This document shows, one piece after another, positions 1 through 57,205 of a stretch of DNA of 57,205 bases. The notes beneath the pieces were generated by a model. That model had not been told where the DNA came from and ran no database searches. It worked only from the letters and a program-made list of their open reading frames with translations. The position numbers and the translations under genes were made by a program. Source of the DNA: Prevotella sp. (GTDB lineage: Bacteria > Bacteroidota > Bacteroidia > Bacteroidales > Bacteroidaceae); the NCBI GenBank assembly GCA_017645905.1, contig JAGCNO010000134.1, positions 1-57,205 on the forward strand, given 5' to 3'. Numbering within the stretch: position 1 is the first letter of the stretch; each line of letters begins with the position of its first letter.

Positions 1-2
1 AA

Positions 3-263
3 TGGATTGAATATGCCAATGATAATAAACTGCTTGCAAAAGCCGTCTATCTCAGTCTTGGGGATAAAGAAGAAAAGGCGAAAAACCCGGTGATGGCACA
101 AGTCGGTAATGCTATCCGTAAACAGCATGAGCTATTGACAAGCCAGATTGAAAAGACAACCTTAGAATGGAACCCAGGCAACCATTTTGTTGATTCTGAA
201 AAGAGAACGGCGAAAGGCTTTGGTTGGGTAATGAACAGCATAGGACAGGTAAGGAGGCTATAG
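3..263 (+). CDS. C-terminal end of a flavodoxin-like protein (5' end outside window)
   Basis: An open frame enters from the left edge and codes for 86 residues before a TAG stop. It was found by reading frame 3 directly. It contains KAVYLSLGD and ends with WNPGNHFVDSEKRTAKGF, which resembles the last strand and helix of flavodoxin-family proteins. The start and cofactor-binding loop are missing from the window, so the family call rests on this tail only. The next gene starts 22 bases downstream on the same strand, and the two may be co-transcribed. Function is inferred, not shown. Confidence 0.45.
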   Translation, partial: WIEYANDNKLLAKAVYLSLGDKEEKAKNPVMAQVGNAIRKQHELLTSQIEKTTLEWNPGNHFVDSEKRTAKGFGWVMNSIGQVRRL

Positions 264-285
264 AACTTGTAAAAGAACACGGGGC

Positions 286-603
286 ATGAAGCATCTGACT
301 GGCATAAAAGACATTGAGCTAACTATAGCGGATAACCCTATGTGCCTGTTCTACATCAAAGCTCCTGATTGTGGAGTATGTAATATTATGCTCGATAAGG
401 TAGAACAGTTAGCAGATAGCTTTCCGTCGCTATGCTCTTTCTATACAGACATAACAGAAGAACCATTGATTGCAGGTCGTTTTCTCGTTTATTCGGGGCC
501 AACTGTACTACTTTTGATGGAAGGGAAAGAGGTCTACCGTGGGGTGCAATTTATAGACTTGGAAGAATTGAAGTACAACATTAACCGGCTCTTAGAGATA
601 TGA
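286..603 (+). CDS. Thioredoxin-like protein with CGVC motif
   Basis: A 105-residue protein with the thioredoxin fold pattern: a beta strand (MCLFYIKAP), the redox motif C29-G-V-C32, and the cis-proline loop SGPT (Pro72) facing the active site. It has no signal peptide, so it is probably cytoplasmic. It is close in length to a single thioredoxin domain, but the active-site spacer is GV rather than GP, so a specialised disulfide reductase is as likely as a general thioredoxin. Its stop overlaps the next start (ATGA), which indicates translational coupling. It sits among other small redox genes. Confidence 0.8.
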   Translation: MKHLTGIKDIELTIADNPMCLFYIKAPDCGVCNIMLDKVEQLADSFPSLCSFYTDITEEPLIAGRFLVYSGPTVLLLMEGKEVYRGVQFIDLEELKYNINRLLEI

Positions 604-908
604 CACTCCCGAAGTTTATCATCACGATGGACGGCTTCTTTCGCCTTGGGATGGTCAATCAGCATAAAGACCTGTTGAAGCCAGGAGACCAGTGTATAGG
701 TGGCGGCTACTATCACTTCGACTACACCTCCAACCGTATCATCCTCGACCGTTCTTCCTACGACTTCGGGAAGCCGAAATGGCATCTGCTGGAAGTCCTG
801 AAGGTTCCGTCTGTCTATAGAGGCTTGCGACTGGTCTATAAGTATGATGACGACTTCCATGATGATTTCAATGTGAGCGAAGAACTGAGGATAGAGTATT
901 ATGACTGA
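600..908 (+). CDS. Conserved hypothetical protein, 102 aa
   Basis: The start overlaps the thioredoxin-like stop by four bases. The protein is acidic towards its end (YKYDDDFHDDF) and has the pattern GGGYYHFD followed by LILD-like and FGKPKWH segments, which look like short beta strands. There is no signal peptide or membrane segment. I recognise this as a type of small Bacteroidales protein but cannot name a function. Coupling to the thioredoxin-like gene is the only context clue. Confidence 0.65.
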   Translation: MTLPKFIITMDGFFRLGMVNQHKDLLKPGDQCIGGGYYHFDYTSNRIILDRSSYDFGKPKWHLLEVLKVPSVYRGLRLVYKYDDDFHDDFNVSEELRIEYYD

Positions 909-1023
909 CTTCGATACGATCTGGCGGCAACAGGACGAAATCAGGACGGTGGTTAATGCAGTCCTGGGCGGACTTCCTCCGTCTTCATCTGGCCACTCAT
1001 CTCATAATAGTAGATGGGTGTAG
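901..1023 (+). pseudogene. 5' remnant of an unidentified gene cut by a rearrangement
   Basis: An ATG at 901 overlaps the previous stop by eight bases, the usual spacing of an operon partner. It opens MTDFDTIWRQQDEIRTVVN, a normal-looking N-terminus. From about position 970 the frame runs antisense to a flavodoxin-family fragment and becomes serine-rich nonsense before stopping. The natural gene therefore appears to have been lost from about codon 24 onward. The identity of the lost gene cannot be told. Confidence 0.45.
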
Positions 1024-1128
1024 CCCAGCACATAACATCTGCCTTCAGCACCTTTGCCATGATGTCGTTCACATCATCGTTGATGACACAGCGCCCAGCT
1101 TTTGGCAGGCAAGACATCCCTACAGAAC
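976..1128 (-). pseudogene. Internal fragment of an NAD(P)H-dependent flavodoxin-family oxidoreductase
   Basis: Read on the minus strand, about 45 codons match the middle of the flavodoxin/NADPH-dependent FMN reductase family: GRCVINDD, then KADVMCWATPIYYYEMSGQ and MKT. This is the segment after the cysteine-containing loop and includes the YYxxSGQMK stretch near the flavin. The N-terminal nucleotide-binding strand and the C-terminal half are absent, and both flanks switch to unrelated sequence. It is a relic, not a working gene. Confidence 0.65.
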
Positions 1129-1484
1129 TGGAAAGTACAACGATCACCCCCTCTGAGAATCGTGTTTACAATCTGAACATCAAATTTGCTATCTGGTTCA
1201 AGTTGTGACAGAATATATAAAATGCTCTGGCGTGAACACTCGCATTGTTCTGGACAATTTCTTACCCCACATTTAACTTTAGGGCACGAACACTCCAAAT
1301 AACTCAGTTCATATATCTCCCCTGGGACAATAACTTCACCTGTATAAGAGTCGTTATTATACGCTTCAGTATAAATTCTGTCAAAATCCCCGTTATACTT
1401 GTCATATATTTGTTGATGCATCGGGAGAACAGAATCTTTAACACATTCTATGGCTTCTTCTCGGTAATTAACCTCTTTCTTCAT
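1074..1484 (-). CDS. Cysteine-rich small protein, C-terminus replaced by read-through
   Basis: A 136-codon frame. Residues 1-118 look like an intact small protein with a cysteine cluster (ECSCP, then CGVRNCPEQCEC) followed by QSILYILSQLEPDSKFD and a GGDRCTF ending, suggesting bound metal or an iron-sulfur site. It resembles small DUF6144-like proteins, but I am not certain. After QF the frame continues out of phase through the adjacent flavodoxin fragment for about 16 residues, so the natural C-terminus was probably lost. Expression as a slightly altered protein is possible. Confidence 0.5.
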   Translation of the reverse strand: MKKEVNYREEAIECVKDSVLPMHQQIYDKYNGDFDRIYTEAYNNDSYTGEVIVPGEIYELSYLECSCPKVKCGVRNCPEQCECSRQSILYILSQLEPDSKFDVQIVNTILRGGDRCTFQFCRDVLPAKSWALCHQR

Positions 1485-1517
1485 GATTCTTTCTTTGCAA
1501 TTTAGTACTAATACCGA

Positions 1518-1730
1518 TTAATCCGATTTTTCAATAATCAGTTCAGAGGAGCCTTCTTCAAGTGAATTATGTTCATCATAATGTATATGGCTTCCCGTAT
1601 CTTCATAAGCCAAAGCCTTTAATTGTGCTGCTAAGGAAAGAAAGCCTTCCTTGTTGGCAGATATCAACACCGTGTTTCCATCGTCAACACTCACTCTGAC
1701 CATATACCCGTCTTCCCATTTGATTTCCAT
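1518..1730 (-). CDS. Imm32-like immunity protein, 70 aa
   Basis: A small protein with a beta-rich start (VRVSVDDGNTVLISAN), a helix (GFLSLAAQLKALA), then GSHIHYDEHNSLEEGS and a hydrophobic end (ELIIEK). This order resembles Imm32-type immunity proteins associated with polymorphic toxins. No toxin gene is next to it, so it would be an orphan immunity gene if the call is right. It has no signal peptide and would act in the cytoplasm. The family assignment is from memory of the pattern and is only moderately secure. Confidence 0.55.
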   Translation of the reverse strand: MEIKWEDGYMVRVSVDDGNTVLISANKEGFLSLAAQLKALAYEDTGSHIHYDEHNSLEEGSSELIIEKSD

Positions 1731-1843
1731 GTATTCCGCTATTTGCCTGCAAAAGTAACATTTTTCCGGGAAATGCTCAAAAATGCAGTGTTAAACTGTC
1801 TTTAGGAGTGGAGTCGCTATTAAATACTATTAGTAGGGGTCAA

Positions 1844-2203
1844 TCAATTAAAGAGGCTTGTCATATAATGATGGAATTTTGTGCACCTAAGAGTACCGAT
1901 ACCTTTCAGCAGCTTGCATTGTGTGGCACCATTTCTCTCCTGGAACTTGGTCATAATCTGCCGCATCTGTTTCATGGACTTCACTTTGTCCTTGTTGACT
2001 AATCCTAAGACAAGACCTGCCCCAACGAGTGCTCCACAAGTTCCTTCCATATTGCCCATACCACCACCAAAAGCCCCGGCAATATTCATGGCTTCATCTT
2101 CACTTATACCTGCTACGTCTGCATAGGTGTGAAGGATAGCTTGGGCACAATTATGGCTGTTACACCGTTTCTTCTCTGCTGCTATATGTTTTCGAGTTTC
2201 CAT
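1844..2203 (-). CDS. C_GCxxG_C_C-type redox protein, C-terminally altered
   Basis: The start at 2203 was chosen because it overlaps the upstream stop (TAATG) and begins METRKHIAAEKK. The pattern of a C-GCAxxG-C-C family protein is visible: NSHNCAQAIL, then a glycine-rich AGAFGGGMG, EGTCGALVGAG, and CKLLKGIG. Family members usually have a further paired-cysteine segment near the end; here the frame after LKGIGT reads TLRCTKFHHYMTSLFN and stops, so the tail seems truncated. It is the last gene of a four-gene overlapping operon running from 3709 to 1844. Confidence 0.65.
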   Translation of the reverse strand: METRKHIAAEKKRCNSHNCAQAILHTYADVAGISEDEAMNIAGAFGGGMGNMEGTCGALVGAGLVLGLVNKDKVKSMKQMRQIMTKFQERNGATQCKLLKGIGTLRCTKFHHYMTSLFN

Positions 2204-2646
2204 TATTTTAGTGCTTTTTCCATTCTGTAACAAGTGAATGTCTCTCCCACGATTTTCTTTGAGTAGTCAGCCACATAGCCCATCGTCTCATAGAAGTGTA
2301 TTTTGTTGTCGCGGCTTTCTACTACTGCTTCCTTAAATCCAAGTTCCTTTGCCCACTTTTCAGCCTGTTCCACAACGAGCGTACCAATTCCTTTGCCTCG
2401 ATATTCAGGGAGTACAACGATTCGCCCCAACATCACGCTTTTTTCATCAATTACATATAGCCTACAGGTGGCTACAGGCAGGTAGTCATCGACAATCACT
2501 ATATATTTGGTCTCAGGCGTATCATGTTCATCAAATTCCACATCAAGAGGAATCTGGTGCTTCCGAGCCATTGCCTGTATCCTTACATAATAGGCTCCTG
2601 CTTGTTCCGCAGTCTTTGTTGCTCTGATGATTTCCATATCTTTCAT
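2203..2646 (-). CDS. GNAT family N-acetyltransferase
   Basis: Starts at the ATG that overlaps the upstream stop (ATGA). About 147 residues with the GNAT acetyl-CoA signature: a strand MLGRIVVLPEYRGKGIG, where RGKGIG is the pyrophosphate-binding loop, followed by helix TLVVEQAEKWAKELG and FYETMGY near the end. The substrate is unknown. One-base and four-base overlaps with its neighbours show tight coupling with the phospholipase-D-like gene upstream and the C_GCxxG_C_C gene downstream. Confidence 0.85.
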   Translation of the reverse strand: MKDMEIIRATKTAEQAGAYYVRIQAMARKHQIPLDVEFDEHDTPETKYIVIVDDYLPVATCRLYVIDEKSVMLGRIVVLPEYRGKGIGTLVVEQAEKWAKELGFKEAVVESRDNKIHFYETMGYVADYSKKIVGETFTCYRMEKALK

Positions 2647-3149
2647 TTTATCGGGTCTGAACAATACTCTCTCCTTCCACAATCCTTGCAGAACTTACCT
2701 ATCCACACGTTATCGAACTGCTCTATGGCTGCTTCCACCATTTCTGGGTCATCGGTCAGGATACCAGCCTCGAAGTTCCTTTTTCGTGGCGATTTCATTC
2801 CCATTCCTGCACCAGTCAAGTTAGCGGAACCAACATAGGCAATGGTGGAGTCAATGATAATGAGCTTGAAATGGACTCGCGGACACAGCACACGCTCCAT
2901 ACCATCATGGAGGATTGGATGCTTCTCGTGATCCTCCCTCCATGCAATCCCTGGTTCTTTGGCATGAATCAGCCTGACCTCTACACCCTTTTTGAGCAAA
3001 GAAGCTATCAGGGCAAGGAAGGGCTTATCATCTACATACAGGTCTTTGATGTCTGCCGTTCCAATCCAGACAGTCTGTTTGGCTTTCCCCACCAGGGACA
3101 GGACTTCCTTGTAGTGGCTCTCGTCTGCTATGTACTTGATGAAACTCAT
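2643..3149 (-). CDS. Phospholipase D-like domain protein, single HKD motif
   Basis: A 168-residue protein with one HxKx4D motif at H93, K95 and D100 (VHFKLIIID), followed by VGSANLTGAG, the usual asparagine/serine part of the PLD active site. Only one motif is present, so an active enzyme would need to dimerise, as small PLD-type nucleases do. The C-terminus has a cysteine trio (CKDCGRREYC) that could bind metal. It could be a nuclease or phosphodiesterase; the substrate cannot be read from sequence. Overlaps both neighbours by four bases. Confidence 0.8.
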   Translation of the reverse strand: MSFIKYIADESHYKEVLSLVGKAKQTVWIGTADIKDLYVDDKPFLALIASLLKKGVEVRLIHAKEPGIAWREDHEKHPILHDGMERVLCPRVHFKLIIIDSTIAYVGSANLTGAGMGMKSPRKRNFEAGILTDDPEMVEAAIEQFDNVWIGKFCKDCGRREYCSDPIK

Positions 3150-3709
3150 TTCAACTGTTTACCGTCAGAGAAAGCTTTACCAACAGTCTTTCCTAACTGA
3201 ATGTAAGTATGGTGAACAGGATCGAAGGTAATTAGTTCCATCTTCTCTACATCAGGTTTGCCATCTTCTGCCAGGTACTTTTCATCACAGAGAATATTGA
3301 CAATTTCAGCAATGAGATAGTAGCCTGTTTCTGATTCATCTATCTTCTGCTTCACACGGCACTCCAACGTCATCGGGAATTCTTTGAACACAGGAGCATT
3401 CACATTCGGTGCCTTCTCTATAGTCCAACCTGTTCTCTCCATCTTGTCTGGGGTGTTCCTGCCACTAACGATGCCTACATAATCGGAAGCAACCAACGTC
3501 TCAGCAGTAGCAAAGGTGACAGTGAACTCAGGATTAACTGCAAGATTGTCGGTTGTCTGATGAGAACCGAGTGAGATAATGATTTCTTGCATATCCCACT
3601 GACCTCCCCAGGCAGCATTCATTGCATTGGGCTTACCATTCTTATCATAAGTGCCGATAATCAGCACTGGTTGCGGAAGGATCCACGCTGTAGACTTAAA
3701 ACTTTTCAT
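3146..3709 (-). CDS. Flavin reductase family protein
   Basis: A 187-residue protein of normal size for the flavin-reductase-like FMN-binding fold. Visible are PVLIIGTYD with NAMNAAWGG, ISLGSHQTTDNLAVNPEFTV, and the ending segment DPVHHTYIQLGKTVGKAF. The family binds FMN and reduces flavins or other acceptors with NAD(P)H. It heads an operon with PLD-like, GNAT and C_GCxxG_C_C genes, each overlapping the next, which suggests a joint redox or detoxification role (inference). Confidence 0.88.
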   Translation of the reverse strand: MKSFKSTAWILPQPVLIIGTYDKNGKPNAMNAAWGGQWDMQEIIISLGSHQTTDNLAVNPEFTVTFATAETLVASDYVGIVSGRNTPDKMERTGWTIEKAPNVNAPVFKEFPMTLECRVKQKIDESETGYYLIAEIVNILCDEKYLAEDGKPDVEKMELITFDPVHHTYIQLGKTVGKAFSDGKQLK

Positions 3710-3729
3710 AATTCGTATGTTTATTTTGG

Positions 3730-4200
3730 TTATTCATCTTCCACCTCACAATGTAAGAATCCCATTTCCTTTGCCTTTTCCTCGTTCAACAAGAAATAGA
3801 TGGCTTCTCCCTCGTTGCAAAGTTCTCCCTTGCTGTTGGTTATTTCTGCACTGATATATGCCAGATTTCTCACCTGTTTTGAGACTTTGGCACGAATGGT
3901 AAGCTCTGGTTCTGTAGTGGGAACTGCCTTACGGAACTTTACATTAAGCTGCACCGTATAGCCACTGGTCTGTAGTTTCCTTGTGACTACCCATCCGCAC
4001 ACTTCATCAATCAGCGTACTCAGAATACCGCCGTGCATGGTGTTTACCCATCCCTGATAATTGTGCTGTGGATTCCACTTGCTCACGACATAGTCACCAT
4101 CTTCATAGAACTCCAAGTGGAGTCCAATGGGATTGTCAGGACAACAGCCAAAGCAGTTGTACTCAGGATGGTTGCGCCAAGGGTTTATAATCTTCTTCAT
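3730..4200 (-). CDS. PaaI-type hotdog-fold thioesterase
   Basis: A 156-residue hotdog protein. The N-terminus carries CFGCCPDNPIGLHLEF, a common opening for this subgroup, and the central helix region has NTMHGGILSTLIDEV, where HGG and the following acidic residue match the thioesterase active site. The later strand YTVQLNVKFRKAV and RAKV are typical of the fold. It likely hydrolyses small acyl-CoA or acyl thioesters. It lies 20 bases upstream of the flavin reductase operon on the same strand and may be its first gene. Confidence 0.82.
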   Translation of the reverse strand: MKKIINPWRNHPEYNCFGCCPDNPIGLHLEFYEDGDYVVSKWNPQHNYQGWVNTMHGGILSTLIDEVCGWVVTRKLQTSGYTVQLNVKFRKAVPTTEPELTIRAKVSKQVRNLAYISAEITNSKGELCNEGEAIYFLLNEEKAKEMGFLHCEVEDE

Positions 4201-4223
4201 ATTTCTCGATTTACATTCTTTTT

Positions 4224-4499
4224 TTACCAGATAAAGGGTATCAGCCGATAGCGAATGCGCAGTATATACTCCTTGTAGCCGCCGAGTTCCTGCTTCAGAA
4301 CCATTTCCTCGTTATTTATGCGCTTGACTACGATGGGTAGGTAGAGCGAATGACCAGGACAATGCCAACTATGAGCATCGGAATGAACAGGATGCCGATG
4401 AATAGCCATCTCTGCCGTTATTTCACTCTTTGTGGTATTGCTGCCACACGAGCATAATAACATGGCTATCAATATGAATAAAAAGGCGATATGTTTCAT
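4224..4499 (-). pseudogene. Isoprenylcysteine carboxylmethyltransferase-like gene, deleted internally
   Basis: The 91-codon frame begins as a lipoprotein-like leader (FLFILIAMLLCSCGS) and ends with RINNEEMVLKQELGGYKEY and RYRLIPFIW, the conserved C-terminus of the ICMT-like membrane methyltransferases. Between them the frame is histidine-rich nonsense, but the neighbouring frame there reads WLFIGILFIPMLIVGIVLV, a membrane helix typical of the N-terminal part of the same family. A large out-of-frame internal deletion explains this. The leader could be a separate small lipoprotein fused by the same event. Confidence 0.55.
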
Positions 4500-4551
4500 T
4501 TACAAATATGCGTAATACCTAAATACACTTAAAACTATCGGCAAAGTTAGT

Positions 4552-4569
4552 GATAATTACGGAATTATC
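4552..4569. promoter_or_regulatory. Palindromic operator GATAATT-N4-AATTATC, copy 1
   Basis: A perfect inverted repeat with 7-bp arms and a 4-bp centre. It ends three bases before the -7 element (4572..4579), so a bound dimer would cover the core promoter. This placement suits a TetR-, MarR- or similar repressor. No candidate regulator gene is adjacent. Confidence 0.7.
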
Positions 4570-4571
4570 GT

Positions 4572-4579
4572 TAAATTTG
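4572..4579 (+). promoter_or_regulatory. Bacteroidetes -7 element for the SDR operon
   Basis: TAAATTTG matches the Bacteroidetes -7 consensus TAnnTTTG and lies 49 bases before the SDR start codon. The same octamer is used in the second copy at 18848..18855. Confidence 0.7.
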
Positions 4580-4628
4580 CACCAAGAATTAGCATTGTTT
4601 ATCAAGTTACCCAACAAAAACTAAGCTT

Positions 4629-5891
4629 ATGGATACTTTCAAGGATAAAGTGGCAGTCGTGACGGGAGGCGTACAGGGCATCGGACGTTGTATTGCCGAA
4701 GAGTTTCAGAAGGCTGGTGCCCATGTCTGCGTCATTGACAAGCAGGAGGGGCAGCACTTGGCTTCTCCTTCGTCTGTCACGACTCGGCAGAGTACAAGCA
4801 AGCTGGCTCTGCACTCGCTGCTCCATCTGTTTGTGGGCGATATATCGGACAAGCAGGTGCTGGAGCGGTTTGCCCAGGAGGTCATCGGGAAGTACGGTCA
4901 TGTGGACTATCTTATCAACAATGCCCTGCCGCTGATGAAGGGCATTGACGAATGTAGCTATGAAGAGTTTCAATACGCCATGAGCGTGGGAGTCACGGCT
5001 CCATTCTACCTCGCCAAACTCTTTGCTCCTCATTTCGCTGAGGGAGCCGCCATTGTCAACATTTCCTCTTCTCGCGACCGCATGAGTCAGCCGCAGACGG
5101 AGAGCTATACTGCTGCAAAGGGCGGCATTGCCGCATTGACCCATGCACTGGCTGTCAGCTTTGCAGGCCGTGTTCGCGTTAATTCTATCTCACCTGGTTG
5201 GATAGACACTAACTACACTGTCTATGAAGGCCCCGATGCCATACAGCAACCAGCAGGTCGTGTCGGTAACCCCTTGGATATTGCCAATATGGTGCTGTTC
5301 CTTTGTTCCGACAAGGCGGGCTTCATCACTGGTGAAAACATCTGCATCGACGGAGGCATGACCCGTCAGATGATCTATCACGGCGATAACGGCTGGAAGT
5401 TTGAGGCAATCCAGGTACAAGCGCCAGACCCTAATTTCTGGATCTTTCTCTGCTTCGGACAATCGAATATGGCAGGTCAGGCTCCCATTGAAGAGCAGGA
5501 CATGGCAGTAAGTGAACGTTTTTTGAGTATGGCTACTACCGATGGTGCTGACCGCAAGTTGGGCACATGGCGCAAGGCCGTGCCGCCACTCTGCCGCGCT
5601 GATGCCAACCTCGGTCCTGCCGACTGGTTCGGGCGCTCGTTGCTCGAAGCTGTGCCTGATAATATGCGTATCGGCATCGTGTCGGTGGCCGTGGAGGGCT
5701 ATTACTTTCTTCGACAAGGACCGGAACACGCCTCTCATTGCCATGGAAGATCGCGACTGGATGAACGACATCCTGAATCAGTATGGACGCGACCCATACG
5801 AGCGACTGCTGTCGATGGCGAAGATTGCTGCCAAGGACGGAGTCATCAAGGGTATTCTGCTGCATCAGGGCGAGACGGATGCCTACGATAG
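4629..5891 (+). CDS. SDR oxidoreductase fused to the start of a sialate-O-acetylesterase-like domain
   Basis: Residues 1-255 are a short-chain dehydrogenase: dinucleotide loop TGGVQGIG (12-19), NNA (97-99), catalytic Ser147, Tyr160 and Lys164 (YTAAKGG), and ISPGW. Residues 43-67 (LASPSSVTTRQSTSKLA onward) look like an extra loop not usual for the family. From about 268 a second enzyme begins: WIFLCFGQSNMAG carries the nucleophile Ser of the SASA/DUF303 esterase family. At about nt 5700 the esterase frame breaks and the last ~60 codons are out of phase. The SDR part may work; the esterase part cannot be complete in this frame. Confidence 0.8.
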   Translation: MDTFKDKVAVVTGGVQGIGRCIAEEFQKAGAHVCVIDKQEGQHLASPSSVTTRQSTSKLALHSLLHLFVGDISDKQVLERFAQEVIGKYGHVDYLINNALPLMKGIDECSYEEFQYAMSVGVTAPFYLAKLFAPHFAEGAAIVNISSSRDRMSQPQTESYTAAKGGIAALTHALAVSFAGRVRVNSISPGWIDTNYTVYEGPDAIQQPAGRVGNPLDIANMVLFLCSDKAGFITGENICIDGGMTRQMIYHGDNGWKFEAIQVQAPDPNFWIFLCFGQSNMAGQAPIEEQDMAVSERFLSMATTDGADRKLGTWRKAVPPLCRADANLGPADWFGRSLLEAVPDNMRIGIVSVAVEGYYFLRQGPEHASHCHGRSRLDERHPESVWTRPIRATAVDGEDCCQGRSHQGYSAASGRDGCLR

Positions 5892-6204
5892 GGAATGGCA
5901 GGATACGGTGAGGAAAATATACTGTGACCTGCAACAGGGACTTCAGTTCGATCCGACGGCTGTCCCCTTGCTTGTTGGCGAAGTGGTGCGTACGGAATAT
6001 GGCGGCATCTGCGGCCATGCCAATCCCACTATCAACGACATTGCCAACCGCTATCCGAACACCTATATCGTCTCTTCAGAGGGCTGCCTGCCCTGTGACG
6101 ATTATCTCCATTTCAGTGGCGAGGGTTACAGGCTTCTGGGCCGTCATTATGCACAACGCTATCTGGAGGTTACGAATCCACAATTAGCAGAAACCATAAA
6201 ATAG
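5701..6204 (+). pseudogene. Frameshifted C-terminal half of the SASA-type esterase
   Basis: The esterase resumes in the next frame at 5701 with FFDKD, then KDGVIKGILLHQGETDAYD, VPLLVGEVVRTEYGG, GHANPTIND and DYLHFSGEGYRLLG, which includes the aspartate/histidine pair expected near the end of the family. The break lies between VAVEG (ending 5699) and this point; loss of about five bases would explain it. A programmed shift is unlikely because no slippery run is visible. Rejoined, the SDR-esterase product would be about 525 residues. Confidence 0.7.
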
Positions 6205-6210
6205 TCAAAG

Positions 6211-6834
6211 ATGAAAGTAATTATCCTCAATGGCAGTCCGAAGGCCAATGGCAATACAGCGACAGCCCTGCACGAAGTGGAGCGCATTCTGCTACAGCAG
6301 GGAATAGAGACAGAGTGGATTCACGTAGGTCATCTGCAGATTCCTGGCAGCGTCGCTTGTAACAGATGTTGGAATACAGGTATATGCAAGTTCGGTGATA
6401 TCGTAAATGAGATTTCTCAGAAGATGCTTGAAGCTGACGGCCTGCTTATCGGCTCTTCTGTTTATTTCGCTTCTCCCAATGGCACGCTGCTTTCGCTGCT
6501 CGACCGTCTGTTTTATTCCAACTTGCATACCGATTGGTGTATGAAGGTGGGGGCCTCTGTGAGCATAGCCCGCCGAGGGGGAGCAACAGCCACAATGGAT
6601 GTGCTGAACAAATATTTCCTGAAGACTAATATGCCAGTGGTGCCGTCACAATACTGGAGCATCGCTCACGGCACCGCTCCCGGTGAGGTCATCAATGACG
6701 AGGAGGGCATGCAGACTATGCGCCAGCTGGGTCTGAACATGGCATTCCTCATCAAGTCCATCCGTCTTGGAATGGAACAGTTCGGCTCACCTAAGATTCA
6801 GGAAGAACTGACAGAAACACATTTTATCAGATAA
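6211..6834 (+). CDS. Flavodoxin-family NADPH-dependent FMN reductase
   Basis: A 207-residue protein opening VIILNGSPKANGNT, the phosphate-binding loop for FMN, with a cysteine segment (ACNRCWNTGICKFGD) and KMLEADGLLIGSSVYFASPNG, the family's second flavin-contact region. Such proteins reduce quinones, FMN or nitro-compounds. It follows the esterase remnant by six bases and precedes the symporter by ten, so it belongs to the 4.6-10 kb operon. It is an intact relative of the fragment at 976..1128. Confidence 0.88.
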   Translation: MKVIILNGSPKANGNTATALHEVERILLQQGIETEWIHVGHLQIPGSVACNRCWNTGICKFGDIVNEISQKMLEADGLLIGSSVYFASPNGTLLSLLDRLFYSNLHTDWCMKVGASVSIARRGGATATMDVLNKYFLKTNMPVVPSQYWSIAHGTAPGEVINDEEGMQTMRQLGLNMAFLIKSIRLGMEQFGSPKIQEELTETHFIR

Positions 6835-6844
6835 GAAACAGAAC

Positions 6845-8257
6845 ATGGATCGAGTTATCAACGGTTGTTACAGGCTCTCATGGCGGGAGCGCATCGGGTT
6901 CTGTTCCGGTGACTTGGCGCAGAACCTGATTTACCAGACGGTCAGCATCTGGCTGCTTTTCTACTATAATAATGTGTACGGACTAGACTCGGCTGTTGTG
7001 GCCGTGATGTTCCTCGTTGTCCGTATCATCGACGTTGTCTGGGATCCGATGGTGGGGGCGATGGTGGATAAGTCGCATCCCCGCTGGGGCAAGTATCGTT
7101 CATGGCTGATTCTGGGTGCCGTGCTGCTGGCAACCTTTGCCACCCTCTGCTTTTGGAACGGGTTCAGCGGGTCTTTGCTCTATGCCTATATCACCTACGT
7201 GGGAATGAGCATGAGTTTTACGTTCGTCAATGTGCCGTATGCAGCACTTGGCTCATCGCTGACTCGCGATACCGACGAGATTACTGTTCTGACCAGTGTG
7301 CGTATGGTGATGGCCAATCTGGCGGGACTGATTATCAAGACCCTGCCGCTGGTAATCGTCCTTTTCGCGCCTAAGGTGCTGAATCCGCAGACGGGCAAGA
7401 TGGAAGCTGTCTATAATACCCCCGAAGCTGGAGGGGCATGGTTCATCACCATGAGCATCTTTGCATTGGTGGGGCTGGTGCTGCTTCTCGTAACCTTCTT
7501 TGAGAGCAAGGAGCGTATTGTGATGGACAAGAGTGAGAGCGCGCTTGTGAAGGTGAGCGACCTCTGGATGGAACTGGTGAGAAACCGTCCGCTCCGCGTG
7601 CTGTCGTTCTTCTTTATCATCGCTTTCACCACCATGAGCATCAGCAATGCCGCAGACTCCTATTTCATGACTTTCAACATGCATGCCACGCCTCTTATGA
7701 CGACGGTGTTCATGTGGCTCGGCACCATTCCGGCATTTATTTTCATGCCGATGGTGCCCGCCATCAAGCGCCGGATTGGCAAGAACGGCATGTTCCGGCT
7801 GTTCCTTGGCATCGCTATCGTGGCCATGTTGCTGATGTACCTGATTATGTCTGTCGAGAGTCTCAAATCCATCACCGTACTGATTTTCGCTGTGCAGTTC
7901 GTGAAGAGTACAGGCGTGGTGGTGGCTACCGGCTACATGTGGGCACTCGTGCCTGAGGTGGTGACATTCAGCGAGTATGCCTCAGGCCGTCGTGTGGCAG
8001 GTATCGTGAATGCCCTCATCTGTATCTTCATGAAGGCAGGCATGGCGCTGGGTGGTGTCATTCCCGGACTGGTTCTTGCCTGGGTAGGCTTCAAGGCGGG
8101 CGTATCGGTGCAGCAGCCGCTGGCCGAGCAAGGCATCCTCTGGCTTGTCACCCTGATTCCTGCCGTCCTGTTCGTGTTGGCCATCTTCGTGATTGGCAGG
8201 TATGAACTTTCTGACGAGAAGATGGACGAACTGAATGCAGCAGTAACGAAAAGGTAA
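6845..8257 (+). CDS. GPH-family (glycoside-pentoside-hexuronide) cation symporter
   Basis: A 470-residue membrane protein with about twelve hydrophobic segments. It shows the MFS/GPH hallmarks: an early YNNVYGLDSAVVAVMF, then DVVWDPMVGAMVDKSHPRWGKYR, the D-x3-G-x2-D-R/K-type loop 2-3 motif of the family. It probably imports a sugar or sugar acid with a cation into the cytoplasm. Co-direction and short spacing with an alpha-hydroxy-acid dehydrogenase and a sugar isomerase suggest the imported substrate is then processed by these enzymes. The substrate is unknown. Confidence 0.88.
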   Translation: MDRVINGCYRLSWRERIGFCSGDLAQNLIYQTVSIWLLFYYNNVYGLDSAVVAVMFLVVRIIDVVWDPMVGAMVDKSHPRWGKYRSWLILGAVLLATFATLCFWNGFSGSLLYAYITYVGMSMSFTFVNVPYAALGSSLTRDTDEITVLTSVRMVMANLAGLIIKTLPLVIVLFAPKVLNPQTGKMEAVYNTPEAGGAWFITMSIFALVGLVLLLVTFFESKERIVMDKSESALVKVSDLWMELVRNRPLRVLSFFFIIAFTTMSISNAADSYFMTFNMHATPLMTTVFMWLGTIPAFIFMPMVPAIKRRIGKNGMFRLFLGIAIVAMLLMYLIMSVESLKSITVLIFAVQFVKSTGVVVATGYMWALVPEVVTFSEYASGRRVAGIVNALICIFMKAGMALGGVIPGLVLAWVGFKAGVSVQQPLAEQGILWLVTLIPAVLFVLAIFVIGRYELSDEKMDELNAAVTKR

Positions 8258-8277
8258 AAATGTAAAAAAGGTAAAAT

Positions 8278-9162
8278 ATGCAATTGACATCGAATTCTGA
8301 CAAGATTACGAGAGACTATTTTGACTCTCTTTTGATTGAGACCCGCTACCTGGACGCTGTTCTCCCTAAGACTGAGATGACGCTGTTCGGCGAGACTTTC
8401 CGTACACCAGTCATGACAGCCGCCCTGTCGCATCTGCATAACACGGCACAGAACGGCATGACCATCTATGCCCAGGCTGCTGTCCAAAGTGGGGCCGTGC
8501 ATTGGGTAGGCATGGGCAGTGATGAGGAACTGGAGGAGATCGTGGCCACTGGTGCCCGAACCATCAAGATCATCAAGCCCCATGCTGACAACCGCGAGGT
8601 GTTGCGCAAGATCGAACATGCCGTTAAGGTGGGCTGTATCGCTGTGGGAATGGACATCGACCACGCCTTCAACTCCCAAGGTGGCTATGATGATGTTTTC
8701 GGACTGTCCATGAAGGCAAAGACTACCGAAGAGTTGGCTGAATTCGTACAAGCAGCGGGTGTGCCGTTTATCGTGAAAGGTGTGCTCAGCCCGCATGATG
8801 CTGAGAAGTGCTTGAAGGCAGGATGTGCTGGACTGGTGGTGTCTCACCATCACGGCATGATCCAGTATGCCGTACCGCCACTGCTGGTGCTGCCTGATGT
8901 CCTGTCGGCCACGGGTGGCAGCATACCCGTATTCGTGGATTGCGGCATAGAAAGTGGTATGGATGCTTACAAATGCCTGGCTCTTGGTGCCAAGGCTGTA
9001 TCTGTGGGTCGCCATCTGATGCCGTTATTAAAGAACGGGGCGGATGCTGTAGCCGGACGGATTAACGAGATGACAGCCGAACTGGCGGGAGTCATGGCTC
9101 GTACTGGCGTCGGTTCATTGGATAAGATGGATTCTACTATCATTCACAGGAGGACGTTCTGA
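8278..9162 (+). CDS. Alpha-hydroxy-acid oxidizing protein (FMN-dependent)
   Basis: A 294-residue TIM-barrel protein. It has RTPVMTAALSHLHN near the start, VPFIVKGVLSPHDAEKCLKAG, GLVVSHHHG and VDCGIESGMDAYKCLALGAKAVSVGR, corresponding to the FMN phosphate and active-site regions of lactate oxidase-type enzymes. The usual SNHGGRQ stretch is replaced by SHHHGMIQ, a variant that may change the substrate. It is shorter than classical lactate oxidase. Its stop overlaps the next start (TGATG). Confidence 0.82.
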   Translation: MQLTSNSDKITRDYFDSLLIETRYLDAVLPKTEMTLFGETFRTPVMTAALSHLHNTAQNGMTIYAQAAVQSGAVHWVGMGSDEELEEIVATGARTIKIIKPHADNREVLRKIEHAVKVGCIAVGMDIDHAFNSQGGYDDVFGLSMKAKTTEELAEFVQAAGVPFIVKGVLSPHDAEKCLKAGCAGLVVSHHHGMIQYAVPPLLVLPDVLSATGGSIPVFVDCGIESGMDAYKCLALGAKAVSVGRHLMPLLKNGADAVAGRINEMTAELAGVMARTGVGSLDKMDSTIIHRRTF

Positions 9163-9983
9163 TGTATTTGGGTATTTCATCATCACTGGAGCACGTCTCG
9201 CCCAAGGAGTGGGCTGAGAAGCACAAGGCTCTCGGACTGCAGACTGTCAATTTCCCTGTCAGTTGTGATGAGGATGCGGAAATCATCATGGCCTATAAGA
9301 ACGCTGCCGACGAGGCCGGACTTACCATCGCTGAGGTGGGGGTATGGCGTAACACACTGGCTGCCGACCCCAATGAGCGACGGTGTTGGATAGACTATGC
9401 CGTCCGACAACTCCGCATGGCCGATGCCATTGGCGCTGCCTGTTGTGTGAATGTGGTGGGCACGCCCTACGGTCCCCGATGGGACGGTGGTTATCGCGAC
9501 AACTTCAGTCCAGAGTTGTGGGATATGGCTGTCGCGATGATCCGTCAGGTCATTGACTCCGCCAAACCCAAGCACACCAAGTTCTGCATAGAGTCGATGC
9601 CTTGGATGGTACCCAGCAGTCCCGACGAATATCTGCGCCTGATAGAGGATGTCGACCGTGCTGAGTTCGGCACCCACCTCGATGTGGTAAACATGATTAC
9701 CTCTCCTCGCAGATATTTCTTCAACGACGAATTCCTTCACGAGTGTTTTGAGAAACTCCGTGGTACTATCGTGAGCTGCCACCTGAAGGACATTCAGCTG
9801 AAGCCTGAATATACATTCCAGCTTCAGGAGTGCGCCTGTGGCGAGGGCACGCTGGATATCGGTCTCTACGCCCAACTGGCCTCTGCGGAGAATCCCCGCA
9901 TGCCGATGATCATTGAGCACCTTACTACCGACGAGGAGTATGTGGCGAGTGTGAAGTATGTAAGGGACAGACTGTTCAAATAA
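9162..9983 (+). CDS. Sugar phosphate isomerase/epimerase (TIM barrel)
   Basis: A 273-residue xylose-isomerase-like TIM barrel. Recognisable parts are TVNFPVSCDEDAEI, AAVNVVGTP-like CCVNVVGTPYG, FCIESMPWM with the metal-binding Glu, FGTHLDVVN with a metal-binding His/Asp, and VSCHLKDIQ with His. It overlaps the hydroxy-acid dehydrogenase by one base. It probably isomerises or epimerises the keto-sugar or sugar acid handled by the operon (inference). Confidence 0.85.
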   Translation: MYLGISSSLEHVSPKEWAEKHKALGLQTVNFPVSCDEDAEIIMAYKNAADEAGLTIAEVGVWRNTLAADPNERRCWIDYAVRQLRMADAIGAACCVNVVGTPYGPRWDGGYRDNFSPELWDMAVAMIRQVIDSAKPKHTKFCIESMPWMVPSSPDEYLRLIEDVDRAEFGTHLDVVNMITSPRRYFFNDEFLHECFEKLRGTIVSCHLKDIQLKPEYTFQLQECACGEGTLDIGLYAQLASAENPRMPMIIEHLTTDEEYVASVKYVRDRLFK

Positions 9984-10020
9984 CAGGAAAGAAAGAGTAT
10001 AACAATATTTATTTTCAGAT

Positions 10021-10233
10021 ATGAAGGCTTACATGATTATTGCAGCAACACTGCTTAGCCTGATGCCGTATGCGGCTGGGGCCCAGGAAACAGGGATTAA
10101 CAGCCGTGACCTTCGCGGCGAAGTGGTTTATCAGGATGATGAAGTGGTGTTCCGTCAGATTGACGAGCATACTTGGATAGGGAATGGGCATCGGGTCTAT
10201 AATGAGTCCCTTTACCTTGCCAGAGGGCAATGA
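10021..10233 (+). pseudogene. N-terminal fragment of a secreted MBL-fold hydrolase
   Basis: Seventy codons: a signal peptide (MIIAATLLSLMPYAAGAQ) and then FRQIDEHTWIGNGHRVYNESLYL, the opening strands of a metallo-beta-lactamase-fold protein. The frame stops where the lid and the HxHxDH metal site should follow. The sequence after 10234 is tandem repeat DNA, so the rest of the gene has been lost or displaced. A 38-base gap follows the isomerase gene, so it was probably the last operon member. Confidence 0.65.
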
Positions 10234-10240
10234 CCGATAA

Positions 10241-10414
10241 AGTGGAGAGTGCGGGGATTGCAAATCCCCTTTGGCTGGGAATTTGCTACCGCAGTAGAGT
10301 GGAGAGTGCGGGGATTGCAAATCCCCTTTGGCTGGGAATTTGCTACCGCAGTAGAGTGGAGAGTGCAGGGATTGCAAATCCCTTTTGGCTGGTCCCCTTT
10401 GGCTGGGGAGTTGA
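10241..10414. repeat. 57-bp tandem repeat, about three copies
   Basis: Copies start at 10241, 10298 and 10355, exactly 57 bp apart; the third is degenerate. Each contains the inverted repeat GGGGATT-GCA-AATCCCC (first copy 10253..10269). Because 57 is divisible by three, the frame stays open and encodes VESAGIANPLWLGICYRSR repeatedly, but it lacks any sign of being a gene. The array fills the space between the MBL remnant and the convergent LytTR gene, and ends in GAGTTGA heptamers at 10413..10433. Confidence 0.9.
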
Positions 10415-10434
10415 GAGTTGAGAGTTGAGGTCAT

Positions 10435-11166
10435 TTATCTAATCATTTCCATCAGTTTCTCCATTCCGCTCTTGGTCAGTTCCAGCCGCAATTCGATGCC
10501 GTTGGTGGATAGCAGGACGCAGGTGTGTTGCTGGTGGTTGAGCCGATAAACTTTTTGCATGTTGACGATGGTGCTACGATCGACTCTGACGAAAGTGCCG
10601 GCAGGCAGTCGCTGTTCCAGCGTCAGCAGGTTTTCCAAGATCAGGTCCTGACCATGAAAGGTGCAGATGCTGGCGTAGTTGCCTTCGGCTTTGATGTAGG
10701 CTATGTCGTCGGCAGAAACGTATATTTTTCCGTTGACGGACCTGAGGCTGAGGTTCACGGGCATGGAGGTCTCTGCGGTCGTGGCGGCCAGGGCCCTGTC
10801 TGCGGCTTTGGCTATGGCGTGGGCCAGCTCTCCCTTGTCGATGGGCTTGAGCAGATAGTCGACGGCCGAGAGTTTGATGGCGCTCATGAGGTATTTGCGG
10901 TCGCTGTATGCCGTGGTGAATATGACATAGGGCAGTGGTATGGTTTGCTTGAGTTCTTCGAGCAGCTGTATGGAGGAGCATCCTTGCAGCTGTATGTCTA
11001 GGAAGAGGAGGTCGGGGCGGTGGCGGAGGATGCTCATGCGTGCACTGTCATAGCTGTCGCAGGCATCGACGACGTCGACGGTGTGGCGGAAGTCTTCGAG
11101 CTTGGCCAGCAGCGACAGTCGCGGCAGCCGCTCGTCCTCTACTACAATGGCTATTAGTTTCTTCAT
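10435..11166 (-). CDS. LytTR-family response regulator
   Basis: A 243-residue two-domain regulator. Residues 1-125 are a receiver domain with acidic pair E10-D11, phospho-acceptor D57 (LLFLDIQ), Thr in FTTAYSD and Lys in LLKPID. Residues ~135-240 are a LytTR DNA-binding domain (IYVSADDIAYIKAEGNYASI, FVRVDRSTIVNMQKV). It lies 51 bases downstream of the histidine kinase on the same strand, so the two are a pair. LytTR proteins bind direct repeats about two helical turns apart; a matching set lies at 13934..13983. Confidence 0.93.
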   Translation of the reverse strand: MKKLIAIVVEDERLPRLSLLAKLEDFRHTVDVVDACDSYDSARMSILRHRPDLLFLDIQLQGCSSIQLLEELKQTIPLPYVIFTTAYSDRKYLMSAIKLSAVDYLLKPIDKGELAHAIAKAADRALAATTAETSMPVNLSLRSVNGKIYVSADDIAYIKAEGNYASICTFHGQDLILENLLTLEQRLPAGTFVRVDRSTIVNMQKVYRLNHQQHTCVLLSTNGIELRLELTKSGMEKLMEMIR

Positions 11167-11217
11167 GTTTCTGGTTCGGGCTAAATGAGGGTTGAGAGTT
11201 GAGAGTTGAGCGAGGGG

Positions 11218-13863
11218 TTAATACTTAAAGTCTACTGGCACCCATGTTTCAAAGCAGGTGCCGGAGGGGTGTCCCTCGCTGTCGGTGAGGTCGGTGACAT
11301 GCTGCTGTATGTGGTGTTTGTTCGTTCGGTTGTAGAGTTCTATCTGCTGGCTGATGATTTTCAGTCCCTGCTTGGTTGAGGGTCCTCCGGAAAGTGCTGC
11401 TTCGGAGCGGCCTACGCCGTCGTCGCTGACACTGACGAGCACGCCGTCTGAGCCGTCGCGCCGCGAGCTGCTGACGGTGACGGTCACATGGCCTGTGCCG
11501 GTCTTGTTGGCAATGCCGTGCTTTACGGAGTTCTGGCAGTAGGTGTGCAGGAGCATGGTGGGGAGCATCACTTTTTGGTCAACATCTGGGTCCACGTTGA
11601 TGGCGTATTGCAGCCGCGAGCCGTAGCGCAGCTGCTCCAGTTCGAGATAGGCGCGCACGTAGTCCACCTCATCGGCCACTGGTCGCGACGGGCGGTCGAT
11701 GTCCAGGAGGGTCTGGTTGGTAAAGTCGGAATAGAGTTTCAGGTAGTGTGTGGCCTCGTCGGTGGAGAGGTTCATCACGAAATACTCTATGCTGGCCAGC
11801 ACGTTGGAGTGGAAATGGGGTATGGCCTTCAGGCGGACAGCACTCAGCTGCAACTCTTTCTTCACCTTCTCGTCTTCCAGCCGTTCCATCTTCTTGTGGG
11901 CGTGCCGCTGTTCAAACCAGCGTGCCATCCACCACACGGCGAGAGCCAGCAGCAGCACGCTGGCAAGCCATACCCACCACTGCTGCCACCACGGGCGCGG
12001 TGCCACCACGACGGTCGGGTCCTGATTATCGTTCAACAGCAGGTCGGGGCGGCACGAAGTCATATCCTCCAAGCCCGCTATCCATACTGTACCGTCAGCG
12101 TCCTCGGCCATCATGGCCATCAGTGGCTCAATCATCGTGAAACCGCTCTGTGCGTCGAACCAGTGTATGTCAGATGCCTGGCAGCTATCATCTATGCGTG
12201 CCACCATCAGTCCGTCGATGGCCGCCACTACCAGAAAGCCACGTGGAGACACGTGGACTGCGCGTATCTCGTGGCCTTTGAGCGTAGGCAGTGCCTCGGT
12301 CATGGCGCGTATCTCTCCATTGTGGATGGCGAACAGCGAGTCGCCCAGGGCGAAGCAGATATGTCCCCGTCTGTCGGTGGCCATCGAGGTGACGACGAGT
12401 GTGGTGGGCGTGCTCTTCACCTGTTCTATGCTCACCCTGCCCTCGTCGATGCCCTGCAGCCGGTACAGTCCGGGGGTGCAGCCCACCCACAGGCTGCCCT
12501 GACCGTCGTCAGCGGCACACCACGGGCGTACGGTCTCGGTGGTCAGCGTGTCTGTATGCCCTGTGCTCGTATTGTACGACAGCACACTCCCCCTTGTGCC
12601 GATGACGAGGCGGTCTTGGTAGCGGCTCACGAACAGATATTTGTCGTAGGGCAGCCCAAGCCACTCCACGCTGTCGCCCGATATGGCAGCCACGTCGCCA
12701 CCAGCCGCCATATATACCTTGTCATTGATGACGGCGGCGCTTGGGGCGAAATAGTTGTTTTTGTCCTCGACCAGCAGCCGTCCGCCGGCTATTACCTTGC
12801 CATTGAGCGTGCCCATCACCATCCGTCCGGACTGGTGGTTTGGATGTTTGGTGGTTTGGTGGTTTGAGGGGTTGGGAGGGAGGAAGGCCATTGCCCTGAC
12901 GATGTCGTTCTCATCGGTCAGCCTGTGGTCGACGAAGTTGCAGTGGAAGAAGCAGTAGGCACCCTGATAGGTTGCTGCCCACAGGCGGTTCCACTTGTCG
13001 ATGAAAAGCCCTTTGATCATGTTGAAGCCCGTGGCTAATTGCCGCCACTGACCGGCATCGTATTGCCAGATGGTGTGCGAATCGCTGACGATGAGCTGCC
13101 CCTGATGGTTCTGCCTCACAAACAGGCCGTAGTCCGGGGCATCGAAGGGATGCTCACTCTGGCAGTAAAGACTGTCGTGACCCACACGATAGAGACCGTC
13201 GGCGGCCAGCGCGAAGAGGCCGTCGGCAGTACGGATAAAGGAGAACACGTCGGCCTTGTCGGTCAGCTTCACCGCCACATTTCCCTCTTGCAGGCGATAG
13301 ACCCCTTTCTCTGTGGGCACATAGAGCAGTGTCGAGTCGAGGTACATCTTGCGTTCGGGCGTCATCTCGTCCATCAGCGGCGAGGCCATGACTTGCTTCA
13401 TACCCGCCGCCGTCACCTGGCAAAGACGGCGGTTCTGCTCCTGCCTGTCCTCGAGCAGCACATAGCCAGCGGGCAGATCGGCAGCATTAAAATTATTCAG
13501 AAGGAAGTTCCCTTCCGGGTCAATGGGTGCTTTCGTCACATCATCACCGCTGATGCTCCACTGGCGCACGAAGCCCATGGCACGCACCTGCCCGCCGACT
13601 TCCTGGAAACCCACGATGTTCTCGCGCTGACCACGCAGGAAGGGGGTCAGCGTACGTCCGTCGTAGCGAACGAAGCCCGACAGCGTACCTATATAAATGT
13701 ACCCGCGGGAGTCCTGCCACACCGTCTCCGTCTGCATCTGCGACAGGCCGTCGAGCGTCGTGAAGCGGCGGTAGCTCAGGTTGTGCGTCAGCAGCCCGTC
13801 AGCTGAATAACAGTACGAGACGGCACAAAGCAGTGCCATAAATAAAAAAGTCCTCTTGCTCAT
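11218..13863 (-). CDS. LytS-type sensor histidine kinase with periplasmic propeller
   Basis: The start at 13863 gives MSKRTFLFMALLCAVSYC, a clean signal peptide, and lies just after a -7 element. The long periplasmic part has repeated short strands such as YRRFTTLDGLSQ and DSRGYIYIGTLSGFVRYDG, the 'two-component regulator propeller' pattern. A membrane helix (WVWLASVLLLALAVWW) follows, then the kinase: LKAIPHFHSNVLAS around residue 680 with the phospho-accepting His, and an ATPase with NSVKHG and VSDDGVG. An octamer tandem block inserts a PPNPSNHQTTKHPNHQ loop near residue 340. Confidence 0.92.
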   Translation of the reverse strand: MSKRTFLFMALLCAVSYCYSADGLLTHNLSYRRFTTLDGLSQMQTETVWQDSRGYIYIGTLSGFVRYDGRTLTPFLRGQRENIVGFQEVGGQVRAMGFVRQWSISGDDVTKAPIDPEGNFLLNNFNAADLPAGYVLLEDRQEQNRRLCQVTAAGMKQVMASPLMDEMTPERKMYLDSTLLYVPTEKGVYRLQEGNVAVKLTDKADVFSFIRTADGLFALAADGLYRVGHDSLYCQSEHPFDAPDYGLFVRQNHQGQLIVSDSHTIWQYDAGQWRQLATGFNMIKGLFIDKWNRLWAATYQGAYCFFHCNFVDHRLTDENDIVRAMAFLPPNPSNHQTTKHPNHQSGRMVMGTLNGKVIAGGRLLVEDKNNYFAPSAAVINDKVYMAAGGDVAAISGDSVEWLGLPYDKYLFVSRYQDRLVIGTRGSVLSYNTSTGHTDTLTTETVRPWCAADDGQGSLWVGCTPGLYRLQGIDEGRVSIEQVKSTPTTLVVTSMATDRRGHICFALGDSLFAIHNGEIRAMTEALPTLKGHEIRAVHVSPRGFLVVAAIDGLMVARIDDSCQASDIHWFDAQSGFTMIEPLMAMMAEDADGTVWIAGLEDMTSCRPDLLLNDNQDPTVVVAPRPWWQQWWVWLASVLLLALAVWWMARWFEQRHAHKKMERLEDEKVKKELQLSAVRLKAIPHFHSNVLASIEYFVMNLSTDEATHYLKLYSDFTNQTLLDIDRPSRPVADEVDYVRAYLELEQLRYGSRLQYAINVDPDVDQKVMLPTMLLHTYCQNSVKHGIANKTGTGHVTVTVSSSRRDGSDGVLVSVSDDGVGRSEAALSGGPSTKQGLKIISQQIELYNRTNKHHIQQHVTDLTDSEGHPSGTCFETWVPVDFKY
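12833..12872. repeat. Octamer tandem block inside the histidine kinase gene
   Basis: Five 8-bp units of TGGTGGTT type (TGGTGGTT, TGGATGTT, TGGTGGTT, TGGTGGTT, TGAGGGGT). On the coding strand they encode NPSNHQTTKHPNHQ in a propeller loop. Confidence 0.85.
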
Positions 13864-13869
13864 CGGCTG

Positions 13870-13877
13870 CAAAGTTA
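13870..13877 (-). promoter_or_regulatory. -7 element of the histidine kinase gene
   Basis: TAACTTTG on the minus strand, only six bases before the chosen start codon. Transcription from it would yield an almost leaderless mRNA. Confidence 0.7.
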
Positions 13878-13933
13878 CATATTTTCTTCCAAACCACAAT
13901 CACTTTTTCTGCTCTTCCCTTCACTTTTTCTTC

Positions 13934-13983
13934 TTTCGTCACGCCATGCGCTCCTTTCGTCACTCCCAGCCCTTGTTTCGTCA
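13934..13983 (+). promoter_or_regulatory. Three TTTCGTCA direct repeats at 21-bp spacing (probable LytTR operator)
   Basis: TTCGTCA occurs at 13935, 13956 and 13977, each preceded by T, with an exact 21-bp period. A second phased pair, TCACTTTTTCT, lies at 13900 and 13921. The cluster sits between the kinase promoter (minus) and the promoter at 14025 (plus), 42 bases upstream of the latter's -7 element, where an activator would act. The spacing matches known LytTR binding-site geometry, so the paired regulator is the likely ligand (inference). Confidence 0.65.
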
Positions 13984-14024
13984 AAACGTGCGCTATGCAG
14001 ACTCCGTCTCTTGAAGATTCTTCG

Positions 14025-14032
14025 TAACTTTG
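14025..14032 (+). promoter_or_regulatory. -7 element of the 14075 surface-protein gene
   Basis: TAACTTTG followed by CC, 42 bases before the ATG at 14075. Confidence 0.7.
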
Positions 14033-14074
14033 CCGATAAAACAGAATGATATCACTAATAAAACCGTAACGATT

Positions 14075-15538
14075 ATGAAGAAACAAAAACTCAGAACAAG
14101 ACGCCATTTATTCCTGGCACGAACGGCAACGCTGCTCTTTGCAGCCTTATTAGCCCACCTGTCGACGTGGGGACAAAACAGTGTCTCTACCGTTACAACA
14201 TCAGAAAACATAACTAAGAAATCCACTGTATATGTTGGTGAAGTCGAAGTGGATGGCGTGACGATGATTAAATACCTTTTTTCTGATGATATAAGCCGAA
14301 AAGAGGAAGTCATAACCAACCTGCTCAGCGGTCTGCAAGGCATGAGCGACGGCAGCTACGCCACGATGCTCGAAGGGACAAAGGCTGATGTGGAGGCCAC
14401 TGGTCTGGCCCTCTGCTCTGACCCCGAACTCATCGCAGCAATGGACGAGAACTGGAGCAGCGCCCAGTATGTCGGAACGCTGTACTACACGGACAAAACG
14501 GTCTTATCAGAAATCAACTCAAATCTCTATGACATTGACGAAGGTTTCAAAGCAGCGCTTGATGCCCAAACCGCAGCAAGGGCAGAAAACATCGAAAAAC
14601 TTGCTGATGTGAAAAAATGCATTGTCACCCATCTCGATTCAAGAACTGTGACCGACGTGTGGTACAACATTATTGACGGCTCGACCGTCAGACACTCCGA
14701 CATAAACGTCATTTATGATTCGGAAGCAACCACGGTAATCTGCACCAGGGTTGAGCTTGAGACGTTGCAAGAAACGACAAAGGAGTTTGTTGACTTAGGC
14801 CTGCCCAGCGGCACGCTATGGGCGACGTGCAACGTGGGAGCCAGCAACCCGCATGACACTGGCCTCTTCTTTGCCTGGGGCGACACAGAAGGACACGGTA
14901 GCGACCCCTCCGACGGCTATTTCTTCAGCTGGGAGAACTACAAGTGGGCAGAGGTTGACGGAGAGGAAACATCCTTCACCAAATACTGTTCAGACAGCAG
15001 CCAGGGCAAGGATGGCTTCACCGACGGCAAGGCCGAGCTTGACCCGGAGGATGATGCTGCCTACGTCAATTGGGGCAGCCAGTGGCGTATGCCGAGCAAG
15101 CAGCAGCTGGACGAGCTAAAGGAACAATGTACGTGGACTCAGACCACCCTGCAGGAGGTCAATGGCTACGAGGTGACAGGCCCCAACGGCAACACCATCT
15201 TCTTGCCCACCACGGGCTGGCGTATCGACGACATGCTGCTCGATGGCGGAGCCTACTGGTCACGCACAACCAATCCAGAGAGTGACGGCGGTGCCTACTA
15301 CCTCGGCTGGGACGACTGGGGATGGTACGAATATGGCGGACGCCTCGACGGCCAGTGCGTTCGTCCTGTTTTCAATGACGAGACAGTGACGCTCATCAGC
15401 GACAAAGAGGGCAGCTACCGGTCAACGCTCCACAGCGACAACGTCATCTACGACTTGACAGGCCGCCGGCTTAACACAACACCCCGCCAGGGCATCTATG
15501 TGAAGAATGGCAAGAAGGTCGTAGCTTCTAACTCTTAA
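14075..15538 (+). CDS. Secreted surface protein with Fibrobacter-paralogous-type domain
   Basis: 487 residues from the ATG at 14075, chosen because it starts a basic region plus hydrophobic signal (TATLLFAALLAHLSTWGQ). Residues ~30-245 are of unknown family. Residues ~245-440 begin VDLGLPSGTLWATCNVGAS and contain FFAWGDTEG, WGSQWRMPSKQQLDEL and a WSRTTN ending with CVRPVF, the pattern of the Fibrobacter succinogenes major paralogous domain seen in many Bacteroidales surface proteins. The tail VIYDLTGRRLN...GIYVKNGKKV is a short C-terminal sorting-like motif. The last codons (ASNS-stop) are made of TAACTCN heptamers. Likely a target of the adjacent LytTR system. Confidence 0.75.
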   Translation: MKKQKLRTRRHLFLARTATLLFAALLAHLSTWGQNSVSTVTTSENITKKSTVYVGEVEVDGVTMIKYLFSDDISRKEEVITNLLSGLQGMSDGSYATMLEGTKADVEATGLALCSDPELIAAMDENWSSAQYVGTLYYTDKTVLSEINSNLYDIDEGFKAALDAQTAARAENIEKLADVKKCIVTHLDSRTVTDVWYNIIDGSTVRHSDINVIYDSEATTVICTRVELETLQETTKEFVDLGLPSGTLWATCNVGASNPHDTGLFFAWGDTEGHGSDPSDGYFFSWENYKWAEVDGEETSFTKYCSDSSQGKDGFTDGKAELDPEDDAAYVNWGSQWRMPSKQQLDELKEQCTWTQTTLQEVNGYEVTGPNGNTIFLPTTGWRIDDMLLDGGAYWSRTTNPESDGGAYYLGWDDWGWYEYGGRLDGQCVRPVFNDETVTLISDKEGSYRSTLHSDNVIYDLTGRRLNTTPRQGIYVKNGKKVVASNS

Positions 15539-15588
15539 CTCCTAACTCTTAACTCCTAACTCCTAACTCTTAACTCCTAACTCTTATA
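15534..15588. repeat. TAACTCN heptamer tandem block
   Basis: About seven heptamers of the form TAACTCC/TAACTCT run from the stop codon of the upstream gene to just before the next start. They fill the whole intergenic space between the two surface-protein genes. Confidence 0.9.
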
Positions 15589-15591
15589 GTT

Positions 15592-17790
15592 ATGTCTATC
15601 AAAAAAACAACCCTTACCCTGTTCACACTCCTGGCCATCGCCACAGAGAGCATGGCTCAGGTAGCAATCAACGAGGAGAACTTCCCCGATGCAAACTTCC
15701 GTAACTTTCTGTTGAAAGAACCGTTCGGTTCTGACGGTGTACTGACATCTGATGAAATAGCCAACCAATTCTATATCGTAGTTTACGATGAAGGCATCAC
15801 CAACCTGAAAGGTATCGAACACTTCACGGCACTGCTGGGGATAGACTGTTCACACAACCAGCTGACGGCGCTTGATGTGTCGAAGAACACGCAACTAAAG
15901 GAACTGTACTGCGAAGGCAACCAAATCAGGGGTGCACAAATGGATGCTCTCATCGCCAGTCTGCCCAACAAAAAAGGCAAAGCACTTGAATTTGGTGTCA
16001 GAGACGAAGGAATGCCTATTGCCGACGACAACGACATCACCATGGCGCAGGTAGCGGCAGCCAAGGCAAAAGGCTGGATACCACAGGCTTGGGACGTCGA
16101 AGAAGAATGGTATTACAACTATGCCGGCAGCGATGCAACATCAATGGGCGTCGTCATCAACTCCGCCAATTTCCCCGACTTCTATTTCCGCCGGTTCCTG
16201 TTCTACGAAGATTTCGGAGAGGACGGTGTGCTGACACCGGAAGAGATAGCCAACACCACAGAGTTGTTTATAGTCGTTGAGTTTATCAGTGACCTGACGG
16301 GTATTGAGCATTTTACGGCACTCAAGTCACTTAACGTCAGTCAAAACGGCATTAAGACTTTAGACCTGTCGAAGAATACGGCTTTGGAGGAGGTGGACTG
16401 CTCTGACAACAGCATGGAGGAGCTCATCCTTCCCGTCAGCGGCTATCTCACCCACTTAAACTGCAGCGAAAACAAACTGACGACAGTGACCGTTCCTGCT
16501 CAGTTGAAGTTGGAATCGCTCACCTGTTCCGACAATGAAGCATTAACCTCCCTTGACCTGTCCACATGTACCTCCCTGAAACATCTTAGCTGCTCAAACA
16601 CCAATATTACGTCAATCGACCTTTCGGCATGTAAGGCACTGGAAAGGCTCGGATGCTCCAACACAAAGCTGACAACGCTCTCGCTCGAAAATAATACGGC
16701 ACTCACCGATTTGTACTGTAACGACATAGGGCTCACATCGCTCGATTTGTCGAAGAGCGCCGCATTGAAAGATTTAAGATGCTCAGGCAACAAGCTGACA
16801 ACCCTCAACCTTTCCCCATGTGTCGCACTGAGACGGCTCGAATGTGAGAACAACCAGCTGACAACCCTCGACCTTACCAACAACAAGCAATTATACATTA
16901 TTTATTGCGGACTCAATCAGATCAAGGGCGAGCAGATGGATGCCCTCCTTGCCAGCTTGAGAGACGCCGGAGATATCTATGTGATGTACCTTGACAACCC
17001 CGAAGAAGGCAACGACATCACGAAGGAGCAGATAGCCTTCGCTGAGGACAAAGAGTGGACCGTATATGCCTACACCGAAGCCAACGGATGGATGGAGTAT
17101 CAGGGAGAGACAGGATTGCCCATCGACCAAGAGCATTTCCCTGACCGCTACTTCAGAAACATCTTGAAATCATGGTACTTTGGAATAGACGGCTTCCTGA
17201 CTGATACGGAAATAGCCGAACTGACCTCTTTCGGCGTCCACTACAACAGCAATATCCAGTCACTCAAAGGCATTGAATACTTTACTGAACTCGAAACGCT
17301 TGAATGTTACTATCTCGACCAGCTGACCCAGCTTGATTTGACTGCCAACACCAAACTGCAAGAACTCGACTGCAGCAATGACGGCCTCACCTCTCTCATC
17401 GTCTCCAACGCCGCCACCAACTTTACTCTGATTTCGTGTTATAACAACCAAATCAAGGGAGCACAGATGACGGCACTCGTCGAGAGCCTGCCTACCGTTG
17501 AAAACGGAGAACTCCAGGTCATCAACTTCTACTACGCCGGAGAAGAAGGCAACGACATCGACACCAACCAGGTGGCTATAGCCAACGCCAAAGGCTGGGC
17601 AGTCCTCGCAGCCACCAGTACAGGCTGGGAGGAATATGCAGGCAGCGAGACCACGGCCATCACGTCGGTAACAAGTGCTGAGCCACAAAAGGCTGACAAC
17701 TATTATACCATAGACGGAAGACACATCAAAGGAAAGCCGACACAGCGCGGACTGTATATCAATAACGGGAAAAAAGTTATCATCAAGTAG
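15592..17790 (+). CDS. Secreted leucine-rich-repeat protein
   Basis: 732 residues with signal peptide (TLFTLLAIATESMAQ). A module opening INEENFPDANFRNFLL followed by GVLTSDEIAN recurs three times (near residues 24, 185 and 508), each followed by LRRs of the form LxxLxCSxNxLTxLDLSxNTxL. The LRRs are of the Bacteroidales type with cysteine at a fixed position. The C-terminus TIDGRHIKGKPTQRGLYINNGKKVIIK-type tail resembles that of the upstream gene, so both are probably exported by the same route. LRR surface proteins usually bind proteins or glycans; the ligand is unknown. Confidence 0.85.
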   Translation: MSIKKTTLTLFTLLAIATESMAQVAINEENFPDANFRNFLLKEPFGSDGVLTSDEIANQFYIVVYDEGITNLKGIEHFTALLGIDCSHNQLTALDVSKNTQLKELYCEGNQIRGAQMDALIASLPNKKGKALEFGVRDEGMPIADDNDITMAQVAAAKAKGWIPQAWDVEEEWYYNYAGSDATSMGVVINSANFPDFYFRRFLFYEDFGEDGVLTPEEIANTTELFIVVEFISDLTGIEHFTALKSLNVSQNGIKTLDLSKNTALEEVDCSDNSMEELILPVSGYLTHLNCSENKLTTVTVPAQLKLESLTCSDNEALTSLDLSTCTSLKHLSCSNTNITSIDLSACKALERLGCSNTKLTTLSLENNTALTDLYCNDIGLTSLDLSKSAALKDLRCSGNKLTTLNLSPCVALRRLECENNQLTTLDLTNNKQLYIIYCGLNQIKGEQMDALLASLRDAGDIYVMYLDNPEEGNDITKEQIAFAEDKEWTVYAYTEANGWMEYQGETGLPIDQEHFPDRYFRNILKSWYFGIDGFLTDTEIAELTSFGVHYNSNIQSLKGIEYFTELETLECYYLDQLTQLDLTANTKLQELDCSNDGLTSLIVSNAATNFTLISCYNNQIKGAQMTALVESLPTVENGELQVINFYYAGEEGNDIDTNQVAIANAKGWAVLAATSTGWEEYAGSETTAITSVTSAEPQKADNYYTIDGRHIKGKPTQRGLYINNGKKVIIK

Positions 17791-17812
17791 GGGCAGACCC
17801 CTGTGTCTGCCC
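17791..17812. terminator. Hairpin after the LRR gene
   Basis: GGGCAGAC and GTCTGCCC pair over a 6-base loop directly after the stop codon. There is no T-run, so it may be a dispersed palindrome or an mRNA 3' stabiliser rather than an intrinsic terminator. Confidence 0.5.
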
Positions 17813-17947
17813 GCCGTCACCAACGTCACCTATCTGGGATGTACTGTTCAAAAACGTGATGACTGGCTGATATTCAGTTTCCTAAAAAAGTGATGGTTGT
17901 TTAGAAAAAAGATGCCAAAACATAATCTTATGTCGTAAAAAAACTAG

Positions 17948-17955
17948 TAACTTTG
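17948..17955 (+). promoter_or_regulatory. Orphan -7 element and 12-codon reading frame
   Basis: TAACTTTG within AGTAACTTTGCC is a full Bacteroidetes promoter match. The only start downstream on this strand within 100 bases with plausible spacing is at 18015 (MKTVTKSVTQKS, then stop at 18053). No gene follows on this strand until 18906. The 17813..18075 stretch otherwise shows nothing recognisable and may hold a small RNA or the remains of a deleted gene. Confidence 0.45.
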
Positions 17956-18075
17956 CCCCGATTCCATAAGAATCAAAGTGATAGTTGAAATTATTTAATG
18001 TTTAACCCAACAGGATGAAAACCGTCACGAAATCCGTCACTCAAAAGAGTTGAATAGAACAAGAACAGAGTTTAG

Positions 18076-18717
18076 TCAATACTTGTATCCGTGTTCCTTG
18101 CAATAGTCTATTGCTGGCTGGTAGCCTTGAAATGTGGCCTTGTGAATCCACTTCAAGCCTTTCCTCTCATCCTGGGGTATACCTGTTCCAGTCATCAGGA
18201 ACCAGCCGGTAGCAAACTGTGCCTGGGCATCACCTCCATTAGCAGCCAGCTCGTACCAGAAAGCACATTCCTCTAAGTTCTTCTCAACGCCGTCACCGTT
18301 CCAATAGGCTGCTCCACAATTCTTCTGCGATTGGATATGGCCTTGAAATGCCGCCTCGCGATACCAGAGGAATGCTTTTTCATGGCTCATTTCAACACCA
18401 TGCCCCAGATAATAGGCATTGGCCACGTTCACCTGTGACTGCATATCTCCCTTATCGGCTGCTCTTAGATACCAGAAAAAGGCTTTTTCAGCGTCTTGTT
18501 CCACGCCGTCACCCTTGAAATAGCACTCACCAACATTGTAACATCCATAGACATCATAGGCCAAGGCTGCTTTCATATACCACTCAAAGGCCATTTCATG
18601 ATTCTCTTTCACCCCATAACCACGATGATAGCATACTCCAAGGTTATTCATGGCCTTGGCGTCGCCCTCGTATGCAGCCTTACGGTACGAATCAGCCTTG
18701 TCTCTTTCCTTTGGCAT
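18076..18717 (-). CDS. Sel1-like repeat protein
   Basis: Start set at 18717 (MPKERDKADSYRKAAYEGD) because a -7 element lies five bases upstream. The 213 residues consist of six Sel1/TPR-like repeats of about 36 residues (AMNNLGVCYHRGYGVKENH, EKAFFWYLRAADKGDMQSQ and so on), forming an alpha-solenoid. No signal peptide is present with this start, so it is probably cytoplasmic and a protein-protein adaptor. Convergent with the LRR gene and divergent from the DUF2271 gene. Confidence 0.85.
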   Translation of the reverse strand: MPKERDKADSYRKAAYEGDAKAMNNLGVCYHRGYGVKENHEMAFEWYMKAALAYDVYGCYNVGECYFKGDGVEQDAEKAFFWYLRAADKGDMQSQVNVANAYYLGHGVEMSHEKAFLWYREAAFQGHIQSQKNCGAAYWNGDGVEKNLEECAFWYELAANGGDAQAQFATGWFLMTGTGIPQDERKGLKWIHKATFQGYQPAIDYCKEHGYKY

Positions 18718-18722
18718 AGTTA

Positions 18723-18730
18723 CAAAGTAA
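18723..18730 (-). promoter_or_regulatory. -7 element of the Sel1 gene
   Basis: TTACTTTG on the minus strand, five bases before the ATG at 18717; consistent with a nearly leaderless transcript. Confidence 0.55.
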
Positions 18731-18816
18731 TAAAACAATCGGACAAAAACAGTGCAAACCGAGGGCAAAAAACTTGTTTTATGCCGAGGTGCAGCCTGTT
18801 TTAGCAAATTTTATTT

Positions 18817-18896
18817 GCAAAGATAGTGATAATTTCGGAATTATCGCTAAATTTGCACCGAGAATTAGCATTGTTTATCAAGTAACCCAACAAAAA
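18817..18896 (+). repeat. 80-bp promoter repeat, copy 2
   Basis: Near-identical to 4541..4620 and placed the same way, ending nine bases before the ATG at 18906. Includes the palindrome at 18828..18845 and TAAATTTG at 18848..18855. Confidence 0.85.
18828..18845. promoter_or_regulatory. Palindromic operator GATAATT-N4-AATTATC, copy 2
   Basis: Same arms as copy 1; only the centre differs (TCGG versus ACGG). Arms are conserved while flanking bases vary, which supports a protein-binding role. Confidence 0.7.
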
Positions 18897-18905
18897 ACTA
18901 CAATT

Positions 18906-19502
18906 ATGAGACAGAAAAAGTATTTCTCCCTGATTCTTGCTGCCATGCTGCTGTCAATGTTAGCAGTGGCCCAGAGTTCCAAGAAGGCCTCTAAGGCCAA
19001 CACCCTTGAAGTGTCGTTTAACTATCAGCGTCAGGCAGGCCCTGGCTCCAATCAGTATGCCGTGTGGATAGAGAACGAGAAGGGCGAATTTGTAAAGACC
19101 CTCTTCGTCACCTCGTACACGACGAAAGGCCGTGCCCGTGGCGTCGAGCAGCCTAAGCGTGGCTACATCGTGCGTCCGGCCTGTGTGCCAGTATGGGTAA
19201 AGACTTCTAAGGCTGAGGAAAAGACCGACCAGCAATTGGATGCCGTTACGGGTGCCACTCCTCAGAGCAGCGGCACTCAGACCTTTACGTGGGACTTCAC
19301 CGACGAACAGGGAAAAGCTGTTCCTCAGGGAACCTACAAGGTAAAGGTCGAAGCGACGCTGATCTTCGACAGCGACATCATCTACACAGGAATCTTCTCC
19401 ACTAAGGACAAGCCTGGCGATATTACCCTCACTTCAGAGCTGACCAAGCCTGACGAGCAGCACAAGGATATGGTGACGGATGTTAAAGCTATACTGAAAT
19501 GA
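18906..19502 (+). CDS. DUF2271-type secreted protein
   Basis: From the ATG at 18906 the protein has 198 residues: signal peptide (YFSLILAAMLLSMLAVAQ), then a beta-rich domain with NQYAVWIENEKGEFVKTLFV, a WVKTSKAEEKTDQQLDAVTGATP segment and TFTWDFTDEQGKAVPQGTY. This is the DUF2271 pattern, usually found next to PepSY or FMN-binding membrane redox proteins. It is probably periplasmic. Its stop overlaps the start of the next gene (ATGA). It is driven by the second copy of the palindromic promoter. Confidence 0.8.
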   Translation: MRQKKYFSLILAAMLLSMLAVAQSSKKASKANTLEVSFNYQRQAGPGSNQYAVWIENEKGEFVKTLFVTSYTTKGRARGVEQPKRGYIVRPACVPVWVKTSKAEEKTDQQLDAVTGATPQSSGTQTFTWDFTDEQGKAVPQGTYKVKVEATLIFDSDIIYTGIFSTKDKPGDITLTSELTKPDEQHKDMVTDVKAILK

Positions 19503-19900
19503 ATATGGGGACATTCAAGAATAAGGTAGCCGTTGTGACGGGAAGTGCACCAGCTGCCATCGGACCTTATAGCCAGGCCATTCAAGTGGGACATTTCGTC
19601 TATACATCTGGTCAGATTCCTATTGACCCTGCTACTGGAGTATTCGTCGAGGGAGGCATCAAGGAACAGACCCGGCAATCTCTGACAAACGTGAAAGCCA
19701 TTCTGGAAGAGATTGGACTGACCATGAACAATGTGGTGAAGACAACTGTGTTCATGGCTGACATGAATGATTTCGCTGATATGAACAGCATCTATGCAGA
19801 GTTCTTTACAGCGCCATATCCCGCCCGTTCTGCCGTAGCTGTCAAGACCTTGCCGAAAGGTGCATTAGTAGAAATTGAAGCCGTAGCTGAAATAGGATAA
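19499..19900 (+). CDS. ridA: RidA-family protein whose N-terminus derives from an SDR gene
   Basis: Residues from about 17 onward are a complete RidA/YjgF fold: APAAIGPYSQAIQVGHFVYT, SGQIPIDPATGVF, VKAILEEIGLTMNNVVK, YPARSAVAVKTLPKGALVEIE, which includes the arginine (ARSAV) and glutamate used to deaminate enamines. The first 15 residues, MNMGTFKNKVAVVTG, are not RidA-like but match the SDR start at 4629 (MDTFKDKVAVVTG). The gene therefore looks like a deletion fusion of an SDR start to ridA. The fold may still be functional because only the first strand region is changed. Confidence 0.82.
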   Translation: MNMGTFKNKVAVVTGSAPAAIGPYSQAIQVGHFVYTSGQIPIDPATGVFVEGGIKEQTRQSLTNVKAILEEIGLTMNNVVKTTVFMADMNDFADMNSIYAEFFTAPYPARSAVAVKTLPKGALVEIEAVAEIG

Positions 19901-19933
19901 CAATATTTTAACTACACTACGGAAATAACAAGA

Positions 19934-20365
19934 ATGAAGAAGAAAACGGTGAAGACCAGGTCGCTTGTCACATGCTTACTGGCCGTCTTAGGGTTGACAT
20001 CTGCATGCGGTCAGGGCAATTACGAGAATGTTGATGTGGAAGGGTTCGCAACATTGATTGCAGACTCCAGTGTTGTCATCCTTGACGTTAGAACTGCCGA
20101 CGAATTCAAGGATGGTCATATTCAAGGTGCTATCCTGATTGACCAGAACCAGAGCGATTTCGTGGAGAAAGCGAAAGCTTCTCTCCCCATCGGCCAAAAG
20201 ATTGCTCTTTATTGCCGGAGTGGTCGCCGCTCAGCCAATGCTGCCGGGAAACTGGCAGATGCTGGCTACAAATGTGTGAATCTAAAAGGTGGCATCATTG
20301 CTTGGAAAGAAGCAATGATGCCAGTTACTTCAGATTCGCGAGGCAATGGACAAGGCCGCGATTGA
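19934..20365 (+). CDS. Rhodanese-domain lipoprotein
   Basis: 143 residues: lipoprotein signal (LLAVLGLTSAC), then a single rhodanese domain with VVILDVRTADEFKDGHIQGA and the active loop YCRSGRRSANAA, whose Cys carries the persulfide. GGIIAWKEA is the usual C-terminal helix. It is expected to be anchored to the outer or inner membrane facing the periplasm. The last ten residues (SDSRGNGQGRD) look unrelated to the family and may result from a changed 3' end. It lies 33 bases after ridA and may be in the same operon. Confidence 0.85.
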   Translation: MKKKTVKTRSLVTCLLAVLGLTSACGQGNYENVDVEGFATLIADSSVVILDVRTADEFKDGHIQGAILIDQNQSDFVEKAKASLPIGQKIALYCRSGRRSANAAGKLADAGYKCVNLKGGIIAWKEAMMPVTSDSRGNGQGRD

Positions 20366-20460
20366 GTGGAACCGAGCTTGCTTGGATTCTGCCGAGCATG
20401 AGCAGAGTCCGGGCATAGCTCAATAGACAATAATCGGTCATTAAAATGGACTCTGAGTAT

Positions 20461-20576
20461 GAACGGCTTTCTCTGATAGAAAGAACGGCTTTTTCTGGTA
20501 GAAAGAACGGCTTTTTCTGGTAGAAAGAACGGCTTTTTCTGGTAGAAAGAACGGCTTTTTCTGATAGAGAGAACGG
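20461..20576 (+). repeat. 22-bp-period repeat array 1
   Basis: Five complete 22-bp units plus one partial, with GAACGGCTT starting at 20461, 20483, 20505, 20527 and 20549 and a degenerate GAACGGTT at 20571. The core is GAAAGAACGGCTTTTTC with a 5-bp spacer (mostly TGGTA). It lies between the convergent rhodanese and MBL genes. The rest of 20366..20622 shows nothing coding. Confidence 0.95.
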
Positions 20577-20622
20577 TTCAAAGTCTCAATGATCAATTTG
20601 GGATAAAAAAGGGCTCAGCGGA

Positions 20623-21471
20623 TTATTTGCATATTAAGTTCGACCCACATGAGAAGGGTTGAATCTTATTACCCATTATTCCTTTTAGGATTGCAAAGAC
20701 TTTGTCACCCGTACAATGACTGGTGTAAAACTGCGTCAGGGGGTAATCCTCTTTGAGCCTTTGAGCCAAAGCTGCAAGTTCTTCCTCCGTTTCATGGTCA
20801 TCAAGCAGATGGAAGCCACCGACAACAGCTTTAACTGGCCAAGGACTGGCGGCAAGGATATTCTCTAAGCCGCTATGGGCGCAGCCAGTAAAAAGCAGGC
20901 CATCGGTATAAAGTGCCAATTCGTGACTGAAGTCATCATTTACATATTTGCCTTCATCATCTTGCACAAACAGATGCCGGTTTCCTTGTGGAATCTGATG
21001 TATCTGAGGTATGTGCGCTATGATGTGTATGCCATCACAGACCTCACAGGTTTGGTCAATAAGTAGGAATCTGTCTTGAAAATCCTCCGGCCATTGTGTT
21101 GAGATATTATGCAGGTATTGAGTTGAGAGTTTAGAGTTTAGAGTTGAGAGATCCGTCCTTTGCAGGTATCGCCGCTTAGAGTAGAATTTTCCACTGACAG
21201 CATCAGGCGAGACGATGACTTTAGCTTTGTCATTGATGCACATAAAGTGTCTTAATCCTCCTGCATGGTCGTTGTGTCCGTGAGAAATGAACACATAGTC
21301 CACCATGCTTAGGTTAATGCCTGTCTTTTCTGCATTACGGATAAAGACATCGCTGGCTCCTGTGTCAAGCAGGATTCTGCGTCTCTCCGTCTCCAACAGA
21401 ATGGACAGGCCATGCTCCGTCTGGAGCTGGCTGTCACAGCTCCGATTGTCTGATATCACTGTCCACTTCAT
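20623..21471 (-). CDS. MBL-fold metallo-hydrolase
   Basis: Start at 21471 (MKWTVISDNRSCDS) lies five bases after a -7 element. About 282 residues with the metal site FISHGHNDHAGGL, GLLFTGCAHSGLENIL and VVGGFHLLD with later metal-binding His, the pattern of the dihydropteroate-like/RFA-P-synthase-related MBL subgroup. It is cytoplasmic by lack of a signal. A heptamer block inserts LSTLNSKLSTQ near residue 110, after KFYSKRRYLQR. Confidence 0.85.
   Translation of the reverse strand: MKWTVISDNRSCDSQLQTEHGLSILLETERRRILLDTGASDVFIRNAEKTGINLSMVDYVFISHGHNDHAGGLRHFMCINDKAKVIVSPDAVSGKFYSKRRYLQRTDLSTLNSKLSTQYLHNISTQWPEDFQDRFLLIDQTCEVCDGIHIIAHIPQIHQIPQGNRHLFVQDDEGKYVNDDFSHELALYTDGLLFTGCAHSGLENILAASPWPVKAVVGGFHLLDDHETEEELAALAQRLKEDYPLTQFYTSHCTGDKVFAILKGIMGNKIQPFSCGSNLICK
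21120..21147. repeat. Four-unit heptamer block inside the MBL gene
   Basis: GAGTTGA, GAGTTTA, GAGTTTA, GAGTTGA: four 7-bp units read on the plus strand; on the coding strand they give the LSTLNSKLST peptide. Confidence 0.9.
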
Positions 21472-21476
21472 ATTCG

Positions 21477-21484
21477 CAAATTTA
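21477..21484 (-). promoter_or_regulatory. -7 element of the MBL gene
   Basis: TAAATTTG on the minus strand, five bases before the ATG at 21471. Confidence 0.6.
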
Positions 21485-21546
21485 CAATAGTCGTTGCAAT
21501 TTGCAGACAAAGGTACGAGATATTTACGACTCAGGGGGTATGGGAA

Positions 21547-22173
21547 CTATTTTGTAAGCTCAAAGCCTACACGGGCACCGTTGGCACTCTTAGCGAGCTT
21601 GCTAACTGCCTGAACTGCAGCAGCGTTGCTGACCTTACCTTCTTTCTGAAGGAGGTTGGCCATCTGTGTGGAGTCAAACATCAGACCCATTCCCTTCTCG
21701 GTCTTTGTAACGTTGCCCTTTAGGGTCTCGGTAGCTGTCTTGAGTGCGATTTCACCGTTCTGGGGGTTATAGGTATAGGTTCCGCTAAATGGGATGCCGT
21801 TCACCTTAGCCGAGAACTTGTTACCAGCAAGGAACGAGAAAGATGTGTTGTTACGATTGATGCCGATGTTGCTGTAGTTGCTTGCCAGCGACGAGGACAT
21901 GTTGGCAATCGTGGCAGTACCTCCGGCCTTTGTCAGAGTCTGCTGGGTAGTAAAGGCAGCACTTGGAGCATTGTAGTTCCAGCTACCAAGAAGGCCCGAC
22001 TGATCAAATGTCATTCCACCTAACAACACTTGACCCAATACGGTGCCAAGCACACTACCCCACACATCGTTAGAAGAATTGGTGGTTGAACCAGTAGTTC
22101 CAAATCCCGGTGTCAAACAGCTCGACAGCAACAGTGTCATGGCTGCAAGAATTGTCAAAAATGTTTTTTTCAT
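21547..22173 (-). CDS. DUF4923-family lipoprotein
   Basis: 208 residues with lipoprotein signal (LAAMTLLLSSC). The mature part has WGSVLGTVLGQVL, LLGSWNYNAPSAAF, FLAGNKFSAKVNGIPFSGTY and TYNPQNGEIAL, the DUF4923 pattern of Prevotella-type lipoproteins. It likely forms a small beta-barrel or calycin-like fold on the outer membrane. Function is unknown. Monocistronic, with its own promoter at 22212..22219. Confidence 0.82.
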   Translation of the reverse strand: MKKTFLTILAAMTLLLSSCLTPGFGTTGSTTNSSNDVWGSVLGTVLGQVLLGGMTFDQSGLLGSWNYNAPSAAFTTQQTLTKAGGTATIANMSSSLASNYSNIGINRNNTSFSFLAGNKFSAKVNGIPFSGTYTYNPQNGEIALKTATETLKGNVTKTEKGMGLMFDSTQMANLLQKEGKVSNAAAVQAVSKLAKSANGARVGFELTK

Positions 22174-22211
22174 AAAGCTATAGATATTAATTGGTTAATA
22201 ATAATTCGGGG

Positions 22212-22219
22212 CAAAGTTA
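22212..22219 (-). promoter_or_regulatory. -7 element of the DUF4923 gene
   Basis: TAACTTTG on the minus strand, 38 bases before the start codon, giving a normal AT-rich leader. Confidence 0.65.
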
Positions 22220-22293
22220 TAAAAAATTACGAAACCTCCAAATTATTTTTCAATTAATCTTAGTGCTTTCGGCTAATTTTTGGGAAAACAAAG

Positions 22294-23526
22294 TCAGATC
22301 CGTCCTTTGAAGGTATATCCGATGCCTTCGACGGCAGCGCGGATGGCCTCTTCTGCGGCGGGGCCTTTAACGGTGAGGGTGTTGGCAGAGGCGCTGGCCT
22401 TGGCGGACGTTACGCCGGGGACTTCCTCAACGGCACGGACTACGGCGGCCTCGCAATGGCTGCAATGCATGTCCTCGACCCTGTAAACAATGACATCGGG
22501 GTCTAACGTCTTTTTGGTGGTAAAATTGCTGAATAGTTTCATCATAAGAGCATATAATATTAATAATGTTAATACTGTGGCGCAAACGAGTTTAAACGGG
22601 CTGGGCAGAGTGGATGCACTCATGCAGCAGTCATCATTAGGAGTGAGGAGTAAGGAGTGAGGAGTGAGGAGTCCAGTGGCATTGAGCAGTAGGCCAAACA
22701 GTATGGAGAAGCCCACGATGGTCATCAGATAAAGCGAAGTGAAACGTTGGCCCATAGACTTATGGACTACCAAGATGGAGGCCAGGTTGACGGCTGGACC
22801 CGCCATGAGCATGACCAGCGCGGCTCCAGGCGAGAGCCCCTTCATCATCAGTGCTGCCGCTACGGGTATGCTGCCCGTTGAACAGATGTACATCGGTATG
22901 GCAATGAGCAGGATGACGAGCATCTGGAGCAACGGCTGGCTGCCGAAGGTAAGGAAGAATTCGTCGGGCACGACGACCTGAATCAGCGCCGCCACGACGA
23001 GGCCAATGACCAGCCGCAGGCCGATGTCGCGAATCATGTCGTAATAAGCATATTTCAGCACCCGCCAGATTCTGTTGCCCGTCTCCAACTGGCATGAGGA
23101 GGTGGTCTCGGCCACCTTGTCGTCCTCTCGGACTAGACGGTTTACCAGCAGTCCGCCGCAGACGCCTGTGATGAGTGCTGCCACAGGGCGGATGATGGCA
23201 AAGCCCAGTCCCATGAGGGAATAAGTTGCCAAGATGGAGTCGATGCCCGTCTGCGGCGTGGCGATGAGGAACGATGCGATGGCACCCTTCGAGGCCTTCT
23301 CGTTCCTGAGACCGATGGCCGTAGGGATGACTCCGCATGAGCAGAGCGGCAAGGGTACACCCAGCAGGGCCGCCCATAGTACGGACAGTCTGTTGTTTCG
23401 AGAAAGATAATTGGCGTAGAACCTTTGCGGAACAAAAACATGCAGCACCCCCGCGATGAAGAATCCCAACAGCAGATAGGGAGCCATCTCGCAGACGACG
23501 TTCAGAAGCGATGTAAAGAAGGTCAT
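22294..23526 (-). CDS. SO_0444-type metal efflux permease with C-terminal HMA domain
   Basis: 410 residues. The membrane part has about eight helices with PLPLCSCGVIPTAIGL (C62, C64), ASFLIATPQTGIDS and MLMAGPAVNLASI, typical of the YraQ/SO_0444 permeases proposed to export Cu or Zn. The last ~65 residues are a heavy-metal-associated domain with MHCSHC. A heptamer block puts TGLLTPHSLLLTPN before a CCMS segment. It ends four bases after the cysE start region on the same strand, so it follows cysE in transcription. Confidence 0.87.
   Translation of the reverse strand: MTFFTSLLNVVCEMAPYLLLGFFIAGVLHVFVPQRFYANYLSRNNRLSVLWAALLGVPLPLCSCGVIPTAIGLRNEKASKGAIASFLIATPQTGIDSILATYSLMGLGFAIIRPVAALITGVCGGLLVNRLVREDDKVAETTSSCQLETGNRIWRVLKYAYYDMIRDIGLRLVIGLVVAALIQVVVPDEFFLTFGSQPLLQMLVILLIAIPMYICSTGSIPVAAALMMKGLSPGAALVMLMAGPAVNLASILVVHKSMGQRFTSLYLMTIVGFSILFGLLLNATGLLTPHSLLLTPNDDCCMSASTLPSPFKLVCATVLTLLILYALMMKLFSNFTTKKTLDPDVIVYRVEDMHCSHCEAAVVRAVEEVPGVTSAKASASANTLTVKGPAAEEAIRAAVEGIGYTFKGRI
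22640..22667. repeat. Four-unit heptamer block inside the permease gene
   Basis: GGAGTGA, GGAGTAA, GGAGTGA, GGAGTGA; encodes LTPHSLLLTP on the coding strand between the last membrane helices. Confidence 0.9.
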
Positions 23527-23529
23527 ATA

Positions 23530-24444
23530 TTATATTCCCAGCCCGCCTTGGAAGGTTGCTTCGATGGCCTTGCCCTGCTGAATGCGGGAGTAGGGCGGCA
23601 CGTCGTTGGTGACCCAGATGTTGCCGCCGATGACGGAGTGGTGGCCGATGGTGATGCGTCCAAGGATGGAGGCGTTACTGTAGATGGTAACGTGGTCCTC
23701 GATGATGGGGTGGCGCGGAATGTTGAGCATGTTGCCGTTGGCGTCGTACTTAAAGCTCTTGGCGCCGAGTGTAACGCCCTGATAGAGCGTCACGTGATTG
23801 CCGATGATGGCGGTCTCTCCGATGACAACGCCCGTGCCGTGGTCTATGGCGAAATACTCGCCTATCTGTGCTCCTGGATGAATGTCGATGCCGGTACGCG
23901 AGTGTGCCAGTTCGGTGATAATGCGCGGGATAACGGGCACCTTCATCATGTGGAGCACGTGGGCCAGCCGGAAGTGGGTCATTGTGTTCATCACGGGGTA
24001 GCAGTAGATGACCTCGCCATAGTTAGTGGCGGCGGGGTCGCTGACGAACATCGCCTCGACGTCGGTATAGAGCAGGCGCTTCACTTCAGGCAGCTGGTCG
24101 ATGAAGCGCAGGGTGATATCCTCGGCGGCAGAGTGTACGTCGCCCTCCGAGCAGTCTTCGCAGAACTGCAAACCGCGGGCCACCTGTCGCAACAGCAACT
24201 CATAGAGCTGCTCCATCGACTCGCCAATGTGGTAGGAGCGCATCTGTTCGTCGCTCTGCCGCTTGTGGAAATAGTCGGTGAAGATGATGTCTTTCGACAG
24301 GCTCACGATGCGCCTCACCTCCTCAACCGAAGGTAGCGGCGCCGTGCCGGCGGGCATCATGGCCAGCTCCACCTCCGTGTGGCGGGAGAGCAGCTCCACG
24401 TTGCGCAGAAGCACTTCGTTCTTTCTCGTCTGTTCCATAGTCAT
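23530..24444 (-). CDS. cysE: Serine O-acetyltransferase
   Basis: 304 residues, the long SAT form of Bacteroidetes. The N-terminal helical half leads into a left-handed beta-helix with hexapeptide repeats: GIDIHPGAQIGEYFAIDHGTG, VVIGETAIIG, VTLYQGVTLGAKSF and RHPIIEDHVTIYSNASILG. The His/Asp active-site residues in DIHPG and DHGTG are present. It acetylates serine with acetyl-CoA for cysteine synthesis. It lies just downstream of tRNA-Pro and four bases upstream of the permease. Confidence 0.93.
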   Translation of the reverse strand: MTMEQTRKNEVLLRNVELLSRHTEVELAMMPAGTAPLPSVEEVRRIVSLSKDIIFTDYFHKRQSDEQMRSYHIGESMEQLYELLLRQVARGLQFCEDCSEGDVHSAAEDITLRFIDQLPEVKRLLYTDVEAMFVSDPAATNYGEVIYCYPVMNTMTHFRLAHVLHMMKVPVIPRIITELAHSRTGIDIHPGAQIGEYFAIDHGTGVVIGETAIIGNHVTLYQGVTLGAKSFKYDANGNMLNIPRHPIIEDHVTIYSNASILGRITIGHHSVIGGNIWVTNDVPPYSRIQQGKAIEATFQGGLGI

Positions 24445-24458
24445 TCGGATTAAATGAA

Positions 24459-24482
24459 ATACCGCCTACGGTGAGGCGGTAT
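24459..24482. terminator. Hairpin between tRNA-Pro and cysE
   Basis: ATACCGCCT and AGGCGGTAT form a 9-bp stem over ACGGTG. A T-run (TTAGTTTTTTG) follows on the plus strand; on the minus strand only TTCATTT follows. It may separate tRNA-Pro from cysE or define the tRNA 3' trailer. Confidence 0.55.
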
Positions 24483-24497
24483 CCTTAGTTTTTTGTG

Positions 24498-24570
24498 TCG
24501 AGGTGACAGGACTCGAACCTGCGACATCCTGGTCCCAAACCAGGAACGCTACCAACTGCGCTACACCTCG
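24498..24570 (-). tRNA. tRNA-Pro (anticodon TGG)
   Basis: 73 nt on the minus strand. Acceptor stem CGAGGTG pairs with CACCTCG, discriminator A, D-arm AGCGCAGTTGGTAGCG, anticodon arm CTGGT-TTTGGGA-ACCAG with anticodon TGG, and T-arm with GGTTCGAGTCC. CCA is not encoded. Confidence 0.97.
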
Positions 24571-24573
24571 TCC

Positions 24574-24609
24574 TTAATTCCGAATTCCGAATGTCTAATT
24601 CCGAATTCC
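24574..24609. repeat. ATTCCGA heptamer block in the tRNA leader
   Basis: ATTCCGA-type 7-bp units (ATTCCGA, ATTCCGA, ATGTCTA, ATTCCGA, ATTCCC) between the tRNA gene and its promoter. A GAATGAAA repeat (24641..24664) follows further upstream. Confidence 0.8.
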
Positions 24610-24623
24610 CTTTTTTCGGGCTG

Positions 24624-24631
24624 CAAAATTA
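24624..24631 (-). promoter_or_regulatory. -7 element for tRNA-Pro
   Basis: TAATTTTG on the minus strand, 53 bases upstream of the mature tRNA 5' end. Confidence 0.6.
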
Positions 24632-24695
24632 CGAAAAAATGAAAGAATGAAAGAATGAAAGAATAAAAAACTTGTCTTGGTTTGGCATTTTTTAA

Positions 24696-27251
24696 CTATA
24701 GGCGGCTTTTCTCGTCGTTACCGGCGCCTGTGCCCTTATACTTCGAACTGGCGGCGTTGAAGTTATAGCTCAGGGTCAGTCCCACACATTGCGAATAGCT
24801 GTATATGTCCTGGGCTGTCTGGCCGATGTTGTAGTAAGTGGTTATCTTGTTCCTTGCAGTGCGGAAGATGTCGTTGGCAAAGAGCGTACCTGTCAGCTGT
24901 CCTTTCCAGAAGGTCTTCTGCAGTCGGGCATTCACCATGAAGTTGCTGCCTCGGTACATGAATCCCCAATGGTTGCTGCCCGTATAGCTGAGATGTACAA
25001 GGGCCTTCGTCGTGGGACTGACAATGAACCAGCTCTTCAGGTCGAAGCTGAATTCAGGCTTGTCCAGTTTCTTGGGAGCGCCATACCCCTCGGCATCGAA
25101 CTTCTGCTGATAGTAGTGCAGCGTGGCGGTGGGTTGCCAGAAGCCCAGCTTCGGCGAGGCGACGAGGGTGGCATAGACACGGTCCTGGTGGTCGAAGTTG
25201 ACGGGCTGGAAGATGGCAATCTCTTTCTCTTCGTCGTACACTCTGCCGATATGGGTAAAGAGGTCGTTCTCACGGGTAAATCCTGAAACGAAGGTCAGCC
25301 ACGAATAGGTCAGGTTGAAGTCGATGCTCTGCCGTACCGAGGGGCGCAACAGCGGGTTACCGCCCTCATAGAACATACGGCTGTCGTAGACAATCATGGA
25401 TGTGAGCATGTTGTAGGGAGGACGGGTGATGCGCTTGCTGTAGCTCAGTTGTGCGCTCCATTTATTCTTTTGCCATGCTGCAGACAGGTTGGGGAACCAG
25501 TCGTTGTAGGTGCGGCTGGGCTCTTCCTGCCAGACGTTGAACGAATAGTAGTTAGCTGCCACATGCTCGTAGCGCAGTCCTGCAATAAAGCGCCACTGGC
25601 CCAGCTGCATCTCGTATTCGGCAAAGCCGGCAATATTCTTTTCCTTCATCTCGTTGTCGGCTTCCGGTATGATGCCTTCCTGGTTGATGTTCTTGCCTTG
25701 GCTCTGTGTGGACGTAGCCTCCGAACCGCCACTCAGCATGCCTTTCCAGACGGGGTATGTCAGCACCAGCTTGCCTGCAAGCATCCGGCGGTCTTCGTTG
25801 TTGAGGGTTGTGATGGTCCGGTCGCCGAACTCCTTACTATACTCCAGTTGGTTGAGACGGTTCTCTGTTTCACGTCGCAGCATGGTGGCGTTCAGGTCGA
25901 TGCCCAGTTTTCCCGCCTTTCCCACGTAGTATGTGTTCAGTTCCCATACAGGTTTGTTGGGCTCGTCGATATCTGTTTTCAGAAAGACGTCGCCGTAAAA
26001 CGCTCCGTTCTTCCGATACTTCTGAGTCATGTCTGACTTGAAATTGTTATAAAGTATTTTCTGCGATGAGAAGCTGAGACCGACGGAATGGTCGGTATTG
26101 AAGTCGTAGCTCATTCCGGCCTTGTACTGAATCTCCGTCCAGCTGCTCCTGATGGGCAGGCTGGCCTCGGCATCAAACAGGTCTTTCTTGATGTGCAGCA
26201 CCTGTTCAAGGTCCTCGTCAACGCTGTTGTGGCCGTTGTCGAGCGCCACGTTGGCAAATGCCTCGAGCCCTCCGGTACGGTACTTCAGCGTCAGGTCGTC
26301 GTAGGTGTTCCATTTGTTGTTCTTCCACGTCTGGCTGGTAGCCATCACGCTGAGTCCGTCGCCCTGAGTGCGCAGCGTCCTGATGCGGATGACGGCGTTC
26401 ACCTCGGCATTATACTGCGCTCCTGGAGCCGTGATGATGTCCACGCTCCTGATGTCCGTCGATTTCAGCTGTTTCAGTTCTGAAGCGTCGCGTACCTTTT
26501 TATTATTAATGTATATCTCGGGCTCTCCCTTGGCCAGCACCTCCCACTTCCCGTTGCGGCTCTGCACCAGGGGCAGCATCGAGAGCAGGTCGTCGGCCGA
26601 ACCCACGTCGTGGAGGATGCTATGCGCCACGTCGACGGTCATGCCGCCCTGGGTCATGCGGTATTGCGGAATCTCGCCCTTCACGTTGACATTGCCCAGC
26701 GTGTAGGCCTCGGGGTGCAGGCGGATGGTGCCGAGGTCCTCGTCGGTGGTCAGCTGGAGCACCGTCTTGTAGCCTACGAAGGTGATGCGTGCCAGAATCT
26801 TGTTGCGGTCGAAGGGCACGACGAACTGCCCCGCCTCGTTGGTGACACCTCCGCTGAGCACGGTGGAGTCCGATGGGTTGAGCACGGAGACGTTGGCAAA
26901 GGCTACGGGCTGTCCGTCGGCAGCATCGATGACGGTGCCCGTCAGGTGGCGGTCGGCCTTATGGATGCACTCCACGAAGAATTTCTTCCCCTCGCGGGTG
27001 ATGCGGACGGGGTAGAAGCCCACCACCGTGCGCAGCGCCTCGTCGATGGGCTGATTCTCTACCGAGCACGTCACGGTAAAGTCCTCTAAGTCGTTATACA
27101 CGAAAGCGATGTCATACTGCCCCGCGACGGCCTCGTTGAGGTCTTCCAGCACGGCCGACAGCGACTGGTCGTGATAGCTGCGGGTGAGGCTCTGGGCGCT
27201 GGCTATGCTGGCAACAGCGCACAGCAATAGCAGGAGATACAGTTTCTTCAT
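24696..27251 (-). CDS. TonB-dependent receptor with STN domain (outer-membrane beta-barrel family)
   Basis: 851 residues: signal peptide (LYLLLLLCAVASIASAQ), STN domain at ~20-80 (LSAVLEDLNEAVAGQYDIAF), a carboxypeptidase-regulatory-like domain at ~100-190 (GTVIDAADGQPVAFANVSVL), a plug with DVAHSILHDVGSADDLLSMLP and IRSVDIITAPGAQYNAEV, then a beta-barrel of the OMP_b-brl_3 type. The STN domain and the adjacent sigma and anti-sigma genes mark it as a signalling receptor: ligand binding outside would trigger sigma release. The ligand is not evident; no SusD partner is present. Confidence 0.9.
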   Translation of the reverse strand: MKKLYLLLLLCAVASIASAQSLTRSYHDQSLSAVLEDLNEAVAGQYDIAFVYNDLEDFTVTCSVENQPIDEALRTVVGFYPVRITREGKKFFVECIHKADRHLTGTVIDAADGQPVAFANVSVLNPSDSTVLSGGVTNEAGQFVVPFDRNKILARITFVGYKTVLQLTTDEDLGTIRLHPEAYTLGNVNVKGEIPQYRMTQGGMTVDVAHSILHDVGSADDLLSMLPLVQSRNGKWEVLAKGEPEIYINNKKVRDASELKQLKSTDIRSVDIITAPGAQYNAEVNAVIRIRTLRTQGDGLSVMATSQTWKNNKWNTYDDLTLKYRTGGLEAFANVALDNGHNSVDEDLEQVLHIKKDLFDAEASLPIRSSWTEIQYKAGMSYDFNTDHSVGLSFSSQKILYNNFKSDMTQKYRKNGAFYGDVFLKTDIDEPNKPVWELNTYYVGKAGKLGIDLNATMLRRETENRLNQLEYSKEFGDRTITTLNNEDRRMLAGKLVLTYPVWKGMLSGGSEATSTQSQGKNINQEGIIPEADNEMKEKNIAGFAEYEMQLGQWRFIAGLRYEHVAANYYSFNVWQEEPSRTYNDWFPNLSAAWQKNKWSAQLSYSKRITRPPYNMLTSMIVYDSRMFYEGGNPLLRPSVRQSIDFNLTYSWLTFVSGFTRENDLFTHIGRVYDEEKEIAIFQPVNFDHQDRVYATLVASPKLGFWQPTATLHYYQQKFDAEGYGAPKKLDKPEFSFDLKSWFIVSPTTKALVHLSYTGSNHWGFMYRGSNFMVNARLQKTFWKGQLTGTLFANDIFRTARNKITTYYNIGQTAQDIYSYSQCVGLTLSYNFNAASSKYKGTGAGNDEKSRL

Positions 27252-27255
27252 GGCT

Positions 27256-27900
27256 TTACTTCACGATTAGTTGGTCAGCTTCCAGAGTGAGGTTCACGTG
27301 GTCGAAGTGGTTCAGGTCGGCAATGACGGCATCGATATCCTCCTTCATGTTCCACTTGTAGTAGAGGCGTACGTCGTGGGCCTTCTTGTCCCTGATGACC
27401 GCCTCCCTGTGATAGTAGGTCGCCAGCTCTATGGCAATGGTGTCGAGCGTAACGTTCGAGAAGACGTGGAACGACTCTTCCTCGGCACCGCTTTCAAGGG
27501 CGGAGGTGTGGCCGCTTCCGGCTTCCGTGCTTTCAGGCGATGCGGCATATACTTCGGTCTCCTTGGGCGATGGGTCGGAGGTGAGGTATGCAATGGCCGC
27601 GTAGGCTATGCCCCCGAGCATGAGTACGCCGATGATGGAGGCCGCCATCTTGAAGAGCACACTCCTCTCCCTTCGAGGGGAGCCTTGGGTGAGGTTATTC
27701 TTGAGGCGCTCCCATTCCTCTTCCTTCAGACCGTCGGCCAGCCTGGCCTTCGCATCGTCCATAGCGGAGGCATCGGCACTGAGGCGCATGGCCTCGTAGA
27801 GCGAGCGGCACTCGTCGTCGGCGAGCAGTTGCTGAAGTTCCTCGTCGCTGCACAGTTCGGGGTGTGCTGTCAACTGTAGAAGTCTTTCTGTCTTATCCAT
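27256..27900 (-). CDS. FecR/DUF4974-type anti-sigma factor
   Basis: 214 residues: a cytoplasmic helical N-terminus, one membrane helix (FKMAASIIGVLMLGGIAYAA), and a periplasmic C-terminal domain ending FSNVTLDTIAIELATYYH and DADQLIVK-like strands of the DUF4974 type, which contacts the receptor STN domain. The full FecR iron-dicitrate domain is missing, so this is the short form. A GC-rich palindrome encodes QGSPRRER at ~80-90. It sits four bases from the receptor and seven from the sigma gene. Confidence 0.85.
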   Translation of the reverse strand: MDKTERLLQLTAHPELCSDEELQQLLADDECRSLYEAMRLSADASAMDDAKARLADGLKEEEWERLKNNLTQGSPRRERSVLFKMAASIIGVLMLGGIAYAAIAYLTSDPSPKETEVYAASPESTEAGSGHTSALESGAEEESFHVFSNVTLDTIAIELATYYHREAVIRDKKAHDVRLYYKWNMKEDIDAVIADLNHFDHVNLTLEADQLIVK

Positions 27901-27907
27901 GATTGTC

Positions 27908-28396
27908 TTAGGGGTTAAAGTGATTCTTTAATTTTCTGAGCGCCTGGGCCAGGTGCTTGTAGACGGCAGCCTCGTTGATGTTCAGCTCGTCGGCAATCTC
28001 GGCATACTTCTTTTTCTGCCGGTAGCGCAGGCGGAACACACGGAGGGTCTGCGGCGTCAGCTCCCGCTCGGTGAAGTCGAGCACCTGTTGCAGGCGGTCG
28101 GTCTGCATCTCAAACGGCATCATCTCCACTGTGTCGTCTAATTGCAGGAGACGGCTGGCACGCTGGCGCACCTGCATAGCGCGGAGCCGGTTCAGGCATT
28201 TGTTGCGTACACAGGTCAGCAGGAAACCTCCAGCACCCTCCGGCCTTACGACGACGGTGCCCGAGGCGATGGCGGCAAACACGTCGCTCACCACGTCGCG
28301 GCTCTCTTCGTCGTCGTGAAGCATGAGGCGCGCCAGGGTGTACATCCTGTCGTAGTGCTCCATGAAGAGCTGTTTCAAATCCGTTTCGTTTCTCAT
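27908..28396 (-). CDS. ECF RNA polymerase sigma factor
   Basis: 162 residues with sigma-70 region 2 (LFMEHYDRMYTLARLML, RDVVSDVFAAI, GGFLLTCVRNKCLNRLRA) and region 4 (LTPQTLRVFRLRYRQKKKYAEIADELNINEAAVYKHLAQALRK, the helix-turn-helix). It is first in the sigma/anti-sigma/receptor operon and most likely transcribes it. Its upstream region, 28397..28536, has no clear -7 match, as expected if it uses its own promoter type. Confidence 0.93.
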   Translation of the reverse strand: MRNETDLKQLFMEHYDRMYTLARLMLHDDEESRDVVSDVFAAIASGTVVVRPEGAGGFLLTCVRNKCLNRLRAMQVRQRASRLLQLDDTVEMMPFEMQTDRLQQVLDFTERELTPQTLRVFRLRYRQKKKYAEIADELNINEAAVYKHLAQALRKLKNHFNP

Positions 28397-28536
28397 TCTT
28401 CCTTTGTTACATTTGCGCCAGCGTCCCCTTCAAGATGCAGGTCGCTTTGACGCACTCTCTATTAATAATACCCCTGAGCGCCTGTTTTCCCTACCCCTAA
28501 AGACAAAAAAAATGAAAGAACGCAACTCTGTCTTTA

Positions 28537-28619
28537 GAATAAGCCGTTCTTTCTATTCGAAAAAGCCGTTCTTTCTATTTGAATAAGCCGTTCTTTCGAT
28601 GGGAAAAAGCCGTTCTTTC
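28537..28619 (-). repeat. 22-bp-period repeat array 2
   Basis: Four cores on the minus strand; GCCGTTC (complement) starts at 28543, 28565, 28587 and 28609, exactly 22 bp apart. Spacers are CCATC, AAATA and GAATA. It lies 20 bp after the MBOAT stop and about 140 bp before the sigma start, with cores in the same direction as both genes. Confidence 0.95.
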
Positions 28620-28639
28620 TAAGAGCAGGGCGTAGTCTC

Positions 28640-30061
28640 TCAGAACTGGAAGTAGATGAACTGTCCGCCGGTGAAGACGCCGAGGGTGATGATGGCGGTG
28701 AGGAGGGCGATGCTACTGGCCGAATACCATTTAACATTGACCGTTGAAGGAAACTTCTTGTTCTCCGAGCAGTACTCTACGGCGAAGACGATAAGGAGGG
28801 CGAAGACGGCGTAAGCGATGTGGGTGATGCCTTCGAGGAAGGGGGTGTGACCCAGGTCGGTGAAAATCCGAACGGTGGCCGTCCAGCCGTCGGCTATGCT
28901 TGTGGCACGGAAGTAGGTGAGGGCATACATCACGAGGAAATAGGTGACGATGCGGTTGGCGACGAGCCACCACGTCTTCTTCTTCAGACCGTGGCGCTTC
29001 TCGAAGCGTCGCTGCGCCTTGTCCTTCAGCATACAGCCGACGAGGTAGATGCCGAAGATGGAGAACGAGACGACGTAGGTCCAGGCGGCACCATGCCAGA
29101 AGCCTGAAACGAAGAAGGTGAAGAAGATGGAGAAGCACCACCAGGACATGCGCGTCGAGCTGCCCACCATAGGATAGTAGAGGTAGTCCATGAACCATGT
29201 GGTGAGCGAGATGTGGTTGCGCTTCCAGAAGTCCTGCACGGAGGTGGAGTAGAAGTAGGGATGGCGGAAGTTGTCCATGATGCTGAAGCCCATGACGCGG
29301 GCGCTGCCTATGGCGATATAGCTATAGCCGGCAAAGTCGCCGTAGACCTGGAAGCAGTAGAGGCACGAGGCAAGGAGGATGCTGGTGCCGTTGTGGTGGG
29401 CCATGTTGTTGTAGATGGTGTCTACGTAGATGGCGATGCGGTCGGCTACGACAAGCTTAAGGAAGAATCCCCAGAGCATGAGGTTCAGGCCGCTGATGGC
29501 TTTCGAGGAGTCGAAGGCGTGGCGCTCACGGAACTGCGGCAGCAGGTGGGTGCTGCGCTCTATGGGGCCTGCGACAAGCTGTGGGAAGAAGGAGACGAAA
29601 AGGGCGTAGGTGAAGAAGTCCTTCTCGGCCTTCGTGTCGCCACGATAGACGTCGATGAGATAGCCTAAGGCCTGGAAGATGTAGAACGAAATGCCGACGG
29701 GCAGCAGCACCTTCAGCTCGGGGACATGCATGCGGATGCCTAACCACGACATGACCGTCACCACGTTCTCGGCGGCGAAGTTGAAGTACTTGAAGAAGAA
29801 GAGGATGAGGAGGTTGAGAAATATGGCAACCCCCACCAACCTCCCCCCATTGTGGGAGGATTTTTTAACGAGGCGTGCGGCGGCGTAGGTGATAACGGTG
29901 CTGGTGAGCAGTAGTAATGCGTAGGTGGGCTCCCAGTTCATGTAGAAAAAGTAACTGGCAGCGAGCAGGAACAGGTTGCGGAGGCGCAACGTGGGAAGCA
30001 AGTAGTATATCAGACATACTACCGGGAAGAAAATGAGGAACGCAAAACTATTGAATAACAC
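28640..30061 (-). CDS. MBOAT-family O-acyltransferase
   Basis: 473 residues from a GTG at 30061 (VLFNSFAFLIFFPVVCLIYY); the longer upstream frame is out-of-phase noise over the intergenic region. About ten membrane helices, LLPVGISFYIFQALGYLIDVY, FFPQLVAGPIER, QDFWKRNHISLTTWF and FVSGFWHGAAWTYV with the catalytic histidine. The family (AlgI/DltB-like) moves acyl groups across the membrane onto surface glycans. It is followed upstream by ketoacyl synthase and acyl carrier genes, so it likely acts with them. Confidence 0.9.
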   Translation of the reverse strand: MLFNSFAFLIFFPVVCLIYYLLPTLRLRNLFLLAASYFFYMNWEPTYALLLLTSTVITYAAARLVKKSSHNGGRLVGVAIFLNLLILFFFKYFNFAAENVVTVMSWLGIRMHVPELKVLLPVGISFYIFQALGYLIDVYRGDTKAEKDFFTYALFVSFFPQLVAGPIERSTHLLPQFRERHAFDSSKAISGLNLMLWGFFLKLVVADRIAIYVDTIYNNMAHHNGTSILLASCLYCFQVYGDFAGYSYIAIGSARVMGFSIMDNFRHPYFYSTSVQDFWKRNHISLTTWFMDYLYYPMVGSSTRMSWWCFSIFFTFFVSGFWHGAAWTYVVSFSIFGIYLVGCMLKDKAQRRFEKRHGLKKKTWWLVANRIVTYFLVMYALTYFRATSIADGWTATVRIFTDLGHTPFLEGITHIAYAVFALLIVFAVEYCSENKKFPSTVNVKWYSASSIALLTAIITLGVFTGGQFIYFQF

Positions 30062-30117
30062 CTTGGATATTGAAAGTTTTCGGGATAACGGAATAACGTT
30101 ACAACGAGATAATGAAA

Positions 30118-31170
30118 CTATTGAAACTTTAGGATGGTGCTGCCGAGTGAGAGGCCTGTACCGAAGCCGGCAACCATAACGGTGCTGCCGGGGCCAATGA
30201 GCTGACGGTCGAGGCAGTCGCGCAGGGCGATGAGGACGCTGGAGGAGACGGTGTTGCCCGTTGTCGAGAGGTCGATGTAGAACTTGTCCTTGGGCAGTTG
30301 GCAGACCATGCGCAGGGTGTCGAGCATGAACTTGTTGGCCTGATGGAAGACGTAGTAGTCTACCTGATCCTTCGTCATGCCGTTTGCCTGCAGCACGCGC
30401 TCCATCATGGCGGGCACGGCATCGAGGGTGAAGTTGAAGATGGCGCTGCCGTTCATGTAGAGGTTGTCGTCGCGCCACTCGTGACCTTCCTCGTCCTCGG
30501 TGACAATACCTGTGGGGGAGGGCTGGCGGGAGCCGCCGGTCTTTACGATGAGGTTGTTTGCCCCAGCACCGTCGGTGCCGAGGGCGAAGTTGCCAATCTC
30601 AATTGAAAGGGGAGTAAGAAGGGAGTGAGAAGGGAGTGAAGGGGGAGTGAAAGGGACGATACTCTTTGCGGAGATGAGGCAGGCGGCGGCACCATCGCCG
30701 AAGATGGCACGGTTGCTCTTGTCCGAGGGATGGATGTACTTGTTGTAGGTCTCGGCGGTAAGCAGGAGCACGTTGTGGGCTATGCCGGCGGCGATGAGGC
30801 CCTTGGCTAATGCCAGGCCATAGATACAACCAGAGCAGGCCAGGTCGTAATCCAGGGCTCCGGCGGTGGTGGGTATGCCGAGGCGGTGCTGTAGGAGACA
30901 GGCCGTGGAGGGCAGGTGGTAGTCAGGGCTCTGGGTGCAGAGCAGGACGAAGTCGATGTCCTGCGGGCTGATGCCGTACTCGTCGAAGAGTCGGCGGGCA
31001 GCCTTCTCGGCCATGTCGCCGGCGGTCTCGTCAGGGGCTGCGAGGTGGCGGGAGTTGACGCCTACCTTCTTGGCCACCTTCTCCACGCTCCACTCGGGAA
31101 ACTCGCTGACCAGCTCCTCGTTGGTCATCACCCGCTCAGGCAGGTAGTAGGATATGGCGGTAATGTACAT
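30118..31170 (-). CDS. 3-oxoacyl-ACP synthase III-like protein
   Basis: 350 residues of the KAS III type: active Cys112 in DLACSGCIYGLALAKG, the later YVFHQANKFML with catalytic His, and STTGNTVSSSVL with catalytic Asn. It would condense an acyl-CoA with a malonyl carrier. Its neighbour upstream is a carrier protein and downstream an MBOAT, so it is unlikely to be the housekeeping fabH. An 11-bp tandem repeat encodes a PPSLPSHSLLTPL loop near residue 180. Confidence 0.87.
   Translation of the reverse strand: MYITAISYYLPERVMTNEELVSEFPEWSVEKVAKKVGVNSRHLAAPDETAGDMAEKAARRLFDEYGISPQDIDFVLLCTQSPDYHLPSTACLLQHRLGIPTTAGALDYDLACSGCIYGLALAKGLIAAGIAHNVLLLTAETYNKYIHPSDKSNRAIFGDGAAACLISAKSIVPFTPPSLPSHSLLTPLSIEIGNFALGTDGAGANNLIVKTGGSRQPSPTGIVTEDEEGHEWRDDNLYMNGSAIFNFTLDAVPAMMERVLQANGMTKDQVDYYVFHQANKFMLDTLRMVCQLPKDKFYIDLSTTGNTVSSSVLIALRDCLDRQLIGPGSTVMVAGFGTGLSLGSTILKFQ
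30611..30654. repeat. Four 11-bp units inside the KAS III gene
   Basis: GGAGTAAGAAG, GGAGTGAGAAG, GGAGTGAAGGG, GGAGTGAAAGG; an 11-bp period rather than 7 or 8, in frame. Confidence 0.85.
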
Positions 31171-31194
31171 CTTAGGATTTAAGTGAAAGGGACG

Positions 31195-31416
31195 TTACTC
31201 TGTTATCAGGTTAAACAGTTCCTCAACAGTCTTTGCACGCCGTATGGCCTGGCCGGTAATGGTCTTGCCAAACTGCGTCTTGGCAAAGGCAATGAGGGTC
31301 ATGGCGGTGACCGATGACCATTCCTCGAGTTCCTGATACTCTGTATCGGACTGAATGTCTGAAGCATCGGCCTCCATCATGCCGGCTAAAACAGGGATAA
31401 ATTCTTCTATAGACAT
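31195..31416 (-). CDS. Acyl carrier protein-like protein
   Basis: 73 residues forming a four-helix carrier protein pattern. The helix-2 start reads EEWSSVTAM, where the canonical DSL is replaced by SSV; Ser35 is the expected phosphopantetheine site. Acidic N-terminal half (EADASDIQSDTEYQELEEW) is typical. It lies 24 bases upstream of the KAS III gene on the same strand. Confidence 0.8.
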   Translation of the reverse strand: MSIEEFIPVLAGMMEADASDIQSDTEYQELEEWSSVTAMTLIAFAKTQFGKTITGQAIRRAKTVEELFNLITE

Positions 31417-31449
31417 AGATAATTTTTACATTTACGATTTATTTACTAT

Positions 31450-32703
31450 TTACGATTTGTCACCTTTAATGACAGACTTTACAATATCGGCGTATCGCTG
31501 CGTTCCTATCTCTTTGGTGAGATGCTGACAGACGTACCGCCGGCCATTGCAGCCCATCTCCTGGCATAGCTGGCGGTCGTTGTAAAGGCGGAGGATGGCA
31601 GCCCGCAGCGCATCTTTGTCGCCGGCAGGGATGAATAGCCCGCAGTTGTTTTGTTCAATGATGCTACGCAACTCCCCGTCGTCGAAGCTGGCGAGCACCG
31701 GCCTTGAGGCGCCCATGATGCTCCACGTCTTCGATGGCACGGAGCTGGCTCCCGTTCCGGGCTTAGAGATGACCAGGCTCGCATCGCCCAGCGAAAAGAC
31801 ATGAGCGATGTCCTCGTAGGGCTGGAAGGGCAGGAGAGTGACGTTATTTATTGACCTTTGACCATTGACCTTCTGCTCCAACTGCTGGCGGTAGGCTCCG
31901 TTGCCGATGAGCACGAAGTGTATGTCCTCGTATTCCTCCAATGAGCGTGCCACGTCGAGGAGCATGTCGAGGTTCTGCGTAAGGCCGATATTGCCACAGT
32001 ACGTTAGGTAGAACTTCTCAGGGTCAAGGCCATAGCGGCCAATGAGCAAGTTTCTGCTACGGGGAATGTCGGCTATGGCATCAGCGTCCACCCAGTTGTA
32101 GACCACCTCTATCTTGCTCTCCGGCACGCCTTTGGCCAAGAGGTTCTTACGGAAGTCCTCGCTGATGACGATAATCTTGTCGGCGTTGTGGTAGGTGAAG
32201 TTTTCTATTGCCCGGCCTATCTTCCACGCCAGGCCACCCTTCTTTGCAATGCCGGTGCTGACAAGTGAGTCGGGGAAAATATCCTGCAGGCCATAGATGA
32301 ACGGTATGCGCCGAACCTTCTTCACCAGTGCTGCCATTGCTCCTTGTATGGGTGGTGTGCTGAATACGAGCAGGGCGTCGCAGCGGCGGGCATCCTTGGC
32401 AAAGACAGCGATGAAAAATTCCATCGTGCAGAGCAGTGTATAGCGCAGGGCCCGCAACATGGTACTACTACCTTCGCCGAAGAGCGGGAAGCGGTGTATT
32501 GTCCTCATGCCGCCATACTTTGTCTCCGTCTTCCGGCCCTTGTACTCCTTCCTCGTCGCCTTGGTTACGCCCCTTGTAGGCGTCGGAGCGTAGGCCACCG
32601 CCTCTATTCCGGCACGGGCAAAGGCCTCGTTGCGGTCGTCAATAAGGTAGGAGCTGGAAGTTATTTCAGGCTCACAATAGCAGAGAAGTTGCAGCAGTCT
32701 CAT
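31450..32703 (-). CDS. WbuB-like glycosyltransferase, GT4
   Basis: 417 residues from the ATG at 32703 (MRLLQLLCYCEPEITSSSYL), 11 bases after a -7 element. GT-B fold: N-terminal acceptor domain with FSTPPIQGAMAALVKK and FIYGLQDIFPDSL; C-terminal donor domain with YCGNIGLTQNLDMLLD and SKPGTGASSVPSKTW containing the nucleotide-sugar site. It builds a surface glycan. A TTGACCT heptamer block falls in the region encoding VNGQRSINNVT. Confidence 0.9.
   Translation of the reverse strand: MRLLQLLCYCEPEITSSSYLIDDRNEAFARAGIEAVAYAPTPTRGVTKATRKEYKGRKTETKYGGMRTIHRFPLFGEGSSTMLRALRYTLLCTMEFFIAVFAKDARRCDALLVFSTPPIQGAMAALVKKVRRIPFIYGLQDIFPDSLVSTGIAKKGGLAWKIGRAIENFTYHNADKIIVISEDFRKNLLAKGVPESKIEVVYNWVDADAIADIPRSRNLLIGRYGLDPEKFYLTYCGNIGLTQNLDMLLDVARSLEEYEDIHFVLIGNGAYRQQLEQKVNGQRSINNVTLLPFQPYEDIAHVFSLGDASLVISKPGTGASSVPSKTWSIMGASRPVLASFDDGELRSIIEQNNCGLFIPAGDKDALRAAILRLYNDRQLCQEMGCNGRRYVCQHLTKEIGTQRYADIVKSVIKGDKS
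31851..31871. repeat. TTGACCT heptamer block inside the GT4 gene
   Basis: TTGACCT, TTGACCA, TTGACCT: three 7-bp units, the same class as AAAGGTC at 49144..49171 on the opposite strand. Confidence 0.75.
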
Positions 32704-32714
32704 AATTTCGGCTG

Positions 32715-32722
32715 CAAAGGTA
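32715..32722 (-). promoter_or_regulatory. -7 element of the GT4-led operon
   Basis: TACCTTTG on the minus strand, 11 bases before the ATG at 32703; likely drives GT4, carrier protein, KAS III and MBOAT. Confidence 0.65.
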
Positions 32723-32816
32723 CTATTTTTTGCAATAATGGCCAAACAATATCTATAAAAAACGAATATTCAAAAAGATTTGCAGTAAAACTTGATGGTA
32801 TAAGAAAAAAAAGTAG

Positions 32817-32824
32817 TAACTTTG
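32817..32824 (+). promoter_or_regulatory. -7 element of the ATP-grasp operon
   Basis: TAACTTTG in AGTAGTAACTTTGCC, divergent from the GT4 promoter; gives a leader of about 75 bases. Confidence 0.7.
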
Positions 32825-32902
32825 CCGCCGAATTGGCGAAAAGCACCGTTTGAGGATGATTTTTCATCGTAGATGGTGAACGGTTTTCGTCGGATTATGG
32901 AA

Positions 32903-34096
32903 ATGAAGAGACTATTATTGCTTGGAGGAGGATTCCTCCAGACATACGTTATCAGGAAAGCAAGAGAACTCGGCTATTATGTGCTTGTGCTTGACGTCGA
33001 CCCTAATGCGGTCGGCTATCAGTATGCCAACGAATATGCCGTCATCAATATAGTGGATGAAGAAAGCTGCCTGGAATATGCACGAAGGAACCACATCGAC
33101 GGTGTCCTGACGGCTGCTACCGATTTTGGCGTGGCGTCCATGAGCCGTATAGCTACAGAGCTGGGGCTGCCGGGCATCAACTACGAGTCGGCAAAACTGA
33201 TCAAGAACAAGGCGGCTGTAAGGAAGTGCCTGTCAGAGGCTCGTGTCGACGATACCAGCTGCTCCTACGAGATTTCCTCTTTGGAACAGATTCCCGGCGT
33301 TTTGAAGGAATTGAAGTTTCCCGTCATGACAAAGCCTGTCGACGGTTCAGGCAGCCGTGGCGTCTCAAGGGTTGACAAGGCGGAGAGCTTCACCAGGGCT
33401 TGTAAATATGCAATAAACGGGAGTGTTTCCCGTCGTGCCTTTGTCGTGCCCTTCATTGAGGGGCAGGAGTATGGCGTCGAGTCGTTTGTCTATGATGGCG
33501 TCACCCATGTGCTGGGCATTATGCGGAAGGAAATGACACGGCCGCCATACTATGCCGAGCTGGGTCATGCCATGCCCTCCGGCCTGTCAGAGGCCATGGA
33601 AAACAAGGTGAAGAAACTGGTCTGCAAAGCCCTCTCGGCCCTTAACGTGAACCACGGTTCCGTCAACATGGACTTGATCATTGGAAAGAACAACGATGTC
33701 CACATCGTTGATGTCGGTGCCCGTATGGGAGGCAACCTCATTGGCTCTCATATCATAAGATATGGCACGGGCATCGAGTATATGGAGAACATGATTCGAG
33801 TGGCCGTTGGCGATCCTGCCGATTTCAGTCCCAAGTGGCCTCAGGTTCCTGTCGCCTCAAAGCTGCTCGCCCTCACACCGGGAACCGTCGTCGGCCTGCC
33901 TGACTTCAGCCGCATCGCCGATGAAACAGGCGTTGAGATAGAGCACCATTTGAAAATCGGAGACGTCATCAACGAGTATCACACCAATCTTGACGGCTGT
34001 GGCTATGTTGTAGCCACAGGGAAAGACGCTGACGAGGCAATGAGGAAGGCAGAGACCGCAAAAACCAGAATCGACAATGAAATAATAAGAGGGTAG
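32903..34096 (+). CDS. ATP-grasp ligase of the glycan cluster
   Basis: Start chosen at 32903 (MKRLLLLGGGFLQTYVIRKA), though in-frame ATGs at 32873 and 32897 are possible. About 397 residues: preATP-grasp domain, then the ATP-grasp fold with FPVMTKPVDGSGSRGVSRV, FIEGQEYGVESFV and VNMDLIIGKNNDVHIVDVGARMGGN (metal-binding residues). It would form an amide or ester bond between a carboxylate and an acceptor, probably decorating a sugar. Function beyond the fold is inferred. Confidence 0.88.
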   Translation: MKRLLLLGGGFLQTYVIRKARELGYYVLVLDVDPNAVGYQYANEYAVINIVDEESCLEYARRNHIDGVLTAATDFGVASMSRIATELGLPGINYESAKLIKNKAAVRKCLSEARVDDTSCSYEISSLEQIPGVLKELKFPVMTKPVDGSGSRGVSRVDKAESFTRACKYAINGSVSRRAFVVPFIEGQEYGVESFVYDGVTHVLGIMRKEMTRPPYYAELGHAMPSGLSEAMENKVKKLVCKALSALNVNHGSVNMDLIIGKNNDVHIVDVGARMGGNLIGSHIIRYGTGIEYMENMIRVAVGDPADFSPKWPQVPVASKLLALTPGTVVGLPDFSRIADETGVEIEHHLKIGDVINEYHTNLDGCGYVVATGKDADEAMRKAETAKTRIDNEIIRG

Positions 34097-34100
34097 GGAA

Positions 34101-34137
34101 ATACACCAAACCACCAATCCCTCAAACCACTAAACAA
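34101..34137. repeat. Octamer block upstream of the sugar transferase
   Basis: AAACCACC, AATCCCTC, AAACCACT, AAACAACC: four 8-bp units ending right before the ATG at 34141; complement of the TGGTGGTT class. Confidence 0.8.
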
Positions 34138-34140
34138 CCA

Positions 34141-34728
34141 ATGTACGTTCATTTCTTCAAGCGAATGATTGACTTGGCATTGTCTTTGCTTGCCATACCT
34201 TTCTGGCTATTGCTCCTTATCCCCGTTGCCATCGCCATCAAGCTGGACGATGGCGGCCCGATATTCTACAGCTCGCCACGGGTAGGGAAGAACTTCAGGA
34301 AATTCGGTATGCTGAAGTTCCGCTCCATGATGGTCGGTGCTCCCGATCTGCGTAACGATGACGGCGGGACGTATAATGCCGTCGACGACCCACGGGTGAC
34401 CAGGGTAGGGCGTTTCCTCCGTGAGACCAGCCTTGACGAGACCCCGCAAATCCTGAATATTATAAAAGGAGACATGAGCCTCATTGGTCCCCGGCCTGGC
34501 GACTGGGAAAGCGTAGACACCTACGAGGACGATGAGAAAGACAAATGCAAGGTCGTTCCCGGGCTGACGGGATATTGCCAGGCATATTACAGGAACAATG
34601 CTTCAGTCAGGGAGAAAAGGCTCAAGGACGCATGGTATGCAAACAATGTCAGCTTTGCCTTGGACGTGAGAATATTTTTCAAGACCATATCGTCCGTTCT
34701 CAAGCACGAAAACCTGTATACCAATTGA
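34141..34728 (+). CDS. Priming sugar transferase (undecaprenyl-phosphate, PglC/WbaP type)
   Basis: 195 residues, the short PglC-like form: a membrane re-entrant helix (LALSLLAIPFWLLLLIPVAIAI), GPIFYSSPRVGKNFRKFGMLKFRSM, LDETPQILNIIKGDMSLIGPRP with the catalytic Asp/Glu motif, and PGLTGYCQ. It transfers a sugar-phosphate to undecaprenyl-phosphate and starts glycan assembly on the inner membrane. It sits between the ATP-grasp and GNAT genes. Confidence 0.92.
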   Translation: MYVHFFKRMIDLALSLLAIPFWLLLLIPVAIAIKLDDGGPIFYSSPRVGKNFRKFGMLKFRSMMVGAPDLRNDDGGTYNAVDDPRVTRVGRFLRETSLDETPQILNIIKGDMSLIGPRPGDWESVDTYEDDEKDKCKVVPGLTGYCQAYYRNNASVREKRLKDAWYANNVSFALDVRIFFKTISSVLKHENLYTN

Positions 34729-34730
34729 AT

Positions 34731-35216
34731 ATGAATCCTCAGGAACGTTACATATTTGTAAAGCCGACCGACGAGGAGCTGATAAGCGCCGTCCATCGGA
34801 TACTCTTCCGATGTGGCATAAAGATGGCTCGTCATTTCCTGTTCCACTGGATTCCACCGTATAGCAAGAGGGCTATACGCAGAGACTGCCACTCCAAATA
34901 CGTCGTTATCGCAAAGGATGCCTCCCAGGATGCGTTTACGAGCACTTTCCAGATGAAACCCGCCGACGGCCACAGCCTTTTTGTGGGGAAGATAGCCACC
35001 GACCCCAAGTTTGAAGGGAGAGGCATAGGTAAGGACAACATGCTGTTCATGGAGCAGTTTGCCCGTGAGCATGGCTGCCGGAGCATCCGCCTCGACGTCT
35101 ATGTGAGGAGCAAGCAGGCCGTACGCTTCTACCAGAATAGCGGTTTCGCTATTGTCGGCACAAAACGCTCTGTAAGATTTAAGGTGTATGTGATGGAGAA
35201 AGCTCTTAACTCCTAA
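34731..35216 (+). CDS. GNAT family acetyltransferase
   Basis: Starts three bases after the sugar transferase stop (MNPQERYIFVKPTDEELI). 161 residues with GKIATDPKFEGRGIGKDNMLFMEQFAREHG holding the acetyl-CoA loop GRGIG, then IRLDVYVRSKQAVRFYQNSGF. It probably acetylates a sugar or amino group in the glycan. The end, KALNS-stop, is formed by TAACTCN heptamers that continue to 35225. Confidence 0.85.
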   Translation: MNPQERYIFVKPTDEELISAVHRILFRCGIKMARHFLFHWIPPYSKRAIRRDCHSKYVVIAKDASQDAFTSTFQMKPADGHSLFVGKIATDPKFEGRGIGKDNMLFMEQFAREHGCRSIRLDVYVRSKQAVRFYQNSGFAIVGTKRSVRFKVYVMEKALNS

Positions 35217-35219
35217 CTC

Positions 35220-36485
35220 TTAACTCTTTCCTGCCATAACGTCGATGATGGTGGCGATGTCAGCCACGTCGACAGCCCCGTCGCCGTTAGCGTCAGCATA
35301 CCCACCTCCAATCCCTTCCGAGGGGAGGGGAGCGCCGGCCATAATGTCGATGACGGTGGCAATGTCAGCCACGTCCACGGCTCCGTCGCCGTTCACGTCG
35401 GCCCTGAGGTTAGGGTTTACGTTAGGATTAAGATCCATGTCGAAATTTTCCGGATTATTGCATGTGTACCAGTCCTTCATGGCCAGCAGGGCGGCCTTCT
35501 GTGCTATCGGTGCCGTCTCGTCGTCGACGGAGACCATCTTCGTCGTTGACGTGAACCAGCTGGTAGGAATCCTTGTCTTGTCGCCGGCCACCGACACCCC
35601 TGTCCTCGGGGCGATAATGGCTTCGTAGTAGCAGCACGACGCCGTATATCGGCAGAGCACAAGTTCGCAGTGGAGGCCGTCGCAGGTGAGGTCTACGTCG
35701 TTGTTCAGCGAGCTGGCCCGCAGGTTCTGCACCGCCGTACCGTAGGGCACGACCAGGCTGATGCCGTAATCGTTGCAGAAGCGTTTCACCGACTGGGCAT
35801 TGAGGCGCCACCGCTCAAACGACGAGTGCTCAGCGTTGCCGGCATACGTGCTGGAACTGCTATGTGGGAGCACCATGCCGATGACGGCGTTGGGCTGCAG
35901 ACTTTTCAGCAGTGCGAGCAGCTCGTCGAGATAGCCGCCGTCGCCGTGTCCGCTCCACTGGTCGTAGTAGGGGGAATAGTTGCTCGACGGCTGCAGGAAG
36001 ATGATGTCCCACTGCTCTTCACCGAGCGCCTTGCGCAGCAGCGTGCCGTCGCCCTTCGCTGCCTTGCCCGGCTCGACGTTGGCGTCAATCCCTCCGCAAA
36101 TCTTCTCCAGCTCGTAGCCCGCAGCGAAGTCGCTGTCATGGTAGATGTCGTACCATTCCTTGAACGAGGCAGCAGCCCTCATGAAGCGGTAGATGCACAT
36201 GTCGCTGACGTCCGACTGGTTGCTGTTGAGCAGGAAAGCGAGGTATGACTGTGTGTCGAAGGTGAAGCTGTTTCCGAGGTGCAGGATTTTCAGATTGGGC
36301 TTCTGCAGGATGTTGTTTTCCGTGTATATGCCTTGTGCTGAGGCATTAGCCCCCAAAAGGAAAATACTTGCAAGGAGCAGACAGCATTTAAAGTGAAGAG
36401 TGAAGGGTGAAGAGTGAAGAATTTGCTGCTGCAAGTGATGATTGCGGGGATTGCAAATCCCCTTGAACAGTGAAGAGTGTTTCAT
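35220..36485 (-). CDS. SGNH/DUF4886-type secreted hydrolase with dockerin-like repeats
   Basis: Start at 36485 (MKHSSLFKGICNPRN). The N-region is unusually long because a REP-like palindrome and a heptamer block lie in frame before the hydrophobic core (CCLLLASIFLLGANASAQ). The catalytic domain has LKILHLGNSFTFDTQSYL (GNS nucleophile block), IIFLQPSSNYSPYY and a CDGLHCEL region carrying the late His. Two calcium-binding dockerin-type repeats (DVNGDGAVDVADIATVI and DANGDGAVDVADIATII) end the protein. It is exported and likely acts on acylated or acetylated glycans. Confidence 0.82.
   Translation of the reverse strand: MKHSSLFKGICNPRNHHLQQQILHSSPFTLHFKCCLLLASIFLLGANASAQGIYTENNILQKPNLKILHLGNSFTFDTQSYLAFLLNSNQSDVSDMCIYRFMRAAASFKEWYDIYHDSDFAAGYELEKICGGIDANVEPGKAAKGDGTLLRKALGEEQWDIIFLQPSSNYSPYYDQWSGHGDGGYLDELLALLKSLQPNAVIGMVLPHSSSSTYAGNAEHSSFERWRLNAQSVKRFCNDYGISLVVPYGTAVQNLRASSLNNDVDLTCDGLHCELVLCRYTASCCYYEAIIAPRTGVSVAGDKTRIPTSWFTSTTKMVSVDDETAPIAQKAALLAMKDWYTCNNPENFDMDLNPNVNPNLRADVNGDGAVDVADIATVIDIMAGAPLPSEGIGGGYADANGDGAVDVADIATIIDVMAGKS
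36392..36419. repeat. Four-unit heptamer block in a signal peptide
   Basis: AGTGAAG, AGTGAAG, GGTGAAG, AGTGAAG; encodes LHSSPFTLHF just before the hydrophobic core of the SGNH protein's signal peptide. Confidence 0.9.
36446..36462. repeat. REP-like palindrome GGGGATT-GCA-AATCCCC in CDS
   Basis: The same 17-bp palindrome as in the 57-bp repeats at 10253; 22 bases around it are identical between the loci (10250..10271). Confidence 0.85.
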
Positions 36486-36525
36486 TATTATGGTACGAAT
36501 GCGATGGTTTAGAGCAATTCGGCCG

Positions 36526-36533
36526 CAAAGGTA
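36526..36533 (-). promoter_or_regulatory. -7 element of the SGNH hydrolase gene
   Basis: TACCTTTG on the minus strand, 40 bases before the ATG at 36485. Confidence 0.65.
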
Positions 36534-36566
36534 CAACTTTTCACGATAATGACCAAATAATCTCTA

Positions 36567-37562
36567 TTAAAAACTCTTCAGCTCTTTCTTTGGGAACAGG
36601 CCGAGGTATGCAAGGATGAATTTCACTTTGTCCCGTAGGGTTATATCCTTACAGAAGAGTACCCGGTTGTTGATTTCTCTATAGGCCTCAAAAAACAATT
36701 TACGGCGCTGGCGGTCGTAGGGCATCGACCAAAGGCCCTTTTTGGCATACCACTTTAGAGTGAAGAGTGAAGAGTTATAAGTGAGGAGTGAGGAGTTATG
36801 GGTGAGGAGTTCTACGACGATGTCGGTGTTTGCCTTGAACTGCTGATAAATCGACATGAGCTTGTCGATACTGTCTACATGGCAGATGGAGTCGGGGTTG
36901 TAGAAATAGTTATAGAGCGTCTGGGGCAGATAGGCCATCTTGCCTCCGTTCAGCAGGCATTGCAGGACGATGACCAGGTCTTCGCCCATAGGTGCTTTCG
37001 GATAGGTGAAAGGGTCTTTGTAGCAGGCTGTCCGCCGGAACAGTTTGTTCCATACGGTCCATGCGAACTTCTGCCGCAGGAGGTCGTTGATGAAGGCCTC
37101 TTTGAGTCCCCGCTGACCTCCCCCCGAAGGGGGAGGCTGGCAGCCTTTCATGGAGCGGATAATGTGCTCTCCGTCGGAGACACGATAGTCGCTGACCACG
37201 ATGTCGGCCTGTTCTGCCTCGGCCGTCTCGTACATCAGCCGAAACATGTCTGGCTCCACCCAGTCGTCGCTGTCACAATGGATGACATACTCGCCGGTGG
37301 CATATTGTAACCCGTGTCTGCGGACGGCGGCAGGGCCGCTGTTCTGAGGCATCTTCTCGATTCTCACCGTCCAGGAACAGGCTGTGAAGCGGTCGTGGTG
37401 TTTCTCGATGGCCGACTGTAGCAGCTCGATGGAGCGGTCGGGGGTGCAGTCGTCCACAAAGATGAACTCTATGTGGTCTAAGGTCTGATTGAACAGACTA
37501 TTAGCACACCGTTCGATGTATTTCTCTACACCGTAGACAGGGACAATGACAGACAGTTTCAT
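36567..37562 (-). CDS. Glycosyltransferase family 2
   Basis: 331 residues of GT-A fold: VIVPVYGVEKYIERCANSL at the start, FIFVDDCTPDRS, EYVIHCDSDDWVEPDMF with the DxD metal site, and PMGEDLVI. It would add a sugar on the cytoplasmic face. Two insertions of repeat DNA are visible: a GC-rich palindrome coding QPPPSGGGQRGLK (37117..37136) and a seven-unit heptamer block coding LLTHNSSLLTYNSSLFT. Confidence 0.9.
   Translation of the reverse strand: MKLSVIVPVYGVEKYIERCANSLFNQTLDHIEFIFVDDCTPDRSIELLQSAIEKHHDRFTACSWTVRIEKMPQNSGPAAVRRHGLQYATGEYVIHCDSDDWVEPDMFRLMYETAEAEQADIVVSDYRVSDGEHIIRSMKGCQPPPSGGGQRGLKEAFINDLLRQKFAWTVWNKLFRRTACYKDPFTYPKAPMGEDLVIVLQCLLNGGKMAYLPQTLYNYFYNPDSICHVDSIDKLMSIYQQFKANTDIVVELLTHNSSLLTYNSSLFTLKWYAKKGLWSMPYDRQRRKLFFEAYREINNRVLFCKDITLRDKVKFILAYLGLFPKKELKSF
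36759..36807. repeat. Seven-unit heptamer block inside the GT2 gene
   Basis: AGTGAAG, AGTGAAG, AGTTATA, AGTGAGG, AGTGAGG, AGTTATG, GGTGAGG: 49 bp, which is 7 x 7. Confidence 0.9.
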
Positions 37563-37577
37563 TGGTGGTTTAGTGGT

Positions 37578-39143
37578 TTAGTGGTTTGGGTGTTTGACCC
37601 TTAAAGTTCTTGCATACTGTTTCACCATGTTTCTCTCTGCCGATGTCATAAAGGCAAAATAAAGCAGGATAGCGGTGGCGGCCACGCTGGCCATGCTGAC
37701 CAAGACAATGCGCAGGAGGGAATCGTCCATGACCTGGGTAATCAGATAAGGCACGACGGGCACCAGCAGCGTCATCGAGAGGCAGGGAAACAGAATTTGC
37801 CGGGCATAGTCCTTGTAGCGGTATTCAAACACCCTGTGCATGGCCACCAGGGCAACCGCCTGATTGACAACGGAGAAGATAATCGTTATGAGAAAGACAA
37901 TCCAGGCAGGGTAGCCCATTTTTAAGAACAGCCAGCAGGCAGGCAAAAGGAAGATATTGATGGTGGAAGTAAGTATCTGGTAACCTCTGATTCTGCCCGT
38001 AGCAAATACAATCTGCGTCACCGGCGTGTTGAGGGTGCAGATCATGGCGTCAATCAAGACAAGGGCGGTAAAAACGTTGCTGTTTTCGGGAACGGCTTTT
38101 CCTAACCACAGATGGAGCACGAGGTCTATCTCAAGCACGACGGGGGTGATAATCATCAGCAGCAGGCAATAGCAAATCTTCGACTGGGCCTTGAAAAGGC
38201 TGTAGGCCCTTTGGCTGTTGCCCATGGCGTAGGACGACACCATTTGGGGATTAAAAGCCTTGACGACGTTTGAGGAAAACCCCGTGATGGCAGCATAGAC
38301 CTGAAAGGCAACCCCTCGGGCAGCATTGACAATCGTTCCGAAGAAGATGTTCAGCAGCAGGTTCAGGCCCTGGTCCTTGAGCATGAAGATAACGGTGCCA
38401 AGGAGGTTCCAGCCCGAGAAGTTCAGCAGCTCCCTGAACAGCCGGCGGTCGGTCTTGCCCGTGAAGAGTGAAGAGTGAAGAGTGAAGAATTGTCTCAGGA
38501 AACTGAATTGCCGCCTGGCATAGCCGACATGTAGCAGGAAGTCTATCAGGGTGACGGCAAACAGCAGGGCACCATATACCAGCAGCTTGTCAAAGCTGAT
38601 AAAGGGCAGCATCAGCACCACCGCTAACCGCAGCACCACTTCAAGGATGTTGACGACGGCATAGAACCCCATCCGCTCCTTTGCAATAATCATGGCGCTG
38701 AAGGGAATCTTCAGGATAACCAGCGCCATAGAGGCCACGGAGAACTGGAACAGATAGTGGGCCACCTCCAACCGGCCTTCCGGCAGTACCATCACATGGT
38801 TGATGTACCATATTCCAAAGGTCTCAAGAATGAGGAAGATGAGGCCGACAAGTATCAAGTGAACCCTTATCCCGATGGAGAACACCCTTACAAACCCCTC
38901 GTCACCGTCACGGCCGCCTTCGTAGTTGTAGAAGCGCTGTGTGCTCGATGTCAGGGTGGCATTGAGGAAGGAGAACAGCGAGACGAACCCTGCAACGACG
39001 TTAAACACGCCGTAGTCCGACACGCCAAGAACATTTAGTACTACCCGTGAGGTGTAAAGACTCACGAGTAGTACAAAAAACATTCTGATGTATAAGAACA
39101 GTGTGTTTCTAAAGATTCGGTTGTTATTGGGCAAATCTTTCAC
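37578..39143 (-). CDS. Polysaccharide flippase (Wzx/MATE-like)
   Basis: 521 residues with about twelve to fourteen membrane helices and no signal peptide; VVLNVLGVSDYGVFNVVAGFVSLF and STQRFYNYEGG near the start are typical of Bacteroidetes Wzx proteins. It moves undecaprenyl-linked oligosaccharide across the inner membrane. A four-unit heptamer block codes FFTLHSSLFTG in a loop, and the C-terminus RVKHPNH-stop is made of octamers that continue past the gene (37565..37596). Confidence 0.88.
   Translation of the reverse strand: MKDLPNNNRIFRNTLFLYIRMFFVLLVSLYTSRVVLNVLGVSDYGVFNVVAGFVSLFSFLNATLTSSTQRFYNYEGGRDGDEGFVRVFSIGIRVHLILVGLIFLILETFGIWYINHVMVLPEGRLEVAHYLFQFSVASMALVILKIPFSAMIIAKERMGFYAVVNILEVVLRLAVVLMLPFISFDKLLVYGALLFAVTLIDFLLHVGYARRQFSFLRQFFTLHSSLFTGKTDRRLFRELLNFSGWNLLGTVIFMLKDQGLNLLLNIFFGTIVNAARGVAFQVYAAITGFSSNVVKAFNPQMVSSYAMGNSQRAYSLFKAQSKICYCLLLMIITPVVLEIDLVLHLWLGKAVPENSNVFTALVLIDAMICTLNTPVTQIVFATGRIRGYQILTSTINIFLLPACWLFLKMGYPAWIVFLITIIFSVVNQAVALVAMHRVFEYRYKDYARQILFPCLSMTLLVPVVPYLITQVMDDSLLRIVLVSMASVAATAILLYFAFMTSAERNMVKQYARTLRVKHPNH
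38461..38488. repeat. Four identical heptamers inside the flippase gene
   Basis: GTGAAGA repeated four times without mismatch, in frame. Confidence 0.92.
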
Positions 39144-39161
39144 TTTCCAATGTGGTGGGTA

Positions 39162-39256
39162 GTGAGGGGTGAGAGGATAGTTTTGGGGGTGAGGAGATAG
39201 TTTTAGCGATGGTGAGGTAACCTCTCACCCCTCACTCCTCATCCCTCACCCCCAAA
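39162..39256. repeat. Interleaved inverted repeats between uxaC and the flippase
   Basis: GTGAGGGGTGAGAGG (39162) pairs with CCTCTCACCCCTCAC (39221), and TTTGGGGGTGAGG (39183) with CCTCACCCCCAAA (39244). The order A-B-A'-B' is that of a pseudoknot. It starts 2 bases past the uxaC stop in the transcript and could form its 3' end. Confidence 0.75.
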
Positions 39257-39258
39257 GG

Positions 39259-40668
39259 TCACTCGTAGAACTTAAAGTATCGGCGGGCGTTGTTGTAGCT
39301 GATGTCCTCCACCATGCGGCCCAGCAGTTCGCGGTCGTCGGGCAGCAGGCCCTTCTCCACGTCGTTGCCCAGGAGGTTGCAGAGGATGCGGCGGAAGTAC
39401 TCGTGGCGGGGGTAGGAGAGGAACGAGCGGCTGTCGGTGAGCATTCCCACGAAGCGTGAGAGCAGGCCGAGCACCGAGAGGGCGTTCATCTGCTTGATCA
39501 TGCCGTCCATCTGGTCGTTGAACCACCAGCCGCTTCCGAACTGTATCTTACCCGGCTCGCCGCCCTGGAAGTTGCCCAGCATGGTGGCGATGACCTCGTT
39601 GGCGCAGGGGTTCAGCGTATATAATATGGTACGAGTGAGCTTGCCCTTTATGTTCAGCTTGTTGAGGAAGGTCGACATGGCACGGGCAGTGTTGAACTCG
39701 CCTATCGAGTCGAAGCCCGTGTCGGGGCCCAGCTGGCGGTACATGGCCGTGTTGTTGTCGCGGATAGCACCGTAGTGGAACTGCTGTGTCCAGTCGCTGT
39801 CGGCGTCCATCTCGGCCATGATGCTGAGGAAGCAGTTCTTGTACTGGCGAATCTCGTGCTGCGAGAGCTGCTGACCGCGCATGGCCTTCTCGAAGATGGT
39901 CTCAATCTGCGAATCGGTGTACTCCTCGTCGTAGAACTCCTCAATGCCGTGGTCGGAGAGCTTGCAGCCTTGGCTCTCGAAGAAGTCGTGGCGCTTCTGC
40001 AGGGCATCGACCATGTCGGCAAACTTCGTGATGCTGACGCCGCTCACCTGTGCCAGCTGCTCCACGTACTTCGGGAACTCGGGCTTCTCGATGTTCATGG
40101 CCTTGTCGGGGCGCCAGGCGGGAATCATCATCGGATCGTCCTGGGCCTTTGCCTTGGCATACTCGATGTGGTTGTGCAGGTCGTCGACGGGGTCGTCGGT
40201 GGTGCAGACACACTCCACATGGTAGTGCTTCATCAGTCCGCGGGCAGAGAACTCAGGCTTGGCGAGCTTCTCGTTACACTCGTCGAAGATTTCGCGGGCC
40301 GTCTTGGGCGAGAGCAGTTTCTCGATGCCAAAGGCGGTCTTCAGCTCCAAGTGAGTCCAGTGGTAGAGGGGGTTGCGCAGGGTGTAGGGCACGGTCTCAG
40401 CCCACTTCTCGAACTTCTCCCAGTCCGAGGTATCCTTGCCGGTGCAGAAGCGCTCATCGACGCCGTTGGTCCTCATGGCACGCCATTTGTAGTGGTCGCC
40501 TCCGAGCCACAGCTCGGTGATGCTTTTGAAGCGGTGGTCGCAGGCCACCATCTCAGGAATCAAGTGGCAGTGGTAGTCGATGATGGGCATCTTGGCCGCA
40601 TGGTTGTGATACAAGTCCTGGGCCACCTCGGTCTCCAGGACGAAGTTCTTGTCGTTAAAAGCTTTCAT
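39259..40668 (-). CDS. uxaC: Glucuronate (uronate) isomerase
   Basis: 469 residues, the usual length of the enzyme. The amidohydrolase-type barrel starts with MPIIDYHCHLIPEMV, where HxH binds metal, and continues with LYHWTHLELKTAFGIEKLL, DDPVDDLHNHIEYA, IPAWRPDKAMNIEKPEF and FVGMLTDSRSFLSYPRHEYFRR. It converts D-glucuronate to D-fructuronate, or galacturonate to tagaturonate, in uronic acid breakdown. No other uronate genes adjoin it. Confidence 0.95.
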   Translation of the reverse strand: MKAFNDKNFVLETEVAQDLYHNHAAKMPIIDYHCHLIPEMVACDHRFKSITELWLGGDHYKWRAMRTNGVDERFCTGKDTSDWEKFEKWAETVPYTLRNPLYHWTHLELKTAFGIEKLLSPKTAREIFDECNEKLAKPEFSARGLMKHYHVECVCTTDDPVDDLHNHIEYAKAKAQDDPMMIPAWRPDKAMNIEKPEFPKYVEQLAQVSGVSITKFADMVDALQKRHDFFESQGCKLSDHGIEEFYDEEYTDSQIETIFEKAMRGQQLSQHEIRQYKNCFLSIMAEMDADSDWTQQFHYGAIRDNNTAMYRQLGPDTGFDSIGEFNTARAMSTFLNKLNIKGKLTRTILYTLNPCANEVIATMLGNFQGGEPGKIQFGSGWWFNDQMDGMIKQMNALSVLGLLSRFVGMLTDSRSFLSYPRHEYFRRILCNLLGNDVEKGLLPDDRELLGRMVEDISYNNARRYFKFYE

Positions 40669-40701
40669 AATTTAGAAATTAGATTTTGGTTAGAACGGGT
40701 G

Positions 40702-40709
40702 CAAAGATA
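40702..40709 (-). promoter_or_regulatory. -7 element of uxaC
   Basis: TATCTTTG on the minus strand, 33 bases before the start. Confidence 0.65.
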
Positions 40710-40776
40710 CGAAAAACTATTGACTTCACATTCCTTTTTTGATATTTTAACCCAAGACGGTGGATACATGCCTGGA

Positions 40777-40859
40777 GAATAAGCCGTTCTTTCGATGGGA
40801 ATAAGCCGTTCTTTCGATGAGAGAAAGCCGTTCTTTCCCATCGAAAAAGCCGTTCTTTC
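40777..40859 (-). repeat. 22-bp-period repeat array 3 in a divergent promoter region
   Basis: Cores at 22-bp steps (complement GCCGTTC at 40783, 40805, 40827 and 40849). Spacers are GATGG, TCATC and CCATC. The array occupies the space between the divergent promoters at 40702..40709 and 40915..40922. Confidence 0.95.
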
Positions 40860-40914
40860 GATTACAAAAAAATGATAAATCACGGAAAAAGTTTGCACAG
40901 TCCGTAAAAAGTAG

Positions 40915-40922
40915 TACCTTTG
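40915..40922 (+). promoter_or_regulatory. -7 element of the 40930 acyltransferase gene
   Basis: TACCTTTG in AAAAAGTAGTACCTTTGC, seven bases before the ATG; the same extended context occurs upstream of the Fur gene (45524..45543). Confidence 0.7.
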
Positions 40923-40929
40923 CAGTCGA

Positions 40930-41472
40930 ATGGATAAGGAACGTCTGAAGCAGAGCTGGCTCTACCGCCATTTCGGCCGTGTCATCATGTGGCCGAAATA
41001 CTTCCTCATACGTATGAGGCTGCGGCGCAAGTACTTCTGGATGACCTATCAGAAGAACTGGATGATAGACCCTGCTACCGAGCGGCGGCAGAAGTTCTGG
41101 GAGAAGTGTGGCGTGAAGGCCACGGGACGCTTCCATGTAGGTGCCGACGTGTATTTCGACGCGGAGAATGCGGAGCACCTTACTATCGAGGACGACGTGT
41201 GGATCAGCGCCCGGACGACCATCCTGCTGCACAAGCGCGACATCTCGGGCTACCGGCAGGGCGATGTCTACACCGAGCAGCCGTCGAAGGTGATGCCTGT
41301 GCGCATCTGCCGAGGAGCGGCTATCGGCATGGACTGCACCATCATGCCCGGTGTGACCATCGGCGAGGGTGCCGTCATCGGCACAGGGTCGTTGGTAACG
41401 AAAGACATTCCGGCCTGGACGGTGGCCGTGGGTAGGCCGGCAGAGGTGGTGAGCGCGCTGCGCGCTAAATAA
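40930..41472 (+). CDS. Hexapeptide-repeat (LbH) acyltransferase
   Basis: 180 residues. After a basic N-terminal segment (LYRHFGRVIMWPKYFLIRMRLRR) come hexapeptide turns: GRFHVGADVYFDAENAEHLTI, IEDDVWISARTTILLHKRD, CRGAAIGMDCTIMPGVTIG and GAVIGTGSLVTKDIPAWTVAVG. The left-handed beta-helix binds acetyl-CoA or another acyl donor; the H in LLHKRD is a candidate catalytic base. It probably O-acetylates a sugar. Confidence 0.88.
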   Translation: MDKERLKQSWLYRHFGRVIMWPKYFLIRMRLRRKYFWMTYQKNWMIDPATERRQKFWEKCGVKATGRFHVGADVYFDAENAEHLTIEDDVWISARTTILLHKRDISGYRQGDVYTEQPSKVMPVRICRGAAIGMDCTIMPGVTIGEGAVIGTGSLVTKDIPAWTVAVGRPAEVVSALRAK

Positions 41473-41474
41473 AA

Positions 41475-41513
41475 ATGAGAAATGAAAAATAAGAAATGAA
41501 AAATGAGAAAGAC
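41475..41513. repeat. AAATGAG heptamer block
   Basis: AAATGAG/AAATGAA/AAATAAG-type 7-bp units fill the gap between the acyltransferase and the membrane-protein gene. An in-frame ATG at 41496 lies within them and is probably not the true start. Confidence 0.75.
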
Positions 41514-41516
41514 TAT

Positions 41517-43343
41517 ATGAAAACGCTCCGCTGGCTGTCGCCGGTGCTGGTCGTGCTGTCGCTGGTGGTGGCGGGCTGTGCGCTGGTAATGTGTGAGAGC
41601 GAATACCTGTGGAAGGTCCAGGAGCTGAACCTCTTCCTCGACACGCCGCTGTTCCTCCGTCAGCAGATGGTGACCTCAGGTTGGCTGCTCACCTGGCTGG
41701 GCACATGGTTCACCGAGTTCTTCTACCATCCGTGGATAGGCGTGGCGATGCTCTGCGGGCTGTGGGCGCTGCTCATGGTCGTGGCCAGCAGGGCGCTGAA
41801 GGTGTCGGTGGCGTGGACGGCGGTGCTGCTCGTTCCAGTGGCATTGCTGCTCATCATGGACGTAGACCTGGGCTACTGGATTTACTACCTGAAGCTGCGC
41901 GGACATTTCTTTGCCGCCACCATCGGTGTCATTCTCGCCCTGGGTGGGCTGTGGCTGTTCCGTGTGCTGCCGGCAAGGTGGTATCTGAGGCCGGTGTTTG
42001 TGGTTGTAGGTACGGCGGTACTCTATCCCCTCATAGGCTTCTACGGCCTGCTCTTCGCCCTGCTGTGTGCTGTGCTGACGTGGAGGCTGATGGACATGAG
42101 CATTGCAGGCAAGATAACGGTCACACTTGTGGCTGCCCTGGCTATCGGCTTAGTACCGTTGGTGAGCTACCGCTACGTGTTCTGTCAGACAAACATCGTG
42201 AATATCTACTGGACGGGGCTGCCGCTGTTCATCTATGGACAGGAGACGCCTGCCTACTATATACCTTATTATATATTAACGGCCGTGCTCGTTGTCATGG
42301 CCGCGCTCTATGGCATGAAAGCCCCGAAGTTGCTGAGCCGACCCTTAGGCTGGTTTGTTGCCCATGTGGTGCTGATAGCTGGTCTGACGTGGGGCGTAAG
42401 CCGTTTCTGGTTCTCGGACTATAACTTCCACAAAGAACTGCGTATGCAGCAATGCGTAGAGGAGTGCGACTGGGAGGGCGTCCTCCGTGAGGCCCGCGAC
42501 CAGCAGGTGGAACCCACACGTGCCATCGTGATGATGCGCAACCTGGCCCTCTTCCGCTTGGGACGGCAGGGCGACGAGATGTACCACTATCCCGCTGGAG
42601 CCGCTGCCAGCGACACGCCGCTGCCGCTGAACATGACGCAGGTGGCAGGCCGATGCATCTACTATAACTACGGCATGCTGAACTATTGCTACCGCTGGTG
42701 CCTCGAGGACGGCGTGGAGATGGGATGGCGCGTGGAGTACCTGAAATATCTTGTACGCTGTTCCCTCATCAACGGAGAACAGCATGTGGCTCAGAAATAC
42801 ATCAACCTGCTCCGCCATACACGGTACTACGGAGAGTGGGCCGACCGTATGGCCGCATTGGCCTCCACGAAGGGTGGGCTGGGGGAGGTCCCGGAGTTTG
42901 CCCCCATCCTCCACATGCTGAACTATGACGACCAGCTGGCAAGCGACAATGCTATGGTGGAGTATTTCCTGATGAACAAGTTTGCCAACACCTACAGTAA
43001 TGACCCGCTCTTGCAGGAGCAGACGCTACTGGCGGCCCTGTGGACGAAGGATATCCAGACCTTCTGGCCACATTTCTTCGACTATGCCCGCCTGCACCCG
43101 AAGGATCCCATGCCACGCCATTATCAGGAGGCAGCCTATCTCTACGGACACTTAGAAAACGGGGTGGACATCAGCCACATGCCTTTCGACGAGCAGGTGA
43201 AACGAGACTATCAGGAATTCATGGCTATGGCTCAGCATTATCCGGGAATGAAAGAGGAGCAGCTGCGACCCATCATGTATCCCCGCTTCGGCAAGACTTT
43301 CTACTTCGAATATTTCCTCATCAGAAACCAGAAACTGTATTAA
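41517..43343 (+). CDS. DUF6057-like multi-spanning membrane protein
   Basis: Start at 41517 (MKTLRWLSPVLVVLSLVVAG) avoids the heptamer-encoded extension. 608 residues: about ten membrane helices to residue ~305, then a soluble C-terminal half rich in WxxY and helical repeats (LRHTRYYGEWADRMAAL, GLGEVPEFAPILHMLNYDD), likely periplasmic and TPR-like. It resembles the DUF6057 family. It precedes a haem-motif propeller lipoprotein by 34 bases, so the two probably form a membrane complex (inference). Confidence 0.65.
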   Translation: MKTLRWLSPVLVVLSLVVAGCALVMCESEYLWKVQELNLFLDTPLFLRQQMVTSGWLLTWLGTWFTEFFYHPWIGVAMLCGLWALLMVVASRALKVSVAWTAVLLVPVALLLIMDVDLGYWIYYLKLRGHFFAATIGVILALGGLWLFRVLPARWYLRPVFVVVGTAVLYPLIGFYGLLFALLCAVLTWRLMDMSIAGKITVTLVAALAIGLVPLVSYRYVFCQTNIVNIYWTGLPLFIYGQETPAYYIPYYILTAVLVVMAALYGMKAPKLLSRPLGWFVAHVVLIAGLTWGVSRFWFSDYNFHKELRMQQCVEECDWEGVLREARDQQVEPTRAIVMMRNLALFRLGRQGDEMYHYPAGAAASDTPLPLNMTQVAGRCIYYNYGMLNYCYRWCLEDGVEMGWRVEYLKYLVRCSLINGEQHVAQKYINLLRHTRYYGEWADRMAALASTKGGLGEVPEFAPILHMLNYDDQLASDNAMVEYFLMNKFANTYSNDPLLQEQTLLAALWTKDIQTFWPHFFDYARLHPKDPMPRHYQEAAYLYGHLENGVDISHMPFDEQVKRDYQEFMAMAQHYPGMKEEQLRPIMYPRFGKTFYFEYFLIRNQKLY

Positions 43344-43377
43344 AAATGAAAAAATGAAATAATAAAATATATAGATT

Positions 43378-44916
43378 ATGCAGAAGAAAAGCATTTGTTG
43401 TATGATAGCACTGGCAGCGCTGCTGCTGTCGTGTCAGAAGGCCAGCGTGCCTTCACAGTATGCAGAGGGCAGCGACCTGCCGACCATCTATCCTGACTAT
43501 GTGGAGGTGACCGTGCCGGTGAACATTGCCCCGCTGACCTTTGAGTGGGATGGAGACTCCTGTGCCGACATGGTGACACGCCTGACGGTCGGCGACGAGC
43601 AGCTGGTGCTCGGCGGGATGAAGGCACAGCCGTCTATTGATGACTGGCGTTCGCTGGCAGAAAAGGCCCAGGGGCAGGCCATCGGCGTGGAGGTGTTCAC
43701 ACAGAATGACGGCGGGCAGTGGATGCGCCACAAGCCGTTTAACATCTACGTCTCGCCCGACAGTATCGACTCATGGTTGAGCTACCGTCTTATAGCGCCC
43801 AGCTATGTGACTTACGAGGAGTTGACGTTGAACCAGCGCTGCCTGGAAAATTACGAGGAGCACGTGATGGTGGACAATATGCTCTGCGGCCTGGAGGAGA
43901 CGGGACAGTGCGTCAACTGCCACAACTATCAGCAGTATAATCCCGAGCGCATGCAGTTCCATGCCCGCCAGTTCCATGGCGGCACGGTGATTGTCTACGA
44001 CGGGAAAATCAAGAAGCTGAACATGAAGACCGACAGCACTATCTCGGCCGGCGTATATCCCGCCTGGCATCCTTGGCTGCCGCTCATCGTCTACTCCACC
44101 AATCATACGAGCCAGAGCTTCCATACCCGTGACCTGAACAAGATTGAGGTGTATGACTCGGCCAGCGACCTCATCCTGTATAATGTGGAGACCGACGAGG
44201 TGAGCAACGTGGAGAATAGCCCCGTAGAGCTGGAAGTGTTCCCCGCCTGGGCTCCTGACGGCCGCACGCTCTACTACTGCAGCGCTTTCTTTGAGCGTCA
44301 CGACACCACCTCAGCCGAAGCCGAGACCATCAAGCGCTCAAAGGAGATAAAATACGCCCTCTACAAGAAGAGCTTTGACCTGGACAGCCGCCGCTTCGGC
44401 CCTCGGGAACTGGTATTCCCTACCGACAGCCTGATTGCTGATACCGACAGCGCAGCAACTCCTCACTCGACAAGGAGCGCCACCCTTCCCCGAGTGTCGC
44501 CCGACGGCCGTTTCCTCATGTTTACCTTGGGCTACTACGGCGTGTTCCATATCTGGCACCGCGAGGCCGACCTCTATCTTCTTGACCTTGCGACGGGCGA
44601 GGTGAGGAGTATGGACGAGATTAATTCAACCGAAACGGAGAGCTACCACTCGTGGTCGAGCAACGGGCGGTGGGTAGTCTTCAGCAGCCGACGCGACGAT
44701 GGTGGCTACACCCGGCCCTTCATTGCCCACATAAACAAGGACGGCAAAGGTTCGAAGCCCTTCGAGCTGCCGCAGCGCGATCCCGACTACCACCGGCAGT
44801 TCATGAAGAGCTATAATGTTCCGGAACTGATGAAAGGACCCGTAACCATTACTCCACAGGAGTTTGCAGACGTTCTGAAAGCCAGCGATGGGGTGCCGGT
44901 GCATTTTTTGCCATAA
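43378..44916 (+). CDS. PD40 beta-propeller lipoprotein with a CxxCH motif
   Basis: 512 residues: lipoprotein signal (MIALAALLLSC), an N-terminal beta domain, then CVNCHNYQQYNPERMQFH near residue 180, a single c-type haem motif, followed by TolB-like PD40 propeller blades (YPAWHPWLPLIVYSTN, VFPAWAPDGRTLYYCS, TLPRVSPDGRFLMFTLG, HSWSSNGRWVVFSSRR). It would be periplasmic or on the outer membrane. The haem motif could serve electron transfer or sensing. Pairs with the upstream membrane gene. Confidence 0.83.
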   Translation: MQKKSICCMIALAALLLSCQKASVPSQYAEGSDLPTIYPDYVEVTVPVNIAPLTFEWDGDSCADMVTRLTVGDEQLVLGGMKAQPSIDDWRSLAEKAQGQAIGVEVFTQNDGGQWMRHKPFNIYVSPDSIDSWLSYRLIAPSYVTYEELTLNQRCLENYEEHVMVDNMLCGLEETGQCVNCHNYQQYNPERMQFHARQFHGGTVIVYDGKIKKLNMKTDSTISAGVYPAWHPWLPLIVYSTNHTSQSFHTRDLNKIEVYDSASDLILYNVETDEVSNVENSPVELEVFPAWAPDGRTLYYCSAFFERHDTTSAEAETIKRSKEIKYALYKKSFDLDSRRFGPRELVFPTDSLIADTDSAATPHSTRSATLPRVSPDGRFLMFTLGYYGVFHIWHREADLYLLDLATGEVRSMDEINSTETESYHSWSSNGRWVVFSSRRDDGGYTRPFIAHINKDGKGSKPFELPQRDPDYHRQFMKSYNVPELMKGPVTITPQEFADVLKASDGVPVHFLP

Positions 44917-44943
44917 TTATTTGCTCCATTGCGGGAAAATACC

Positions 44944-44951
44944 TAACTTTG
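44944..44951 (+). promoter_or_regulatory. -7 element of the 44995 gene
   Basis: TAACTTTG, 43 bases before the ATG at 44995. Confidence 0.7.
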
Positions 44952-44994
44952 CACGCAGATAACGAATTGTTTAACTTTTAAAACTATTAGAACG

Positions 44995-45306
44995 ATGAAG
45001 AAAATCATGATGACATGCGCCTTTGCAGTGGTTATGCTGATGGGTGCACAGTGCGTTCAGGCACAGAATGTTGTTGACGGTCAGACCGCCAAGGAACTGG
45101 CTGAGAAGGCCAAGATTGCCAAGGCAGCCGACAAGGCTCAGGCCGCTGTTGTGAAGGCAGAGAAGAAGGTGGAGTCTGCCAAGAAGGCTATCGAGAAGGC
45201 TAACAAGAAGTACGAAAATGCCCAAAAGGACCTGGAGAAGGCTCGCAAAAAGGCTGAGGAAGCCCAGCTGAACCTGCAGCGCATACAGTCTCAGCCCGCA
45301 CAGTAG
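44995..45306 (+). CDS. Small secreted alanine/lysine-rich coiled-coil protein
   Basis: 103 residues: signal peptide (MMTCAFAVVMLMGAQCVQAQ), then an almost continuous charged helix (KAADKAQAAVVKAEKKVESA, KKYENAQKDLEKARKK) with heptad spacing of A and K. It is likely periplasmic. The composition resembles histone-like or Lpp-like helical proteins, but no family can be named. It has its own promoter and a strong hairpin after it, so it is monocistronic and probably well expressed. Confidence 0.75.
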   Translation: MKKIMMTCAFAVVMLMGAQCVQAQNVVDGQTAKELAEKAKIAKAADKAQAAVVKAEKKVESAKKAIEKANKKYENAQKDLEKARKKAEEAQLNLQRIQSQPAQ

Positions 45307-45330
45307 TTTTTCCCGAGGAAAATAAGAATT

Positions 45331-45367
45331 GGGGAGGTAAGGGAGCAAGCGGCTCCTTTATCTCCCC
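45331..45367 (+). terminator. Strong hairpin terminator
   Basis: GGGGAGGTAAGGGAGC pairs with GCTCCTTTATCTCCCC (16-bp stem, two mismatches) over a 5-base loop, 25 bases after the stop at 45306. There is no long T-run. Confidence 0.7.
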
Positions 45368-45465
45368 AGTTACTTTACCTCCCCAGTTACTTTACCTCCC
45401 CAGTTACTTTACCTCCCCAGTTACTTTACCTCCCCAGTTACTTTACCTCCCCAATTACTTTACCT
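45364..45465. repeat. 17-bp tandem repeat, six copies
   Basis: CCCCAGTTACTTTACCT units start at 45364, 45381, 45398, 45415, 45432 and 45449. The first unit overlaps the 3' arm of the preceding terminator, as if the repeat grew out of it. Confidence 0.92.
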
Positions 45466-45534
45466 TCCTTACTCCTTCGCTCCTTTTTTAGACTTTTTAT
45501 AGATAATAATCGTTCTTGTCTGCGGAAAAAGTAG

Positions 45535-45542
45535 TACCTTTG
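45535..45542 (+). promoter_or_regulatory. -7 element of the Fur-family gene
   Basis: TACCTTTG, nine bases before the ATG at 45552. Confidence 0.7.
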
Positions 45543-45551
45543 CCGCGGTTT

Positions 45552-46043
45552 ATGAAGACAAGCGACAGACGAGGCAATGTGCGCCAGGCCGTGGAGCGCA
45601 TACTGGACAATTATCTTGCGATGAGCAATCACCGCAGGACACCGGAGCGATATGCCATCCTGCGGGCTGTTTATTCCATTAACGGCCACTTCACACTTGA
45701 CGAGCTGGGCGAGAAATTGGTCACGGAGTACAAGTTCCCTGTGTCGAGGGGAACGCTCTACAATACCCTCAACCTGTTCATGGAGTTGCGGTTAGTCATT
45801 CGCCACCGATTCCAGGGAACCACGAAATACGAGGCCTGCTACGCCGCCGACAACCACTGTCACCAGATTTGTACTGTTTGTGGCAAGGTTACAGAGGTGA
45901 AGTCGCCGGAGATTGCCGAGGCCATAAAGAGCATGAAGCTGAAGCGATTCCGCAAAGACGGCTTCTCGCTCTACATCTACGGCATCTGTTCGACTTGCCA
46001 GGCCGCAATTACAAGACAGAAAAACAACCAAAAAGCTAAATAA
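45552..46043 (+). CDS. Fur-family metalloregulator
   Basis: 163 residues from the ATG at 45552 (MKTSDRRGNVRQAVERIL). Winged-helix DNA-binding part RRTPERYAILRAVYSINGHFTLDEL and GTLYNTLNLFMELRLV; dimer domain with NHCHQICTVCGKVTEV and YGICSTCQAAI, two CxxC zinc-binding pairs. It could be Fur, Zur or PerR; the regulatory-site residues are not decisive. The stop is three bases before purA, an unusual operon pairing. Confidence 0.9.
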   Translation: MKTSDRRGNVRQAVERILDNYLAMSNHRRTPERYAILRAVYSINGHFTLDELGEKLVTEYKFPVSRGTLYNTLNLFMELRLVIRHRFQGTTKYEACYAADNHCHQICTVCGKVTEVKSPEIAEAIKSMKLKRFRKDGFSLYIYGICSTCQAAITRQKNNQKAK

Positions 46044-47315
<1,272 letters not shown>

Positions 47316-47325
47316 GCTTTATAAT

Positions 47326-48675
47326 ATGAAACCATCAATAGTTAAAGGCACCCGCGACTTCGGCCCCATGGAGATGGCCAAGCGCAACTATATCTTCAAC
47401 ACCATACGGCAGGTGTACGAGCTGTATGGCTTCCAGCAGATTGAGACCCCGGCTCAGGAGACCCTGCAGACCCTCATGGGCAAGTACGGCGAGGAGGGCG
47501 ACAAGCTGCTCTTCAAGATTCTGAACAGTGGTGACTACCTTTCGAAGGTCACCGACGAGCAGCTCACCTGTCGCAACACCTTGCGGCTGGCAGCATGCAT
47601 CTGCGAAAAGGGTCTCCGCTACGATCTCACCGTTCCCTTTGCCCGTTATGTGGTGATGCATCGTGAGGAGCTGCAATTGCCTTTCAAGCGCTATCAGGTA
47701 CAGCCCGTGTGGCGTGCCGACCGTCCGCAGAAGGGCCGCTATCGTGAGTTCTACCAGTTCGATGGTGATGTTGTAGGCAGCGACTCATTGCTCAACGAGG
47801 TGGAGCTGATGCAGATTGTCGACACCGTGTTCACCCGTCTCGGCGTGCGCGTACAGATAAAGATAAACAACCGTAAGATTCTCACCGGCATTGCCGAGGT
47901 CATCGGTGCCGCCGACAAGATTGTGGACATTACTGTGGCCATCGACAAGCTCGACAAGATAGGTATCGACGCCGTGAACGACGAGCTGCGCAACGACGGC
48001 CTTACAGACGAGCAGATTGCCAAGCTGCAGCCCATCATTCTCCTCGAGGGCACCAACGAGCAGAAGCTCGACACTATCGCCGAAGTGCTAAAAGACAGCG
48101 AGACCGGACTGAAGGGCATTGAGGAGACACGATACATCGTCTCTCAACTCTTAACACTCAACTCTCAACTGGAATTCGACCTCACCCTTGCCCGAGGCCT
48201 GAGCTACTACACTGGCGCCATCTTCGAGGTGAAGGCCCTTGATACTCCTATGGGCAGCATCTCAGGCGGCGGACGTTACGACAATCTTACCGGCATCTTC
48301 GGAATGCCCGGCCTCTCGGGCGTAGGTATTTCTTTCGGTGTGGACCGCATCTACGACGTGCTCGACGCCCTCGACCTCTATCCCAAAGACTCGCTGCAGA
48401 CCACTCAGGTGCTCTTCATCAACTTCGGCAACGCTGAGACCGCATACGCTCTGCCCGCCGTGGCCCGTCTCCGTCAGGCCGGCATACGTACTGAATATTA
48501 TCCCGATGCTGCCAAGATGAAGAAGCAGATGAGCTATGCTAACGCCAAGCAGATTCCTTATGTTGTCCTCGCCGGCGAGAGCGAGATGGCCGAGGGAAAG
48601 TTCACGCTGAAGAACATGGCAACTGGCGAGCAGCAGATGCTCACGGTGGAGGAAATCATCGGAAAAATTAGCTAA
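47326..48675 (+). CDS. hisS: Histidyl-tRNA synthetase
   Basis: 449 residues from the ATG at 47326 ([20 protein letters not shown]), ten bases after purA. Class II motif 2 ([25 protein letters not shown]), [15 protein letters not shown] and motif 3 ([21 protein letters not shown]), then an anticodon-binding domain. A heptamer block gives [14 protein letters not shown] just before the conserved histidine-specific [10 protein letters not shown] motif, an unusual place for inserted repeat DNA in an essential enzyme. Confidence 0.96.
48142..48169. repeat. Four-unit heptamer block inside hisS
   Basis: TCTCAAC, TCTTAAC, ACTCAAC, TCTCAAC; in frame, coding [10 protein letters not shown]. Confidence 0.92.
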
Positions 48676-48698
48676 TTATTCCCCCTTTGGAGTTTAAG

Positions 48699-48723
48699 CC
48701 GTTCAAACTATGGGTTTGGACGG
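48699..48723 (+). terminator. Terminator after hisS
   Basis: CCGTTCAAAC pairs with GTTTGGACGG (one G-T pair) and is followed by TTTTC. The loop is TATGG. Confidence 0.75.
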
Positions 48724-48793
48724 TTTTCTATATGGGTTTAACCCAAATGGATTGTTAGTGTACGGAATTAGACAAGCGAGATTCCCTACTTTA

Positions 48794-48876
48794 GAAAGAA
48801 CGGCTTTTTCGATTTGAAAGAACGGCTTTTCCCCATCGAAAGAACGGCTTTTTCCCGTCGAAAGAACGGCTTATTC
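48794..48876 (+). repeat. 22-bp-period repeat array 4
   Basis: GAACGGC starts at 48798, 48820, 48842 and 48864 with 5-bp spacers GATTT, CCATC and CCGTC. It lies 118 bp after the hisS stop and 260 bp before the next gene. The remainder of the 463-bp gap 48676..49138 holds the hisS terminator and the promoter at 49112; no gene is seen. Confidence 0.95.
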
Positions 48877-49111
48877 GAATCGAAAGCGCTCGGCGACGAA
48901 GGAGACGCTTGCGTAATGAAATGGAGCAAGAACGGCTCATTGTTTCTGATGGCCGGTTTGTGTTTGTGCCATTCGTCTGCGGGTATGGGTCTTTCAAACT
49001 GTTTGGCCTGTTTCTTGGTGGTTACACGACGGAGCAAAATGTTTATTTGAAAAAAGTCTTAAATGCTGACAAGTTTTTGAAAATATATTCAGCAGTTTGG
49101 TGGAAATTTCG

Positions 49112-49119
49112 TAATTTTG
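49112..49119 (+). promoter_or_regulatory. -7 element of the DUF5683 operon
   Basis: TAATTTTG, 19 bases before the ATG at 49139. Confidence 0.65.
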
Positions 49120-49138
49120 CACCTCCAACCAGGTAAAA

Positions 49139-49969
49139 ATGATAAAGGTCAAAGGTCAAAGGTCAAAGGTAAAGGATAGTATCAGGGGACTGGTGATGGT
49201 GATAACGATGGTTATCACTTTTCAGTTAATACCTCTTGCTACCCAGGCACAGGTGGAAGTGCCCGACACGTTGGTGGATGTGCCGACGTTGATTCCCGAC
49301 GACATCCCCGACCTGGTGCCCGACGTCATTCCCGAGTTAGAGGCCGAGCTGGAAAACATCAGGCAGCAGGCGGACTCGGCTGTTGCAATAGACGTGCTGG
49401 AGCAGGGGGCGACGCTAATGGCTGAGCAGGTGGTGCCTGTTCGTCAGAAGCGCGACTGGAGCACGTGGGCTCCCGACCCGAAGCGTGCCCTTTGGCTGGC
49501 GCTTGTCATTCCGGGCGGCGGGCAGATATACAACCGCAAGTACTGGAAGCTGCCCATTGTCTACGGAGGGTTCCTCGGGTGTGTCTATGCGATGTCGTGG
49601 AACAACAGGATGTACATGGACTATTCGCAGGCTTACCTTGACCTGACTGACGACGACCCGAACACGGCGAGCTACATGAAGTTCAAGCACATAGGAAGCC
49701 AGATAACGGATGCAAATGCAGAACGCTGGAAGGACGTGTTCAAAAAGCGTAAGGACAAGTTCCGCCGGTGGCGAGACCTCAGCTTCTTCGTCATGCTGGG
49801 CATCTATGCCGTCTCGGTCATCGATGCCTACGTCGACGCCGAGCTGTCGCAGTTCGACATTTCAAAGGACCTGAGCCTGAGAGTAACGCCGGCGGTTATC
49901 AGCAACGGACAGTCGAAGAACCCGTTCTATGCCTCGGCATTGGGAGTAAATTGCAGTATAAACTTTTAG
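49139..49969 (+). CDS. DUF5683-type membrane protein
   Basis: 276 residues. The N-terminus MIKVKGQRSKVKDS is encoded by a heptamer block; then a signal-like helix (LVMVITMVITFQLIPLATQAQ), a valine/aspartate/proline-rich linker (PDTLVDVPTLIPDDIPDLVP), and the DUF5683 core with SDPKRALWLALVIPGGGQIYN-type WAPDPKRALW and YNRKYWKLPIVYGGFLG helices, ending in a beta segment. Probably an inner-membrane or envelope protein of unknown role. The stop abuts the next start with no gap. Confidence 0.8.
   Translation: MIKVKGQRSKVKDSIRGLVMVITMVITFQLIPLATQAQVEVPDTLVDVPTLIPDDIPDLVPDVIPELEAELENIRQQADSAVAIDVLEQGATLMAEQVVPVRQKRDWSTWAPDPKRALWLALVIPGGGQIYNRKYWKLPIVYGGFLGCVYAMSWNNRMYMDYSQAYLDLTDDDPNTASYMKFKHIGSQITDANAERWKDVFKKRKDKFRRWRDLSFFVMLGIYAVSVIDAYVDAELSQFDISKDLSLRVTPAVISNGQSKNPFYASALGVNCSINF
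49144..49171. repeat. Four-unit AAAGGTC block at a gene start
   Basis: AAAGGTC three times, then AAAGGTA; codes the second to eleventh residues of the DUF5683 protein. Confidence 0.9.
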
Positions 49970-51328
49970 ATGATTATGAAGATACGATATATACTTTTAA
50001 TTTCATTCCTGTTCCTCATGGGTACAGGCAGTTTGCATGCTCAGATAGTGACCGAGACGGACGACGAGACGGAGGAGGTGGCTGAGGGTAGCGATGACGA
50101 CGAGGAAGACGTTGCTGACGATGAGTCTCAGGAGGGCGACGACCTGGTGTTCCCCGAGGCAATGGGCGACTATCTGGACTCGCTGATGACGCTCTATATG
50201 ACCAAGACCTACCTCGTGCCGGAGAGCGACTGCCAAACTGCAGCTGAAGACCCGGTGTTCACCAAGGAGCAGTACATCGAACGCCTCTACCGTATGCCGA
50301 CCATCATAGAGATGCCTTGGACCGAGACGGTGCAGACGTGCATAGACCGCTATACGCAGAAGTCGCGCCGCCAGGTGAGCTACCTGCTCGGGGCCTGCAA
50401 CTTCTATATGCCTTTCTTCGAGGAGGCACTTGAGGCCTACCAGTTGCCGTTAGAGCTGAAGTATCTGCCCATCGTCGAGTCGGCACTCAACCCTCAGGCC
50501 ACTTCGCATGCTGGGGCAGCGGGCCTGTGGCAGTTCATGCCGTCGGCCGCCAAGACCTATAGCCTGGACATCAACTCGCTGGTCGACGAGCGCCGCGACA
50601 TCGTGAAGAGCAGCTGGGCAGCAGCCCGTTATCTGCGCGACCTCTACCGTCTCTTTGGCGACTGGAACCTGGCCATCGCCGGGTATAATTGCGGACCGGA
50701 GAACATCAACAAGGCCATTCACCGTGCCGGCGGCGAGCGTGACTACTGGAAAATCTGTCCCTACCTGCCCCGTGAGACACGCGGCTACGTGCCCGCCTTC
50801 ATCGCCGCCAACTACGTGATGACCTATTATTGTGACCACAAAATCTGTCCTATGCAGGCCCAGCTGCCTGTTAAGACTGACACGGTGATGCTCTCGCGTA
50901 ATGTCACTTTCAGTCAGGTGGCCTCGGCCATGGGGCTCAGCGTCGACATGCTTCGCTCGCTCAACCCGCAGTACCGCCGTGATGTCATCCCCGGAGCAAC
51001 GGCTCCCTCGGCACTTAGACTGCCCGTGGCCGATGCCGTGCGGTTTATCGACCTGCAGGACTCTATCTTTGCCAGCTCCGATGGCGCCTTCGAGAAACGC
51101 TTGGAGGTGGAAGTGGAACAGCCTGTGTATGTGCCGAAGGCTAAAAGCAAGGGCCGTCGGGGACGCGCTGCTGCAAGGGCAGGAGGCAGCAAGTCGGTGA
51201 CGGTGAGACGGGGTGACACACTCTCGGCCATCGCCAAGCGCAACGGTACCACCGTGGCTAAGCTGAAGAAACTGAACGGTATACGCGGAAACAACATTCA
51301 GGCAGGTAAGAAACTGAAGGTGAAGTAA
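49970..51328 (+). CDS. Lytic transglycosylase with LysM domain (MltD-like)
   Basis: 452 residues: signal peptide (YILLISFLFLMGTGSLHAQ), a very acidic linker (EEVAEGSDDDEEDVADDE), then a family-1 SLT domain with LPIVESALNPQATSHAGAAGLWQFM (catalytic Glu) and WNLAIAGYNCGPENINKA, and one C-terminal LysM (VRRGDTLSAIAKRNGTTVAKLKKLNG). It cuts peptidoglycan in the periplasm. A basic stretch (KSKGRRGRAAAR) links the LysM. The start is placed at 49970, with 49976 as an alternative. Confidence 0.92.
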   Translation: MIMKIRYILLISFLFLMGTGSLHAQIVTETDDETEEVAEGSDDDEEDVADDESQEGDDLVFPEAMGDYLDSLMTLYMTKTYLVPESDCQTAAEDPVFTKEQYIERLYRMPTIIEMPWTETVQTCIDRYTQKSRRQVSYLLGACNFYMPFFEEALEAYQLPLELKYLPIVESALNPQATSHAGAAGLWQFMPSAAKTYSLDINSLVDERRDIVKSSWAAARYLRDLYRLFGDWNLAIAGYNCGPENINKAIHRAGGERDYWKICPYLPRETRGYVPAFIAANYVMTYYCDHKICPMQAQLPVKTDTVMLSRNVTFSQVASAMGLSVDMLRSLNPQYRRDVIPGATAPSALRLPVADAVRFIDLQDSIFASSDGAFEKRLEVEVEQPVYVPKAKSKGRRGRAAARAGGSKSVTVRRGDTLSAIAKRNGTTVAKLKKLNGIRGNNIQAGKKLKVK

Positions 51329-51365
51329 GGGGAGTTTAGAGTTGAGAGTTGAAGGAGGAAAGATT

Positions 51366-53645
51366 ATGGATGACGAGATGATGCGCCGTGAGGCCGCCGA
51401 CGACAAGATGATCACTGAGGCCTATGACCGGCTGATTGAGAGCTACATGCGTTCGTGCCACCGTAAGAAGGTGGACATCATTGCCAAGGCATTCAACTTC
51501 GCACGTCAGGCTCACAAGGGCGTGCGACGTCTCTCTGGCGAGCCTTACATCATGCACCCCATCGCCGTGGCTCAGATAGTGAGCGAGGAGATAGGACTGG
51601 GTTCCACCAGCATCTGTTCCGCCCTGCTCCACGATGTGGTGGAGGACACAGAGTACACCGTAGAGGATATTGAGAACATGTTCGGCCCGAAGGTGGCACA
51701 GATTGTCGACGGCCTGACGAAAATCTCCGGTGGAATCTTCGGTGAGCAGGCATCGGCACAGGCCGAGAACTTCAAGAAACTACTGCTCACCATGAGCGAG
51801 GACATTCGCGTCATCCTCATCAAGATGGCCGACCGCCTGCACAACATGCGCACGCTGGAGAGCCAGCCCGCCAACAAACAGTACAAGATTGCTGGTGAGA
51901 CGCTCTACCTCTATGCCCCGCTGGCCCATCGACTGGGCCTTTACCGCATCAAGTCAGAACTGGAGAACCTCAGCTTCCGCTTCGAGCATCCCGAAGAGTA
52001 TGCCGCCATAGAACGCCGACTGGAGGAAACTAAGATTTCTCGTCAGGAGTCGTTCGATCAGTTTACGAAGCCCATCGAGAAGGCTTTGGAGGATTTGGGC
52101 CTGAAGTACCAGATTAAGCAGCGTGTCAAGACTCCTTACTCTATTTGGAGCAAGATGCAGAACAAGCACGTCACCTTCGACGAGATTTACGATATTCTGG
52201 CCGCCCGCATCATCTTCACTCCCAGTAGCCGCGAGGCCGAGGTCAACGAATGTTTCGATATTTACGTGGCCCTGACGAAGATATACCGAAGCCATCCCGA
52301 CCGAATCCGTGACTGGGTGAACCACCCGAAGGCCAACGGATATCAGGCACTCCACGTCACGCTCATGTCGAAGCAGGGCCACTGGATAGAGGTACAGATA
52401 CGCTCGGAACGCATGAACGAGATTGCCGAGCAGGGACTGGCCGCCCACTGGAAGTACAAGGAGGGTATAGAGAACCACGAGGACATGGAGTTCCAGGAGG
52501 ACGAGGGCGAGCTGAACCAGTGGCTGCGCACCATCAAGGAGATACTCGACGACCCGCAGCCCGACGCCATGGACTTCCTTGACGCCATCAAGCTCAACCT
52601 CTTCGCCAGCGAGATATTCGTGTTCACCCCCAAGGGCGAAATCAAGACCATGCCTGCCGGATGCACCGTCCTCGACTTCGCCTTCTCCATCCACACCTTC
52701 TTGGGTAGCCACTGCATCGGGGCCAAGGTGAACCACAAGCTGGTGCCGCTGAGCCATCAGCTGAATAGCGGCGACCAGGTAGAGATACTAACCTCGAAGT
52801 CGCAGCATGTGCAGCCTTCGTGGATAAACTTCGCCCATACCGCTAAGGCTAAGGGCAAGGTGCAGGCCCAGCTGAAGCGGGCACAACGTGAGGTGCAAAA
52901 GAAGGGAGAGGATATCCTCAACGAGTGGCTCGCATCCAAGAACCTCGAGCCGACACAGGCCAATATCGACCAGCTGGTGAACTATCACGACTGCCAGAAC
53001 CGCGACGCGCTCTTCCTTGCCATCGGCGACAAGAAAGTCATTCTGGGCGAGAAAGACGAAGACGAGCTGAAGGGGAAAAACAAGAAAGGCGACGGAGCGA
53101 GCGGCGGATGGCGCAAGTATGTGCCCTTCGTGAAGGCGAAGAAACAAGAGGAGGAGAAACAGCCCGAACTGTTCATCGTCCCCGAGAAGTTCAACCGCAA
53201 GAAGCCCATCTACATCACTGAGGAGAACATTTCGCAGTACATCTTCCGCGACTGCTGCCATCCTATACCGGGCGATGACGCGCTGGGATACATCGACAAG
53301 CAGAACCGCGTAGAGATTCACAACCGCAAGTGTCCCGTGGCCAATAAGCTCAAGGCCAACTATGGCAACCGTCTGCTCGACGTGAAGTGGGACATGCACA
53401 AGAAGCTTTTCTTCGACGCTACCATTCGTCTTGGAGGCATTGACCGCCGTGGCCTGATCAACGAGGTGACTCGTATCATATCCAACCAGATGTCGGTAGA
53501 TATCCGAGGCCTTGCCTTCACCACCAGGGACGGCATCTTCGAGGGAACCATCGACCTCCGTGTTCATGACCGCGACGACGTGAAGGCCATCATGGACAAA
53601 CTGAAGGATGTGGAAGACCTCAAGGAACTCTCACAAATCATGTAG
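51366..53645 (+). CDS. Bifunctional (p)ppGpp synthetase/hydrolase (Rel/SpoT type)
   Basis: 759 residues from the ATG at 51366, preceded by a strong AAGGAGG, uncommon in this window. HD hydrolase domain with GEPYIMHPIAVAQ, ALLHDVVEDTEYT and MADRLHNMRTL; synthetase domain with DILAARIIF and HPKANGYQALHVTL; TGS domain (IFVFTPKGEIKTMP) and a C-terminal ACT domain. Both catalytic sets are intact. It controls the stringent response. Upstream 51332..51352 is a GAGTTGA heptamer block. Confidence 0.95.
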   Translation: MDDEMMRREAADDKMITEAYDRLIESYMRSCHRKKVDIIAKAFNFARQAHKGVRRLSGEPYIMHPIAVAQIVSEEIGLGSTSICSALLHDVVEDTEYTVEDIENMFGPKVAQIVDGLTKISGGIFGEQASAQAENFKKLLLTMSEDIRVILIKMADRLHNMRTLESQPANKQYKIAGETLYLYAPLAHRLGLYRIKSELENLSFRFEHPEEYAAIERRLEETKISRQESFDQFTKPIEKALEDLGLKYQIKQRVKTPYSIWSKMQNKHVTFDEIYDILAARIIFTPSSREAEVNECFDIYVALTKIYRSHPDRIRDWVNHPKANGYQALHVTLMSKQGHWIEVQIRSERMNEIAEQGLAAHWKYKEGIENHEDMEFQEDEGELNQWLRTIKEILDDPQPDAMDFLDAIKLNLFASEIFVFTPKGEIKTMPAGCTVLDFAFSIHTFLGSHCIGAKVNHKLVPLSHQLNSGDQVEILTSKSQHVQPSWINFAHTAKAKGKVQAQLKRAQREVQKKGEDILNEWLASKNLEPTQANIDQLVNYHDCQNRDALFLAIGDKKVILGEKDEDELKGKNKKGDGASGGWRKYVPFVKAKKQEEEKQPELFIVPEKFNRKKPIYITEENISQYIFRDCCHPIPGDDALGYIDKQNRVEIHNRKCPVANKLKANYGNRLLDVKWDMHKKLFFDATIRLGGIDRRGLINEVTRIISNQMSVDIRGLAFTTRDGIFEGTIDLRVHDRDDVKAIMDKLKDVEDLKELSQIM

Positions 53646-53679
53646 TGTCCTGTAAGTTGCGCTACCTGCGCAACACCCC

Positions 53680-54249
53680 TCAAGCATAGCACCGCCTCAC
53701 AATTGGTGCTATTATTTTTGGTACCAGCTCCTCAATGCTTTCTCCTATTCTCACCCGCTGCCGTATTTCCGTGCTGCTGACAGGCAAAAGCTCCGCTTCG
53801 ATGAGGGTGACGCCGGGAGGCATTTCCTCCGCGACGACCTGACCGCCCGCTCTGGGGTAGACCATCACCTGGTGTTCCCGCATGATGTCTGCAGCCCTGT
53901 ACCATCTGGGGAAAAGCTGCCAGTTGTCACCGCCGATGAGCAGCACGAAGGTGTGTTGGGGAAAGTCCTCGCGGAGGTGCTGCAGGGTATTCCATGTGTA
54001 GGAGGGTCGGGGCAGGTGTAGCTCATAGTCGCTGGCGATGATGCCTTGCTCACCGTGCAGGGCGATGCGGGTCATGGCATAGCGCAGACGGTCGTCGAGC
54101 AGTTCGCTGCTGTCTTGCTTCAGCGGGTTCTGAGGCGACACCATCAGCCACACCTCATCAAGACCGCCTGCCTTGCGCAGCTGCCTTGCCAGCACGATAT
54201 GGCCGTTGTGGATGGGGTTGAACGACCCGCCGAAGATGCCGATGGTCAT
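53680..54249 (-). CDS. nadD: Nicotinate-nucleotide adenylyltransferase
   Basis: 189 residues from the ATG at 54249 (MTIGIFGGSFNPIHNGHI), chosen because GGSFNPIHNGH is the nucleotide-binding motif at the start of the family; the longer frame runs back into gmk. Also DEVWLMVSPQNPLK, FVLLIGGDNW and SSTEIRQRV with the ISSTxIR motif. It makes deamido-NAD. The start is four bases after the gmk stop, so both are in one operon. Confidence 0.95.
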   Translation of the reverse strand: MTIGIFGGSFNPIHNGHIVLARQLRKAGGLDEVWLMVSPQNPLKQDSSELLDDRLRYAMTRIALHGEQGIIASDYELHLPRPSYTWNTLQHLREDFPQHTFVLLIGGDNWQLFPRWYRAADIMREHQVMVYPRAGGQVVAEEMPPGVTLIEAELLPVSSTEIRQRVRIGESIEELVPKIIAPIVRRCYA

Positions 54250-54253
54250 GGAC

Positions 54254-54883
54254 TTATTGGGTTTGCTGAAGAAAGGCTTGGACCAGCTGGAGGGTTTCGG
54301 CCTCGGCAGTAGCCAGGTCATCGTTTACCACGATATGGTCAAACTGTGGGGCGAAGGTCATCTCGTACTCGGCTTTGGCCAGACGGCTCTCGATGGCCTC
54401 TGGAGTGTCTGTTCCACGCCCTTCGAGACGGCGGCGCAGCTCTTCGACTGACGGTGGCTGGATGAAGATGCTCATAGCCTGCTCGCCGTAGAACTTCTTG
54501 ATATTGATGCCGCCCTTTACGTCAACGTCGAACACCACGTTCTGTCCGGCCTTTAGTTGTCGCTTCACCTGTGCCTTCAGTGTACCGTAGAAGCGGTCTT
54601 CATAGACCTCTTCATACTCCAGAAATTCATCGTTGTCTATGCGCTTGCGAAATTCCTCGGGTGTGAGGAAGAAGTACTCCACGCCGTTCTGCTCCGTACC
54701 ACGTGGCGGACGCGATGTAGCCGATATGGAGAAATAGAGCCGCAGCTCCGGGTGCTCCTTCATCAGCCATTGCACAATCGTTGTCTTGCCGCTACCGCTT
54801 GGCGCGGAGAAAATAAGAAGGCCTCCTGGTCGTTTGGTCGTTTTGGGAGTTGGTCGTTTGGTTGTTTGTTTGTCTTTTTCCAT
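54254..54883 (-). CDS. gmk: Guanylate kinase
   Basis: 209 residues. LLIFSAPSGSGKTTIVQWL is the P-loop, followed by SATSRPPRGTEQNGVEYFFL for GMP binding and FYGTLKAQV, VFDVDVKGG. The first 19 residues (MEKDKQTTKRPTPKTTKRP) are encoded by octamer units and are not part of the fold; the core begins at GGLLIFSAPSG. Phosphorylates GMP. It sits between yicC and nadD. Confidence 0.95.
   Translation of the reverse strand: MEKDKQTTKRPTPKTTKRPGGLLIFSAPSGSGKTTIVQWLMKEHPELRLYFSISATSRPPRGTEQNGVEYFFLTPEEFRKRIDNDEFLEYEEVYEDRFYGTLKAQVKRQLKAGQNVVFDVDVKGGINIKKFYGEQAMSIFIQPPSVEELRRRLEGRGTDTPEAIESRLAKAEYEMTFAPQFDHIVVNDDLATAEAETLQLVQAFLQQTQ
54827..54874. repeat. Six-unit octamer block at the gmk start
   Basis: TGGTCGTT, TGGTCGTT, TTGGGAGT, TGGTCGTT, TGGTTGTT, TGTTTGTC; in frame, coding the TTKRPTPKTTKRP tail. 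Confidence 0.9.
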
Positions 54884-54895
54884 ATTCTTCCCTTG

Positions 54896-55771
54896 TTATA
54901 AAGCGTTGAGCACCTGTTCCTTTATCTGTTCCAGTTCGTCTTTCATCTGCACGACGATGTTCTGCATCTCAGCGAGGTTCGACTTTGAGCCAGTGGTGTT
55001 GATTTCCCGTCCCATCTCCTGGGCGATGAATCCCAGTTTCTTTCCCTGTCCGTGGCCGTCGGCCATGGTTTCGCGGAAATAGCGCAGGTGGTTAGCCAGT
55101 CGCTGTTTCTCCTCGCTGATGTCGAGCTTCTCTATATAATAGATGAGTTCCTGTTCCAGGCGGTTCTTGTCGTACTCCACACCGGGAATCTGTAGCAGTC
55201 CCTCCACGATGCGTCCGCGAATCTTTTCCACACGCTGCCGCTCGAAAGGTTCTATCTCGGCCAGTAGCCGTTCAATATTGTCAATCTTTTCGGCGAACTT
55301 ACGTTCCAACGCTGCCCCTTCCTGCTGGCGGAAGCTGACGAGCGCGTCGATGGCCTCTACCACAGCGCGCTGTGCGGCCTGCCACTCCTCGTCGGTGAGC
55401 TGCTCGGTGTCTGTACGTGTCAGCACGTCAGGCATGCGGGTCAGCGTGTACATCCAGTCCTGCGGCTCGGGTATTCCTGTATGGGCGGAAATGTCCTTCA
55501 GCTGCTGGTAGTAGTTATACATCAGCATTTCGTTCACGGGCGTGGGGTCTATGCCCTCCTCCTTCTCTATCCAGAGGGCGAAGTCCACCTTGCCGCGCTC
55601 TAAGCGAGTGGAAATCATCTGTCGTATCTCCATCTCCTTCTCGCGGTAGAGTGGGGCGATGCGTGTGAGCAGGTCCAGCTGCTTGGAATTGAGTGACTTA
55701 ATCTCGGCGTTGATTTTCTTTCCGTTGTAGGCTACGACCGCCTTTCCGTAGCCAGTCATTGATTGTATCAT
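54896..55771 (-). CDS. yicC: YicC-family endoribonuclease
   Basis: 291 residues starting MIQSMTGYGKAVVAYNGKK, with EIKSLNSKQLDLLTRI, ALWIEKEEGIDPTPVNEML and ending in the family's C-terminal helices MGREINTTGSKSNLAEMQN and VVQMKDELEQIKEQVLN. YicC-family proteins are RNA-cleaving regulators. It is 12 bases upstream of gmk, a common pairing. Confidence 0.93.
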   Translation of the reverse strand: MIQSMTGYGKAVVAYNGKKINAEIKSLNSKQLDLLTRIAPLYREKEMEIRQMISTRLERGKVDFALWIEKEEGIDPTPVNEMLMYNYYQQLKDISAHTGIPEPQDWMYTLTRMPDVLTRTDTEQLTDEEWQAAQRAVVEAIDALVSFRQQEGAALERKFAEKIDNIERLLAEIEPFERQRVEKIRGRIVEGLLQIPGVEYDKNRLEQELIYYIEKLDISEEKQRLANHLRYFRETMADGHGQGKKLGFIAQEMGREINTTGSKSNLAEMQNIVVQMKDELEQIKEQVLNAL

Positions 55772-55778
55772 ATTGTGT

Positions 55779-55851
55779 TGAGAGTTGAGTGTTTAGAGTT
55801 TAGAGTTGAGTGTTTAGAGTTGAGAGTTTAGTGATTAGAGTTTAGTGATTA
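55779..55851. repeat. GAGTTTA/GAGTTGA heptamer block between yicC and the lipid kinase
   Basis: About ten GAGTTTA/GAGTTGA/GTGTTTA-type units fill the whole intergenic space. Confidence 0.85.
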
Positions 55852-56778
55852 TTCAGGAATGAGGAAGTTGATGACTTCCGGCTCTATCCTTATGTGGTAT
55901 TCTCCTGTCGGGTGGTCAGCCAGCCGTCCGTCTATGCCCACGCGTGCCTTAGCGCTCTCGCAGGTCATCTCTCGGGTGCGGTAGGGGTGTACGGAGCGGT
56001 GGTTGAGGAACCGTCCGGTAAAGAGCAGCCACAGTCCTTCCAGGAACTGTCTTCCGGGCGGGTTGTATACCACCGAGACGTCGAGCAGTCCGCTGTAGGG
56101 CACCGCGCTGGGTGTCTGTCCGTAGCCGTGAGCATTGCCTATGCAGACGGTCATCACCGAGCGGTCGATCTCCTCATAGTTCACCTGCAGCCGCATCTTG
56201 TAGTCATGGCGGTGGAAGAGCATGAGCACCAGCGACGAGAGGAATGCCAGGTGACTGCTGCCCAGCACCTTGCGAGCTTGTCGGCGCAGGTGCATGATGT
56301 CGGCGGTAAGGCCGATGTTCACGCAGTTGAGGAAATATCGGCTGACGTGTCCGTTGTCGCGGCTGTCGTAGCTGATGCAGCCCAGGTCAATCTTCCGCAC
56401 TCGGTGACGGATGAGCCAGTCTACGGTCTGCGCGTCGTTCTTCTCGTCGAAGCCCCAGTAGCGGGCGAAGTCGTTCATCACGCCGTTGGGTATGAGTCCC
56501 AGGTGTACCTGCTCACGGACGCTCTTCTCCTCGCGCATGAGGCAGTTTACGGCATCGTTGAGTGCCGAGTCGCCACCCACGATGACGATGGTCGTATAGC
56601 CGTTGTGCAGCAGCATGGTCATCAGCCGCTCCACGCTGTCGGTCGACTCGCTCTGCACGAAGTCATAGCACACGCCCTTCTCGTCGAGCGTGCGTTTCAG
56701 CCGTTCCCAGCGGCGGCTGCTCTCATGTATGCCTTTCTTGGGGCAGTAGAGCAGGCCCCAACGGTCTTCGCAGTTCAT
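55849..56778 (-). CDS. Diacylglycerol/lipid kinase family protein
   Basis: 309 residues of the DagK/YegS type: VIVGGDSALNDAVNCLM in place of the usual GGDGTxxEVxNG motif, LGLIPNGVMNDFARYWG for nucleotide binding, and FLNCVNIGLTADIMH. The catalytic loop reads GGDS rather than GGDG, a variant worth noting. It phosphorylates a lipid, and may be an orphan in phospholipid turnover. The start codon lies at the edge of a TGAACTA heptamer block. Confidence 0.82.
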   Translation of the reverse strand: MNCEDRWGLLYCPKKGIHESSRRWERLKRTLDEKGVCYDFVQSESTDSVERLMTMLLHNGYTTIVIVGGDSALNDAVNCLMREEKSVREQVHLGLIPNGVMNDFARYWGFDEKNDAQTVDWLIRHRVRKIDLGCISYDSRDNGHVSRYFLNCVNIGLTADIMHLRRQARKVLGSSHLAFLSSLVLMLFHRHDYKMRLQVNYEEIDRSVMTVCIGNAHGYGQTPSAVPYSGLLDVSVVYNPPGRQFLEGLWLLFTGRFLNHRSVHPYRTREMTCESAKARVGIDGRLADHPTGEYHIRIEPEVINFLIPE

Positions 56779-56805
56779 AGTTCACAGTTCATAGTTCATA
56801 ATTCA
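56771..56805. repeat. AGTTCAT heptamer block forming the miaA stop and the kinase start
   Basis: AGTTCAT, AGTTCAC, AGTTCAT, AGTTCAT, AATTCAA. On the minus strand the repeat supplies the codons NYEL-stop of miaA and the ATGAAC start of the kinase. Confidence 0.88.
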
Positions 56806-57205
56806 AGATTTGTTCCACCTTCTCCTCCATGGGCAGCGTGGCGTCAATCCAGTGGATGGTGAATCCGCGACGCTCCATGCCCCGGAACCATGTCATCTGT
56901 CGCTTGGCAAACTGGTGGATGGCTATCTCCAGACGGGTGAACATCTCGTCGTAGGAGAGGCAGCCTATGACGTACTCCGTCACGTAGCGGTATTCCAGCC
57001 CATAATAGATAAGGTCTTCGGGCGCGATGCCTGCTTGAGGGGATTTGCTATCTCCGTACAGCAGCCCGCGCACCTCGTCGACCATCCCCTCGTCCAGTCG
57101 GGCTTTCAGCCTTTGGGTAATCTTCTCGCGCCGCAGCTCCCGGTCGATGTTCACCCCGATGATGAGTGACTGTAGGAGACCCTTCCCCCTCCCTGCAGGG
57201 AGGGG
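56789..57205 (-). CDS. miaA: tRNA dimethylallyltransferase, C-terminal part (5' end outside window)
   Basis: 139 codons reach the right edge in frame; the GTG at 57154 is internal. IIGVNIDRELRREKITQRL, LDEGMVDEVRGLL, YYGLEYRYVTEYVIG and FAKRQMTWFRGM are the end of MiaA, where the QxTWFR segment contacts tRNA. It prenylates A37 of tRNAs reading U-codons. At the edge a palindrome codes PLPAGRGKGLLQ, not expected in the enzyme. Confidence 0.9.
   Translation of the reverse strand, partial: PLPAGRGKGLLQSLIIGVNIDRELRREKITQRLKARLDEGMVDEVRGLLYGDSKSPQAGIAPEDLIYYGLEYRYVTEYVIGCLSYDEMFTRLEIAIHQFAKRQMTWFRGMERRGFTIHWIDATLPMEEKVEQILNYEL
57186..57205. repeat. GC-rich perfect palindrome in miaA
   Basis: CCCCTCCC-TGCA-GGGAGGGG. 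Related palindromes in genes: 37117..37136 (GT2), 27666..27681 (FecR), 29844..29863 (MBOAT), 35310..35330 (SGNH). Confidence 0.8.

Follow-up and report, generated by a model that had tools for sequence, protein, structure and literature searches.

One family of the short tandem blocks in this Prevotella DNA is a precisely defined, dispersed element of 42 bp, A(AGTGAAG)4-AATTTGCTNCCGC. It is made of four 7-bp units and a 13-bp tail, the core AATTTGCTNCCGC, and it is found in genes, in intergenic gaps and in virus-like DNA of related bacteria. Both ends are fixed in phase, and the flanking sequences are unrelated between copies. There are 134 distinct copies of the core, judged by 12+12 flanking bases, so that orthologous copies in related contigs may count twice. 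At least one unit is present in 125 of them, and exactly four in 77 of these 125 (27 of the 37 copies in open frames and 50 of the 88 elsewhere).

We put a probability of roughly 0.55 on two layered processes, the insertion of short REP/MITE-like elements and subsequent slippage of their arrays, with selection acting in genes. Some blocks would be the repeat portion of short dispersed elements, non-autonomous and similar to REPs and MITEs in size and behaviour. A(AGTGAAG)4-AATTTGCTNCCGC would enter unrelated places as a 42-bp unit, at times as two inverted copies separated by a short spacer, and a GC hairpin with TAAATGAG heptamers would be a second inserted type. After arrival, heptamer and octamer arrays would gain and lose whole units; the units would then mutate and become homogenised, and entire arrays could be replaced. 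Within genes, selection would mainly retain copies that preserve the frame, have a stop-free sense strand (usually the C-rich one) and lie in tolerant loops and termini. Insertion is presumably transposition-like and served in trans, with a Y1/HUH single-strand transposase as the first candidate enzyme, and other unit families may have a similar origin.

The sequence-only reading listed blocks at 12 positions in the window (the whole stretch analysed, 57,205 nucleotides), and repeats as described are present at all 12. TRF assigns 4.0-4.9 units to eight of them; the other four have 5.8 (12833), 5.7 (36759), 5.2-5.9 (54827) and 2.9 (37565). Further blocks, absent from that list, lie at 10408, 11186, 15528 (8 units), 24633, 31851, 35203, 39220, 41467, 43342, 55777 (7-10 units) and 56772. 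A detector that is blind to blocks of fewer than about three units finds 15 arrays in the window (10 of period 7, four of period 8 and one of period 11) and none in 10 Markov-2 and 10 Markov-5 simulated windows. Chance is thus ruled out, as the same reading had held in proposing that something generates the blocks. An assembly artefact is unlikely, because arrays of the same kind occur in many independent genomes, some with their listed matches on a single contig (G069).

Throughout the Prevotella-like MAG to which the window belongs (the own genome), period-7/8 blocks occur at about 17-21 per 100 kb, well beyond what chance would give. Arrays scoring at least 14 in 359,860 bp have periods of 7 (56), 8 (11), 14 (8), 11 (3), 9 (2), 6 (1) and 12 (1). 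Eleven stretches picked blind to repeats (135,277 bp) contain 21 arrays of period 7 and two each of periods 8 and 14; periods 7 and 8 together come to 17 per 100 kb. Block frequency differs widely among related genomes, and among eight low-repeat genomes sampled (20-80 kb each), seven have no period-7/8 array. A uniform number of units, claimed earlier, holds in part: in seven sampled genomes period-7/8 blocks within ORFs peak at four (24/62), and the preference is sharp in the AGTGAAG family, but between genes copy number is broad, with only 16 of 72 at four. The blocks of the genome are not all one thing but several kinds. Those of the window include:

10241..10429, plus strand: a 57-bp repeat (2.7 copies) with a GGGGATTGCAAATCCCC palindrome, then (GAGTTGA)x3; it holds two AATTTGCTACCGC cores without heptamers
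12833..12879, minus strand: 8-bp GTGGTTTG repeats, histidine-kinase ORF 11218-13899
15528..15583, plus strand: CTAACTC heptamers, 8 units with a 21-bp super-period, at a gene end
21120..21150, minus strand: GAGTTKA heptamers, metallo-beta-lactamase-fold ORF 20623-21510, peptide LSTLNSKLST
22639..22672, minus strand: GGAGTGA heptamers, ArsP-like permease ORF 22294-23526
30604..30656, minus strand: 11-bp GGGAGTGAGAA repeats, KAS III-like ORF 30118-31170
31851..31872, minus strand: TTGACCA-type heptamers, glycosyltransferase ORF 31450-32745
36391..36432, plus strand: composite copy, A(AGTGAAG)4 and then the core AATTTGCTGCTGC
36757..36810, plus strand: mixed AGTGAAG/AGTTATA/AGTGAGG heptamers with a 21-bp super-period, inside GT2 ORF 36567-37562
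38461..38492, plus strand: four AGTGAAG units, the first without its A, ending ..AGTGAAG-AATTG, in the phase of the composite
41452..41510, plus strand: GC hairpin AGCGCG-CTG-CGCGCT, then AAATRAR heptamers (putative second composite type)
48141..48170, plus strand: TCTCAAC heptamers, length-variable loop of HisRS ORF 47293-48675
49144..49175, plus strand: AAAGGTC heptamers, start of DUF5683 ORF 49139-49969
54827..54873, plus strand: 8-bp TGGTCGTT repeats, start of guanylate kinase ORF 54254-54883
55775..55847, plus strand: long GTTGAGA/GTTTAGA array with a 21-bp super-period, between two ORFs

The composite at 36391..36432 is antisense to a DUF4886/dockerin ORF (35220-36536), close to the N-terminal end of the latter; the core of this copy has one mismatch to AATTTGCTNCCGC, and the copy hence falls outside the 125 counted. 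The block at 38461..38492 is a variant without the canonical core, read in frame as FFTLHSSLFTG within ORF 37578-39143, which has no Pfam match and is tentatively termed flippase-like. The hairpin of 41452..41510 overlaps the final codons of ORF 40930-41472.

Several observations define the composite. The joint of units and core, TGAAGAATTTGCTNCCGC, is present at 36 sites in the own genome and its reversed control at none; the 13-mer core alone has 45 sites, 36 of which are the joint. In loci fetched without use of the core, the motif TTTGCTNCYGC is enriched 22-fold at no more than 30 bp from arrays (9 distinct occurrences near, 30 far, 3.92 Mb). AAT directly follows the last exact unit in 24 of 48 AGTGAAG/AATGAAG arrays. 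Inverted pairs around a short spacer are seen (L130, L472, G065, G176), and 17 of 133 copies have an inverted partner at most 60 bp away on their core side. Longer forms carry some 40-75 bp extra at the core end (L384, L389, L423, L134), and given these, the 42-bp form may have arisen by deletion from something longer. Folding as DNA gives -0.1 kcal/mol for the 42-mer and -0.9 kcal/mol for its complement (the latter with z -3.0, yet a two-pair stem), and -9.6 to -19.8 kcal/mol (z -1.1 to -1.8) for three long-form stretches. Scans for known RNA families returned only one tRNA in the window and nothing over the element in four element-bearing loci, and in plasmids the 42-mer matched 9 records in part, none of them over as much as 80% of its length. 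Among 75 sampled own-genome arrays, the core lies no farther than 30 bp from five, of which three are GAGTT-type arrays beside it; another nine are of the AGTGAAG type but lack the core, and the remaining 61 are built of other units, most of which showed no conserved non-repeat end in the arrays inspected. The earlier proposal of a generating process rather than a selfish sequence is upheld as to generation itself. It falls short for the AGTGAAG family, where the block is a selfish-like, dispersed sequence whose ends are fixed, and not a process on arbitrary local sequence.

Copies in open frames are biased toward keeping the frame. A frame-preserving unit number (4, 1 or 7, giving 42, 21 or 63 bp) is found in 33 of 37 such copies versus 56 of 88 others (Fisher p = 0.003), and 28 of the 37 are antisense. 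The C-rich strand is the sense strand in 51 of 62 ORF arrays versus 19 of 40 arrays between co-directional genes, where the strands are balanced (21 vs 19). The related peptides noticed at the outset (TLHSSLFT and others) come from in-frame reading of the shared units on their C-rich strand.

The joint TGAAGAATTTGCTNCCGC occurs in 71 of 200 genomes of the genus, the own genome included, with a maximum of 50 sites (G034); the reversed control has no match there. The joint is absent from 295 genomes of other Bacteroidota genera. Within the sampled genomes, then, the composite is restricted to the genus. Identical unit pairs within genomes, as raw shares uncorrected for chance, amount to 5.2% (own), 6.8% (G632), 17% (G096), 16% (G216) and 24% (G515), with 0/10 in G083; shares computed likewise between the own genome and other genus genomes are 0.3-12.5%, and between the own genome and G515 0/1088.

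Arrays at a given site differ between genomes, and at the HisRS loop between sister species. The comparison of orthologs that the sequence-only reading suggested was run in part, on HisRS. Most of 31 orthologs aligned as proteins have no repeat-like peptide at the loop, but at the DNA level G632 has a TCAATGG array and L032 a CTCTCAC array where the window has TCTCAAC. L045 has a repeat-like insert. In G632, the site of window 41452..41510 holds GAGTTGA/GAATTGA heptamers and that of 30604 holds TTTACGA heptamers. Vertical inheritance of one unchanged array per site is ruled out by these differing arrays at HisRS, 30604 and 41467; it is supported at 31851, where the unit is identical in G632. 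There the G632 array is 21 bp (three units) longer with the frame kept, and G096 has no array. The 22639 array is absent in G698, the interval being 12 bp shorter, and the G632 counterparts of 49144 and 54827 have no arrays. Whole-unit changes at one site measure 7 and 8 bp (flanks 93-99% alike) or 14 and 21 bp (flanks 79-92% alike). In one empty-site pair, the own coding copy L455 is 42 bp longer with the element than G096, with about 40 bp alongside that cannot be aligned.

Pure local replication slippage with a seven-base polymerase preference, in which blocks arise from local seeds and turn over independently with no element, is a rather doubtful explanation. It corresponds to long simple sequence repeats (Mrazek 2007), as reported in the available parts of PMC4679880 and PMC4692102. 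Period-7 arrays do exceed chance length, and the spectrum of exact runs is raised without a break at periods 7 and 14, starting from two copies (at period 7, 63 runs of 7-8 matches versus an average of 17.5 at control periods). Slippage is also favoured by the whole-unit indels seen between related contigs, the 21-bp in-frame difference from G632 at 31851, the higher-order 14- and 21-bp periods, and the predominance of other units without a core. However, identical units recur at unrelated sites (the own, G632, G096, G216 and G515 shares above), half of the AGTGAAG/AATGAAG arrays continue into AAT, and a 13-base core is beyond what slippage can create. Long simple sequence repeats are the tandem unit alone, and because the AGTGAAG family has the conserved core AATTTGCTNCCGC, slippage alone is rejected for it. 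Selection on functional cis elements (translation or termination signals), as proposed for the Beggiatoaceae TAACTGA repeats upstream of start codons, is improbable. Some arrays do abut start codons (..AGAGATATG), and some form inverted pairs that would give terminator-like hairpins, but the balanced strands of co-directional intergenic arrays, the mostly antisense copies in open frames, and the free variation of unit and presence at orthologous sites all argue against it.

Templated addition at DNA ends is very improbable. Here, before a break is joined, its 3' end would receive a copy of GCGGNAGCAAATT followed by some four CTTCACT repeats, made by an end-repair polymerase or by a reverse transcriptase of the telomerase type. 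This would suit the polarity of the element, with its abrupt, invariant end on the core side and its variable array length and units, as well as the four-unit mode outside open frames, the resemblance of inverted pairs to extension of both fragment ends, and the lack of a consistent target duplication at the few empty sites. Yet the long forms with extra core-end sequence are not predicted, and inverted pairs are a minority. It is a long shot that Prevotella has an enzyme whose built-in template directs the addition of GCGGNAGCAAATT and about four CTTCACT to free 3' ends, as a telomere-addition analogue for break repair; if true, this would account for the fixed start, the counted repeats, the single-base variable position, the inverted pairs and the want of a consistent target duplication.

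As to a mobiliser, the link of the composite to Y1 (RAYT) is weak. Y1_Tnp (PF01797) matches occur in 111 of 200 genus genomes and go only mildly with the core (49 of 71 core-positive, 62 of 129 core-negative; p = 0.003 from a hand tally, uncorrected for phylogeny), and the element-rich G125, G163, G080 and G130 are not among them. In none of 20 fetched neighbourhoods does a period-7/8 array come closer than 600 bp to the Y1 match; four of the 20 have doubtful matches that are probably not real Y1 genes (L367, L372, L375, L378); the single short core-like match is inside an ORF (L382). A subclass-2.6-like RAYT protein has matches below 1e-10 in 12 genomes (7 core-positive) and none in the own genome, and the palindrome adjoining the genes examined differs, being of the GCGGATTTGCAATCCGC kind. 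Neither PF01797 presence, the 20 neighbourhoods nor this one protein supports a RAYT as mobiliser. Clean empty sites are few and give no consistent target duplication (L467 vs L140 suggests TAAA; L455 vs G096, none). Terminal inverted repeats, as in MITEs, are seen only in the paired forms. No recurrent gene family that could be an autonomous parent lies within about 1.8 kb of the 125 copies, a search that a rare parent could escape; the sole recurrent genes are those common to related IMG/VR contigs.

A literature search did not find this composite of heptamers and core; four-unit heptamer arrays are already known. According to the accessible parts of the papers cited here, REP/BIME elements with RAYT (TnpA-REP) are similar in size, in copy number, in occurring singly and as inverted pairs, and in lying partly in genes (PMC3733652, PMC6006769). 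The composite likewise has many dispersed copies, single and in inverted pairs, but the 42-bp form barely folds and is not a 20-40 bp palindrome with a hairpin. It appears to lack a constant foot tag of the GTAG/GGAG (or CGTC) type (GTAG is on the complement only where N=A, in 77 of 125 copies), it is not beside the examined Y1 matches, and none of the 20 Y1 neighbourhoods shows a cognate RAYT flanked by the repeats. The BrickBuilt MITE of Porphyromonas gingivalis (PMC4596501), also from Bacteroidales, is a non-autonomous, dispersed element that contains a tandem repeat and has a leader and a tail, but its units are 23 nt, its 19 copies are always intergenic, and it has IS-like terminal inverted repeats; the composite is 42 bp, lies also in open frames, and shows no such repeats as a single copy. 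The GGGNATC heptamers of Xanthomonas and Nostoc, a G-quadruplex unit with four tied to four G-tracts, share seven-base units, genome-wide occurrence, a preference for four, variability among close relatives and rarity on the coding strand (PMC4692102). Unlike them, AGTGAAG has no G-tracts and has a 13-bp core at one end, and the available part of that paper describes no conserved flanking core. The TAACTGA direct repeats of Beggiatoaceae, cyanobacteria and a few Bacteroidetes are also heptamer arrays with sporadic spread, lineage-specific positions and 7-nt indels between close strains (PMC4679880). They have one unit, mostly lie directly upstream of start codons in the main genome, and carry no core composite in the part of the paper available. 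Our copies are not confined to a forward position upstream of start codons, 37 of 125 being in open frames, and the intergenic orientation of all arrays is balanced.

The bacterial preference for seven-base repeats, often four, has been described as unexplained (available parts of PMC4692102 and PMC4679880). One heptamer family now has defined ends, a count, a range of 0 to 50 sites across species, and copies in ordinary genes that keep the frame, and the composite offers a concrete handle on how such repeats spread. It turns a statistical curiosity into an element with observable movement, whose genetic requirements could be mapped by comparing rich with empty sister species, and it shows a route by which short peptides enter loops of ordinary proteins.

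Less securely, a small GC hairpin with TAAATGAG repeats (window 41452-41510) appears to be a second composite type. A GC hairpin stands at the 5' end of 10 of 22 AAATGA-type arrays, a class chosen post hoc after an earlier look at the data, versus 15 of 476 among other arrays and 94 of 4000 at random places. A parallel composite is seen in G515, a distant member of the Bacteroidota, in which GATGACR/GATGTTG arrays form inverted pairs around a GTGCGAGACC hairpin.

Every one of the 7-, 8- and 11-bp repeat blocks that the sequence-only reading had placed in the window is present in its sequence, and simulated random sequence with the window's 2- or 5-base statistics contains none. The gene content of the window is ordinary. 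In the named collection, the proteins closest to its HisRS come from uncultured rumen and gut Prevotellaceae and Prevotella, which makes the genus name an inference. Within 359,860 bp of the MAG that holds the window (3.40 Mb, 181 contigs, 87.5% complete), the dominant period is 7, together with its double, 14, followed by 8; once multiples of three are set aside, exact-run spectra show an excess that is clear at 7 and 14 and weak at 8. Three relatives (G096, G632, G564) use 9- and 10-bp periods as well.

The degenerate heptamer pattern RRTKANR x3 matches this genome 507 times, compared with 95 matches of the same pattern reversed. In 200 same-genus genomes its matches number 0 to 915, and 185 of these genomes have at least one; since the reversed control is also high in many genomes, it serves as a rough gauge at most. 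By our reading, matches are few in most of 295 other Bacteroidota genomes, G344, G359 and G373 being examples of outliers. Direct array sampling agrees with this distribution: seven of eight genus genomes scored 'empty' lacked a period-7/8 array, and the eighth (G146) had two in 60 kb. Repeat units recur at unrelated sites inside genomes and, to a lesser degree, across the genus. Searches of a library with a minority of the subscription journals found no publication on heptanucleotide, heptamer or short tandem repeats in Prevotella or Bacteroidetes, while wider ones led to the closest known systems, among them those of PMC4679880 and PMC4692102; Mrazek 2007 is cited by way of these two papers.

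A minority of the arrays can be shown to belong to a defined element. When array ends are aligned, AGTGAAG arrays often stop in a fixed phase and enter AATTTGCTNCCGC, after which the DNA is unrelated; AAT follows the last exact unit in 24 of 48 AGTGAAG/AATGAAG arrays. The joint between array and core, TGAAGAATTTGCTNCCGC, occurs at 36 sites in the own genome and in 71 of the 200 genus genomes, its reversed control matches nowhere, and among 296 phylum-drawn genomes the own genome alone has a match. The core by itself has 45 sites in the own genome. Parsing of own, related and IMG/VR loci, retrieved for the most part by a match to the joint, gave 134 distinct core copies. At least one unit is attached in 125, and exactly four in 77 of these (own 16/27, relatives 22/34, IMG/VR 39/64; the relatives' label covers at least one copy from the own genome, L130 = L347). 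With the leading A present in 97 of the 125, the four-unit element measures 42 bp. Four units dominate outside open frames (50/88) as well as inside (27/37), and unit numbers of 1, 4 or 7 account for 33/37 open-frame copies versus 56/88 elsewhere (p = 0.003); the four open-frame exceptions have two units each. One core base is variable (A 77, G 30, T 16, C 2) and differs even at one orthologous site (T in L299, A in L395). Of 133 copies, 17 have an inverted partner no more than 60 bp away at their core end; the spacers of such pairs are 15-60 bp of mostly unrelated sequence.

Some elements carry about 40-75 bp of additional sequence at the core end (loci L384, L389, L423 and, from the own genome, L134). 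In the case of L384, L389 and L423, the short form is present at the corresponding site of a relative. The folded long-form stretches of L423, L134 and L384 exceed shuffled sequence in stability by only a little (z -1.1 to -1.8). The short 42-bp form may be a deletion derivative.

In the own-genome sample the core also adjoins three GAGTT-type arrays. The TTTGCTNCCGC core is likewise flanked by GAGTTGA and TAGGAGT-type arrays (L135 6526-6652, L134 13833-13857), so it is not tied to a single unit. Among 75 arrays of this sample, a core lies within 30 bp of 5, another 9 are AGTGAAG-type without core, and 61 have other units; the composite is thus shown for a minority, and for the majority slippage and a shared unit vocabulary are all that can be shown.

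Y1 (PF01797) transposases were considered as candidate mobilisers. They are matched in 111 of the 200 genus genomes, 49/71 core-positive and 62/129 core-negative, and in none of 20 neighbourhoods does a period-7/8 array come closer than 600 bp to the match. Judged by the motifs NHLH, WQ and YIHQNP, some Y1 proteins appear to resemble TnpA-Y1 subclass 2.6 of PMC6006769. These adjoin a different palindrome, a GCGGATTTGCAATCCGC-like one that also has relatives in the window; we have the impression that the core is like half of it (ATTTGC..CCGC). In seven sampled genomes, with ORFs called mechanically (greedy, longest ORF) rather than by gene prediction, 62 of 159 period-7/8 arrays lie within ORFs, 25 at ORF edges and 72 between; ORFs make up 90% of the sequence, and coding places are therefore depleted of these arrays. 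The C-rich strand is the sense strand in 51 of the 62 ORF arrays versus 19 of 40 between co-directional genes. The pattern is in keeping with selection against stops and not with targeted insertion.

Arrays at one site can differ between relatives. The HisRS loop has TCTCAAC units in the window (48141-48170), TCAATGG in G632, one of the nearest relatives (uxaC 93%, among 398 genus genomes), and CTCTCAC in locus L032; the seven other DNA stretches compared have no array there. Between window and G632, an 11-mer at 30604 corresponds to TTTACGA heptamers and AAATGAG at 41467 to GAGTTGA/GAATTGA, and at 31851 the unit is shared and the length differs by exactly 21 bp. Related IMG/VR contigs often have identical arrays, several such pairs being nearly one contig twice; whole-unit changes of 7 and 8 bp occur at flank likeness of 93-99%, and of 14 and 21 bp at 79-92%. 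Arrays are also replaced en bloc between related contigs (L254/L300, L293/L299). The L254/L300 difference (L300 3140-3186) is a block replacement: GAGTTTA heptamers and unrelated 8-mer plus 15-mer repeats occupy one site with flanks 96-99% identical. IMG/VR membership is a label only; ten proteins taken from two such contigs include three with matches to PHROGs families (radical SAM, endolysin, DNA polymerase exonuclease), which makes entry of the repeats into phages likely.

A second, less secure composite joins AAATGA-type arrays to a GC-rich hairpin with a variable stem. The hairpin lies directly 5' of 10 of 22 such arrays; the corresponding figures are 15 of 476 for arrays of other types and 94 of 4000 for places chosen at random. 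In the window copy it overlaps the final codons of ORF 40930-41472. The distant Bacteroidota genome G515 (L194, L195, L196) has inverted pairs of GATGACR/GATGTTG arrays around a GTGCGAGACC hairpin, a third, parallel composite. In G156 (L192, L193), GTAATCAT precedes AATTATG/AATTTTG heptamer arrays at four positions and may mark a further element with a fixed end. The window holds further repeats:

20461-20576, 28537-28621, 40775-40870, 48794-48886: tandem repeats of 22 bp built around AAAGAACGGCTTTTTC, for the most part between genes
45356-45465: 17-bp unit (CTTTACCTCCCCAGTTA) repeated 6.5 times, between ORFs
10241-10392 and about 36440-36460: GGGGATTGCAAATCCCC-type palindromes

The 360-kb sample of the own genome contains 77 copies of AGCCGTTCTTTC. 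Stretches like the 22-bp repeats are found in G632, which has a different, shorter repeat at the place of 45356-45465. Palindromes related to the GGGGATTGCAAATCCCC type adjoin Y1 transposase genes in four fetched loci (L363, L365, L377, L382).
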